NCBI GenBank assembly: GCA_903813345.2
Contig: CAIIXF020000012.1
Coordinates: 2,833,318 to 2,897,317 of the forward strand
Length of the DNA stretch: 64,000 nt
Reading direction: 5' to 3'
DNA from: Owenia fusiformis
Lineage: Eukaryota; Annelida; Polychaeta; Sabellida; Oweniidae
In this document: positions 1-64,000 of the stretch, in pieces
How the letters are laid out: every line of letters starts with the position of its first letter
Numbering within the stretch: the stretch's first letter is position 1
Program-made: the position numbers and the translations under genes
The notes under the pieces: generated by a model
What the model saw: only the letters and a program-made list of their open reading frames with translations
What the model was told of the DNA's origin: nothing
Database searches by the model: none

Positions 1-277
1 ATTTATTCTACATGTGATATTGAAATTGCGAAGAGAAAAGAAAACATAATCTGACAACGATTTTTTAAAATGGAGCATCGGGGATTTTTAAGTTAATCAG
101 TTGGGAGATTGGTATCCAGCTGCCCCTGCTTGAATAAAACCGCGTCACTTTCATTCTGATTCACCAGAGTCTCTCTTTATCTAAAGTTTGTCTATTCCAA
201 GGGATAATATAGACTTTGGATACTACAATGCACCACATATATATATATATAAAACTTTGTAAATGGCATAAACGTAC
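1..277. other. Intron sequence at left edge
   Basis: Left of the donor at 277 (GTACGT on the minus strand) I see no further exon of the receptor. A short AT dinucleotide run lies near 238-250. The remaining membrane helices and C-terminus should lie outside the window. Confidence 0.5.
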
Positions 278-932
278 CACGATAGGGTCCAGTATAACAA
301 TTGCTTCCAGAAAGGAAATGGCGAATGAACCTAACCATTTTCCGGATTTCTCAGAACCCCATTCCAAACTGTATAGAAAGGTAAAAAAGCACGGCGCAAC
401 GATGCAACAGGCAACTAAACACCATGCAGGGAGTAAAACCCATCTTGGTAACTGAGCCTTTGGTTTATGTTTCATATCTTCGCGTTGTGTCGACAGCAGC
501 TCAGACATTGTGCATCGGTGTGATTGTTTAGTTCTTCTGAACAATTCTGATATGCATAAAGTGATTGGGTAAACTGTTGCGATTGTTAGGAAACTAGTGT
601 AGAATTCATGCCAGCTGACATCTATCGGTCCCATACTGAACAAGTGAATATGGGTTCCACTCTGTTCTTCGGTGTTGTACCACATCGCGCTTGATATCAT
701 CATTAGGCATAACATACACATGCAGACAGATAACCTTTGTGTCCTCGTAAAGCGGCTACTTCCTGGTTTCCTCAGTAGTGACATCACAAGATGCCGTTCC
801 ATGACTGCATTTCGTGCCTGTTTGTTCAGCTTTTCACTATAACTATTATCATTTCCGGTTTCCGCTAGCAGACGATCAATTTGTCCATCACCTTTCTTCA
901 ATGACAGCCATTTGTTGCATTCAAAGACTTGG
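278..932 (-). CDS. Receptor exon: post-PLAT linker and membrane segments 2-5
   Basis: 655-nt exon, phase 2 in and phase 0 out, between a TTTTAG acceptor (933-934) and a GTACGT donor. It encodes about 218 residues. A linker with CNKWLSLKKGDG comes first, then LVMSLLRKPGSSRFTRTQRL, the family signature before helix 2. Four hydrophobic segments follow: VCMCMLCLMMISSAMWY, FLTIATVYPITLCISELF, WVLLPAWCLVACCIVAPCFF, and the one after SLEWGSEKSGKW that ends LEAIVILDPIV. The SLEWG..KS..WL motif is characteristic of the polycystin-1 family. An antisense 79-aa reading frame at 216-455 is a shadow. Confidence 0.9.
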
Positions 933-3900
933 CTAAAATTAAAGGAGTATATTTTTTCAACTATGTATTTTCATATTTTCAGAACTTCGAGTCACTATTT
1001 ACAGACTGTTAGTCTCGTCAAAAACTAACTCGGAATGTAACTTAAGTGTTGCAATTAAATAAGATAAATGATGTTTGGAGAATTTAATTGGATAAAAATA
1101 ACAGAAATTAGTTAATGTCAATGAATAAGTTAAAATGAGAAAAATATCTTACCACTGTTCAGTAAAAATCGACTGGATGACAATACGTTCAAGATACCAA
1201 TGATTATCTCTACCACTGTTGTCATGCCAAACTCTGATGTAGAGAATGTCTCCTAGCTGCCTGTCAGTTGTAAACACAAAATTGTCAAGGCAACCCGAAC
1301 GAAGAGCCTAAAACAGAAGTTGTTGCGCTTGACAACAAAAGACTGTGTACGATGGTGTAATAGGAATGGTTTGTTAAATGTATAATGTGAAGGAGACCTG
1401 GAAGGCTGATAATCATTATTTATTTATTATAAAGTCAAAGTTAAGGTTGTGTTACATTGTAGTGTATATAGAATCTCTCGGTGCTAGCTACACACTTAAA
1501 TATTAAGAGTCGTATATATTTTATCTCTAAAAAATCAACACGTGTTCTTCACCAGAAAATAGGGTTAGCAAAAATACCAAATGAATGCAGGTGTTGTTTG
1601 CAAAGGTGTAAACGTTTTTATGCCCGTGAAGACTTAAAATTACATCGATGCAAACAGAAAGTGACAGATGTCAAGACGGTTTTCTGATCAATAGGACAGA
1701 GGGCGTTAATTAATGCGAGATCAGTTTCAACGCCTTTATGTGTCAACTGGACGCCTCTAGAATTAACAGCTTCGCAGGCGTAAGTTATGTCCACGTATTT
1801 GACATTTTATATCTGTACGGTCGGAATCTAACATCTGCAAAAATGCGCAAACAATGGGTGTATACTTGGCATGTCCACCAACCATAATAAAGTGAATTGA
1901 TTATATACAAGTTACACCAAGTGTCTGCATAAAAACAAATTTGGTACTCACCGCCACTTTTCCGTCAGTGAGTTTTCTAGGCCCTGAATCGGCCATATCA
2001 CCGTAGAGTTGAAAGAAACAATTGGCGTCAGTACCAGCCTTGTATTTTGACCCAGTAAATACGTGTATGGTGTATTTGAATTGATCGTTCGAGTCGTTGT
2101 CTGCCAACTGTCTATATTGCCTCTAAAAATTAGGATTTCAAGAAAACGAGTGCAGATTACAGGAGTTTATAAAGCAGTTAAGGTACTCAATTCAAAGAAC
2201 TATCTAGTATTTGGATGTGTCTAGCGTATTGTTTACTTGCCCGATTGTGTATAAATGTATAAAGCATTTGTAATATTATTTAACACTTAGATCAAGCTCA
2301 TGATTGCAGAATATGGCAAAGACTTACTGAATCATTCTCCCTTTTGTCCAACCGTCTTGCGAGAATCATCAGGATAATGTAGAAGACAATAAGAATGATG
2401 ATAGTCACTAAAACAGTATAACTATCGGCCAATCTAGTGTCAAAATCACTGAACACTGAGATAAAATCTATTGTATTCGGAGGTACGAATAGTTTTGCAC
2501 TGAACGAACCAAAGAACTTACTCCTGAATAATATGTTCTTCTTGGTTGATGTATTTGAAACCTAGAAAATCAAATTATTGTATAAGGCATACTTTACATA
2601 CATCATCTAACATTTGCTAACAATAAAATTAGCATTATGATTGATTCAATTGAAGGTAGTATCAGATCTAGTAAGCTGGGAAGTAGTATTCCGGCTATTA
2701 AGATTCTTTTCAATTTTAGAACATTTTGGGCTCATATCATGTCTTGTCATGTAATCTTTTCTAAAAATCCATGTGTATACTTTATTGGAGGACAACTACA
2801 CAATAATAATTACAATAATGCATTTCATATTTTTATAATATATTTTTAACATTTTAGAGTGTAAGGAATACATTGGTAAATCAACTGCACATCTGACTAA
2901 CTGGCACTTTTTTCAATCCATAAAGATCTGATTTTGCCTTTAACAATTCATATATTTGTATATTGCTGAGTGAATAAGCTTGTCAAACTGATTGGTTAAT
3001 GGAAACATAGAATTAAAATCCATTCAAGGGCTAATGTGAAAAAGTCAGTCCACCCAAACAATGAATGCAATTATAGATACACAAGGAGGTATGTCGATTA
3101 CTCAATTAGTACACAATCAATACTAAATTAGCATTCATGCCACGAGTGCTAATTTAGTACTAATTTTGTACTAACTGAGTACTCGGCATGTTTATGAATG
3201 CTCATTGAGTAATGAAAAATCGATGAAATTAGCGCTAATTTACCACTCATCACATGAGTACTCTTTTTATACTAAAACATGCAATAAATCAGTACTCATG
3301 TCATAAGTGCTAATTTAGTACTAATAATTACTGAAATGAGTACTCAGTTAGTGCCAGAATGCCATGAGTACTATTTTAGTACTCGGCATATCTCACTGTG
3401 TAGTTTATATAGAAACGATGTCGAACAACCCAATTCGTTCATTCATCTAGTCTTCAGCTTTTATTTAAGGAATAAATAATGATAGGCCATTCAATATGGT
3501 GAAATTCAGCACGAGTTGGACAGAATGTTGTACAAAGCACGAACCGAAGGTGAGTGCATTTGTACTAACATTCTGTCCAACGAGTGCTGAATTTCACCAT
3601 ATTGAATGGCCTATCATTATTTATTCCGATTCAAACATAAAAATTAGTAAAAGCCGTGTCTGTTGAACGGGCATGAAGGAAGAATACGCATGCTGTCAAG
3701 ATTCTGAAGTCGGCCGGAAAAATTTTAGAATTTGTTTGGGCTGTTCTATTTTACTCCCCGTTTTAGATTTTATACGATGTATGCAAACATGGGGTGTTGG
3801 TAAAATAAAATAGTTAAGGAGGGAGTAAAAAAGAACAGCTATCCCCGGACAGAGCCCCAGATGTGCAGCTGAGATGTGACGTCACTCAAAACAATGCAAA

Positions 3901-6900
3901 TTGCAGATTGAATAGAGCATGGTCGTGCATCTATGGAGAATTAGAGAACGTTCTATATTGGCTATGCTGCATTCTGATTGGTTGAGAAATTCGAATAGAG
4001 CACGGTCATGTTTGAATTGGATTTTAATCATCAATATGTATGTTTCAATATGAATTTATCTCTATTAATTGTAAAAACCTTACCTTAGATGTGGCGGCTA
4101 CCCAAGTGTTCTCTCTGGCGTCCCATTGTATAGGCTCTATAGCCAATATGCCAAAGTCATACATAGTTGAGTTTAGATTCGTCTTATTCCAACCTTAATC
4201 AAATCATATACAGGGCGACATGGATATACATGTACATCAACTTAGGACTCATGCATGCAGATTTTTGACCATACCGGATTTTCTCGCATATAAACCCTGG
4301 GCGTATAACTGAAAGAAGGGGTAATTTCGTCTGTTATTTTACCTCTTATTTTTCGCCCATGGGCGTATAAGTGTTCTACTTTCGATTTTTCGCCCAGTGG
4401 GCGTAAAGGTGAGAAGAGCTGATGAATACGATGGACTACCGTACCTACTGTTGTAGTCCTACTGCATGTTTTGTAAGATTTATAAAGGAAATGTCACCTA
4501 CAACCTTGGACTTAATGTTGAAACAAAGTAACAACAGAACGATCCACCACTGCCACTTACGGCACAGCTTTGAACTTAATGTTGAAACAAAATAACGACA
4601 GAACGATCTGCCAGTGATAAAATACTCTTGAATTTATTGAAAAAATCAATAAATAGTCATTTTTTATAGGCCCATGGGCGTATAAGCGTACTACATTCGA
4701 TTTCTGGCCCATGGGCCTAAATTTAGGGGGGCGTATATGCGAGAAAATCCGGTAAGTATTATTATAATTATTGTGAAGATCATCCAAGTAATCACATGAT
4801 AAATGTGTCATTATCATCATTGAAGAGATCGTCCAAATAATCACATGATTAATGTGTCATTATCATCATTGAAGAGATCGTCCAAATAATCACATGATTA
4901 ATGTGTCATTATCATCATTGAAGAGATCGTCCAAATAATCACATGATTAATGTGTCAACATCATTGAAGAGATTATACAAATAATCACATCATTAATGTG
5001 TAAACATCATTGAAGAGATCGTCCAAATAATCACATGATTAATGTGTCAACATCATTGAAGAGATTATACAAATAATCACATGATTAATGTGTCAACATC
5101 ATTGAAGAGATTATACAAATAATCACATCATTAATGTGTAAACATCATTGAAGAGATTATTCAGATAATCACATCATTAATGTGTAAACATCATTGAAGA
5201 GATTATACAAATAATCACATCATTAATGTGTAAACATCATTGATGAGATCGTCCAAATAATCACATGATTAATGTGTCAACATCATTGAAGAGATTATAC
5301 AAATAATCACATCATTAATGTGTAAACATCATTGATGAGATCGTCCAAATAATCACATGATTAATGTGTCAACATCATTGAAGAGATTATACAAATAATC
5401 ACATCATTAATGTGTAAACATCATTGAAGAGATTATTCAAATTATCGCATCATTAATGTGTCAACATCATTGAAGAGATTATTCAGATAATCACATCATT
5501 AATGTGACCGTTTTGAGAAATTATGTTTTTTTGATTTTACATATGCAAATTGATATTATAGTATAATAATGTAACATCTTACCATTTGCCTCTATGGTAA
5601 CATACATGCTACCTCCACTTTGTTCCCCATTACTTGTTACTACTAACGTATTATTAGTAACATCAGCCTTATCAAGTACTTCTCGTTTCACTCTTGAAGA
5701 TGCTCCAAGAACAACTTCTTTCTCAAAATTGTCTGACGTAGGTTGTGCTCCGGTTTTCATCCTAATATGAAATGACAATTCTTGATTTATATTGAAACCT
5801 ATAAACCAAGCGTTCGTCCGGGTTGTTATAGGAAAACTGTATACAGCCCTTGAGTTTGGTTCCAATACAGTCCCCCTTTGCATTTCGGAAAAGACTTTAT
5901 GCTTTAGTATATTTAAAGATATTTCAAAGCCTTCATCTTCGTTAGTAAAGTCGTCTTCAAGTTCCACCATTTGATCACCATTCGGATTAAAAATAGCCAA
6001 TGCTATGACTGGAAGATCTGCTCCATTGCACGACCCTGTTGAACAATTGGTGGCAGCAGTGGCGATCTGAATGGAATATGAAAAGGCCATGTGAATTAGC
6101 CTACAGATACTTTGGTATATAACCTTGATACACAATAAATGTACAACAAAGCGTTTTACTAAACAGAGAAAAATGAAACATCTTCGAGCTCAACCAAACG
6201 AAAAAACGCAACTAATATCCCAACTTCGATCTTATACTAACGATTCTTTAGCTATTGAAAAATCAATCACAATCTGTTTGATGAAGTACTTACAACTGGA
6301 GTTTGGCCAATACCCCATTGACCTCTTAGTGGTGGAATCTTTACAAAACCAACGGAATTCTCCAGGTTTACAGTTGTTCCTATATCCTTCTTGGTAGTAA
6401 CAATCTTTCTGTTTGAAATGTCAACTGAAAATCCCGTGTCAGCCTCCAAGATCTTTTTGTCCATAATTGGAGATGTTTCATGAGGATTTATGGGTGTTTG
6501 GTTTGAATCCACCGTTGTTGTTGTAGGAATTATCATGGGGGTTGTATTTGTTACTGTAGATTTCGTTGCACTCTTTACAGAATCAGTAGTTGTGATGGTT
6601 GTTAGAATAGGTGTTGTATTGTTGGTTGTAGGTGTTGTGGATGTTATAGATATTGTGGTTCTGGGTGTTGTTGATGAAATAGGTGTTGTTCTAGAAGTTG
6701 TTGTGGTTGTAGTTCCAGTTGTGGTTGCAGGTTCAGTAATTGTGGCTGTAAGTTCAGTTGTTTTAGTTGTAGGTTCACGTGTTGCGGTTGTAGGTTCAGC
6801 TGTTGTGGTTGCATGTTCAATTGTTGTGGTTGCAGGTTCCATCATTGTGGTTGCAGGTTCCATTGTTGTGGTTGTAAGTTCAGTTGTTGCGGTTGTTTGT

Positions 6901-9900
6901 TCAGATAAGGTGGTTGCAGAATCAGTTGTTGTGGTTGAAAGTTCAGTTGGTGTGGTTGTAGGTTCACGTGTTGTGGTTGCATATTCAGTAGTTGTGAATG
7001 TATGTTCAGTGACTATTGTAGATTCAGTTGGAGTGGTTGTAGGTTCAGTTGGAATGGTTGTAGATTCAGCTTTTGTGGTTGCATGTTCAGTAGTTGTGGA
7101 TGTATCTTCAGTGACTATGGTTGTAGGATCAGTTGGAGTGGTAGGTTCAGTTGTACTGGTTGCAGATTCAATTGTTATGGTTGTAGATGTTGTGGTTGTT
7201 GTAGGTTCAGTTGTTTTGGGTTGTGTTTGTGCTGTCGTCGGTAGTGTTGATCCTGAAACATATTTTACATTATTATAAGCTCTTCAAGAAGCTTAGAGAC
7301 CCGTTAGTAGGTACAAAATTATATTATCGAATGAGGACAAAATTAGCTAATAAACTGGTAGTTTTACACCTCTCTGTACTGCAACTGTAACTAATGAAAT
7401 ACAAGTTTCAGACCCAGAAGTTGCAAATAGGGTAATGTAAATATAACGTTTAAAAATCATATTTTTACCCTGTTTGAATACGTGAAAGTAAATATGTAAG
7501 CACAATTCAAAATGAGCAAGGACAAGAACGAAACAAGGCATTAACATGACAAAATGTCACCCCCTTGTTGCTCACAATATTATTAGTTCAATCCTAAGTC
7601 AGATTTGAATTTCACATATTTGTAGATGATTTTAAAAAATACTGTTCAATTTGAAGCAAGTTGAAAAATACCTTTTTTGATCCCGAGAAGGTAATTGAAG
7701 GTGAAATCTCAAATCTAATATTATTAGTTCAATCTTAAGTCAGATTTGAATTTCTCATAACTTTTAGATGATTTTGAAAAAATGGTCAATTTGAAGGAAG
7801 TTGAAAAAAGACCTTTTTAACATTGAGAAGGTGATTGAAGGTCAAAACTTTTCGACCTGGAGAATGTCATTGAAGGTTAAATCTAAGGTCATATTTAAAC
7901 TTTTGAAAACTTGTAGATGATTTTGAAAAAATGGTCAATTTGAAGCAAGTTGAAAAAGACCCTTTTGACTTTTTCACCTTGAAAAGGTCATTGAAGGTCA
8001 AATCTCAAATCTAAAGTCAGATTTGAACTTCTGATAATTTGTAGATGATTTTGAAAAATGGTCAATTTAAAGCAAGTTGAAAAATACCCTTTTGACCTTT
8101 TTTATACCTTGAAAGGTGATTGAAGGTCAAAGTTTAAATATAAAGTCAGATTTGAAATTCAGAAAACTTGTAGATGATTTTGAAAAAACAGTATTTGTGA
8201 AGTTATTGGAAATTGTAAGAATTTGTTACAGACGACAACCGCCAACCACCACCCTTTGATCGCCAACCACCAACCACCTCCCGCCAATAACTAACCACCG
8301 ATCGATGATGACATAGCAATTACCAATTCAATAAACAGAAGGAAACATTTGGGCTACTAAACTGCATGCACTAGAAAACCGAACGTGGAATAAATGTGCT
8401 TTATTTAAAAATTTCCATTTCCTGCATGCATTCCATATCTCCTGTATTTGCATATATACATGCATATAACTTTAGTTTAGACTGACCAAACGGGTGGTCA
8501 ACACAAGTGTACTCATATTGGTCTTTGCCGTCAGGATAAGACTTCTCTGTCTCGTCTGTCTGAGCCAATGTCTCATTAAATAGGAAGCATCTTCCTTTGT
8601 TTTGGTTATAACTGACGGATACGCAATCCTTTCTGGCCAAACAGTCCTCGAAGCACGCGTATAGCACTTTTTTTGTTGTTCGCAATATTTGTGAATGTAT
8701 GCCCTCTTTTATCTTAGCGTTTCTCGTGACATTCCATCTGATGTACTTGCCCTCACATATACCAGAGGCTGAAACAATATAGTTTTTTTGTTCAAATAGA
8801 CATCTACTTAAAAGAATTATCAGCTATTTGTATCTTTGACTATTAGAATCATCAAATTGAACACGATTTAAGTCATTGATGTTTAAATAAATCTCCAGAA
8901 CGAGCCTTCAACGAGATTTCAAATATAAATAACAGAGCCTTTATTGACAATCAGCTTGAAATCCACATAATAGTTCATATTTTTAAAGAAAATATACATA
9001 CATGTCTTTGTCTTCCTAAGATGAGTAGTGCCATCAACCGTTCCAAATACCAGTGAATCCTCTTCGGAGATCGTAAAAACTCTACATCGATCTTTGTAGA
9101 TCTCTATTGCTGTGCAGTTGTCTGCATTATTACACGTTCTAATGCAATTGTCTTGTGTCTCTATTAAATCTTTTGAAGGAGTAGTACTGTTGTCACAAGA
9201 ATTTGGCATCACTTGATACTGTTGAACTAGAAATAAACATATACGTACAAACTTTTTATACACTAAATCAACTACGACTAGAATACAACACATACATACT
9301 CAATTAAAGAGTATGTGTTGTATTGTGGTTGTTGTTTTATTGAGTTTTATTGTTGAGTTTTTGCATTGATATGTCAAATCAAAAGAAATGGAAAATACAA
9401 CGCATCCGTTTAATCTGGGGAGATTTGAACCGATGTACATTTCCTAGAGGTTTATATTTGTCGGATCGACGAACAATAGTTTATTATTGTTTTCAATTAG
9501 GAACACATTGATGCTAATAACTTGTAATGTATTCTTTAAATTATTAAGCATAATAGACAATAATAGTCCATAGTAGCATAGATTTCAGCTTTATCATTAT
9601 TAAGTCCACGAGGTTGTTAGGTCATTAAAGTACAATTGATTACGGTATTAGCAGTCACTATCTACAATAAGCTTAATTATCGGAGATTTTCCTGGAATGA
9701 TAAATTCTCTTTCGAAATGTGCAAGCGTTTCGCAGAACCGAGTGACATCAACTGGTCTGTTAGTTGTTTGTTTTCTGGCTATATTGGATATTGTCGTTTT
9801 TTCTAATTCCACCCACATAATTTACAGCTTGGAAAATGTTGGTTAAATTCACATGGATGTGAGTGGAGTTACCTAGAAAAAAACTCGTGCCCTGCTTGAG

Positions 9901-12900
9901 AATCTGTTAAGTAATTTGAAACTAAAAAGTCTTGCCAAGAGCATGCACATTAAATTAAACATGAAATACTTTATCATATTTCTTAGATAAATCGTTTAAC
10001 ACCTACATCACAAGTTTTGCTCCAAACAGCTAAAGTGTACACCTGTATATTTTGTCACAGTAAGTTGTCGATGGTAAGGCGTGACTATGCGCTATTCAGT
10101 TATTATGAAAATATGTTGGTAAATCACAGGACTTCAATTACGTTACGAATTGATTGTCACATGATTTTATTATAAATACTTGTGAAAATAACACAAACAC
10201 AAGTTTCATGTTTATGTTTTGCAATATAAGTGAAATGATTTGAAATGAAACCGTTTTTAAGCTACAATTCTTCTTTTCATATTTCACATGTCAAAGTACA
10301 TTGCATACTGCAACTTTTTATCTATTTTGAAATCCGTTTTGTCTAGTAAAACGACTTCTCTTGTTCATTTAAAATAAATCTTTCATGTACAATAAAATCA
10401 TCTCAAACACAATAAGCCTCGTGATAACTTGAGCTCTCGCAGATAAGATCCGCTCAGGACGGAAGAATAAAAGGTTCATGTTTATAACACAGAGTAACAT
10501 GCAAAACAATACACCAATCAAAGAACATTTCATCTATGCGTTAAGTGTACAAAAAGTCATTAACCAATCAGAGATATTTGAGATATTGACAGAAAATCAA
10601 AATCTGAAGTAGGGTTGGTGTTTCAGGTACAGGCGCTATAATTCTCGAGCTAGAAGTGCCGGATAGAACTACTTACTGAGGTGAGAGTATCGGCAACTGA
10701 GGCGATTAAACGGGATTAACATTGATTAAAAGGCTCATTATCTGATCCGATGATACAATGTGAAATCGATCAATTTTGAATGCAAATGGCAGGAAGGATA
10801 GATTGAGATCTGAATTATAGATTAACTTTCTTGTTATATCCATTGTTCTTGTTGTTGATCTAGATTACGTATCTTATTTCACAATCCGGTATATTGTTGA
10901 TTAAACTGATAATAATTATAAAAATATATCTCATTTCAATTCAGTCAGAAAAATTGCACGTAACGTTCGTGTTGATAAAGATGTGACAAAATGTACAGAT
11001 GACAAAAATGACAATCGATTATATGATAAGAAATCTTTTGTCATCATATTCAAAATGGGCTTTAGTATACGGATTTTCTCATTATAGAAGTAATATATTT
11101 GGTTTTGTTTCAAATATATTCTAAGCTTTAGTGTCATATTTAAGTTAAAGTACTTTCTCATCATTTTTTTTATCAAAATAAGAGGTCTTCCGCTATCCCC
11201 TGGATAGCAAGTTTTCATAGTTTTGCATTTCAACGCCGACCCATTTAGACAAGGTATTGTCAAGTGCTTTAGAAACGTTGATTTGCTAAAAATAAGAAAA
11301 CAAGAGTCAAAATAGTCAGAATATAGTCATGGTAAAAGTTGACTTTCTTTTATAACATGTCATATCATGCGCGGTATCTATTCCAACTGAAAGTTAAGAA
11401 ATAAGAAAAAGCTTCTCAATATTTACAACTTCATTAATTAGCTTTCAAATCATTTGGAAATGTTAGACATTGACAATCTAATTTGTTGTAATTACATATG
11501 CATACAAACCAGCTGCTAATTTTCAAGAATATTCATAATCTAATGTTTTATATATTTTCAAAGTATTCTAGTAATTGATACGCCAAACATTCCTTGTTGT
11601 GTCTTTCACACTTTTATATAAATACATCTTAATATGATATTGATGAAAAAGTAATAAAGGGATGCTGTTTCATTTTTATTCATTTTATTGAATTTTATTG
11701 AATTGTTCTTAAATTTGAGTAAATATAAATACTGTATAGTATCAGATTAAAAGTATAAAAATATATAATAATATAATAATATTACACTAATTATAAGATA
11801 TACGTACATGCACCTGTTCCTGCAGCTTGCCAGAGGCAACATAACGCAAAGAATCCTGTAAGAGATGATCGTAGACATCCCTGGGTTATGAAACTATTAA
11901 AAATCTCCATCATTCATGTGTACGATCTACGTGACACTGTATATTTCCTTGAAGATGCCTATTTGGATTGTTGTACTGTAAGATATTCGCTTTTTAATAT
12001 CTCATTAGCGTTTCCCACTGCACGGTGCTGTAAAGTATTCCTTGTTGTTGGACGCATGATGGGATTGTTGTCAATGGCGATTAAAGCTTTCGTTGTCAGG
12101 GTAACGAGGGCAACAATCATCAGACCGTTGTGAAAAGTAGATGTTTGCCAGCAAATAGATCTAGCTCATAATTGGCTCTATTAAATATTTTTATATCGTT
12201 ACATAAGATTGGGAGAGACGGTTTAGTTTAAAGTTTAGCGTAAAATTAATTCTGCGCAAGTGACCTTTGTGTTTAATTTGGCTTATTTAATACTAGTTTC
12301 CCAGAAAGTAGATCACATACCTTAACTTATTCCATAGTTAGCATGACATGTTAGGATAACATGTCAAAATAAAAACGGTATTTTTGTAATCAGTGGTAAA
12401 TTATGCTACGCTCGCTCGTGCAGATATCATATCCATTCGTGGATAAAAATCATATCACTCATAAATCAAGCGACTTCTTGATGGCGAGGAAAAGTGTAAA
12501 GTAAAGAATTCTGGCAAAAGCAATAGACTACAGATTTTCAATCTGGAGTCTAATAATAAGAATACAGTTTTCAATCTGGAGTCTAATAATAAGAATACAG
12601 TTTTCAATCTGGAGTCTAATAATTATAAGAGGCAATAACAACAATAGCAATGTTATGACAAAATATTTAATTTGAGTAACATCATTGATCTTATGCTCAA
12701 TATGCAAAAGAAGAAACTTTCACTGTGTTTGTAGATTTTAAACAATGTTTCCATAAAATAGATAGAGCTGTATGGCGCAAATTACTAAATTATAGCATAA
12801 CTGGTAAAATATTGAATTGTATCAAAAATGTATGCTCTAATGCAAAACCATGCATATTTGTATTTCATTATGTACCAATTATAAGTATAACATGTAGCTG

Positions 12901-15900
12901 TTTATTTACATGTATACTCACACGTATAGGGCCGAAATAAAAAAGATTAACTGAAACTGAAATAGACTCCAGTAAGAATATAGGCATCAAAAACTATGTT
13001 AAGCACAACGGGTAATTGCAACGCATTATTTAATATTACAATTTTCAGTTGAGAATGTTGACGAGTCTGACAAAATATTAACCATACACATATACACTGT
13101 TTGTACCAAATTTCAAATAACAGAAATGGCAAAAGCTGAGCTGAATTAGCAGTTGCAGTGGATGACAAAGATGATGTGTTTACATTAAGGTACCTCTTAA
13201 CAATATAGCGCCATGTAGTCCATGGTATGAAATCTCTAGGACGTCTAATAAAGGAGTTGGTAGCACACTATAGTGCAGCGATATTTGACCTTACATTAAC
13301 ATACCTATATATGTCCTCCAATAATTTTAATTATAACTGTTCAATATACTTCCGGCTTCTAGGCTGAATTATGCCTGCCATTAACAGAGGTCAAAAAAGC
13401 ACCAAAAAATTAAATCCCAATTTTCACAATTTGGAGTACACAATGTAACAGAAAATAATACAAAATGATTTTAAATATATGATTTAGGTTTCTAAGCTAT
13501 AAGTTTGAGGTTATTTTTCTTATCAATACCCAAAAATATGTAATCAGTGTATCGACGTTTTGTATTGTGTCTCAGGTATTAATAAGATAAATGTTACAAA
13601 TGAATCACTTTTATATTGGAATGACAAATGTTTAAATTATGCTAGCTTTTCACAAAAGGGGTCTCAATAAGTTTTGAGATATGGACTTTTATTCAGCGGT
13701 GAAAATTATCAGTAAATGCGGGCCTATTGCTCTTCCTTGACTAATTGGGACTACAGCTAAAATTCTATTTCCCGTAGTTAGATATAGCTTAGTTGCTTAT
13801 AAAAATGAATAAATAATTGAGAAAAATCGTTATCATTATCTTCCTAAAATTTGATTGTATCCAGCGGTAAGGTCAAAGAACAAACCAGCCATCAGAAAAC
13901 TTGATGATAGCCACAAGTAACGTCGAGGAAGAATTTCAAGGCGTTCGATTGCATATGACTCTAATAGATTATTAGACATGCCCTTGGAATATATGAACAT
14001 TCCAATACCTCTATAACATTTAATTAGATATAAATCTTACCTATTTGTTATTGTATTATGTTTTGTAAAACATGAACAATAATTTGCTATTAGACCCCTT
14101 GCGATTATATGCTTGGCTTATATTTGAAAAATCAAACAAAATCTGAAAAACACACTTGCATAATTACACTTATTAAACACCGACATCTACGGTAAAATTA
14201 AATAGTATATTTTTAAATTATGATAATTTATTTTTGTTCGTATGCTTAGAATAACGGTCTGTGTCTTATAAAATGTATAAAAGTTCGAATCAAAATATTT
14301 ACGTTTTTTGACCCCTTGTGATGAAAGACGTTTTTCGACCCGAAAGCCGGAAGTTTTTTCAGCAAATGGTATTTTAAAAGAATCAAGACATGTACACCTT
14401 GATAAATATTGCTTCAGATGTTGCTGCGCTATAGTGTTCTACGGATCCTTCATATTCGGAAGTCATACCATGGACTAATGGTTAGGTACCATGTTTTCCT
14501 TATATACGATTAAATATCTAAGGAATATAAATAGTATACATGGCTGATACGTACCCACTCCTGCGGTGCATCCTGCACTCTCCGGCCAGTCACATGTATT
14601 GAGAGTTGGACTGAAGTGGAGGCCCGATATGCACTGCTCAAGAGATGGAATGCTATCAGAACATTGGTAGAAGCTACTACAATCTGTAGGATGTGGCACA
14701 TAGGCAGATGGCGATGGACATACCACTGGAACACAAATACGACACATTAAAATGCACATTTTTTTTTTATTTATAATATTTTATTTATTACAATAATATA
14801 TATTAAAATAAATTTTCCAAAAGGCGACTTTGTTTAACATTATAAGCATCAAGGTGAATTAACAAATATTTATTCAAAATTAACAATCAATTTGGTGAAG
14901 CAAAGTGGTGAATAAATTAAACATAGATGGTTTGATAATTCTCGAAATCGTTGTTCCCTCTTCAAAAGAGAAGACGCGAAAATCTTTCCTTATAAGGGCA
15001 AAATATTTCCCATGATGCAGTTCGCGGAGGAACAAATTTATACTTCCTTATTTTCCCTCATAGGTTTAACATGGGGATTTTCACACCTATTTTTCAAACG
15101 ATATATTCGTTCATATTCCCGTACGAGAGTACAGAAAAAATTATTAGAAACGATTGATCTCTCATTAATCTTAATATAACAGCTATTTTTTTCATTGTAT
15201 TAATTCATAGCGTGGTGAAAACGATGATTGAAAAGTGAGAAAATATTCCGGCAGAGAAGGTCACGTGATCAAGTAGACGTGTCGCCATATTGGAAAAAAC
15301 AATTCCATTCGACTTTCAATACTTTCATGCCAATCTTACCGCACTACAAACTGCGACATCGCTGCAACAACTGAATAAAAGTATTCATCTTCAAATTACA
15401 TTATAGAGTTACGTTGAAAACCCACAAACAACTGAGCAGTAGACCAAAGAAGACGCGTCGCTATTATCTAGGTCAATCTGTTCAGTGGTCCGAAAGCAAA
15501 TCTATAGTACTCGTTTCCGAATTTTGTTGTTCATTGTACAATCTTTTATTAAGCAATGACAAAGAAGAATACTTACGATGGTGTCATTGTTTTATTTAGC
15601 GTGCGGGTGTAAAAACAAAATTGAGTAATTAGTTTGATTTAGAACTTTCGTGTCACGCAAATAGCTACGCGAAATGCATAGTGGGAAAATATTGACCAAT
15701 CAAATTTTGTCCTTTTTGAGTGCTTTTTCAGTGCATATTTGCAAACGTTCTGATTCACAGAGCGAACCGCGAAAAGGAGAATTGCTGCCAACACTCAGAC
15801 ACTTACACACTTCTTGAGAAAAGAGGCACTAGTTTCATTAACAGTTATGCTTGTAGCGCGGATAAATCTTGGGCTGCCAAAACGAAATAAATTCATTTTC

Positions 15901-18900
15901 TCTTGTTGAGTTTTAAAATTCAATTTACATTGGATTTCAAGGTTATTTAGTTTTGTTTCGAGGTCAGTTAGGAGGATCCTACGGAGTCTGCAATTAAAGA
16001 TGACATGCTTGGATGTTTCATTTTTGAATCCACATTTGCATTTTGGTGTATTAGCCATAGTAAAGTTGTGGGCATGAAAATAAGATTGAAAAAATATGTT
16101 AACTCTGATCCAATTAAGACTGATTTCCTCTGATCTAGGTAAATACAATGAGGTAGATGATATGATAGGTTCTGGATAAATGAGAAGTGTCAATTTAAAT
16201 TAGGTGTTGTTGGGGTAGTTTATTCCATTCTGAGATTGCTGTAAAAACATGTTTTCTTTAATATTACAGATCTTTCAGCGGGCAAGACAAATTCAGTTGG
16301 ATTTCTCAAATAGAGGGGGGGGGGGGGGTTGTTGTCTCTTATATTCATCAAATAATTTTGAACATATGAAGGAACTTTCTGATTTTGAATTTTGAACATG
16401 AGGGTTAGTCGGTGAAACTTCCTCCTCGTCTCTGGTTTTGGCCAATTTAGAATATTGATCACTTTTTCAGAAGATGACCCATGGTATGGGTATTTCAACT
16501 ACAGATCAGAGTTGCCTTGTAGTAAAGTTGATCTATGCATTTTAATTTGGAAATATCTGCATCGCCATAGAGGATGTCGCAGAAATCAAAATGTGGTAAA
16601 TAAGATAAAATATTTGAACATAAGATTTAGATGGTTTCCACTAAGTTTTTACTTAACGCTTCAAAGGGATTTCAAATTGGCTAGTGTGGAAGTTGAAAGA
16701 AAAGTTAGAGATAAGATAAAGCCAAGGTGTTTATGTGAGACACACCTAGGTATAGATTCAGTTCATTCTTTTTAGGACTACTAAATGTCAAATCATAACT
16801 TTTAGAGTGATTGAATTTTAATTGCCATTTTCAGAAAAACTGTTTATAGAATTTAGTGCTGATAAAGAGAAATGACATCTGCATACATAAAACACCTGTT
16901 CAAAATATCATCGGGTAAAACATTTATGTCAACTCAAAATAGCAAAAGTTAACCCCTGGGCTACCCCCCCCCCAAAAAAAAGAATTGCTTAAATAAAACA
17001 TTCCTGTATAAATTACAGGGTAATACGACTTGATATTAAAAATAAAATTTCAGTACAATAGTACGTACCCACTCCAGCGGAGCATCCCGCGCTAGCTGGC
17101 CAGTCACATGTATTGAGAGTTGGACTGAAGTGGAGACCCGATATACACTGCTTAAGAGAAGGAATGCTATTAGAGCATTGGTAGAAGCTGCTACAATCTG
17201 TAGGATGGGGCACATTGGCAAATGGCGATGGACATACCACTGGAACAAAAATACGACATAAATATATGATGTGACGACCACCAAGTTCAATCCCCATTTT
17301 AAAACTTTTCTAAGAGTTGTCCTTGACTTCACTAGATGGTGTCATTAGATTTCAATTTACGATCTACATCATCGTAGCAATAAGGTATTTTAGTTTTATA
17401 TGGTTTCAACGTACTTTTCAGGCGAGTTTTAAACTAGGAACTAATAATATTTCTGTCAATAGATGGCGTGTGTTGTTGTAGCAATTAACATCCATGAGTC
17501 AAACAATCAGAAGGCTGATTTCTTGGAACACGGAGTTGCAGAGTGATCTAGGCTAGGTGTTGGATATTTATAGGATATCCTATGATTTTGAGGAATATCA
17601 TTTATCATCGAATATCATCTACGAGGTGATATTGATATCTGCACGAGAGAGCGAAGCGAACGAGTGCATGTATCAATATCACCGAGTAGATTAAAATGAT
17701 ATTCTGAAAAAAATCATAGGATGTTCTTATTATCCTACACTTACAAGGAGTGTACTAAATGTATACTATCATTGCAAAATGAATTCCATGCCAAATAGAG
17801 TCAATTTGGCGGGAAATCAACAAGCGGAGTATATCGTCACAATATCCTCCGCATATTGGGTTTTCCGGAGTATATCGTCACGATATCCTCCGCCCGGAGT
17901 ATATCGTTACGATATCCTCCGGATATTCATTTTGCCAATAAATATCAAATTTATTTTTCAATGTTATTATACATTTAGTAGACTAAGTGTAGGATAATTT
18001 AGGTTTATTTCAGTCAAAAACGGAATAAAGATGATGTTTGAGATACATCCAGTAGTGAGTTGAGCTTTATTTTGGGTAGACAATTGAGGTTAAAGTCTCA
18101 GAATTTGGGATGTTTTCTGGCCATTTTCAGACAAAGGGCCCATCGAGAAAGCTCGAACTTTGTGGTTCAGGTTCGCGGCTTATTATTTGGCCATCTGTGA
18201 TTCATTTCTGGTTCATTTTGTTTGATGCAATGTAAGCCCCGATATGCTTAATTTAGAAGAAAAGAGGGAAAAATAATCATTGAAACATGTTACTCACACA
18301 CTCAATTAAATATGATAAAAAGTTTGGTTTGCAGTAATATAAAACCAAGGATAACATGCGTAGAACTCACGTAGAAAATAGCGTTTGAAGTTCAGAAATC
18401 ATTAGTAGTAGTGCATGCACATTTTTGACTAAGTGCATGTTTTAAATTAGTCTTTATTTAAAAAGTTGTGAGAATCGTCAAACTTCTCAGTCAATCTACG
18501 TGTAACAACTTCATTGTTAGCCAACTATGATTTGCTTTAAGATTACTTTGAACAATATCCAGGCCCGTAGCCAGAATTTGCCAAGGGGGGGGGGGGGGGT
18601 TGAAAAATTCCAGGGGGGGATTCGCTTATGACAATTGTGTTCCAAAATGGCCCAAATCATTTAAAAAGTGCTCAGAATGGTGAAACTGCATGAGTTTGGA
18701 AGACAACGGGCAACTTGAGCACACTGTTTTCGTTGGAATCATATTCACATTCCAATATCCAGATTGATTTGTGATGTCATATTTGTTATCAATTAGGCAA
18801 TTTCATGTATTAATATGTCCCGCTCCTCCAAGATATCGATTTTATATCCCGCTGTTATGTACCTGGAACCTCACTTGTAATAGGATAAATATTTATATCT

Positions 18901-21900
18901 CCCCGAGGGACTGAATATACCCTATATCCAAAGCCGACAGTACATAACTGGTGTTTCTCATACTTGAGTGGGTTCGGGGTAGATAAAACCTTTCCGCAAT
19001 GTATGTTTAACATTTTCGTAATATTCCTTTAGTTTAATATAATGAAATTGTAATATTATAACTTTGGTAATTGTAAAACAAGAACTGTTTATGAATATAC
19101 TGTTCAATATGTGTTAATTCTCCAGGGTCCAATCATTCAGAACATCTTATAAATATACTGTTCCGGAGGTGTCTTTCAGAGCTCCAGCAATTGCAAAATT
19201 AATGTTCTTGGGACTGTGAACCTTCATCACTGTATAACATTCATACATTTGCGTTTTACTTTAGACTTAACTGGCATATTGATGGAAACACTGAAATTTC
19301 CTACACTGAAAAAAGAATTAAATTTGGAAAAAATAAAAGTCTGGTGTTTTCATAAAAAGCAAAATAACATTTTCAAGTGAAAGAGGATCAAAATAGCATA
19401 TATACAATTTGGAGTACTTCACTGATATCAAGAGCAAACCAGTAGTTGACTGACAAAGAATGAGGGAGAAATCAAAAGTCGGGTTTGATAATTTGAAAGT
19501 CAATGAGAAACGGACGGTACGGACAAAAAGGTCAAGAAAAATAAAAACGGGGTTTAAGGGCGTCAGAGTGTAATGCTTTGTCATGCATGTTACCCCCCTA
19601 TGACACCAAACTAGTTCTTACCCGTTCTTGCCAGCCCTACGAAAACGTCGTAAAACGGGCTCAATCTGGTTGTGGTCGGGAAATATGTCTGAAATAATTA
19701 GCTTCTTCGTTCTTAAACAGTCTTCAATACGTCCATCTCGTTCGCAGTTCGTTCAGGTCGCACCACGTCGGTGTGCAACGTAGTAGAACGCGTCCCTTAG
19801 TCTAGAAGGTCAACATGACCTGATAACAGAACGGCATGGTCGCCATCGAATTTTGAATCGATTCAAAATTCTAAAATCACATTCCCGTCTGAGAACGTTC
19901 ATAAAGTTCGTAAATAGACCTTAGAAAGTTGCAGCTATGTTCATTCCGTTCGCACACAGTTTAAAACCAGTTTTGGAGAACGCAGTGGCAACTTGTTTGG
20001 TGTGATAGCTATATTTTTGCTAACTCGTTCATAAGCAGTGTTAAATACGTTCTTAATCAGTTTAAACCCGTTTGCAATTAGTTCTACCTCGTTCTAAACA
20101 CGTCCTCAGACAGTTCAACTCGTTGTTAAAACGTCCCTAGTAGGATTGATGTACGACGGTTCCGTTCGTAGTACGTCCAGCTCGTCGTTAGTACGTTTTC
20201 ACTCGTTCTAATTGTAGAACGTGACGACCACGAGAACATTTTGAGCATTGTCTGAGTTCTAGAGGACCTACCCGTTCGAGTACGTTCGATGAAGTTTGTA
20301 AATAGATCCCAAACGGTTCTTAGTAGGTCCAGTCCGTTCGTACATAGTTGGAGCCCGTTTTCGAGAACGTAGTGAGAACTAGTTTGGTGTGATAGCAGGG
20401 TTACAAACAAACGATTTATCTACAAAATTAGAAGATAATAAGCAATTTCTGACCAATAAAATATAGTTCGTGATTTGGTGCTCGTTATCAAATCCTTTTT
20501 GCTTTTCTATATTAGAGACCTAGACTCAGAACAGTACTAATAGATGTCGCTCCGTGCTCTTGTGCAAGAAATCAATTAACTCCAAGACTGAAATAACAGT
20601 GCTTTTACATCTAAAAACTCAAATATATATTATATAAAAATAAAAAATCTTCATATTCAGCACGAATAATATAAATTAAAATCTGAAGCACCATTTGCCA
20701 TAACTATACCATTTTCAGTTGAAGGTGTTGAAGCGTCTGAAAAATAAATAAAAGATGAAAATGTAAATCTTATGTATGCACATAATTTAATGCATTATTT
20801 GTTATATACTACGATCCCACTTACGTCGTGGTCGTACGACCCAACACTTGTCCAGGCAGTGTTTCCTCAACGTTGGAGAAATTACTACGCATTGCACACT
20901 TAAAATACCAACCGATACATTCCTGAGTATTTTATTGCTACAAGAGAGATTAAATATGTTTTGAAAGTTTGTGACGTAAACAAACATGCCCCGCCTTTTT
21001 GTTGGTTTGGCTAATATAGGAACCATAAGTCTGACCAATTAAATTGGAAAAGCTGGATATTGACAAAACAAAGGTAAAACGTTTTGGTTACAACCTGCCC
21101 TTTCATTAAGATTGGTGCAACATTAAGAATGTCTTTATATCTTTCATTTTATTTATTGGACACCATGTAGAGCAAGAAGTACTTTTATATCTCAAGACTT
21201 GAACGTAGTACATACATAAAAATATGATATCTTAAGAACTATATTTAATAGCAATTATAAATCAAAAGGCAATGGTTTAAAACCAGGCTACGGGAAAAGG
21301 GTCTTATCACAGATTTTTTTAATATTCTGATTTTTTTTATCTCATAAAGCACAAAGAGACCTTTCAAATGAGCCATGGCTAATGTCTTAACAATTTTTCC
21401 TTGCATATATAGACCAAAAAGTCGAATTTGAATTAAGCACATTTATAATTAAGCACAATTTTAATTTGTGATAAGACCGGTTTTCCTTTGGCCAGGCTCA
21501 TTTGGGTTATTATACCGTTTTCAGTTGATGATGTTGAAGAGTCTGAAAAACAAATGAACAATAATCATGCACTTATCATTACATAGTTCAGTTATCCATG
21601 GGACTTAGAGGGTTAACCTCAAGAATCTATTTGATATTATGCTGTTCCCTCATCCTCCATATATATGGTGAAAGAGGTGGAGCTATTACATAGTTCAGTT
21701 ATCCATGGGAATAAGAGTGTTAACCTTAAGAATCTGTTTGATATGCTGTTCCCTCATCCTCCATATATATGGAGAAGAAGTGGAGCTATTACATAGTTCA
21801 GTTATCCATGGGAACTAGAGTGTTAACCTCAAGAATCTGTTTGATATGCTGTTCCCTCATCCTCCATATATATTGTGAAAGAGGTGGAGTAATTACATAG

Positions 21901-24900
21901 TTAAGTTATCCATGGGAATTAGAGGGTTAACCTCAAGAATCTATTTGATATGCTGTTCCCTCATCCTCCATATATATTGTGAAAGAGATGGAGCTATTAC
22001 ATAGTTCAGTTATCCATGGGAATTAGAGTGTTAACCTCATGAATCTTTTTGATATACTATTCCTTCATCCTTCATATATGGTGAAAGAGGTGGAACTAGA
22101 GCACTGGTGATCCGCTCGATTACGCTGGTTACCAAAACGTTTCGTTTTGGAAACAAAATGTCGGAACGAAATTGTAAGATAATTGTAACCTTTAATCTTT
22201 CTTAATGACCCGTAAATATGTTATACATAGCTTATGCATACCAAAATTTATGTCAGATGTGATGTAAAAATGTGTTTATTGAGCAAAATGGTTACACCCT
22301 ATCCCTAATTTCACTGATATTTAAGTCGTAAAATTGTCTAAAAATCATGTTACAGACAGGTTTTGGCACTTCCATAATTTTCTGTCAGTGTGTCAATGTT
22401 TATTTCAAACCTGTCAGTTGTGAGCAGTTTGGAATGGGCTTTACAATGGTATGAATATTATAACATATACAAGAATGATATCCTAGGCTTATAGGAAAAT
22501 ATATAACAATGTATAATAGCGAATTGTAATTTATGACGTAATTTATAGGAAAATGTCACAGTAAGTTTTTGTGAGACAATGTTTTTAACCATTGCTAACT
22601 TTTTCAAATTTTCATCTAATTTTTCAAAATTTCCACCAGGCATTCACAATATGTATGCCGTGTGCCTCCAAGCATTTAGTAATATTTAGTAATTTATTAA
22701 TATGACTGATAAAGGACCATGCACCTTTTTTTCTTTACAGAGGGTATATTGTATGCATTCATTTAGCATAAATACTAGTAACAGTGGTGTGGCAAATAAA
22801 TATGATTTGTTTACAAAACAGTTTCCCAAAGGCATGGTTAGGTGGCATGCTTTCCCCTTCTTACACGACATATACGATTGATTATCTAAATAATACAAAT
22901 TCTATGCAATGCTGATACGTACCCACTCCCGCGGAACAACCTGCACTCGCCGGCCAGCCACATGTATTGAGAGTTGGACTGAAGTGGAGACCCGATATAC
23001 ACTGCTGAAGAGATGGAATGCTATTAGAGCAGTGGTAGTAGCTGCTACAATCTGTAGGATGTGGCACATAGGCAGATGGCGATGGGCATTCCACTAGAAC
23101 ACAAATATGACATTAAAAATCATAATAATATATTTCCACTTAAAGTGAAGACCCGATATACACTGCTCAAGAAAATGAGAGCATTCGAACAGAATAATCA
23201 CACATCAAAATGCATAATACATGTACCCAATATAATGTTATAGATACATGGCAATCGCTGAGCTTGAATAACAGTGGCCGTGACCGCCAAGATAATTTGT
23301 TTACATAAAGGTTCTAGTTTATAGTATTTTAGGTGACTGCAAAGTCTAGTATGCACCAATATGGCAAAATCTCACTTGCCCCATCAAATCCCATGGAGTA
23401 ATCATGCACCTTGATGACTGCCCCATCAAATCCCAAATTGCCACATTGGTATATGTTGGGCGTACGTGTGACGTATTATTCCCCTTCCAACATAATATAC
23501 AAGATGAACTGTGTAAAAATATATAACTTGCACGTACCCATTTCTGAGGCGCATCCTGCGTTAGCCGGCCAGTCGCATATATTAAGAGTTTGACTGAAGT
23601 GAAGACCCGGTGTACACTGCTTAAGAGAAGGAATGCTCTCAGAGCATTGGTAAAAGCTGCCACAGTCCGTAGGATGAGGCACATTGGCAGATGGAGATGG
23701 ACATGTAACTGAAATAAAAACACAACACAATGAAATGCACATTGTTTTATCATTAACATAACTGAATACATACATATTTGAATATGTGAACCACTGATTT
23801 TTAAAAAAAGATTCTGATTTAATGAGTGGTACTTGTAATACTATAATTCATGGACGCAACCAGTCAGAGTGCTACAGTTAGAACAGTGTAAATTCTAAAT
23901 AAATCAATCAATAGAAATCAAATAATAAATCAATGGTTATACTTTTATAAGGTCCTATGGATATAAACTACATCATTCATGTGTATTGGTTTAAAAGCAC
24001 AACGGCAACGTTCTTTTTTCTATCTGGTTAGAGTCCATTTCACTGCTTCATTTCGTCAGTAGAACGGCAAATATAAGAAATTGGGAGACCATTGTGCAAT
24101 AATATATGGAAAAGTATATTCATAATGTACACGAATGACATTTGTATATCTTGGATTGCTTCTAGTTTGGCTTATAAAGTGTGCGGCCTCTTATATTTGG
24201 ATGTTTCTCTGTCATGTTATTTTCAATAAGATTAACATGGCTGAAATTCTTCAAATTACAAGACGGCACAGGCTTATTGCACAAAAAACTAAAAAATCTG
24301 AAATATACAAATGTCATTCATGTACATTATGAATATACTTTTCCATATATTATTGCACAATGGTTATTTTTGCCGTTCTACTGACGAAATGAAGCAGTGA
24401 AATTGTTTTCTAGATAGAAATACGATTTTCTGAAAAAATGTCATGGTTTATCAACTGTTTTCGAAATTTGGCCTTTATGACTGTATTTCATAAGTTCATA
24501 AGTTATATTCAAAACGAGTCAAACAAAGTCAAACAATTGAAGTAAATAACGTGGTTTAACAATTGTAGGTTATGAAATCACCATAGGACTCAGGCCCGTA
24601 AGACACTTTTCTCCAAGGGGGGTGCGGTTTTAACTAAAGAGAAAATAAAATTGTCAATTTTTTGCCGCGTAAATCAAATTGCGTAAGTCAAGGGGGGGGG
24701 GGGGGTCGGTTACTCGCTATATTTTGTAGTATTTTATTGTTTTCGTATTGTTTTTAGACTAAATATTGTATGAGCAACTTGGAGAAATACTGGAATAGGG
24801 GGAGGGTGTACTAGAAGGGCATAAATGCCCGAGAACTTTTACCAGTTCAAGATCACATTCAGTGATTTCTGGATCCTTTCAAGGTGTTTTAATTGAAACA

Positions 24901-27900
24901 GAATCTATTTATAAGAAATTCAGATTTTTTCAATCATTTTCTTCTTAGGGGGGCAGCAAGGAAAATTTTACAAATTCAAGATGCTGTTTGGTTAATTCTG
25001 AGCACTTTTAATGTGTTTGAGTAAATGAATGCTTTTGTTTTTGGGGTTGGCTGCCAGAAATTTTTATGTTTTTATGATTTCATTATGTCACTTGGTGACT
25101 TCTAGGCACTTTAAATTTAAAATTAAAGCGTTTAAAATTAACAAATGCAACTTCCAAACTTGTGAGGAGTGACCCACTCCCCTTAGAAAATTTTACACTT
25201 TTGAGATGCCATTTGGTGCTTTCTGGGTACTTTTAAAGTGAATGAGTCGTCGATAAAACAAATTTCAAATTCTTTTTGGGGATGTCAAAGAGAATGAAAG
25301 GGTGAAGTGGGGTGGAGTGTCAGAGGGGGAGCATTAAGGGGTTGTTCCCAAGAAACAGTGACCAAATCAAGGTGCCATTTGATGATGTCTGGGCACTTTA
25401 AAAATGTCTGAGACAATACATGAAATTCAGAATTTTTTCAATTGTTTTGTGGGGGATGTGAGGGGTGGTCAACTCTCCTAGAAAATTTTACAATTTTAAG
25501 ATGATACTTGGTGCTTCTGGGCACTTTTAAAGTGTATGAGTCAATCGAAAAAAAATTGAAAAACAATTACATTTTTTCAATTTTTAGGGGTGTCAAAGGG
25601 GGATGCCAGAGGGGGGATGCCAGAGGGGGAGGTGAGATTAGGGTGCCAGAGGGCCAGCAAATGTTTTTCCCCAATATCTGTCCCCAGAAACATTGGCCAT
25701 ATCAAGGTGCTATTTGATGAAGTCTGGGCACTTTAAAAGTGTCTAAGACAATGCATGAAATAAATTCAGAATTTTTTGTGGGGGATGTGAGGGGTGGCCT
25801 ACTTCCCTGGAAAATTTTACAATTTTAAGATGCTATTTGGTACTTTCTGAACACTTTCGAAGTGTATGACTCAATAAAAAATTTGAAAAAATCACAATAT
25901 TTTGGGGGTTGTCAAAGGGGGAGGGGGTGCCAGAGGGGAAGGTGGGGTGGGGATGCAAGAGGGCGAGTAAGTGTTAGTCTCCCAGAATCATTGACTATAT
26001 CAAGGTGCTATTTGATGATGTCTGGGCACTTTACATGTGTCTGAGATGATGCATAAAATAAATTCAGAACTTTTCAATTTTGCTTTGGGTGTGAGGGGTG
26101 GCCGACTCCCCCTAGAAAGTTTTACAATTTTAAAACGCTATTTAGTGCTCTCTGGGCACTTTCAAAGTGTATGAGTCAATTGAAAATTTGAGAAAATCAC
26201 AATTTTTTGGAGGGGTGTCCAGGGGGCGAGGGCCGAGGGTGCCAGAGGGGGAGGTGGGTTGGGGTGGGGATCCCGAAGGGGAGCATGTGTTTGTCCCCCA
26301 CCAGAAACATTGACTATATCAAGGAGCTATGTTATGAAGTCTGGGCACTTGGGCACTTTAAAAGTGTCTGAGACAATACATAAAATAAATTCCGAACTTT
26401 TCCATTGTATTGAGGGGGTGTGAGGGGTGACCCACTCCCTCTAGAAAATTTTACAATTTTAAGATGCTATTTGATGCTTTTTTTTTTTAATTTTTTTTTT
26501 GGGGGGTGTCAAAGGGGGGTGCGGTCACACCCATCGCACCCCCCCATCTGACGGGCCTGTAGGTGAGTACAATGTAAAGAACAAAGAGATTAGGCTAGTC
26601 ACGATACCATTGGTAACATTACATGCAATTATTCATTTATCAAATGAATTCTATTTGTTGTCAAATTCAATTTCAATTTCTACATAATGAAAATGGTGGC
26701 ATGGCTAATTTATAATAAATTAGAGATTGCATAGAGAAAAGGAAAACACTCAAGTCAATTCCATTTTGAACTGCATGCATTATAAACACGTTGACATGGC
26801 TAATTTATGATAAATTAGAGATTGAATAGAGAAAAGGAAAACACTCACGTCAATTACATTTTGAACTGCATGCACTTATTAACAAGGTGACAAATAGGTA
26901 TTTAGTGTTTTAAGACCCCTGGTCTGTCCCAGATATATACCTTGCATTTGGTGTTCATGAGCAACCCATTTGGCTTATAATAGAGTGCTGTGGTGTGAAA
27001 CTTGACGACCCATGATACAATTCAATTTTCATTGAATATGTCTCAATGACCATTCAATGTATGTTTGTTATCAGTAGTATTACCCAATATGATGTTGCTA
27101 TAGCAATCATTACAAACCCATCTATCACTCATATCAGGCATGACTTGGTCACGTGAACTTTCGAACTGATAAAACAGAGAAACGTATGGAATTTGAAGTT
27201 ACAGAGATATATCCTCTAAAATCTACTATATTCTCGAAGCCGAAGGCAAATAGTAATTCTCTTTTATGACACGTGACTATGCATTGACCGATCAGGATTA
27301 GTGTTACATATTGGGCATATAATAATAAAATATATCAACCATTTTTTATTTGCTAAGTAATGCCTAGGTCACATAGCCGCCGGGCGCCGGCCGATGAGTA
27401 GTCATCGGCCGATTTATAAATCGACCGGGCGCCGGTGACTTTTCACCGATGTGTTGATCTAATCGTGAGTATGGTCACATTAGTACAGGCATCGTACGGC
27501 GCCCGCAATCAATTGAATCTGAAAGACATCGCACGGGTATCGCAAGGCTATCTGCCGATGGCCGTACGGCACCCGCCAGGACATCGGTCGATCTACAGGC
27601 CTCTAGATTTATACTAAATTCTTGTATGACCCAGTTTGACTGTTCCACATGGCATGAATGCAAGATTTGAAAACGAAATACTTCAATAGACAGCACTTCC
27701 AGGATAATAATGTTTTCATGCAATAAAAATCAGAAAAAGAAGATCCTCTAAATAGGTTCAATATTTAGAAAAAAAATGCTGACATGGGGTCCCTATTCAT
27801 AATTTTTTAAATTGTTTGATTGATATTTTTACTATCATGGATACTTCAATTAAAAGAAAACATATTGTTTTAATAAAAACACTGTATTTATGCCCAGAAA

Positions 27901-30900
27901 GTACTCATGGTGAAAATTATGACCGTCTAAAATCACTTGCCATACTACACGTGGTCTTTTCATCAAAGTGCACCCTGACCTTAATTCATTTTTAGATCTT
28001 TCATATAAACACATGTTATGTCTACCTGTCCATCCGATGCTATTAGCAAAATTCCCTATTTCTGCATCTTTCTTTTGTCTGTTCTCGTAAATTTGTTTGG
28101 TCATAAAAATATGGCCTATCATAAAAAAATTGGCAATTTTTTCTTTTATTTCAAATGGAAAACCCTCTTCCCTAGACACATCTAAATCTTCATCATCCAC
28201 CAGTTCACTAGCATTGTTATTGTCTTTTTCCACCCGTCTTCCCAAGGCCTTCCTCATATATGGTCCATTGGGCTTATCCCCTCTATCCTTAGCCTTTGGC
28301 ATATTAACTGTAATTGAGACAGTAAACTTTCGTATTAAAATTGTGACCCTTGAAAATACTGTACTCACAAAAACATTCAGAAGATTTTTAAAATAAATGA
28401 TTTGTAATGGTATATGCATGAGTGAATATACGCATAAAAATGTATCACTCTATTCAATCACACTACCCTACCTCGATAGCGCATGCGCGAATTTTTGGGC
28501 TTTCAATCAGGTCGCTTTTGAGTATATCGACTGCTTAGTGAAAAGGTTAATACTGTGGCGGGAGTTATTTAAAATGAAATGTTTTTCACCAGTATGAAAT
28601 CAATATGGTCAAAATAATAAATACTGGAAAGAATGGGCCGAGCGGAAACCCCGTTTATTTAAAATAAGGCACTGGAAAGATGATGTTGTGGCTTCGTCTT
28701 GTGTATGAAAGGATTTTGTATCGCTCAAATGGATGGAGTAATTTACTAATTGATGAGATTGAAATAACTGAACAAAAGAAATGAGCTAAACTTTATAACA
28801 ATAAACAATAAACTTTATTTACCTTGTAGGCATGTAAGACATGATGATTTCTGTGAATGTAATCGAAGTATAAATCCAATTATAAATCCAATACTAGTAA
28901 ATCCAGTTACAAATGATCGTAATTATAATCCAAAGCCTTTAAAATCCAAAATCTTATGTAAAACTTGATCAGATGCCGAAATATTCGTATACGTATTATC
29001 ACTTTCAGATACAACTCGAGACTTTATAAAAATGTAGAAATTGAACCTTCTATCTCTTATACAAACTCAGGACTGATCGTCCCGGAGAACGATTGTGAGA
29101 ACATTAAAATAACGGAACATAACTTTCCATATATGGAAAGGCTACCATAACAACGGGTTTAATTGCTCGCTACATTGTCAAAATATCTGTCACATCAAAG
29201 ACTAATAAACCTAGCGCTAGCCTGTCAATCAAATTACTATGTGGGAAAGTTTGAAAAAGTGTCGGCAAAATGCCGTCAGAAATATAAAACTTGACTGAAA
29301 ATCACTCTTTTTAAATTACAATATCTCCTAAAGTATGAGATCAAATTCAAAGTTTAATACACCGTTTAAAAGCTCAATTCACCCTTAATTTAAGAAATAA
29401 TTATTATAATTTATGGACAAATACTCTTCTCTATATTTAATGAGAAAGAACATGAGTAAATAAGAACTGAAATTAATTAATGAAAATAAATAAATATAAA
29501 AATTGTGCTCCCGCTACAATACGTTTGGTGCTCGGAGTGAGTCAATATTGCTATTCGCTGAACTTCAGTGGTGCAATAGTGAAGTCCATGTTCCAAGTTA
29601 TATGATTGTTGAAGAAATAATGTAAAAAATATCGTTTTAAATTTTAAAATATTTGATATGTCATAGTACACGGTACACAGCTGCAAAAGTTGATCAATAC
29701 AGGGTACAAGGAATGTAAATTGTTCAATAGTACAGGGAGCGAGAAAGTAAGCTGATTATACAGACATACTATGTCCCGATCTCATGTATATTTACGTTGC
29801 AAACAGTGAAAATAATACTAAAAAGGCCGCCTCTTGATGCTTTGAGGTGTCATCAATTGTTATTTAATCCAAATAAAGTAAACATTATTTAATAGATTTA
29901 GACACGGGCTTTCAGGTCGTAAACTTGCATTTTAGTCATTATATTAACAAGAACGCTAGATTATACGTGTTCCTAGGGTATCAAATTGAAATAAAATAAC
30001 GAAATTAAATATAAACACGTAAGTGATAAATGACTATTGGCTATCAGGATTAATGACTATCCGCTATTCAGAATAATTAAAATTGCGTGAACTACATGTA
30101 AAGAATCTTTCTATATAACCCCTTGAATGGTCTAATTCACTACCGTCCTCAAAAACCGATCATTTAAAATAGTTTGTTCAAAATACCATCATGCCACGAC
30201 ATTTTGTTCTTCACGATTTGCTGTAGAGGTGATATGACGTCGTATTTCTCTATTATTGTAAAAAAACTAATACCAGATCGATGTAGTCTTATATGACGTG
30301 TTGAATGTCAGATGTTTTTTGATGGTATCTGCTCCAGTGATTTTGCATTTAATCATGAAACGCTCATCACAAGACACCTCGATACAAACATTATCCTCCT
30401 TGTGACAAGAGGAAAAATGTTTCACAATATGTTATGCCTTACGGCAAAGTAAAGATACATTTCTGGGACGACTATTTTGCATCTTAAGATTTTAGAAAAA
30501 CAATTAATTCACAAAAGTACAGTTGAATAACATACTGGAAAACGTATCCACATATAACACGATGACAAGCAGTTTGAATAACAGTTTAGTGGGGTTTTGT
30601 TACATATCAATGTAACATTTTCGAAGGGAAACTTACATGCTCCCTGTACGTTGACAGATTTACTGAAATGTATCGTGTATTGCATTAAGTTTTGCTTCAC
30701 TGCGCCCACTATTATCTATCTTTGCCTATAGTGGTTTTTTGCCAACAATATTCTACAAACTGCTTGATGAATCAACTCTATGTCTGGTAGAACACTAAAA
30801 ATAAATGTAAAATGTATTTTAGGTTCAGAAATATGGAATTAAACCCACGTCCTCCATTTGCAACTTAGCTGTACCCTGTTTCCCTTTTAAACGTGGTCAC

Positions 30901-33900
30901 GTGGTAGGGTAGTGTGTCAATGTGTATGACAGACATACACGATTAATGCCAATATAAGAACGACTAGATCAACCTACCCACCCAGCCATTCAAATGTGTG
31001 TCATTGTTTTACAGTAAGCCTAATCGTTCCATTTATGTTTTATAAAATATCTCTGACAGTGTGTAGTAATTATAATTCCTTCCTCATTATTTCTAAAACC
31101 GTTATATCACTTTATAAGTAATCATTATTAAGATTTATCAACAAATCAGCACGCAAAATCCCAAGATGACCGTGCGATGCCACCGGGCGCCGTAAGATAA
31201 TCGTACGATGACCGGACGGGACACGGCCGGGTAGGTACCGATGAGTTTGGTTGAGAAAAAATCGCCAAGACATCGGCAACTTTTATCTCCGCGATAAAAC
31301 TCTGCCGGCGCCCGTACGATGTCTAAAAATCGACCGATGAGTGGCGATCATCGCCCGGCGCCCGTACGATGCCCGGGCTCGCCGGCCGATTTTGAACAAA
31401 ATACTCATCGGCCGGGCGCCGTAGTGAAAATCGGAGCCTATGTGACCAAGGCATTAGCTTGACCAAAGCCCTTGTGACGTGTATAAGCAGTTTTTTATTT
31501 GGCGCCCACCTAAAAAAAGTGCTGAAACAAGTACAATACTCACCTTCCAGGGAAGATTCCGTCGCTAGACTCAAACACAAAATTATAAGACGAACGTAAT
31601 CTGAATAATCCATGTTCTTCTTGACCGTTTTCCCATGTAGGACATTCCTTTATACAAAACAAGTGCCTGTTTTGAAACTGAAACGCATCTAGAGATATTC
31701 AACCAATAAGCGTTTGAACACAGACGTGTTAGAATCAAACATACGCTTCCCTTTTATGTATGTGTAAGTAAAAGTGTTATAAGTATAAACGTGTAATCTT
31801 ATGCACCTAAACCTAATTTTCAAATTCGTTTACACTCTTTGAGTGGTGATTTCTCTCGGTGATGAAAATTGTCTTGCCTAAATCCAAGTTGTCGACAACA
31901 AATATTTGGTAGTCATCGAACTTGCGGTACAATGGCATCAATTGATGTAGTAATATATATGATCATGCAAAAAGCTAATTTTAATCGACTTTAATATTGC
32001 GTCAATATTGCTTGTATAACCAAAAACATGAAGGTATGATAAAATTGATTTGTGAACCCACCTTGTGAAAATAAAATGAAGGAGGTATTCAGTTTAATAC
32101 AGGACGAGCCAAAATATGCCAGTTTTTCTGTAATTTTCTTTAAGCTACACAGGGATATCGTTTCAAAAATATTTTTTGGAGACGCAGAATTATGCAATCG
32201 CTCAACCATTTTCTAGCAATTAGTTTCTTGTTCAAATCCTCAGGCAACTCATATAAAGATAGTTGTGTTTCTTGTCTGTTAATCATATTAGAATCGTAAC
32301 AAAGATCTCGTTTTTTGATTATATATAATCTCAAATTTTATTGTGGCCATTGCCAAAGACCTCAATCGCTATGCGATTTCGGTCTTTTAACAATGAACTG
32401 AATAAAATTTTCGGTCATATATTACGCCATAAATCATAACATCTCTGTCTTTATTCCTTAAATATATATATCGGAAAGGTTAGATGTGCACCTTTGAAGT
32501 GAACCATTGTTGCAAAATGAAAACAAAATAACTATGAACAATGTGATCACGATACACAATGCACAATCAAGATTTCATGACAAGAAAAGTGTTAAAATGC
32601 CACTTTAAGCTATCTTGTATTTTGTTATAACTCAATATTTGACGTAGTTGTTACCATACGACCATTGACGATAATTGCAACAAATGACGATTGATCTATG
32701 ATAGCAGTCTATGTATGGTCTCCATTTTTTAAATGGCTTCCTTTGTATTAATTATCCTTTACTTGTATACTGTTCAAAAGACAGGAACCAATTAAAAGTT
32801 GTTTTAATTGAACCTTCTCAGCTCATTTGTATTCATATAGACAGCTTGACCCTTCATTTTTACATGGAAGAATAACTTGGTAGACATCGATTAAACTGCA
32901 GGGTGATCCCAAAAAGGTAACCGAGACAAAGTTCGAATTACTCATGCATGGAGTCATGTCAATCATCCTTGATGTATACCTGTCTTAAATTCTAAAATAT
33001 TTCTATGACTTGAAATACAGGTACAGGGTCACCAAAAAAAGAATCCAAACAAATGTTAAATACTTGAAGTCATTCAGCACAGGTTTAAAGTCATAGTTTT
33101 ACAAAGCTTTTATGTGATGAATTACAATCTACATACGGGCGACAAACTTTGTCCAGCATACACTAAATACAGGATTATAATCGACAACTCAAATTATCTA
33201 ATCAGCAGTGCATAATGTGTTATTTGAACTTAAACAAAACAAAAAGTTGCGCATCCAATTCATAGTTTTGTTTCGATGAAAGGGGATGAACAGCTTCATG
33301 CTGGAACTTGATACAAAATGTAAAAAGGATAATTAGTCCCTGATCTGGACCCTCTGAAAAAAAGTTTTGTTGTCCGGTACTTTCCCACATAAAATGATTG
33401 TACCATTTGAAAGAACAGACTTCCCTCTTAAAGAAAACACCTCTTCTATTGATGTAAACAGGGGCAAAAGGCACCAAAACGGGGTTAGACAAGGTGGCAT
33501 TCTGAAGTCTCACTTTCTTGTCATCACGATTCCAGGTAAACCATCAGCAAATTTACTTCAAATTTTCACACATGTTACATGGTAAGAAGTTTTAGAGCTG
33601 ATTAACTTTGCGGCAGCCATCTTGCATTCTGGCGGCCATCTTGGAATTTTTTTCAGATAAATATTGTCATCGCGATTCCACAAAAACCACATAACTGATG
33701 TACTTCAAATGTTCACACATGTTACATGGTAAAAAGTCCTAGACCTCATTATTTTTTCGGTGGCCATCTTGCATTCTGGCAGCCATCTTGGAAGTTTTAA
33801 GATAAATCTTGTCATCACGATTTCAGGAAATCCAAACGGATTTACTTCAAATTTCCACACATGTTACATGGTAAGAAAATATAGAGGTGAATAACTTTTC

Positions 33901-36900
33901 GGCAGCCATCTTGCATTCTGGCGGCCATCTTGGATATTTTGGGATAAATCTTGTCATCGTGATCCAGGAAAACAATCTAACATATTAACTTCAAATGTTC
34001 ACACATGTTACATGGTATGAAGTTCTAGAGCTGATTAACTTTTCGGTGGCCATGTTGCATTCCGTTGGCCATCTTGGAAGTTTTAAGATAAATCTTGTCA
34101 TCACGATTCCATGAAAACCACGTAACAGTTTTACTTCAAATTTTCACACATGTTACATGGTAAGAAGTTATAGAGCTGATTAACTTTCCGATAGCCATCT
34201 TGCATTCTGGTGGCCATCTTGGAAATTTGTAGATAAATCTTGTCATCACGATTCCAGAAAAACCACTTTACAGATTTGCTTCAAATTTTCACACTTTATA
34301 CATTTACATTCACAATGGTCCCTTCCTGGTATATTTTTTTTAGGTTTTATGAATGTTAAATTCTATAGTCTAGTTAACACCACTTTATAAACAGGTGTAT
34401 TATTACTGGTGTAACTAACACAACAAAAAAAATATAATTAATTTATTTGATTTTATATAACATGAAATTATTTTTTCTTTTCGATAAAACATTGCTTATT
34501 AGAAATATATTTAGTTGAAAACTTAGAGTAAACAATCAGTTCTTCTATCACAAAGTTTATTTTGGTTCAGTATATTTTTCTATACATTATTTTTATGTCA
34601 CCACCACTAGTGATTGGGTGACATATTGTAATAGCTTCGAACGTTTATCTTGACACTGTTCAGTAGTTTTTTTTGTTTTTTTAAAATTTATTTCTATCAT
34701 TCATTAGCATACAAATCAATATTTCAAAAGAAATATTTCATAAACTTTAAATACATTTTCTCAATCAACAATGTTTCTAACATATTTTTCATATTCAAAC
34801 ATTACAGATATATTTTTTCTCTCATTCTTTGAAAACTTAAAGTCATGTATAGTTTTCTTTATTACAAGTGACTTATATAATAACTTTTTATCTAATATTC
34901 CCATCCCTATTTTTTCATTATCCTTCAAAGCTACATCTTTCCAAATATTTTTAATTGCATTACAATGTATAATAATATGTCAGGTCATGACATCTAAAGA
35001 GTCAATAAAAGATATATATATATAATAAAAAAGTGTTCAATATTATCAACTTCGTTACATAGTTTACATAAATCAGATTGTTCTATGTTATATTTTTTTA
35101 ATAAACCACCATGTGGATATATACCATGGAAAATTTTCCATTGGATACTTAAAAGACCAGTGTCTGACGTACATTTAAATAGCTGATTCCAAATGTCTGA
35201 ACCAATAGTCAAACCATTAAATTGTACATCACACTGCCTTTCTTTTACAACCTTATTCCTGGTTTTCTGTGATGTTAATTTTTCAAATTCTGTCCCTCGA
35301 AATACAAGTGTTTCACTGGGTTTTATATTACCATACATATGAATTTTCTCTTGATTTAAACAGCTCTTAAAATGTTATATTGCATTAAAGTTTCAGCATT
35401 TTTTCCTATTAATTCAGAAATTACCTCATATGGTTTTAAGTGTCCATTCACAACAACATCTGATATGTAGATTAAACCCTTTTCTATCCACTTGTGAAAG
35501 TACAAGGGATACAATATTTCTGTTATTCCATATTATAGATTCATCTGTATAATTGCTATTCTCAAGCCATGTAAATAATAATTTTTTATAGAAAATGCTC
35601 AAATGAGCGATACCTTTCAACTGATCAGCACTTATATTGCTGTTGAGAACACTAAACCTTTTACCTAATTTTCCATACATATACTCTGGTATAGCTCTCC
35701 AGTGGCCATCGCCATTCTCTGTTAATCTTTTAATCCATTGAATCATGTATGTAAGTCTTTACAGTTAATCATTTTTAAACCACCACAATCATAGCCTTGT
35801 ACTAAAATATCTCTTTTTACTTTATCAGGCACCTTTTTAAGGTCTTCCTCTTTGAATTTTCCTTTTGCCCATATGAACTTGAACATCATGGTGTTAATTC
35901 TATCACTGTTCAGTAGTTAATGTGTACTGTATACTTAACAAGGTGTGGTGACATTTTGCATGTTTCTGCATCGTCACTACTATTGAAAGCTTATGTTGAT
36001 ATTGTAGCAGTGTTTTTGAAGTTCTTTTTGTTGGTACAATTAGTTTCCAAACCCTATACTTATATCGATCTGACACACAGTTTTAGTGCAGGTTTAAGTG
36101 ATTTTTGTTGATTATTAAACGCAAAGAGCACATGTGTCTCAAACTCGCAACATTGTGGATACAGAGCCCATTCACATAGTTTGACATGCTGATGCTCTGA
36201 ACCAGCTCGTTAGTTAATATCTGACTAAGAGACAGCTTGCTTTCGCGATGAAGAAACGTTATCTGCAGCTTTTATGAGTACTATAGTATCTACAACTATT
36301 TTTGATCTTATGAGTATTGGATATCATTATTTTCAATTTTTCTTCAACATGTATTTTAATGACTTCAGTATGAATTGAATGTCCCTCGGAGTTGTGGTCG
36401 TTGATGAGGAATTGGTCATTGAACGGTGTGGATGCTGTTTATTCCCATATTAGATTATTGTCTTGGGATATTCAGGTTTGATTTTTGTTTGCCAGTTTTA
36501 CACTTTACAATTTGCTTTTCCCACTAGGTTGCTTTACACTTTTTTCCTTTCTCATTTGTCATTTTTGTTTATATTTAGTAAGGATATGATACGCAGGTCT
36601 CTCCTTCTGTGTGATCACCTGTCCAGAAGACAATTCGAATGCATGAAGAACATTTCGTTGACATGATGCACAGTGAAAGGTTTTCCACACATTTACATTT
36701 TCGTTTAAAAGAGCTTTAATTCCGTTATATACTCAGATCAAGGCCAATTTAGCATACATTTCGCTCTCAAAAATCGCTGTGCAATAATGGATTTCAAAGA
36801 AATGTTTGACGTTTTCAATAATCTTTTTTCTTTTTGATGAAATGTAGTTATTTATTCTAAAAATTAATCGATGTCATACACAAAATGCATTTAAGTGGTA

Positions 36901-39900
36901 TAAAGTACAGAATCAGAGTAAAAAGATGTATTTTAGAATATCACCATGTGTCACCCCATTGTAGCGCCTCTTGCCCATGTTTCTATCAATATAAAACATG
37001 ATATCATACACCAAATATGCATTTATGTCAAATTATGTGGTTTTATACCGGCGATTACTAGAGTGCTGCTAACTCGATAAAAGGCTGGCGCTGGCTAGAA
37101 TTGTCTATGGTTCTAGCCAGGATAAAGATACCAGTTCTTCAACTCGACAATGGGAAGAACTGCTCTACCTAAGTGACTAATATGTCATGATATGACATCT
37201 AAAGAGTCGATAAAAGATATATATAAAATACAGAAAAATAGATAACATTCTTCCTAGAATACCACCTTGTGTAACCCCACTTTACTGCCTTTTGCCCCTG
37301 TTTATATCAATATAAAAGGTAGCATGTAACCTTTCTTGTAACATGTGTAAAAGTTTCAAGAAAATCAGTAAAGTGGTTTTCCTGGTATCACAATGACAAG
37401 ATTTATCCAAAAAACTTCCAAGATGGCCGCCAGAATGCAAGATGGCCACCGAAAGGTTAATTAGCTCTGAACTTCTTACCATGTAATATGTGTGAAAATT
37501 TGAAGTAAATCCCTTTGGTTTTCCTGAAATCGTGATGACAAGATTTACCTTTAAACTTCCAAGATGGCTGCCAGAATGCAAGATGGCCACCGAAAAAATA
37601 ATGAGGTCTAGAACTTTTTACCATGTTACATGTGTGAACATTTGAAGTACATCTGTTATGTGTTTTTTGTGGAATCGCGATGACAATATTTATCTGAAAA
37701 AAATTCCAAGATGGCCGCCAGAATGCAAGATGGCCACCGCAAAGTTAATCAGCTCTAGAACTTCTTACCATGTAACATGTGTGAAAATTTGAAGTAAATC
37801 CGTCTAATGGTTTACCTGGAATCGTGATGACAAGAAAGTGAGACTTCAGAATGTCACCTTGTCTAACCCCGTTTTGGTGCCTTTTGCCCCTGTTTACATC
37901 AATAGAAGAGGTGTTTTCTTTAAGAGGGAAGTCTGTTCTTTCAAACGGTACAATCATTTTATGTGGGAAAGTACCGGACAACAAAACCCCTTTTCTAGAG
38001 CCCTTTTGGAAATCAGATCGGGGACTAAATGTTTCCAGATTTGGATAGATGGACTTCATGTTCCCATATGACTAACAAAGATACGGTCATCTTTACCCCA
38101 TGAAGATAAAAAAGTCAAGATGAGATTTACATGTGACATCACTTGTCTATAAACATCAACAACACGGCATAATACAGAGTCATGTGGGAAAAACTTTCTT
38201 GTATCGTACCTGTGCAATATCGTCCATTTTTGACTCATTTGACTTCAACTCGGAAAAGAAGAGTTATCAAGCTCATCAAGAATGAACGATCTTGCACATG
38301 AACTCATATAAGAACCTCTATATTTCACAGCTAGATTTTGTCAATGTTCTGCTCCGAATATTGCTTGTTTACCATATATAATCCATTTAATGAATTTCAT
38401 ATAACAATAAGTTTTGATATCATTTTGATCGTAAAAAAAGAATTTTGGGGGAAACATTGAAAAAATGAGAACGCCCAGGATTTGTAATAGCAATACATTG
38501 CTAGCTTAAACTCTCCAATAGATATAGATAACGTGACTGAACGTGACTGAATGTTCGTAGTTCGTACGTATACATTATTTCAAGAACGGAGAGATAAGAC
38601 TAGTCACGATACCGTTGGTAATATTACATGCGGTTATTCATTAATCAAATGAATTTCACTTGTCAAATTAAAAGTTTTTCTGCAATAATGAAAATGGTGG
38701 CATGGTTAATTTATGATAAATTAGGGTTTGTATAGAGAAACCGAGAACACGCAAGTCAATTGCATCTTGAACTGAGTGCATTATAAATACGTTGACATGG
38801 CTAATTTGTGATAAGTTAGAGTTTGTATAGAGAAACCGAGAACACGCAAGTCAATTGCATCTTGAACTGCGTGCATTATAAACACGTTGACATGGCTAAT
38901 TTGTGATAAGTTAGAGATTGAATTGAGAAAGGGAAAACAAGACTATTTGCCTATTTCAACGGGTGTCTGATTCTACTGAAACAACCACTAACAGTAATGC
39001 GGTGGTCATATTTGCTCCGATTTTTATTACGGCGCCCGGGCGATTGAGTATTTTGTTCAAAATTGAATACAATATTGAACAAAACAATCAATCGGCCGGG
39101 CGCCGGCTGATGGATCGTCGCAAATGTGACCCAAACTGAAAAAACTGAATTCAGCTGCTTACATTTGTGTATAGTTCTGATGGCCATAACATATTTTATC
39201 TAATCCCTCCTTCTCAACAATCCGTCAATTTTAAGTATCATTTCACTATACACTAATTGCCTAGTCACATAGCCCGGCCGATGAGGTTACGATGAGCCAG
39301 CGATGCAATTTTCACCGAACTCGGCCGAACACCGGCCGGACATCCGTGGCGTTTGTTGCTTAAAACCGCATCGGTGGTAGCTCGGTGAAATTTTAACTTC
39401 GGAGTTAAATTTCACCGGGCTCTCACCGAGCTCCCTCATCATGTCATCGCAGCCCCATCGTAACCACATCGGAAAACACGTCGGCCGGTGCACGGCCGAG
39501 TATCGGCCGGTGTCCCGTGCATCTGAGACAACCAGAGGACGAGGTTTTTTAACGGACAGCGGCCGAGCTCCGACCGAGCTCCGGCCGATGTGGGACAGAG
39601 CATCGGCCGGTCACTGTTCAAAGCCCGTTAACAACCCGGCCGGCGATCGCACGGTGTCCTGTTACCTGCTCGGGTACCGGCCGTATTCCTTCCGATGTCC
39701 GGCCGACCTCCGGCCGGTAGTTGCTGCCACATCGGCAGAAAAAACTACCATTTTGAGACAGACTCCGTACGGTCACCGGCCGGTGTTCGGTGGGTCGCCT
39801 GAAGATGTCCGGACGGAGTCCGTTCACGTCACCGAGCTCTGCTTCCGATGAGGAGAGCTCGGTGGCACCAAAAAAATCCACCGAGCTCTACCGATGCCGG

Positions 39901-42900
39901 ACATCGGCCGGGCTATGTGACTAGGCCATAATGCCTGGGTCACATTTGCTCCGATTCATCGGCCGGCGCCCGGGCGATTTTAGTGTTTTGTTCAATATTG
40001 TATTCAATTTTGAACAAAATACTCGATCGGCCGGGCGCCGTAGTGAAAATCGGAGCAAATGTGACCAAGGCATTAGTTGATACGTTCAGAGTTTAATTTT
40101 TCATGTTACTTCTTACTCTTGTATTCTAAGAAGCAACAGCTTTTTGCTGGTTCACAACCTTCAAAAATTCCTCCCACCCACCACACCCTTGTTATGTTGT
40201 GACTGTACAATTAATGTAGTCGGGCAGCTCACATATTTAACTCCAACGTTTAACAATAAACATTATAAGTAGGTCAAACTGTGAGCTATCGGGCCAAAAC
40301 GTGTTTTAACGTTGTTTGTATGTTTTATTTTGTGTTCAATTATATTATGTTTAATGGTTGACTGTTTACTTTATATTTTTTTCAATTTATTTTATGACCA
40401 TGTAATGTAATTAATATAGCAATCGAATAATGTATAATTGATTGTAAGTTATAACTACCAAACAGATAAAATGTTTATACAGGGTGTCAAATAAGTCCCG
40501 TCCCCCTGCTACAGCTAAAGCCTTAACAGACGATACATAGTGTGATATACCATTGGAAAGATCATCCAAAGTTATGTTAACTCACCAACTATCAAGTATT
40601 TTGGATTAAATTTACCTATATTTATATGATGTCTTTTATAGTTAACGTGCCCTCCTTTAAGTACACTCCCCTCCATAAGTTTGGCAACCTTTTTCCACCA
40701 TTGAACTACGTGTTAAAGCCTCTTTACGTTTGAATTTTTATTTACTTAACCGGCGATGAAATGACTTATAATATTAATGGAAACGTAACTTGCCTTTATT
40801 TCCAATACCTTCAAATTTTCTCAAATTTTTTCCACAATTACAATAGGTCGAAAATTGATGATAAATTTGATGAATTTTTGAAAATCGTCATTCCCATGTA
40901 ATCCAATGGGAAATGAAGGGTTCGGGGCAAATCAGAATATCTTTTCAGTAAAAGATTCAGCAAAAAATATTTTGATATAGAAAATTGAATTGTCTAACTT
41001 TTTTGAACACTAAGTGTTTAGTTTATTTGATGAATATTAAAGTTACAGCGCTTCAAAGTCATTTTTGAAAATAATTTTTCGCCTCCTGTGTTATATCAAT
41101 GGGAGAGGTTTTTGAAAAACAATTTTGATTTTAAAGCCCTATAACTTTGTTGAACCTGAAGAAACATATCAATTTTTTGTTAAATAAAGTTAGCAAATTC
41201 AATTGCCTGCCTAACTCGTATTTTTTGCAAGGACTCGGGTGTATGGATATTCTGTCATATGACTTGCGGCAAACCTACCATTTCCCATTGGTTAACATGG
41301 GAATGTCGATTTTCAAAAATTCATCAAATTAATCATCAATTTTCGACCTATTGTAATTGAGGAAAAATATTGAGAAAATTTGGAGGTATTGGAATTAAAG
41401 TCAAATTACGTTTCCATCAATAGTATAAGTATTTTCATCGCAGGTTAAGTAAATAAAAATTCAAAGGTAAAGAGGCTTTAACACGTAGTTCAATGGAGGG
41501 GAAAAGGTTGCCAAACTTATGGAGGGGAGTATAGCTTTTTGCGTAAAAATGACAAGGATATGACCTCAGGAATACGTCAAAAAGTTAATCTTTTTCGCAT
41601 TCCCCTTGTTACAAAAAGGATTTCACCACTTTCCTTGCACCTCTATTTTCTACACATCTAACCCTATTCAGAAATTGGTTAAATTCATTGCCATAAACAT
41701 ATTCAGTCATCTTTTGGTCCCTTGACCTTTCTTATACCCGATTCTTAAAATCCTGCCAAATGCGCCAAATCGCAATGTTTCTATTGATACAATGTAAATT
41801 TTGTGAGATTGATTGACATGTGTCAGATATATGCCTTTCAACGTAACTTTGGAACACCTTTTCAATGATGTATCACACTTGGTACAAAATATCCTGGTTT
41901 TGGCTGTAGAGGGGGGGGGGGCGACTTATTTGACACCCTGTATAAGGTCACTTTAAATAAATTATAAACTAGATTTTAACCACTCTTTCTTAGATACGTA
42001 TCGGAGTAATTTTTAAAACACTTTCGTTCAATTTGAAGCAAGTTGAAATTTGACCTTGGAAAATTGAAATTGCAATTTGACTTTTTCAGTTTGAGGTCTA
42101 ATATCTCAAAAGGTTTAATAGATAGTTCATTGTTCATACATAGGTGTAGAAACTTTACATGAATGTATAAAGTGACTTTAAGCCTAAAATATTTGTAATC
42201 CAACCTGTCCAATTTTTATCCAAAATTAAAAAGAAACGTAAAATGACAACATCAGGATGAATTTACTGATCTGAAAGCTTGCAAACATCCCAAAAAGCTT
42301 CAACTTTCTAAAACTAAAATCAAATGATAATTCTATGCTTCGAAATAACTAACCAGCTACTAGATGTCCCTGTAAAGCATGTGTGCTCCTTATGTTTGGC
42401 AATTGAGAAATGTCAATTGTGCCCCCAGTTGCCAAGTCCTGTTCAAAGATATTAGTGTTTTTCGTATCAAACAGCTCAGGTTCTGTCACTACACCATCGT
42501 TGCCTCTAGAGTCGGATACGATACCGTCAAGGTCATACTTGTCGTAATGGATCCCTATGAAATCACTCTCATTTACGGGAATAGGGGGGTTGACTTCATA
42601 CCAGATCTTACCTAGAGGCAAACGGAATATATTTTTGTACTGTTGGGGTTAAAAATGTACAGTTGCTTACATTCAATGGTCTCTAATTTTCACTCTTGTC
42701 AATTAACGTGGAAAAACAACTTACACTCCCCTCCATAAGTTTGGCAACCTTTTTCCCCCATTGAACTATGTGTTAAAGCCTCTTCACGTTTGAATTTTTG
42801 TTTACTTAACCGGCGATGAAATAACTTATGATATTGATGAAAACGTAACTTGACTTTATTTCCAATACCTACAAATTTTCCCAATTTTTTTCCTCAATTA

Positions 42901-45900
42901 CAATAGGTCGAAAATTGATGATAAATTTGATGAATTTTTGAAAATCGTCATTCCCATGTAATCCAATGGGAAATGGAGGGTTCGGGGCAAATCAGAAATC
43001 AGGATATCTTTTCAGTAAAAGATTCAGCAAAAAATATTTTTATATAGAAAATTGAATTGTCTAACTTTTTTGAACACTAAGTGTTTAGTTTATTTGATGA
43101 ATATTAAAGTTACAGCGCTTCAAAGTCATTTTTGAAAATAATTTTTCGCCTCCTATGTTATTTCAATGGGAGAGGTTTTTTGAAAAACAATTTTGACTTT
43201 AAAGCCCTATAATTTTGTTGAACCTGAAGAAACATATCAATTTTTTGTTAAATAAAGTTAGCAAATTCAATTGCCTGCCTAACTCGTATTTTTTGCAAGG
43301 ACTCTGATGGACGGATATTCTGTCATATGACTTGCGGCAACCTACCATTTTTCATTGGTTAACATGGGAATGTCGATTTTCAAAAATTCATCAAATTTAT
43401 CATCAATTTTCGACCTATTGTAATTGAGGAAATTTGGAGGTATTGGAATTAAAGTCAAATTACGTTTCCATCAATAGTATAAGTATTTTCATCGCAGGTT
43501 AAGTAAATAAAAATTCAAAGGTAAAGAGGCTTTAACACGTAGTCCAATGGGGGAAAAGGTTGCCAAACTTATGGAGGGGAGTGTACCTGTTTGTCAATGG
43601 ACTGAATGCCAATATGTTATATTGTGGCAATCTTGTTTTCAAACTGAGTTGTAGACCCATTACAGTAATTTTTAAACATTTCACCCCTTGGGCATTTCAC
43701 CCCTAATTTGTTCACCCCTAAGATGTCTCACCCATTAGACATTTCACGCCCTGAAGTTTCACCCCCAGACATTTGACCCTTAGACGTTTCACCCCTTAGA
43801 CATTTCATCCCCAATACATTTCAACCGATTGACATTTCACCTCTTGGACATTTAACCATTTAGACGTTTCATCCCTCCCTTGACATTTCACCCTCAATAA
43901 TTATTACACTCTATGTTACATAGCAAAAAATGAAACCACTGAATCCTGGAGGTAAAGTTCATGCGCTTGAATCCTGTATGATCCTTGCTAACGTACAGAA
44001 TTCGCAGTTTAAATAAGCGGGGGAGAAATTAAGATTCATTTAAATCCAATTAAAATCCATGAATAGCCCAAACTGTGAAATGAAGTATACCTATATATAC
44101 AAGCGTGAGTGTGAAACGCTCAAGGGCTGAAATATCCATCAGGGGATGAAACATCAGAGGGATGGGAACTTCAGAGGTGAAACTGTCAAGGGGTGAAACG
44201 TTCAAGGGGGTGAAACTGTCAAGGGGGTTAAACGTTCAAGGGGGTGATACATTCAAGGGGGTGAAACGTTCAAGGGGTGACACATCTTGATAACCAGAGT
44301 ACATGTATAGGGATAAATACTAACAGTTGTGGATTGAAAGGCAAAAGTTCAGTTGAGTTTTGTTTAATAGACCTTTCCTCTTGAAACAAAGTTGGAAGAA
44401 AAATTGGGTTTCTGTCATTTAGTAATAAGCGGAAAATTTACACTACGAAACAGATTCATTCATTTTTGCAATTCCTTTGGAAATCTATGAATTCTTCTTT
44501 CTTAAAATGAAAAAGTATCATACGAATCATAAAATACACTGACCACTTTCATGCAATAAATCTGTTTGCTTCGAGTCACATAAAACTATGGACATTTACC
44601 TGCAGCAGCTGGTGGTAGAGCAGTTTTGGCAATCAGTGTATATTTGTTGTCATTGTCTATACGCCATATCCCTATGTACGCTGTGCCAGTGGGGCGATAT
44701 CTGAAATATAACGTAATCGTTTCTTAAGTAATATTAATGTTCTTTATTGTTCGATATATTTTAGCCACTTTCTACAAGAAAAGCATGGAGATAATGGAAG
44801 GAGACATACAAAAAGTTGCCTAAAAGTTAACTGCATAAGAAAAACACACACACATTTTGCATCTACTTTTTAGTTTTAAAGTTTAGATAACTAGATTACC
44901 AATGGATATAAGTATTAAAACTATAAAACCATATCCCTCTATTAAAGTATTCACATAAGACATATTATTATTGTAGAAGAGACCTTTAATCATTTTCATT
45001 AAATCACTTTATTTTCTCAATTATGTACAAGATCATACTTTACAAAATAACACGTACACTTTTTATAATATTTAACAAATCATTGTAAATGCCATTATGT
45101 GGCACCTAATACTCCCTCTTGGGGGTCATAGCCACTAAAACCTGTAAATATGTTACATTGATTTTAATAAATAAAGAAAAAAAATTAACAAAATCACTCC
45201 ACTAATAGCAAAAACATTTAATAACAAATATAAAAATGTCAGTCGTTTATCTAAATGGCTGCCCATTAGCCAAACTGTCATTAGGTAATACTTTTGTTAT
45301 ATTCTTCTAATTGTTCACAATGTAAAAATTTAATAAAATCACTCGGTTTTCCAGAATTTCCAGAATCATATATCCTCTTACAATACTCACATATCTCACA
45401 AAATAAGTTAAAATATCAACTGTTATGCAGTACGTAAGTTATAAAGCTGCTATGATAATACTGTGAAATCATAATTACTTTTATTCATGGATTACTGAAT
45501 CTAACGTCATAGTTGACGGGCCCTTGCAATTACATAATTTCATCAAATTGACCGACCAAGATAGTGTGAAAAATGAAGAACTTAGAAGAGAAAGGAGAAT
45601 TATTAGGATATCAACAAGGTATTAACAAAGAAGTGTCTACGTATGGTATGTTCTAACAGTGTTTCAAAACTTAAAAGAGAAACTTCGAGGAGTGCATTTA
45701 GCTTGGGTTATCCTGAACCCTGGATTTGGGAGTCAATAATTCCAAAATTTGGAAAAATCCAGGTAAAACACCCCTTAGAAAATGTGCCCCGTGTGTGAAG
45801 ATCGAAGGATGGTTATGACCCACTAACTTTAATTTTTGTTATAGACACTATCTTAATAATGTTATCTGTAGGCAAGATAGGTACACTCCCCTCAATAAGT

Positions 45901-47323
45901 TTGGCAACCTTTGCTCCCCCATTGAACTACGTGTTAAAGCCTCTTTACGTTTGAATTTTTATTTACTTAACCTGCTGTGAAAATACTTATACTATTCATG
46001 GAAACGTTATTTGACTTTATTTCCAATACCTCCAAATTTTCTCAATTTTTTCCTCAATTACAAAAGGTCGAAAATTGATGATAAATTTGATGAATTTGTG
46101 AAAATCGTTATTAGAGTTAGCCGGACAGGTGGATAGTTCGATAGGATACAATAATCTTACCTAAAGTATTCCCAAGCCACTACGTAACCGGCACATGCGA
46201 ATGTGTTGTCCGTCATCAAATGGGCCCAGTTGCCCCCTCTACGTGGAAGATCTGTGGGATTTCTACCAATCACCTTTGGACAGGTCTCTGGAGTGGAACA
46301 GAAATTTAATTATGAATTCTAAGAAGAATGACTGAAGAAATCATTACTCTCAAAATATTTGGTGTTACTGTAAATACTGTCTGGTATTTCATAATACATA
46401 TGTTTTGAACATATATACAGTTTGGAACAAAACAAATGACAGGTGGATTTTCTATCACCATATCCAAACCATAGTGTTTTGAAAGCCCAATAGTCTCAAA
46501 TATTGTCTAGATACATATCCCTTAAAATTTGTATATTTTACATTTTGTATACTGTCATCCACTGATGCACGACCTCTTGAAAAATTCTCTTATTTTTAAC
46601 ATTGGAAATCCTCACTTCAGCAAATCCATGTGTCATTATTTTTGTTCCAAACTGTAGGTCTACATCTACAAATTGATCTACTTAGCAAGTCACAGTGATA
46701 ATGTCCAAATAGTGACTGTCATTGGGGGCAAAGGGTAAATTATTTCCCCGAGGGAATATCCTCAAAAATGTTCTATTTCCGAAGCCGCATACAAATAGTA
46801 ATTCTATATTATGGCACGTGACCATGATTGACCAATCAAGATTAGTGTTACATATTTGGTAAATAATAATAAAATATATCACCCATTTTTATTTGCTATG
46901 TAGGCTTACTTTGTAAACAACACCCTGGAATGCTATAAAGATGTAGAACTGGTGACGTGTACTGTATACCAGAATTACACTTTTTTATTTGGCGCCCATC
47001 TACACTGCACTCTGCTATACCTTGCATTTGGTGTTCATGAGCAACCCATTTGGCTTATTAGTAATGATTATGTATTTGTTTTTATTTGTCTGTTCCTTAT
47101 TAATGGTTTATCGGTTGGATGTTAGACGTTACCAAGGCACTTTCAAAAGTATCTTAAACAATTCAATTAGACAAACAAAATATCTTATGCATTTCTAGGT
47201 GTTAGGTATAGTAGAGTGATCTAAAAAGTGCTAAAAACACGCACAATACTCACCTTCAAGTGAAGAATCCGTCGCTAGACTCAAATACAAAATTACAAGA
47301 CTAACATAATCTAAGTAATCCAT
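278..47323 (-). CDS. Polycystin-1-like receptor gene (multi-exon, 3' part beyond left edge)
   Basis: Gene-level entry joining the minus-strand exons listed separately. The membrane half is diagnostic of the polycystin-1 family: a GAIN-like region, a first membrane segment ending in ARRLDKRE, a PLAT domain with YTIHVFTGSKYKAGTDAN and LGDILYIRVWHDNSG, then SRFTRTQRLS and TFLYSLEWGSEKSGKWL. Polycystin-1 proteins are large 11-pass receptors that pair with TRPP channels; remaining helices would lie left of position 278. The ectodomain is unlike vertebrate PKD1: signal peptide, an unrecognised domain, four CBM14 modules, microexon linkers, two PAN/Apple domains and a Thr-rich stalk, all joined in phase. 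From the ATG at 47323 the exons sum to 4596 nt (1532 codons) with no stop. Family assignment is firm. Whether the CBM14 and 42-47 kb exons belong to the same transcript is inference from strand, order and phase; separate neighbouring genes are the alternative. Confidence 0.72.
1153..1307 (-). CDS. Receptor exon: second half of PLAT domain
   Basis: 155 nt, phase 0 to 2, with TTTTAG acceptor and GTAAGA donor. It encodes residues including FVFTTDRQLGDILYIRVW followed by HDNSGRDNHWYLERIVIQ. The LG.L..IR.WHDNSG core followed by a W-L-ER segment is the conserved second half of PLAT/LH2 domains in polycystin-1. In polycystins this cytosolic beta-sandwich lies between membrane segments 1 and 2. It joins in frame to the exon at 1952-2122 upstream and 278-932 downstream. 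Confidence 0.9.
1952..2122 (-). CDS. Receptor exon: first half of PLAT domain
   Basis: 171 nt, phase 0 to 0, bounded by TTTTTAG and GTGAGT. It encodes RQYRQLADNDSNDQFKYTIH, then VFTGSKYKAGTDANCFFQLY and GDMADSGPRKLTDGKVA. The Y.I.V.TG....AGT.A...F.L.G....S..R.L pattern is the N-terminal half of a PLAT domain, in the place expected directly after the first membrane segment of polycystin-1 proteins. Confidence 0.92.
2328..2561 (-). CDS. Receptor exon: degenerate GPS region and first membrane helix
   Basis: 234 nt, phase 0 to 0, acceptor TTTTCTAG, donor GTAAGT. It encodes a juxtamembrane stretch with KKNILFRSKFFGSF, then KLFVPPNTIDFISVFSDF, then a hydrophobic helix (VLVTIIILIVFYIILMIL) and the cytosolic stop-transfer ARRLDKREN. 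The VPPNTIDF motif and the helix plus ARRLD are hallmarks of the region following the GPS in polycystin-1 and PKD-REJ proteins. The canonical Cys-x-Cys-x-His-Leu-Thr is absent: the aligned positions read N-I-L-F-R-S-K. See findings. Confidence 0.88.
2990..3055 (-). repeat. SINE 3'-part fragment
   Basis: Read on the minus strand, this begins GGTGGACTGACTTTTTCACA and continues to a CCCTT block and a CTATGTTTC motif. The same order occurs directly after the tRNA-like region at about 50924-50975, so this is a body and tail fragment of the same SINE without its tRNA head. Confidence 0.6.
3082..3404. mobile_element. TIR element (MITE) with AGTACT-rich interior
   Basis: The left end reads ACACAAGGAGGTATGTCGAT; the reverse complement of the right end reads ACACAGTGAGATATGCCGAG. 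That gives an imperfect terminal inverted repeat with TA at both ends. The interior is built of alternating TAGTACT/AGTACTC words and is itself near-palindromic. No coding capacity. Non-autonomous, possibly TA-targeting. Confidence 0.6.
3474..3630. mobile_element. Snapback MITE
   Basis: Two arms of about 60 nt are nearly perfect reverse complements: the left contains TGATAGGCCATTCAATATGG and the right contains CCATATTGAATGGCCTATCA. They are separated by only a few tens of bases. No coding capacity. Confidence 0.75.
4084..4193 (-). CDS. Receptor exon: C-terminal GAIN-like segment
   Basis: 110 nt, phase 1 to 0, donor GTAAGG. It encodes (G)WNKTNLNSTMYDFGILAIE then PIQWDARENTWVAATSK. The order of a hydrophobic strand (FGILAIE) and two Trp-containing segments matches the region just N-terminal to the GPS in polycystin-1 proteins. 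The acceptor (TTGATTAAG) is weak, but it is the only choice that keeps phase with the upstream exon. Confidence 0.7.
4274..4754. mobile_element. TIR element of about 480 bp
   Basis: Begins ACCGGATTTTCTCGCATATA and ends TATATGCGAGAAAATCCGGT, a near-perfect 20-nt terminal inverted repeat. The interior repeats CCCATGGGCGTATAAG-type words. It lies in a receptor intron. The 95-aa reading frame overlapping 4557-4844 is fortuitous. Confidence 0.75.
4780..5512. repeat. Minisatellite (about 45-50 bp unit)
   Basis: About 16 copies of a unit containing AATAATCACATGATTAATGT and CATCATTGAAGAGAT. Early units are about 50 bp with an extra TTATCAT; later units are about 45 bp, and two sequence variants (GATCGTCC and GATTATAC) alternate. 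The array ends about 70 bp from the splice donor of the next exon (5582). Confidence 0.9.
5583..6066 (-). CDS. Receptor exon: GAIN-like extracellular domain
   Basis: 484 nt, phase 0 to 1, acceptor CCATTCAG and donor GTAAGA. It encodes 161 residues of mostly beta-strand character, including NCSTGSCNGADLPVIALAIF, RAVYSFPITTRTNAWFIGFN and GSMYVTIEANG. Its position between a Thr-rich stalk and the VPPNTIDF segment fits the GAIN domain of polycystin-1 proteins. Sequence resemblance alone is modest. Confidence 0.75.
6294..7252 (-). CDS. Receptor exon: Thr-rich mucin-like stalk
   Basis: 959 nt, phase 1 to 0, acceptor TGTTTCAG and donor GTAAGT. Roughly the first 220 residues are low-complexity repeats of the type TTTEPTTT / TTATEP, a probable heavily O-glycosylated stalk. 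The last 100 residues are ordinary sequence (for example ILEADTGFSVDISNRKIVTT) leading into the GAIN-like domain. The complementary strand is open for 262 codons (6490-7278), a Val-rich shadow of the ACA/ACT codons. Confidence 0.85.
7560..8200. repeat. Minisatellite (about 128-148 bp unit)
   Basis: Five diverged units carry GTAGATGATTTTGAAAAA (near 7622, 7763, 7911, 8039, 8168) and GGTCAATTTGAAGCAAGTTG. It lies in the intron between the stalk and second PAN exon. A related fragment (CAATTTGAAGCAAGTTGAAA) sits near 42030. Confidence 0.85.
8487..8768 (-). CDS. Receptor exon: PAN/Apple domain 2
   Basis: 282 nt, phase 1 to 1, acceptor TGTTTCAG, donor GTCAGT. It encodes (S)SGICEGKYIRWNVTRN and then TTKKVLYACFEDCLARKDCV, SVSYNQNKGRCFLFNE and DQYEYTCVD. 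The C..DC....C....Y....C.L.... arrangement is a PAN/Apple fold, a small disulphide-bonded module that binds protein or carbohydrate. It is a symmetric exon, hence removable or duplicable without a frameshift. Confidence 0.8.
9002..9226 (-). CDS. Receptor exon: PAN/Apple domain 1
   Basis: 225 nt, phase 1 to 1, acceptor ATTTCTAG, donor GTATGT. It encodes QQYQVMPNSCDNSTTPSKDL then ETQDNCIRTCNNADNCTAIE, IYKDRCRVFTISEED. The C.....L......C...C.....C.A.......C pattern fits PAN/Apple. It joins in frame to PAN 2 (split codon TCC). Confidence 0.78.
9230..11800. other. Long intron without recognisable genes
   Basis: AT-rich sequence between PAN 1 and the 11.9-kb signal exon. I see no module resembling the other exons. 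The 110-aa minus-strand frame at 10931-11263 is Lys/Ile-rich, lacks domain signatures and looks fortuitous. Confidence 0.4.
11808..11910 (-). CDS. Candidate alternative first exon: signal peptide
   Basis: ATG at 11910 opens a 34-codon frame: a short polar start (MEIFNSFITQGCLRSS), a hydrophobic core (LTGFFALCCLWQ) and AAGTGA before the splice donor GTACGT (last exon base 11808). A second donor, GTGCAT, would end the exon at 11814. Both give phase 1, matching the PAN 1 acceptor. It would start a receptor lacking all CBM14 modules. It could be the true start of a separate gene. Confidence 0.6.
12535..12628. repeat. Short tandem repeat, 33-bp unit x about 3
   Basis: The unit contains TTTTCAATCTGGAGTCTAAT followed by AATAAGAATACAG. 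There are nearly identical tandem copies. Confidence 0.85.
12716..12865 (+). pseudogene. Non-LTR retrotransposon reverse-transcriptase fragment
   Basis: The plus-strand translation includes VFVDFKQCFHKIDRAVWRKL and ITGKILNCIKN, followed by SNAKPC. It resembles the F.D..KAFD.V....L...L...GI.G..L..I...Y motif of LINE reverse transcriptases, with the catalytic-site neighbourhood and everything upstream missing. A decayed fragment. Confidence 0.65.
13040..13066 (-). CDS. Receptor microexon 3 (27 nt)
   Basis: Acceptor TTTTGTCAG, donor GTAATA, phase 1 to 1. It encodes (D)SSTFSTEN. It is near-identical in layout to the microexons at 20710 and 21516. Its last base is T instead of G, and it has the weakest donor of the three. 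Confidence 0.6.
13070..14550. other. Intron, no recognised content
   Basis: AT-rich DNA without convincing exons or clear TIRs. The region around 13197-13330 has short direct words shared with other introns but no boundaries I could define. Confidence 0.35.
14555..14725 (-). CDS. Receptor exon: CBM14 module 4
   Basis: 171 nt, phase 1 to 1, acceptor TTCCAG, donor GTACGT. It encodes VCPSPSAYVPHPTDCSSFYQ, CSDSIPSLEQCISGLHFSP and TLNTCDWPESAGCTAG. Six cysteines in the order C-C-C-C-C-C, with the aromatic FYQC motif and CDWP, identify a chitin-binding type-2 (peritrophin-A/CBM14) domain. Secreted or surface CBM14 domains bind chitin or related glycans. Confidence 0.88.
14990..15700. mobile_element. 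Possible TIR element
   Basis: Near the left end, GCAAAATATTTCCCATGATG lies opposite a right segment whose reverse complement reads TCAATATTTTCCCACTATGC. Both are followed inward by a GCGAAC/GCGAA word. It may be an old inverted-repeat element. The exact ends are unclear. Confidence 0.35.
15795..16498 (-). pseudogene. Non-LTR retrotransposon, C-terminal region, frameshifted
   Basis: Two adjacent minus-strand frames together look like the end of a LINE ORF2. The first (16498-16220) has LNWPKPETRRKFHRLTLMFK and VPSYVQNYL, typical of the thumb region after the RT. The second (16193-15795) has RSEEISLNWIRVNIFFQSYF and a zinc-knuckle-like CKCGFKNETSKHVIFNC. A frame change near 16200 and a G run at about 16315 interrupt it. 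Not functional here. Confidence 0.75.
17069..17239 (-). CDS. Receptor exon: CBM14 module 3
   Basis: 171 nt, phase 1 to 1, acceptor TTCCAG, donor GTACGTAC. It encodes VCPSPFANVPHPTDCSSFYQ, CSNSIPSLKQCISGLHFSP and TLNTCDWPASAGCSAG, a complete six-cysteine CBM14. It is closest to module 4, from which it differs at few codons, so the pair looks recently duplicated. Confidence 0.88.
17555..17755. mobile_element. Foldback element
   Basis: The left arm contains GGATATCCTATGATTTTGAG and GAATATCATCTACGAGGTGA; the right arm carries their reverse complements (TATCACCGAGTAGATT, AAAATCATAGGATG). The loop holds GAGAGCGAAGCGAACGAG. The ends resemble GTGTAGGATA. Confidence 0.6.
17822..17926. repeat. Three tandem near-palindromes
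   Basis: Three copies of a CGGAGTATATCGTCACGATA-TCCTCCG-type 27-nt inverted repeat lie within about 100 nt, separated by short spacers. Each could form a hairpin. Confidence 0.75.
18559..18625. mobile_element. End of a G-run TIR element
   Basis: CCAGGCCCGTAGCCAGAATT is followed by long G runs. The same CAGGCCCGTA start occurs at 24591 as one end of a larger element. No matching right end was found nearby, so this is probably a truncated copy. Confidence 0.45.
19599..20394. mobile_element. TIR element, copy 1 (CACCAAACTAGTT family)
   Basis: Begins TGACACCAAACTAGTTCTTA and ends ACTAGTTTGGTGTGA, flanked by TA on both sides. An internal copy of the terminus (TTTGGTGTGATAGC) near 20000 suggests a composite or dimeric structure. 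The interior is rich in GTTCGT/ACGTC words. There is no transposase. A second, inverted copy is at 59849. Confidence 0.75.
20710..20736 (-). CDS. Receptor microexon 2 (27 nt)
   Basis: Acceptor TTTTTCAG, donor GTATAG, phase 1 to 1. It encodes (D)ASTPSTEN(G). It is a Ser/Thr linker of nine residues, paralogous to the microexons at 21516 and 13040. Confidence 0.65.
21516..21542 (-). CDS. Receptor microexon 1 (27 nt)
   Basis: Acceptor TTTTTCAG, donor GTATAA, phase 1 to 1. It encodes (D)SSTSSTEN(G). The shared splice signals, exact length and conserved STEN end across three copies argue against chance. Confidence 0.65.
21580..22095. repeat. Tandem repeat, about 107-bp unit x 5
   Basis: Each unit contains TAGTTCAGTTATCCATGGGA, TGCTGTTCCCTCATCCTCCA and GTGAAAGAGGTGGAG. 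It lies just upstream (in receptor sense) of microexon 1. The last unit is most diverged. Confidence 0.9.
22100..22920. other. Intron, nothing recognised
   Basis: Unique-looking AT-rich sequence between the 107-bp repeat and CBM14 module 2. The small reading frames here show no domain features. Confidence 0.35.
22923..23093 (-). CDS. Receptor exon: CBM14 module 2
   Basis: 171 nt, phase 1 to 1, acceptor TTCTAG, donor GTACGT. It encodes VECPSPSAYVPHPTDCSSYY, HCSNSIPSLQQCISGLHFSP and TLNTCGWPASAGCSAG. All six cysteines are present; CDWP has become CGWP. Confidence 0.88.
23138..23182 (-). pseudogene. Fragment of a CBM14 exon
   Basis: About 40 bp (including GAAGACCCGATATACACTGC) repeats the central part of the adjacent CBM14 exons, without splice sites or the rest of the module. 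It is a remnant of duplication between modules 1 and 2. Confidence 0.65.
23538..23708 (-). CDS. Receptor exon: CBM14 module 1
   Basis: 171 nt, phase 1 to 1, acceptor TATTTCAG, donor GTACGTG. It encodes VTCPSPSANVPHPTDCGSFY, QCSESIPSLKQCTPGLHFSQ and TLNICDWPANAGCASEMG. It is the most diverged of the four but keeps six cysteines and the CDWP motif. It is the first CBM14 met by a transcript starting at 31.6 or 47.3 kb. Confidence 0.87.
24018..24420. mobile_element. Long foldback element
   Basis: Arms of about 140 nt: the left contains TTTCACTGCTTCATTTCGTC and CCATTGTGCAATAATATATG; the right contains their reverse complements in mirror order. The short loop encodes nothing recognisable, and small frames here are fortuitous. 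Confidence 0.8.
24591..26559. mobile_element. G-run TIR element with internal tandem repeats
   Basis: Starts CAGGCCCGTA and ends ACGGGCCTG, with GGGGTGCGG-type runs just inside both ends. This resembles hAT-like non-autonomous elements. The interior is about five diverged copies of a unit of about 350 bp containing AAAATTTTACAATTTTAAGA, TCTGGGCACTTTAAAAGTGT and blocks of GGGGGTGTCAAAGGGGG. No transposase was seen. Confidence 0.65.
26576..26900. repeat. Duplicated segment, copy A (pair with 38590)
   Basis: Contains GTCACGATACCATTGGTAAC, AATGAAAATGGTGGCATGGC and two tandem units with GACATGGCTAATTTATGATA. The same order occurs at about 38590-38945, with three units. Confidence 0.75.
26937..27357. 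repeat. Segment paralogous to 46680-47060
   Basis: Shares CCTTGCATTTGGTGTTCATG with about 47018 and, at 27236-27357, GATTAGTGTTACATATT and AATAATAATAAAATATATCA with 46840-46900. It is part of the duplicated block that also carries the signal-peptide exon at 31.6 kb, now split by a 4.1-kb element. Confidence 0.65.
27890..28307 (-). CDS. Unknown ORF inside the 4.1-kb transposon
   Basis: Minus-strand open frame preceded by a splice-acceptor-like CAATTACAG at 28308. The ATG at 28302 gives MPKAKDRGDKPNGPYMRKAL, then an acidic stretch (ELVDDEDLDVSREE) and FEIKEKIANFFMIGHIFMTK. The composition (charged N-terminus, amphipathic helices) looks protein-like, unlike the surrounding AT-rich frames. I do not recognise it. 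It could be an exon of a transposon protein or captured host sequence. Confidence 0.35.
28420..31140. other. Interior of the 4.1-kb element, no recognised genes
   Basis: AT-rich sequence with scattered short reading frames on both strands. None shows a DDE or DDD catalytic layout, a zinc-finger run or splice structure I would defend. Confidence 0.4.
31544..31613 (-). CDS. Signal-peptide exon, copy B
   Basis: ATG at 31613 opens MDYSDYVRLIILCLSLATES, then SLE and a split Gly/Val/Asp codon at the donor GTGAGT (31543). It is 70 nt and phase 1, a clear signal peptide (RLIILCLSLA core) with cleavage probably after the Ala-Thr-Glu region. It is paralogous to the exon at 47254-47323. Spliced to CBM14 module 1 it yields an in-frame receptor without the 42-46 kb domain. 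Confidence 0.7.
31614..33330. other. Upstream region of exon copy B; otherwise unassigned
   Basis: About the first 550 bases parallel 47324-47880 (for example TTGACCGTTTTCCCATGTAG and AATAAGCGTTTGAACA), so this is the possible 5' UTR and promoter of the duplicated exon. Beyond about 32200 I see nothing coding. CAGGGTGATCCCAAAAAGGT and CAGGGTCACCAAAAAAAGAA near 32897 and 33024 resemble TE ends. Confidence 0.45.
33340..34300. repeat. Left arm of a 4.7-kb inverted repeat, with 145-bp tandem units
   Basis: Six units of about 145 bp carry GTCATCACGATTCCAG, TTCACACATGTTACATGGTA and GCCATCTTGCATTCTGGC. The outer part (33340-33520) matches 37830-38030 inverted, so the two arms bracket 34.3-37.3 kb. 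A 97-aa frame here and its 77-aa partner at 37838 are the same non-receptor sequence in both arms. Confidence 0.8.
34594..34653. repeat. Element carrying ATGTCACCACCAC, interrupted by the L1-like insertion
   Basis: TTATGTCACCACCACTAGTG and a nearby GGGTGACATA also occur, slightly changed, at the right window edge (63940). The continuation of the sequence resumes at about 35919, after the LINE. Confidence 0.5.
34669..35903 (-). mobile_element. 5'-truncated L1-like LINE insertion
   Basis: Minus-strand frames (with frameshifts) give TMMFKFIWAKGKFKEEDLKK, ILVQGYDCGGLKMINCKDLH, ENGDGHWRAIPEYMYGKLGK, WNQLFKCTSDTGLLSIQWKI and LCKLCNEVDNIEHFF: the post-RT and C-terminal zinc-knuckle part of an L1-type ORF2. 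The plus-strand T run at 34669-34681 is its poly(A) tail. It is flanked by a perfect 15-bp duplication, CACTGTTCAGTAGTT (34654-34668 and 35904-35918). Truncated and frameshifted, so not active. Confidence 0.85.
35919..37270. other. Interior between the inverted arms
   Basis: AT-rich. A stretch at 36940-37020 (CACCATGTGTCACCCCATTG, TTTCTATCAATATAAAA) is a diverged copy of 37255-37320, so the interior contains relatives of the arms. No genes recognised. Confidence 0.4.
37280..38030. repeat. Right arm of the 4.7-kb inverted repeat
   Basis: Inverse of 33340-34300: four units of about 145 bp with AAGATGGCCGCCAGAATGCA and CCATGTAACATGTGTGAAAA, then the outer segment with CTTTTGCCCCTGTTTACATC. No coding role is evident. 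Confidence 0.8.
38060..38585. other. Unassigned intron sequence
   Basis: No exons or inverted repeats I can defend. It lies between the 4.7-kb inverted repeat and a duplicated segment. Confidence 0.35.
38590..38945. repeat. Duplicated segment, copy B (pair with 26576)
   Basis: Matches 26576-26900 (ACTAGTCACGATACCGTTGG, ATGAAAATGGTGGCATGG), with three tandem units of about 105 bp carrying GACATGGCTAATTTGTGATA. Confidence 0.75.
38996..39135. mobile_element. GC-rich MITE of the TAATGCC family (diverged)
   Basis: The left part (GGTCATATTTGCTCCGATTT, GGCGCCCGGGCGATTGAGTA) and right part (ATCGGCCGGGCGCCGG, GCAAATGTGACCC) are inverted and match the element at 39929-40075. Confidence 0.7.
39254..39930. 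mobile_element. GC-rich 0.68-kb TIR element
   Basis: Left end TAATTGCCTAGTCACATAGC followed by CCGGCCGATG; right end GCCCGGCTATGTGACTAGGC-like in inverse. The interior is densely built of CGGCCG, GAGCTC and CATCGGCCGG words, very unlike the AT-rich surroundings. Open frames on both strands (up to 136 codons) result from the GC content and are not called as genes. Confidence 0.7.
39929..40075. mobile_element. 147-bp palindromic GC-ended MITE
   Basis: TAATGCCTGGGTCACATTTG at the left and CAAATGTGACCAAGGCATTA at the right form a nearly complete palindrome with CGGGCGATTTTAG/CGATCGGCCGGGCGCC arms. It abuts the 0.68-kb relative, so one inserted next to the other. Confidence 0.85.
40478..41942. 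mobile_element. Outer TIR element (TACAGGGTGTCAAATAAG), host of a nested element
   Basis: Ends TACAGGGTGTCAAATAAGTC and GCGACTTATTTGACACCCTGTA are inverted and flanked by TA, as expected for Tc1/mariner-type insertion. A separate TIR element (40664-41531) is inserted inside. No transposase remains. Confidence 0.8.
40664..41531. mobile_element. Nested TIR element, CACTCCCCTCC family copy 1
   Basis: Starts CACTCCCCTCCATAAGTTTG and ends CAAACTTATGGAGGGGAGTA, TA at both flanks. Long arms (for example CGAAAATTGATGATAAATTT and its inverse) make most of it a foldback. Two further copies are at 42724 and 45884. Confidence 0.88.
42354..42611 (-). CDS. Receptor exon: unrecognised ectodomain, part 3
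   Basis: 258 nt, phase 1 to 1, acceptor GCCTCTAG, donor GTTAGT. It encodes (G)KIWYEVNPPIPVNESDFIG, then IHYDKYDLDGIVSDSRGNDG and STHALQGHLVAG. Beta-rich and secreted in character. It joins in frame to 44600-44700 upstream and can splice to any phase-1 module downstream. Confidence 0.72.
42724..43583. mobile_element. TIR element, CACTCCCCTCC family copy 2
   Basis: Starts CACTCCCCTCCATAAGTTTG and ends CAAACTTATGGAGGGGAGTG, TA flanks, colinear with copy 1 over its length with small indels. It lies about 110 bp upstream (receptor sense) of the exon at 42354-42611. Confidence 0.88.
43680..44285. repeat. Inverted pair of 20-bp minisatellites
   Basis: The left arm (about 43680-43900) repeats TAGACATTTCACCCC-type words; the right arm (about 44105-44285) repeats GTGAAACGTTCAAGGGG, its inverse. 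Between them is about 200 bp of ordinary AT-rich sequence. It could fold into a very large hairpin. Confidence 0.8.
44600..44700 (-). CDS. Receptor exon: unrecognised ectodomain, part 2
   Basis: 101 nt, phase 2 to 1, acceptor TATTTCAG, donor GTAAAT. It encodes (R)YRPTGTAYIGIWRIDNDN and KYTLIAKTALPPAAA. YIGIWR followed by a short loop and YTLI suggests consecutive beta-strands. No antisense frame competes. Confidence 0.72.
44705..45880. other. Intron, nothing recognised
   Basis: AT-rich sequence without defined repeats or exon-like modules. Confidence 0.35.
45884..46110. mobile_element. TIR element, CACTCCCCTCC family copy 3, truncated
   Basis: Starts CACTCCCCTCAATAAGTTTG after TA and follows copies 1 and 2 for about 220 bp. 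It then stops abruptly about 50 bp from the splice donor of the exon at 46161. Confidence 0.85.
46161..46287 (-). CDS. Receptor exon: unrecognised ectodomain, part 1
   Basis: 127 nt, phase 1 to 2, acceptor CACTCCAG, donor GTAAGA. It encodes (E)TCPKVIGRNPTDLPRRGG, NWAHLMTDNTFACAGYVVAW and EYFR. Spliced to the signal exon at 47254 it gives SSLEETCPKV. The pair of cysteines and the VVAWEYFR strand recur as a unit with parts 2 and 3, together about 161 residues. Confidence 0.72.
46680..47250. repeat. Duplicated block around the signal exon, copy A
   Basis: Paralogous in pieces to 26937-27357 and 31456-31543 (GATTAGTGTTACATATT; TTTTTTATTTGGCGCCCA). It lacks the 4.1-kb transposon present in the other copy. 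Confidence 0.65.
47254..47323 (-). CDS. Signal-peptide exon, copy A (most upstream start)
   Basis: ATG at 47323 opens MDYLDYVSLVILYLSLATDS, then SLE and a split codon at the donor GTGAGT (47253). It is 70 nt and phase 1. The hydrophobic core VSLVILYLSLA is a typical secretory signal. It joins in frame to the exon at 46161-46287. The flanking upstream DNA (TTGACCGTTTTCCCATGTAG) is shared with copy B. Confidence 0.75.
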
Positions 47324-49560
47324 GTTCGTCTTGACCGTTTTCCCATGTAGCTCATTACTTTTTTGTCTGTTTTGAAGCGTTAAATCTTTAGAAATACTTA
47401 ATCCAATAAGCGTTTGAACAAGGACGTGTTAGCACCTCAAATCAATTTTCAAATTCGTTTATACTCTATTAGTGCTGATTTCTCTCGTTGATGAAAATCG
47501 ACTGTTTTGCCAAAATCCTAGTTGTCGATAAAACTTTTTAGTGAAGTCATCGAACCAGTTTCTCCTTTTGAATAACGGATAAATGGTACAATTCTATCAA
47601 TCGATATACTAGTACTAATATGATCATGCAAAAAGCTGATTTTATTAGACTTTAACATTGCGTCATTGTTGTGCTTATATAAGTTTGTAAGCAAAATAAA
47701 ATCACGAAGCTATGATGAAATTGATTGGTTAACCTTGTAAAATTCAGTACAGGACTAGCCAACTAGTAAAGGACTAGCCAAAACATACATGATTTTCGTT
47801 TTGCTGTAGGTCCACGTAGGTTTCCTCTAAAGCCACACGGGGATATCGTTTAAAAATATTTTGTTGAAGACTAATTTGACGTGTCCAAAAATATCTCTCC
47901 ATCTTCAACTCCACTTTCTACATTTACAGTCATTTATGGCAAATTTAAGATAAATATAATTAAAATATAAACACGATCTTTAGAGTAGTGAATATTACCC
48001 CACGTTGTTGAATGGATAGTCTGTTTGAACTTAATTAAATAACACTAAATGCGAATTTAGTACATATTTCTGGCATTTTTGGTATATAATTGCGAGTCTA
48101 TGGAATGATCGCCAAAATAGATACGTGGGTATGAAGAACATCTTAGGTAGAAGTCAAGTAATGTTAGTTTGTAGAATATAGAATATTCTTACCTTTTTTT
48201 AAATTGTCATCGAACATTCAAGTTAGGCCTATATACATCTTCATTGAAATGTCGATATTGGTGCCATTCAAGAGTTGGCGAAGACAGGGTTTGACAGGAG
48301 AGGGCTCGAATATTTATATGATGCTCAAGTAGGCCAGTAAACGATGAATGAATACTTGAAGTAGTGATAGAATGAATACTAAATTAGTATGAGATATAAT
48401 TCTTTATCTGCATAGGTTATTAGCCGATATAAACATGGCAGAAGTCTGGAACATAGGCTAAGGTTGATAGAAATAATTTTAAATAAAGATGGCATGGTAA
48501 TCGATCTGTGTTTATTTATACAATTTTATGAGAGAAAAAGACAATACTAGATTCTGATGGTGCTGTCATCTTTATATCGGCAGAGAACATATGGTCTCAT
48601 AGTCCAAGGGAGATTGGCTCCCAGGATCGAAACTCGATATTTTCCAACAATGAAAACGTCGAAATGTCGTTATTTTCTGAAATTATAACCGACTATAAAT
48701 TCAAAATAGATAGTTCATAAGATTCGAACCAATATATCGATCAATTCTTGTGAGTTTTGGAAGTTTTGGAAAGACCAAAATTCACGATAGTCAAATGTTG
48801 AAGTGAACAAAATTGCGGCTGTTTGGATTCGAATTTTGCATCCCGACATGCCCATATATTTGAAAAAATTGATGATGCACTTTGGGAGCCAATCCTTCTT
48901 TGGCCTAGTCCGTATTGTTATATAGCAAAAGAGAAGCCGCATATGAACTGCACGTTTACTGCACTGCCACCTTTTCAACATCATTATTTCTATCGGTGTC
49001 CATTTATATTTGTCACATTGCTATTGCAATTACTTGCCAAACACATACTCGAATGCCTCGTTCGGGCCAATGTTGAGTCATATTATTCATGTTCGTTCTT
49101 TGAAAGTGTGATCTTCTAGGTCGGGGAGATTCCCCATAGACCCCATGTTATAAAATCACAAAAGGGGAAATATTTTTTCTCATATTGGACAGATAATATT
49201 TCCTTTTACTGACGTATTTAAATTTGTATAACCATCAAATAGGGTAATATGAAAATTAAACCACACCCTGCCATGTCATCTACCCCAAATCAGCCACCTG
49301 GTGGTGAAAATGATAACTACCTACTCGCAACTGGGTAATAGGAAGTAAGGTTAAGGGTTGTAAAATGGAAACCCTTACATCATTTTACTCATATCTTTGT
49401 CATTTAATTTTAAGAAATAACTACCTGATATTTTACACATATATGTACATCATTCAATTTCCTACCAGCCTACTATATTTCATGACCACCAGATCACAAT
49501 GTTACAGCACTTTAAAGAACATGCCCAGTGGCCACTACAGCGCATTAGGCCATTAGGCAA
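47324..49560. other. Upstream region of the receptor; unassigned
   Basis: The first 550 bases or so are paralogous to 31614-32160 and may hold the promoter. The rest has no recognised genes. A stretch at about 48740-48800 (GAGTTTTGGAAGTTTTGGAA) resembles one near 54535 in eIF4H intron 1, hinting at an old shared repeat. Confidence 0.4.
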
Positions 49561-49562
49561 AC

Positions 49563-49735
49563 CTGCATCCGAAGTCCTGTCCCAAACTGTGGGGATACGG
49601 CAAAGATAGAGTGAGAATGACCTCAGGACGATTGCAGACCTCAAAGGTGAGATCATCCATGTCATTCAGGCCATTAGTGCTGAGGAATGCATTCAAGTCA
49701 TTGACAACCGTGTGCAGGTTTGACTACAGTGCGAT
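49563..49735 (+). pseudogene. Decayed mariner-like transposase fragment
   Basis: One frame gives LWGYGKDRV; after a frameshift another gives DLKGEIIHVIQAISAEECIQ followed by VIDNRVQ. The FLWGY.KD.V ... L...I..AI..I.P......V...F..R...C order is the C-terminal end of IS630/Tc1/mariner-type transposases. Short, frameshifted and without a start. Confidence 0.6.
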
Positions 49736-50841
49736 AATGCCTAAACATGAAGCATTTCAAGGTGCTGTAAAATTGTGACTGTCAAGCCGATGGTCATCAT
49801 GAAATATGGCAGGGTGGTAGGAAAGTGAATGATGTACAAAATTAATGTGTGAAATATGAGAGTATTTTTTTAAATGACAAAGATATGACGAACATACACG
49901 GTTTCCATTTTTGACTACCCGTACATTTACAAGCGGTAGTATCTCTTCGGGACGTATCGAAACCACTCCGTCCCGAAAAACCGTTAATTTGAATTTAAAA
50001 CCTACCCCAGTGTTTGAAAATCAAGGATTGTGATGAGTCTCACACTTCACCGTTTTTCTTCAAACTTGTTCCGTACAAAGCTTCACAGAAATACCTTTCA
50101 GTCGATACATTGTTTTCGTGTACAAAGTACCTCGTTTTAGCGGCGTTTTGGTCCCCAGCTGCGAGATAAAGCAAATTTTCATAACTTTCAACTGTAAGTC
50201 AAGTTATCTCGCCAGTCTTTTACCCATTCTCGCTCATAATTTCAGAATGGACTCCCATTAAAACCTTTCATCGCTACGTTTTGATTTTTGGGCATCAAAC
50301 GCAGCAGTTTCTAAATCATCCACACATCTCTTAAAATTTGACTAATACGTCCCGTCACCTTCCACTACGCCCCGCCGAGTCTATGACTACAAACGTGGAG
50401 TTGTATTCTAAAACATTTTGTTCATCGTTGTGTAATTTTACATAGGTTTGCCTTGGTCGATTCTTAACACCAGTCTTAAGTTTAGCATACATACGGAGTA
50501 TAACTATAACTGATTGCATGAAATTGATAATTTAAATGTTTGTGAAGATGTTGCTTTTTAACTTTAATTATATGTAATTGTCCTGTATTTGATTTTGTGA
50601 GGAAACCAAGAATGCATCATCATACAACACTAATTGGTATATAAACAACATCTACTGACTTGGTCTGATAATGTAATATAAATATAATATATTCCTAGTC
50701 GGCATGGGAAAGACCATGTGACATCATGAATAGTGTGATTGGCAACCTGGAAAGACAGGTAAACCTTATGAGGGTCCAGGGAACTGGGCATGTAAGTCAT
50801 GGCAGACTCAGGCAGAGAAGCCATATATGCAGTGTTGATGT

Positions 50842-50985
50842 GTAAAAGCCAGTCGGCTCCGTAGCTCAACTGGTAGAGCATCCGAGATCTAATCGGTAGG
50901 TTGTGGGTTCAATTCCCACCGAGGTGGACTGACTTTTTCACATCAGCCCTTAGCATAGGAAATTATCCTATGTTTCAAGAAACTA
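50842..50985 (+). repeat. tRNA-derived SINE
   Basis: An A box (TAGCTCAACTGG, 50862-50873) and a B box (GGTTCAATTCC, 50906-50916) at tRNA spacing, with a good T-arm (GTGGG TTCAATT CCCAC). The acceptor stem does not pair properly and the anticodon loop lacks U33, so it is not a functional tRNA gene. An 18-nt imperfect inverted repeat (GATGTGTAAAAGCCAGTC / GACTGACTTTTTCACATC) brackets the tRNA-like part. The 3' part recurs at 2990-3055. Confidence 0.75.
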
Positions 50986-51648
50986 AAAAATGTAATATAA
51001 AGATTTTAACTGTTGTGTGTCAACCTTTCTTCTGTATGATTCCATTGGATTACATTATGAAACGTGTACCATATAAAATGATACATGTTTCTAACGTTAT
51101 GCTGAAAATAATATAATTGACATTACCCATCCTTTCGCATTTTAACATTTTTTCAAGGAAAGGGCACTTTAAACGTTTCTTAAAAATATTTTCAATTGTT
51201 CAGTAATTAAAATCTTTATATTGCAATATCGGGAAATCTAAATTTTAGGGAGATTTTGGACCACCCTATTATAGGTATATTGAAAATGGACAAGAATGGG
51301 TAAATCTTAAAACACAATCCGATTGGTATTTAGAATCGACAATGGCAACCTACAAACCGACACATCGATGGACAAATTGTTTTAGAATGCAACTCTACGT
51401 GTATAGTGATAGACTCGGCGGGGCGTAGTGGAAGATGACGGGACGTATTGGTCAAATTTGAAGAGATGTGTGGATGATTTAGAAACTGCTGCGTTTGATG
51501 CCCAAAAATCAAGAAGCTTTGTACGGAACAAGTTTGAAGAAAAACGGTGAAGTGTGAGACTCACAATCCTTGATTTTCAAACACTGGGGTAGGTTCTAAA
51601 TTCAAATTAACGGTTTTTCGGGACGGAGTGGTTTCGATACGTCCCGAA

Positions 51649-52508
51649 CATGGCGTAGAATAATGGAAATAGCGTCATGAATCCCGGGACAATGAATCTC
51701 GGATCCAAGTACGTCATTAATGGTCGAAAATCAAAATATTGACAAATTTATAACCCACTGGCGGATCTGGGGGGGGGGCCCAGGGGCCCGGGCCCCTCCC
51801 CCTTGGGTGGGCCCAGAAAAAAAAATTTGTGCCCAAAAAAAATTTTGAGCCTAAAAAGGCCTAAAGGCCCCAAAAAGTAGGCCTTTTTGGTCATAAATGG
51901 GCCTTCTAAGGCCTTATTTTTTAATTTTAGGCAAAATTTTGAAGAAAATGGGCCTCAAAATTTCAAAATTTGGGCCCACTTTTGGGTTTGAGGGGGCCAA
52001 AAATTTTTTCTTAGACCAGAAGTTTGGGCCCCCCCCTTGTTGGTTCCCAGATCCGCCCCTGTAACCTAAAAGGCCGAAAGATTATGCGACAAATATTGAA
52101 ACGGGGGTTGTCAACATATTGTATTAGCTTTGATCTCTTAGAATCCGTTGAATCCTAAGCGATTGGAGTTGTTTACATTACTTAACGAATGATATGAAAT
52201 GATGAAAATTTGGGGTTTTTCAAAGTTTATAATGGCGGCCAATGGGAGATTTTAGCAAAATATCCCGAAAATTAAATCATTAAAAGGCCGAAAGATCTGT
52301 GGATGGATTTTGCTGTTTTATATATCAAAATGAACACTTCGTTAGGTGTAACAAGGATCCGTTGAATCCTAAGAAAATTAATGATTTGCTAAAAAATTAT
52401 TAAGATTTTAAATTTTGATGAAGACTGCTCTCCATTGAAATCTTTGGACCATGAAATGTCGATTTACGCGCATGCGTTGTGACGTTATTTCCATTATTCT
52501 ACGCCATG
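51649..52508. mobile_element. 0.86-kb TIR element inserted in the outer element's right arm
   Basis: Starts CATGGCGTAGAATAATGGAA and ends TTCCATTATTCTACGCCATG. It interrupts CGTCCCGAA/GAGATACTACC, which is contiguous in the left arm. The interior has two AAAGGCCGAAAGAT words and hosts a G-run element at 51756. Confidence 0.85.
51756..52061. mobile_element. hAT-like G-run MITE
   Basis: Starts CACTGGCGGATCTGGGGGGG and ends CCCAGATCCGCCCCTG (inverse CAGGGGCGGATCTGGG), with TAACC directly on both outer sides. The interior is GGCCC/AAATTTT-rich. The CAGGGGCGGATC(C/T) terminus is a common form among animal hAT-type non-autonomous elements. Confidence 0.75.
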
Positions 52509-52523
52509 AGATACTACCGCGTG

Positions 52524-53072
52524 ATTTAAATGCCATAAAAAGTATGTGGAAATAAAGTGATAAGGATCAAAGTAACAAATAGGCCGCCTATGCAATTGTT
52601 TAATTAAACAAATAGCCAATAATCTCTATACCAATTAATTAAAAAAAATTAATACATAGTCTGTCATTTTCAGCCAGTTTTCAGAAAATGACAGAACTTT
52701 AGGAAATAATCTACCCAATGAGGCTGTCCATTGTTCCATTTGCATAAACTTATATCATCTTGCCGCGGTTAATTCAAAGAGGGCTCCCAAAGAGGAGGCA
52801 CAAGACTGTGAAGTGAGGTTGCTATAGATATCTAGTCACTTTAAATTCCCAAATTTTAATTTGTCACACTGAAAATTTACTCGTCATATTTTGTCGAAGG
52901 AGTGGTATCGATATGGAGAACTTTTCGAACACACGTTTCTCTTAAACCAGTCCGAACTCCAATGCAGTGTCACGAGAGTTCGAAACCAGTCATAAAAAAA
53001 TCTACAATTTATTTGAATTTCCCGCAAAATTTCTATACCGGAAGTTGAGAAAATTATGGGATATATTCCATC
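52524..53072 (+). promoter_or_regulatory. Upstream region of eIF4H with ETS site
   Basis: ACCGGAAGT at 53037-53045 is a consensus ETS/GABP site 28 bp before the ATG, typical of TATA-less housekeeping promoters. CATCATGGCGG over the start codon resembles a YY1 site. No TATA box is evident. The rest of the interval is AT-rich without repeats I can bound. Confidence 0.5.
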
Positions 53073-56000
53073 ATGGCGGATTACCAGGACTTTGGCGATA
53101 GAGGGGGGCGATCAAATTACGGCGGGTACGTATCAACAGATAGGTTTGTCCACAATTCATTTCACTGCATACCTTCCGCATATATCAGGGAAACAATCGG
53201 CTTCTTCGGATAATAATATTAATCAGTAGATTGGTAGATATTCTAATTTGAAGCTACACTTTGAAAGCAGCTGGTGAAAAATTTGACCCAAATATTTCAG
53301 TTTCACGTGGTCTGACAATAATATTCGAACTGAAAACAATGTGAATTGATCAAATTAGAGTTCCATTAATTAATAAATATAAGCACATATGTGATATAAA
53401 GCATTATCATAATTTCAAAAACGTTAGATGAGCATTTGCATTTGATGGAACAAATGAGTCAGTTTTCTGGACGTTACTTTTTTTTGAGACAATTAACTAC
53501 AAAGTCTACAGTGCTCTAATAACAATTGTGATGCAGCCACTTGCCCTAGTGCTTCTACAGCTGTAGCCAAATATAATTCGTATATTTAGCATATTTTCTT
53601 GAATTTTACATTTATGTCCCAAACTGCAGAAAAGTATTCCCCGAAAATCATTTTTACCAAAATGAGTGTCCAAGATTTACATTTGTTTGTTTCACATTTA
53701 CTTCCTGCGAAAGCTATGTGGATTTCGATATAATAGCTTTCCCACGGCACACTTGGACAGCTGAATAATAATAGTGACCTTTGAAACACGAATTGAGTCG
53801 ATCCGCGGCTTACTTTTGGTCTCTAACTGTGTCTTACATCAGTATCATCAATCCGTGCAAGTATTGGAGCGCTGAAATACTTCTTTTTCGATCAAGACTT
53901 GTAAATTGTTCATCGAGTGAATGTTTTTTCGACCCATTTCCAATATGGCGGTTTGCTAGGAGCGAGATGCGTAACGAATGAAGTGAATTTTGAGAATGAG
54001 TCCGGAGTTTTATGAAAATGTCCGAGCAGAAAACGCCATATTGGAATTAGGCAGAAAAAACATTCACTCGACTAACAATTGCAAGTCTTGATCAAAAAGG
54101 AAGTACTTCAGCGCTCCAATACTTACACGGAAGGATGATATTGATGTATGACATAGAGAACAAAAGTAAGCCGCGGATCGACTTAATTCGTGTTACAAAG
54201 GTCACTATTATTCAGCTGTCCATTTCTCCGTTGGAGAGCCATTAGTTTCAAAATCTAACATGGCTCTCGAAGTGAGTAATCCAAGGTTACTCGAGTCCCT
54301 AGTCAATTCTTGGCTAGAAGTAATTTCATCTGGAACACCGTGAATGCCTTGATGAGATATTGCAAGATTTCATCAGGATTTCGTCTAAAATTAAAACAAA
54401 TTGCTCCAAGAAAAATGGCGATATTCAAAAATTAGACGAAATGTTGTTATGTCTGACATTAGTAACTTGCTGTAAATTCTAAGTTAGCGATCCAGAAGAT
54501 GTGAACTAATACATTGATCACTTCATGTGTGTTTTGGAATTTTTGGTGAGGTAATAAGACCAAAACTCGCAATTCAAAAATGGATGTGGAAAATGGTGAA
54601 CATTTGATTTCAAATTTTATGATTATGACATGACCCATATACAGTGACATGACTCACATCCGACAGAATAAAAAACCATGCAGGGATTTATCTTTGGACG
54701 AAGACCACCATATAGTAGCCTTAGAAGAAGGTTAATCTTCCCCAGGTTTGTTAATTGTGGTTTGATCTTATTGAAAAGGGCTCTGCAACAAATAATTCAT
54801 GTGCATCAGGTTTTTTTCTAGTCATTTTGTTTTTTTAGATGGAGTTTATGTTTCAATGTAAATTCCACAATATATAGGCAAATCCTTATATTATATCCAT
54901 ATAGGCAGATCATTTTTTGGAGGAACACTATTCAGTTTGAACTATTATAGAAGTCAATATCACTAAATTCCCTCCATACAAATCTAAAATATAAGATTTA
55001 GAAGTGAATGTGACAGTCTCTTACCTACCAGTTATATGGTTCTTCGACTGTACTCTTATGGCTCTATATCTGAATAGCATACATATCGTGCATAAGAGGA
55101 AATCTGACCTGTTCAGATTCAGTTGAAGACACTTTAAAAACCGAATGAATCTTGCACAATTTTTTGAAAACACAAATAATTGTGGAAGTGGATATCAGTA
55201 AGAGTTATTACAAGTAATATTCAAAATAGTAAAGTAGCTGAGTTTGTTCATTTCACAAATGAATAGTAATTTTCGGAGTATCAAGATGAGAGCAGGCCTG
55301 AAGCTTGATGATGTGGAAGTGATGTGGGCTAAAATGCTGAAAGGGGATTAACAAGCCTTTAGTTGGACAATGTGTGAATAATGATGTTCTTTTTTTGTTT
55401 TCCAGTGGAGGTAGCTATGGTGGAGGCGGTGGATATGGCAACAGGGATAACAGAGGAGGCGGTGGCGCCCCCCGTGAGATGCCCACAGAACCACCTTTTA
55501 CAGCATATGTTGGCAATTTACCACAAGGACTCGTACAAGGAGACTTAGTGGAGATTTTCAATGAGTTAAATGTGAGTATTCATATTACTATGCCAGAAAT
55601 GAAGCCAACCTAATGAATTTTACAGTTTTCCACTTCCTATGAAGAAGTGTATAAAGAATTGTCAGATTTTTCTAGAGTTTTGCCTGCTGTTTTCATACAT
55701 ATTGCCTCTTATCTGAAATGAAATGAACACCAGAGTTATGTCAAGTTTGCATTTCTAAATAAGTGTTATTTCAACTGTACTTGCCTAAATGTACTTGTCA
55801 AAATGTACTTGACCAAATGTACTTGTCTTAATGTACTTGTATTATTGTAGGTGAAGAGTGTACGCCTTGTGAGGAATAGAGAGACTGATGAATTTAAAGG
55901 TAATATCCAGAACATTTTATATGCAGTGACCTTTTCAATATACGGTGAATAATTTAATATGGCAACTGAATTGAATGCATGTATTCATTTTACAGATTTG

Positions 56001-59000
56001 AAAAGTTGTCAAATCTTTCAAGTTTTGAAGAAATTGCTCCTGAGTCTTTCCTTTCCAATAATTTCATTACACTTATTTAGCGAGCTTCTTCACATTTCTT
56101 CAAAAAGATACCATTTTTGGATCTATAAATCATGATTATAAGTTTCAAGATTAATTTTTTCTGGATTATACTCACTATTTCAATCCATTTGTCTTGCATG
56201 ACTGAATGTTGGTACAGTTTATCATTATAAAGATTGGACTAATGATGTTTTCCAGGATTTTCCTATGTAGAGTTTGGTGATTTAGAATCACTCAAGGAAG
56301 CTTTAGCATATGACGGTGCAGTGAGTATCATTCTCTTTATTAATTGCATGAAAAACAGTTCTATGGTTTACCAACCAATGCAACTTTGATTGAATAATCA
56401 AGCCTCTTACTCCTTTTACAACAAAAAAGACTACTCTACCTCAAGCAAATACTACAATGCTACACTACCATATTCAGTAGGAATTATTGTTTTGTAGAAA
56501 ATTACATTATCCAATATTTCATAGAAGTGACATCATTCATTCACCAGATACTCACCCATTGTTGAATCACTAAAGATAAACTCATTCATTGTTGAATCAC
56601 TAAAGATAAACTCATTCATTGTTGAATCACTAAAGATAAACTCATTCATTGTTGAATCACTAAAGATAAACTCATTCATTGTTGAATCACTAAAGATAAA
56701 CTCATTCATTGTTAAACTCATTCATTGTTGAATCACTAAAGATAAACTCATTCATTGTTGAATCACTAAAGATAAACTCATTCATTGTTGAATCACTAAA
56801 GATAAACTCATTCATTGTTGAATCACTAAAGATAAACTCATTCATTGTTAAACTCATTCATTGTTGAATCACTAAAGATAAACTCATTCATTGTTGAATC
56901 ACCAAAGATAAACTCATTCATTGTTGAATCACTAAAGATAAACTCATTCATTGTTGAATCACTAAAGATAAACTCATTCATTGTTGAATCACTAAAGATA
57001 AACTCATTCATTGTTTTTCAGTTATTTGGAGAGCGTAGTCTGCGAGTAGACGTTGCAGAACAGAAAAGAGACCGGGGTGGTGGCAGAGGCAGAGGAAGAG
57101 GTGGCCCAGATGGAGGTTAGTCTCTATAAAAAGGGACATGGGGTATAAATAGGAAGTAGATTAATGGAACAGCCAAAATAACAGATTTTTATCACACCAT
57201 CGGTGGGATATAGTTGTCACGATGACGTCACAATGACGTCAATTTCAGAAAAAGCACTCATCAGATTCTTTCCAAACTCGCACACATGATAGAGAATATC
57301 AAGTTCTTAACCTGAACAACTGGGTGGCCATCTTGTTTTCTGGCAGCAATTTAGAACGTTTCTCGATAAATCTTGTCATCTGGTTATCAGGAAAACTGCT
57401 CAGTGGATTTTCTCAAAATTCGCACACATGATAGAGGATATCAAGTTCTAGGGCTGATTAACTTTTGGGCAGCCATTTTAAAGGTTTTACAATAAATCTT
57501 GCCATCAGATTTTCTCCAAAATTGCACACATGATATAGGATATCAAGTTTTAGAGCTAATTTTGGGTGGCAATCTTGTTTTCTGGCTGCCATTTTATAGG
57601 TTTTTCGATGGTGTGATCTCATTCACCTCATGTGAATACATGATCCTACCCTATCATGAACAAAAAGGAACAGTTTTTCTTTATCATGGACAAAAAGGGA
57701 ACGTTTTTCTTTTATATCTACAATATTTTATTAATATGTGTTAAATTCTTAAATTTTTTCAGGTTTCCGTGGAGGTCGTGGAGGTTTCAGGGGGGATCGC
57801 GGGGGACGTGGGGGATACGGCGGAGCCCCTCGAGATGACTATCAGGGGGGTGGGGGTTTCAATGACAGAGGAGGGTACAATGACAGAGGTGGCTACAGGG
57901 GAGGCAGAGGGTATGGAGATCGTGGTGATAGAGGTGGCTACAGGGGCGGAGGTCCAGGTGGAAGACCTAGAAGAGATAGTGGCAACCAACAGTATGATGA
58001 TTTAAAAGAAGCTTCAGCAGGTGAGGAAAACTTATACCTCTTTTCATATTGTTGTATATTTTCTACATCTCTATATATAGTTGTACATTTTCTACTCTAT
58101 ATACTATATACTTTTATATACTAGTACATTTTGTACATCTATTTTTTTTCATATAGCTCTACACCTCTTTTCACATAGTTGTACATTCCTTCACCTATTC
58201 AAGTACTGTAGTAGTACATTACTTCACCTATGAGAAAATGAGAAACGACAAACGACGACATTTTTAACACAAACGTGTATCAGTGTCATATGTTTAAGAA
58301 AATGTACATATTTGTGAATAAATAGTTCAGAAGACAACAGAATCGTCGAATTAATTCTCACTTAAGTTACAGTTTTTCGAAAAACAGTTAAGATCTGCAC
58401 TTTTAACCCAAACCGTTCATGTAACTTAAGTGATGGATTAAATCAACGATTCTGTTGTCTTCTGAGCTATTTTTTTCGCAAACATGTACATTTTCTAAAA
58501 CATATGACTCGATATACTTTTGTGAGAAAAAACGTCGTGAAGATTCTGCCTACAACACTTGAAATAAAGAAAAAAGAAAATCATACCTTCGACGTTCCGA
58601 TATTTTGTTACAGAAATGACCAGAAAAATTAGACACTTTTTGACAAGTATTTTCACAGTCACTATCATGCTCTCTTGAATTTCTTAGTACCACATAACAT
58701 TTACTCAATCTTTTTCATATTTTTGTACGTTGCTAACAACACTCTTGGGCTACTTTGTATGAATTTTCAGTGAATTTGGTTCATCAGTTGCCAAGAGAAA
58801 ACTTGTCAAAAAATGTCTCATTTTTTTGGGACACCTGATATATATCATAGAATCTCTCTTAATTCCTTGAATGTGATCCAGAGGTATCATTATGAGTTCT
58901 GACAGCAGGAATGTTATTATGTGAAAAGAGTTCCTCTAAACTTTAGTTTTAGTTCACAAACTATTCCGAGGTGGGTTTCTGAAGTGAAGTTTATTTACAA

Positions 59001-59547
59001 TCTGATAAGCTCATCTTGCCATGGCATGCCACATACTTTTTAAATGTACATTTAGGTGAATAGACTATAAAGGAGGTTTGATACAATATTTTACAAACAA
59101 AACACAAGCTATTTTGTAAAACTGGGGAGATTTTGATAAAAGAAATTGACTTCTGTCTGTTTCTTATTCAACCCGTGGTGACTACATTTAGATTTAACTT
59201 AGCCGAACTACATGAAGTGACTAATATTGAAGCATCGTTATCATCTTTCAGAATCATTATTGCAATATCAAACTTAGATCTCGCTTAGTCAGACTAGATG
59301 GTATGACCTCACAGTGAAGTTTTGTTGTCATATTTCAGAATCATTAGCGCAACGTCCAAAATTAAAGCTCTTACCAAGGGGGTCAACAGCTACGGAAGGT
59401 CCAAAACCAAGTGCTTCAGATAGCGCTCCTCCAAATCGCAACACCAGTATATTTGGATCGGGGAAGCCACGTGATAAAATAGATGTGGATTTAAAACCAG
59501 AATCTAGACCATCAGAAAGAAAAACTAGCGAAAGTAGTAATCAATAG
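53073..59547 (+). CDS. EIF4H: Eukaryotic translation initiation factor 4H (complete, 7 exons)
   Basis: Exons 53073-53125, 55406-55571, 55851-55899, 56256-56320, 57022-57115, 57763-58020 and 59339-59547 have GT-AG boundaries and continuous phase, giving 894 nt (297 aa plus stop). The protein starts [18 protein letters not shown], then has one RRM with RNP2 (AYVGNL) and RNP1 (KGFSYVEF), ending [19 protein letters not shown], then an RGG/YG-rich tail and a C-terminal [10 protein letters not shown] ... [12 protein letters not shown] block. This is the eIF4H layout. eIF4H binds RNA and stimulates eIF4A helicase in scanning, in the cytoplasm. The C-terminal SIFG.G.PR motif distinguishes it from generic RGG proteins; eIF4B is longer. 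The gene looks intact and is divergent from the receptor, about 5.7 kb away. Confidence 0.93.
53754..54231. mobile_element. Foldback MITE in eIF4H intron 1
   Basis: Starts GGACAGCTGAATAATAATAG and ends CTATTATTCAGCTGTCC. Arms of about 200 nt (TCGATCCGCGGCTTACTTTT, CATTCACTCGACTAACAATT and inverses) nearly meet at the centre around CCATATTGGAATT/AATATGGCG. Confidence 0.88.
54235..55400. other. Remainder of eIF4H intron 1
   Basis: AT-rich, no genes. The 63-aa minus-strand frame at 54459-54650 has no domain features. The polypyrimidine tract and AG for exon 2 are at about 55389-55405 (TTTTTTTGTTTTCCAG). Confidence 0.45.
55800..55845. repeat. Short tandem repeat before exon 3
   Basis: Consecutive AAATGTACTTG/TTAATGTACTTG words (about 14 bp unit) lie within 60 bp of the eIF4H exon 3 acceptor. 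Confidence 0.6.
56545..57018. repeat. 30-bp minisatellite in eIF4H intron 4
   Basis: About 15 near-identical copies of a 30-bp unit (AACTCATTCATTGTTGAATC plus ACTAAAGATA), with two shortened units. The unit is a multiple of three with no stop on either strand in some frames, so it translates as a decapeptide. The array runs up to the exon 5 acceptor (CATTGTTTTTCAG, 57021); the last unit supplies part of the splice context. Confidence 0.95.
57190..57620. repeat. GATGGC/CACACATGATAGAG tandem repeat in intron 5
   Basis: Three diverged units with CGCACACATGATAGAGGATA and GCCATCTTGTTTTCTGGC. A distant relative of the 145-bp units at 33.5-34.3 and 37.3-37.8 kb, with the same CATCTTG...CTGGC...TCTTGTCATC order. 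Confidence 0.75.
58230..58545. mobile_element. Foldback element in eIF4H intron 6
   Basis: Left arm with GTTCAGAAGACAACAGAATC and TCATATGTTTAAGAAAATGT, right arm with the inverses (CGATTCTGTTGTCTTCTGAG; ACATTTTCTAAAACATATGA). The ends are CGACGAC/ACGTCGTG-like. Confidence 0.8.
58546..59338. other. Remainder of eIF4H intron 6
   Basis: No genes. A word pair (CTTAGATCTCGCTTAGTCAGA and surrounding TTTCAGAATCATTA...) near 59245-59340 duplicates the exon 7 acceptor region: TTTCAGAATCATTATTGCAA at about 59247 against TTTCAGAATCATTAGCGCAA at 59333. This is a decoy acceptor about 90 bp upstream. Confidence 0.5.
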
Positions 59548-59655
59548 TTGCTACATATACTGTACATAGGTAAGGATAGTTGCTACATATACTGGTAAGG
59601 ATAGTTGCTACATATAAGGATAGTTGCTACATATACTGTACATAGGTCAGTCAGC
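59547..59655. repeat. Tandem repeat at the eIF4H stop codon
   Basis: ATAGTTGCTACATATACTGT and GGTAAGGATAGTTGC words are repeated about four times, starting at the stop codon. They create several GTAAGG donor-like sites at the start of the 3' UTR. Confidence 0.8.
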
Positions 59656-59848
59656 ATTAGTATTAGCACCATAAGGAGCCACTCCAGTGCATCTGTACTG
59701 TAGAAAGTCAAAATTTCATTTTGTTTTCGAAAAAATTGAAATCTTTTTTTTACCAAAAAATCACATTCTATGCCTGCATTGTTTCTCATTAATGTATCAA
59801 AAGTCAGATGTACATCACCACTGCCTCTATCTAACCCTACGCCTACTA

Positions 59849-60703
59849 TCACACCAAACTAGTTTTCACTACGTTCTCGAATATGGGCTTAAACTGTTCA
59901 CGAACGGATTTGACGTACTTAGAACCGTTTCAGGTCTTTTAACAAACTTTATCAAAATACCCAAACGAGCAGGTCATCCAGAACTTAGAGCATGCTCAAA
60001 ATTTTCTGGTGACGTTTTTGGTGACATCATGTTCTGCAATCAGAACGAGTGACAACGTACTTAAGACGACCTGGACGCACTGGGGACACACTACAAACTG
60101 AACTGTCATACTTCAATCCTACTAGGGACATATCACGACATTGTGAAGTTAGACGTAAATTGCAGTCATGAGTACATCGTTTGTAGCTTATGAATGAATT
60201 AACAAAAATAGCTATCACACCAAACAAGTGTTCACTGCGTTCTGTAAAACATTGCAGAACTGGTTTTTAACTGTGTACGAACTGGATGAATGTAGCTACA
60301 ACGTTCTATGGTCTATTTACAAACTTCATGGACTTTCCCGGACAGGAATGTGATTTAGAATTTTGAATCAATTCAAAATTCAATGGCGACATGGGCATTC
60401 TGTTATCAGAACGTCTGACAACGTACTTCAAATGAGATGACCTAGTAGACCAGGAACTTGATTGCTGTACTTCAACCCTACTAAGACACATTATACGACG
60501 TGCAATGGATATCTGTTGCAATATGTGTGCACTGATATGGTGCAATCTAAACGAACTGGGAATGAGATGGACGTATTGAAGACTGTATATAAACGAAGTA
60601 GCTAATTATTTCAGACATATATCACGACAACAGCCAGATTTAGCCTGTTTTACAGCTTTTTCCTAAGACTGAAAAGAAGGGTTGAAAACTAGTTTGGTGG
60701 GAT
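59849..60703. mobile_element. TIR element, copy 2 (CACCAAACTAGTT family, inverted)
   Basis: Starts TCACACCAAACTAGTTTTCA and ends GAAAACTAGTTTGGTGGGA. An internal TAGCTATCACACCAAACAAG near 60190 matches the internal terminus of copy 1 (near 20000) in inverse orientation, so both copies share the composite structure. Confidence 0.78.
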
Positions 60704-60738
60704 TAACGATTAAAAAATGTTTATTTTTTCTGTTCCAG

Positions 60739-62495
60739 ATATTTAAAGCAATGGTGCATATAGCAACCTCGACCTGTAGATAGAACTTGTGGACTCTTCC
60801 CTGATTACAGTTACATGAGATTTATGCTCATTTTCTGTAAAGTTTAGAATCTAAATGATTTTCCTGCATTCTTGTGTTGAATATAGAAAATGAGTTTTCT
60901 TATCCTACCCCGTTTATCTCCAAAAGCCTGAATAATTTTGGGACCTTTTTGCATGTTTATGCTTTAAAGAAGATTTGATTTCAAGATTTAGTGAAGTGTA
61001 ATTCTATGAAAAGGCATGAATTTTGCATGAAATTTGAGACATACTGAACAAGGAATATAGATGTCACTACAAAACATCAATATCGATTCAGGCCTTGAAC
61101 AGGATTCATTTATGAGTATTCATTAAAAAGCTCATAATATTTGGACTTTATAAGAGACTAGTGCTGCTTAAAGTGATATTGAGATTTATACATCAAGAAT
61201 AATTCATTGTTTGAATTGCACAAATGTATTTATCACTGGAATCATGATTGTAAAAACATTCAACCACTTTTCTTCAAAGAATAAGAAACTTAATATAAGA
61301 AGTGGTAAAATACTTCTTATTCGAAGTGCTCATTGTATATAAACCCACGAAGTATCAAGTTGTCATCATAATTATGGTTGTCATAGAAACGTTAAATTTA
61401 TTGTTAAACAATGAATTTCTAGGTGATGAATTTTCAGATTTTATTGGCTTCTCATTGAATTTAATTTCACATATTTTTGTATTATACTTTTTGATTTATT
61501 TTGGTAATTTTAATTGATTCAGAATGATTTTTGATCTATCATGATACACGCACATCCCTTGTACATTGTACATACCCATATATATGTTAAAAATATTGCA
61601 GTTGAATTTTACAGTATAATATAACACAAAACATTAAATTGTGTGGTTTGATTCGGCAAATACCACCAATTAATGTAAAAATAAGAATTGGATAGATAAA
61701 AGACTTGTTCGATAGTACACATAATATATATGCATAAACTCATTTCTTTGTATTGTACTTCAGTATAAGAAAAACATACGCTTTACTTCAACATTAGAGG
61801 GAAAAAATGAGAAGTCAAGTTTAAACCAGTGACCATAGAAAGAGTCACACAGAGCTCATACTTAAACATTTGCTGTATACTGAGAGCTCACACTCGTAGA
61901 TTTTGCTGTAAATTATTAGCTTCTAGTTTAGAATATTAGGTAGGTCTTATGGTGGCTGGTTTATGTCTGTGTCACCAATGTTAACATGAGAAAGGTTCAT
62001 TTTTTAAGAGATCTCCCAATTCTTAATGTTTAACTTTAGAGGCATGTATCTTAGCTTTTTCGTAATTTTTATTATCAGCTTATTGAAAAACTATCCGAAA
62101 ATGCAATTTTGAATTATTTTTTTCATTTCTGAAAATTTATACATGCTTCCTGATTATATGATTTATTTTATATGTACAGGTTGTAACACAGTTGTGATAT
62201 TCACAATTGATGTGATCACCCTGTATATTGTCCAGCGTGTTCATACATTTAAAGCAATTGTACATAATCATTGTATATAATATTGTGCAAGTTATTGTAC
62301 ATATTGTATCAAGGGTTTTAAGTTGTATTATCATTTCCATATATATTTATATGTTATTCAAATAATCATTTGTGTGCTTGGTTGACATGTACGATGACTA
62401 TCAATGGAATATACGGAATAACTGTCGATGCAAACACCTTAAAGTTTGTAAATATACAGTCTCAAGTTATTGTTATTAAAGATTGGCATGAAATA
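60739..62495 (+). other. Probable eIF4H 3' UTR exon
   Basis: TTTTTTCTGTTCCAG at 60724-60738 is a strong acceptor, and GTAAGG donors follow the stop codon (for example 59570). Splicing would remove the transposon at 59849-60703. The interval is AT-rich and non-coding. ATTAAA at 62475-62480 is a plausible polyadenylation signal; AATAAA at 63827 is an alternative. Confidence 0.45.
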
Positions 62496-62496
62496 T

Positions 62497-63315
62497 TGAG
62501 TGGAAGGTTTAGCCATGAACTTTAGTTAGGCGAGGCAAAAGTCAACAGATGAGGCCAATTTGGGCTAAATTGTGTATTACTACATGAGGACTTCATTCAC
62601 ACAGTTTAAGTTGAAAAATGTCTGAAAATTATATTTCTGTACAGTTTTGAGCAGAAAGTTTCTATTTGAAAAGGCTTAGCCAGGAACTAAAGTTAGGTGA
62701 AGCAAAAGTCAACAGATGAGGCTAATTTAGGCTAAATTGTGCATTACTACATTAGGACTTCATTCACACAGTTAAAGTTGAAAAAATGTCTGAAAATTAC
62801 ATATCTGTACAATTTTGAGCGGAAAGTTTCTATTTGGAAAGGTTTATCCAGGAACTTAAGTTAGGTGAAGCAAAAGTCACTGATGAGGCCAATTTAGGCT
62901 AAATTGTGCATTACTACATTAGGACTTCATTCACACAGTTAAAGTTGAAAAAATGTCTGAAAATTACATATCTGTACAATTTTGAGCGGAAAGTTTCTAT
63001 TTGGAAAGGTTTATCCAGGAACTTAAGTTAGGTGAAGCAAAAGTCAACAGATGAGGCCAATTTAGGCTAAATTGTGCATTACTACATTAGGACTTTATTC
63101 ACACAGTTAAAGTTGAAAAATGTCTGAAAATTATATTTCTGTACAGTTTTGAGCAGAAAGTTTCTATTTGAAAAGGCTTAGCCAGGAACTAAGTTAGACG
63201 AGGCAAAAATCAACAGATGAGGCCAATTTAGGCTAAATTGTGCATTACTACATTAGGATTTCATTCACACAGTTAAAGTTGATAAATGTTTGAGAATTAT
63301 ATTTCTGTACAATTT
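62497..63315. repeat. Tandem repeat, about 167-176 bp unit
   Basis: Nearly five units, each with AAAAGTCAACAGATGAGGCC, TTAGGCTAAATTGTGCATTA and TTGAAAAATGTCTGAAAATT. Starts directly after the candidate 3' end of eIF4H. Confidence 0.92.
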
Positions 63316-64000
63316 TGGTGATTGATTGTCTCGCCAGCCTCATGCCTCACTACACCCATGGTTTGGTAGGGTACCACGAGGTTTAATGTAGTCCTCCTTT
63401 GCTTTGGTAATAACTGATCGATTCTCCTTATTGGCTGATTGCTCATCTGAATCAAACTGTTAATAGCGAAAATATGTCGCCATGACAAATAGGATTAAAT
63501 AGAATTATTTTCATGAATTGAATACTGTAAATGAGGTTTGTTGATCATTTTTTAAAATTAACAATCAAACGTGTATACAAATATCTGCACCCCATTTTTG
63601 AATTAGAATATAAGTTGTATTTAGAATTGTAAAATTATGAAATGGCAAATTGTAAACCGTTTTAGGTGGTGCAGGTCTGAGACTTGTTTAATGGATATTC
63701 CATGGTGTACATGTCATATCTTATTTGTAATTGTACAAAAGTTGGAGTGTATAAAACGTGTAGAATAAAATTAAAATATAACGTTGGAAATATACATGTC
63801 AAAGTTTTGTCTCTTATATGCCCCTCAATAAAGTTTATTGAATCTGTAACATCAAGGAGAACACATGATTATTAATTCCCTGGAATGGACTTTGGTTCTG
63901 CAAGAAGTGTTTTTAACTTTCAGTGCCTTTGACCCTCTTATTATGTCACCACCACAAGTGATGACATATGTCTCCTTTTTGTGGACTGTGTTTGGCGTTT
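63316..64000. other. Right edge, unassigned
   Basis: No gene recognised. AATAAA at 63827-63832 could serve a plus-strand transcript. TTATGTCACCACCACAAGTG at 63940 is the start of a repeat also seen at 34594. Confidence 0.4.

Follow-up and report, generated by a model that had tools for sequence, protein, structure and literature searches.

Polycystin-1 ectodomains and CBM14 modules

The ectodomains of polycystin-1 proteins are variable and often bear lectin domains, as exemplified by the sea urchin SpREJ proteins (PMC1934368, available part). According to the same part of that paper, the SpREJ proteins and the human PKD1 family have polycystin-1 bodies, as does the gene described here, joined to ectodomains that differ in make-up (C-type lectin, SUEL, WSC); REJ is absent from human PKD1L3 and GPS from SpREJ10 (PMC1934368). 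Most members of this family retain PKD repeats, REJ and GPS, and the available part of the paper describes neither CBM14 nor PAN domains among them (PMC1934368), whereas the gene described here has none of the former and would have PAN and, probably, CBM14. Among the matches listed from the open-access literature, in the portions of text available, no polycystin is described as having CBM14 or PAN.

The ectodomain of Caenorhabditis elegans LOV-1 is presumably Ser/Thr-rich and mucin-like, without PKD repeats, and to our knowledge contains neither CBM14 nor PAN. LOV-1 is likewise a polycystin-1, with 11 transmembrane (TM) segments, a PLAT domain and a TOP domain, but it has a GPS cysteine needed for ciliary localisation, whereas the gene described here has no GPS cysteines (PMC9829181, available part). 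Within the annelids, Platynereis PKD1-1 is also of polycystin-1 type and is needed, together with PKD2-1, for the hydrodynamic startle response (PMC6294549, available part).

Peritrophins and other CBM14 proteins have the same six-cysteine modules with a tryptophan as are seen here, arranged in a tandem array behind a signal peptide (for CHIT1, see PMC4844120, available part). The CBM14 proteins in that part of the paper are enzyme-linked or single-domain, whereas here the modules are in phase with a polycystin, and the CHIT1 module binds chitin when its six cysteines are intact, with the help of an exposed Trp (PMC4844120). The CBM14 modules described below are putative chitin binders, and the one Trp in each may be the counterpart of Trp465 of CHIT1.

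An intact polycystin-1-type gene

The window, that is, the whole stretch of 64,000 nucleotides that was analysed (C12:2833318-2897317), comes from a genome of which 498 Mb in 525 contigs were searched. The erythrocruorin-linker domain, a mark of annelids, has three matches in it, one of them with a stop, which suggests an annelid. An intact polycystin-1-type gene lies on its minus strand. The 3' part of this gene ends 3.8 kb to the left of the window edge, with the six last exons outside the window and the stop codon at C12:2829546. The earlier note had given the gene a span of 278-47323; position 278 is a donor site, from which the gene runs on to the stop codon just mentioned, whereas 47,323 does mark a good signal-peptide exon. 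The exons of the body that fall within the window are as follows.

1952..2122, minus strand: PLAT exon 1 (Pfam PLAT)
1153..1307, minus strand: PLAT exon 2 (Pfam PLAT)
278..932, minus strand: polycystin-1 TM region after PLAT (PDB and Pfam matches)

The proposal that the membrane half is polycystin-1 was borne out by the spliced body, which matches the Pfam families PLAT (E 1.9e-17), Polycystin_dom (1.2e-43) and PKD_channel (1.8e-28) and for which the top PDB matches are polycystin-1 (3.9e-60), covering most of the body in two stretches, and polycystin-2 (4.5e-51). The PLAT domain sits shortly past TM1, as in the PKD1 family. Simple hydropathy analysis gives 12 peaks, including two overlapping pairs that bring the number to ten (the PKD1 family has 11 TM segments), and the pore region reads L-G-H where the aligned polycystin-2 has L-G-D.

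On the left flank, trefoil and GH31 C-terminal exons on the plus strand belong to a gene convergent with the polycystin gene, whose 3' end it faces. The plus strand at window 55341-58124 carries RRM-like and RGG-rich exons that we take to be an apparent RNA-binding or initiation-factor gene; the one exon scanned gave no Pfam match. A retroelement reverse transcriptase (RVT_1 2e-16) is located to the right of the window at L003:1888-3327, on the minus strand.

CBM14 modules, PAN domains and a mucin stalk

Upstream of the body, the following exons would make up the ectodomain as far as the mucin stalk.

23538..23708, minus strand: CBM14 exon c1, 171 nt, phase 1-1 (Pfam over cut-off, 23551-23703)
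22923..23093, minus strand: CBM14 exon c2, 171 nt, phase 1-1 (Pfam over cut-off, 22936-23088)
17069..17239, minus strand: CBM14 exon c3, 171 nt, phase 1-1 (Pfam over cut-off, 17082-17225)
14555..14725, minus strand: CBM14 exon c4, 171 nt, phase 1-1 (Pfam over cut-off, 14568-14720)
9002..9226, minus strand: weak PAN-like exon, phase 1-1 (PAN_3 E 0.11, below cut-off)
8487..8768, minus strand: PAN/Apple exon, phase 1-1 (PAN_1 E 1.3e-6, over cut-off)
6294..7252, minus strand: Thr-rich mucin stalk exon (composition)

The CBM14 exons are real, intact and under purifying selection. The spliced N-terminal half matches the CBM14 profile in four stretches (E 1.4e-51), each module has one Trp and six cysteines whose spacing is the same in all four, and the pairwise dN/dS is 0.15-0.33 in all six of the pairs among c1-c4. 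The earlier note's four in-phase CBM14 modules thus all stand, each over the Pfam cut-off and selectively constrained. All four exons end in a G/GTACGT donor, and c4 seems to splice onward because its donor is identical to those of the other three modules. Outside this locus, c1 and c2 are most similar to CBM14 modules on C11 (60-62% identity for the best five). A 199-residue open frame with many charged residues (window 27850-28449, minus strand), which has no Pfam family, is located between the CBM14 exons and exon B (see below).

As for the two PAN/Apple domains that had been proposed, one is over the Pfam cut-off and the other is weak, being recognised by the cysteine spacing that it shares with the clear PAN (x3, x5, x9 or x11, x27); a low-confidence single-sequence fold of this second exon (pLDDT 61) gave no PDB match at E 0.001. 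The mucin stalk is as previously described, its exon comprising 262 residues, of which 45% are Thr and 139 are Ser or Thr. An ectodomain without the PKD, LRR and WSC domains had also been claimed, and in agreement with this, a Pfam scan of the spliced protein (mucin stretch excluded) gave no PKD, REJ, LRR, WSC or GPS at E up to 0.1. As controls, the same scan found PKD repeats upstream of all three paralogues scanned and REJ upstream of two of them.

Loss of the GPS motif

Between the mucin stalk and the PLAT exons lie three further exons.

5583..6066, minus strand: GAIN-like region exon 1 (position and resemblance to two paralogues)
4084..4193, minus strand: GAIN-like region exon 2 (in phase; acceptor weak)
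2328..2561, minus strand: degenerate GPS and TM1 (GPS cysteines absent, H-L-T absent)

The GAIN-like region is identified by its position and its resemblance to the equivalent part of two paralogues, with which it shares 18% and 15% identity. Its first exon matched no Pfam family, and the structure predicted for it (pLDDT 50, three-row alignment) gave no PDB match at E 0.001.

The reading of the ectodomain in the earlier note can be upheld in part, and to it we add the loss of the GPS motif. When aligned by eye with its paralogues, the GPS site of the window gene reads NILFRSKFFG and contains neither cysteines nor H-L-T. The equivalent sequences of five paralogues are CLCNHLTSFG, CLCTHLTNFG, CECTHLTSFG, CDCDLAETPAF and CKCKKANRDIG: Cys-x-Cys is kept in all five and H-L-T in three, whereas the window gene has kept neither. 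In control scans GPS was found in the C3 paralogue (E 1.4e-8) and fell just below the cut-off in the C9 paralogue. The polycystin-1 paralogues at C1:24.05 and C7:19.50 Mb have the GPS cysteines but lack H-L-T, so GPS cleavage may have been lost more than once in this genome. In C. elegans, mutation of a single GPS cysteine in LOV-1 leaves the cilia of ray neurons without its C-terminal part (PMC9829181, available part). Taken with the missing motif, this analogy suggests that the window polycystin-1 would be uncleaved at the GPS and trafficked by another route.

Comparison with other polycystin loci

Fourteen polycystin loci, including this one, were compared with 67 CBM14 clusters drawn from at least 131 hits (150 of 337 candidates scored), with distances measured from the matches taken as locus ends; the weak PKD_channel matches at C10:17531757 and C9:27008354 were left aside, as were two small contigs, C194 and C151. 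Among the matches listed, the 71 kb upstream of each of the 13 other loci hold no CBM14 cluster on the same strand, whereas here the distance is 12 kb. Among the 14 loci compared and the CBM14 matches listed, CBM14 adjoins a polycystin at this locus alone. Such an adjacency would arise by chance with a probability of about 1-2% over 14 loci, a figure calculated after the fact. The sole other locus with a listed same-strand CBM14 cluster less than 100 kb upstream is on C9, where the two lie 71 kb apart (C9:7882654-7883301 against C9:7790114-7811174).

The ectodomain DNA was read at three of the 13 other loci (C9:24.95, C1:24.03 and C3:17.83 Mb) and in part at two more. The C9:24.95 and C1:24.03 Mb paralogues have PKD repeats and REJ upstream, and the C3 paralogue (C3:17829000-17858999) has, in order, PAN (PAN_1 6.7e-9), F5/8 type C (1.3e-14), PKD repeats, GPS and PLAT, with the PAN and F5/8 type C exons sharing the strand of the GPS-TM1 exon and lying about 25 kb 5' of it. 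Judging from strand and distance, these upstream exons would belong to the respective polycystin genes. The C3 paralogue shares an upstream PAN exon with the window gene but differs from it in its F5/8 type C exon, its PKD repeats and its canonical GPS, and in having no CBM14 nearby.

The same-strand PAN upstream of the C3 polycystin rules out the idea that PAN is unique to the locus described here, and in this genome PAN thus seems to be an older element of the polycystin ectodomain. No relatives of the particular PAN exons of the window gene were found elsewhere in the genome. The PAN on C3 comes from a list for which 150 of 436 candidates were scored, and near the C1 polycystin there are two more, about 5 kb away and on the opposite strand.

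Start exons and the CDG domain

Two signal-peptide exons, and three exons of a domain for which we coin the name CDG (its beta-sandwich fold is a guess), lie upstream of the CBM14 modules. Exon B and the CDG exons are additions to the earlier note, whose start at 47,323 is that of exon A.

47254..47323, minus strand: signal-peptide exon A (MDYLDYVSLVILYLSLATDSSLE; donor score 8.1; ends phase 1)
46161..46287, minus strand: CDG domain exon 1 (80% identity over 36 residues to a C6 protein segment)
44600..44700, minus strand: CDG domain exon 2 (phase 2 to 1; homologues on C1, C2 and C6)
42354..42611, minus strand: CDG domain exon 3 (59% identity to C6:25978960-25979220)
31544..31613, minus strand: signal-peptide exon B (MDYSDYVRLIILCLSLATESSLE; a diverged duplicate of exon A, immediately 5' of the CBM14 exons)

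No shuffle out of 200 was as good as exon A and a single one equalled exon B, which also has a donor score of 8.1 and ends in phase 1. The two exons share 80% DNA identity over 206 of 218 bases, with 61 of 70 coding bases equal, and the duplication takes in part of the 5' flank (window 47223-47432 versus 31514-31732). The simplest reading is that a promoter and start exon were duplicated, giving two promoters. A DNA search of the genome with exon A (very common words skipped) gave two matches, itself and exon B; that both are intact signal-peptide exons rules out the 47,323 start being a dispersed-repeat artefact.

Splicing from exon B gives an open frame of 1,984 residues from 20 exons, with 19 GT-AG introns and all joints in phase, and every one of the seven introns that separate the signal-peptide exon from the mucin exon is in phase 1. 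Splicing from exon A, which leads in phase into the three CDG exons, is also open and gives 2,146 residues. Exon A is either an alternative first exon of the polycystin gene or the start of a neighbouring gene.

The CDG domain has no Pfam family. Its exon 1 contains the motif ...NWAHLMTDN..., with the alignment to the C6 segment extending a few residues beyond the donor, and its exon 3 contains ...IPV..DFIGIHY.... Clusters of related segments lie at 25.96-26.10 Mb on C6 and at 26.40-26.47 Mb on C2. In the C6 family, a kringle (8.9e-13) lies upstream of the CDG domain, and the segments downstream of it are, we assume from their pattern, lectin-like; the one scanned gave no Pfam match.

The chances are about even that another gene, unrelated to the polycystin, begins with the CDG exons (47.3-42.4 kb), as in the C6 family. 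The relatives on C6, C2 and C1 occur at no other polycystin locus, which also leaves the CDG domain unsupported as a usual polycystin N-terminus, and the 18 kb that separate CDG from CBM14 contain repeats and no convincing exon. Against this, no terminal exon rises above shuffles between 42.3 and 31.7 kb, where 38 of 200 reach the best candidate, and the two lectin-like C6 segments have no good match downstream.

A doubtful but possible elaboration, which overlaps with the single-gene reading preferred below, is one gene with several promoters (at 47.3, 31.6 and perhaps 11.9 kb) giving isoforms that carry CDG plus CBM14, CBM14 alone or PAN alone. The open splices from both A and B point in this direction, as does the fact that these diverged copies retain intact frames, donors of 8.1 and phase 1 ends, but extracellular modules often have compatible phases of this kind.

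One gene or two?

The CBM14 and PAN-mucin-polycystin exons are probably parts of one gene. The competing possibility, which we consider unlikely, is that there are two genes on the same strand, a secreted peritrophin-like one (signal peptide at 31.6 kb, four CBM14 modules and a stop before about 12 kb) and a PAN-mucin-polycystin-1 with a signal peptide of its own at 11.9 kb. It would require the following start exon.

11808..11913, minus strand: rival start exon with signal peptide (MMEIFNSFITQGCLRSSLTGFFALCCLWQAAGTGA; 1 of 200 shuffles as good; donor score 2.2)

This candidate has a hydrophobic leader and a single genome match, itself, and an in-frame ATG is also found just 5' of the first PAN exon. 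Start-exon hits like that at 11,913 occur 3 to 6 times per 348 kb, counted strand-wise, with the candidate itself included and with hits outside recognised exons judged by hand; 0.05-0.09 would therefore be expected within the interval of the 11.9 kb candidate. A strict scan (hydrophobicity 2.2, donor >2) finds two start exons and misses that at 11.9 kb, but this is no evidence of absence because relaxed thresholds reveal it. A signal peptide followed by CBM14 modules alone would also have the typical look of a secreted peritrophin or chitin-binding protein, the closest relatives of c1 and c2 are the CBM14 proteins on C11 and not a receptor, and at the polycystin loci compared there is PAN without CBM14 in one case and CBM14 nearby in none other than this.

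What tells against separate genes includes the 3' end that the first of them would need. In the shuffle test (six intervals, 200 shuffles), the best candidate for a terminal exon within the 5.3 kb that follow c4 was reached by 33 of 200 shuffles and is thus not above chance, and c4 has the donor of c1-c3. The 11.9 kb exon has a weak donor, and the low probability of chance adjacency given above points the same way. A home-made gene finder also returned a path with a single gene, but its verdict is weak because the CBM14 exons were partly misframed, the small exons doubtful and the last exon poor.

A chitin-tethered polycystin-1?

We favour, with a probability of roughly 0.6, a single minus-strand gene encoding a chitin-tethered polycystin-1, in which a signal peptide would be followed by four CBM14 modules and two PAN-type domains, then by a mucin stretch, a GAIN-like region and the polycystin body. 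In such a protein, a single transcript would join the CBM14 and PAN-polycystin exons, the CBM14 array would grip chitin or another GlcNAc-rich matrix and the mucin stalk would serve as an extended lever. Because no GPS cut is predicted, a pull on the ectodomain would pass covalently to TM1 and on to the channel, with the polycystin-1 body presumably paired with a PKD2-type channel. The chaeta would be the likely anchor in an annelid, with the gut lining or a tube as alternatives. Use of a second promoter, at 47.3 kb, would mount the CDG domain before the same CBM14 array. Taken as a whole, the proposal of a GPS-uncut, chitin-gripping polycystin-1 that acts as one covalent lever to, for example, the chaeta, and in which promoter choice sets the ligand-binding head, is a tentative one.

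If the genes are separate, what remains is a GPS-less PAN-mucin polycystin-1, a modest variant of the family. In either event, this is a gene without the autoproteolysis site that matters in mammals and C. elegans. The natural ligands of polycystin-1 and its force path are long-standing open questions and, if the single-gene reading is true, the ectodomain would name a probable ligand, chitin, and both ligand and force path would become directly testable.
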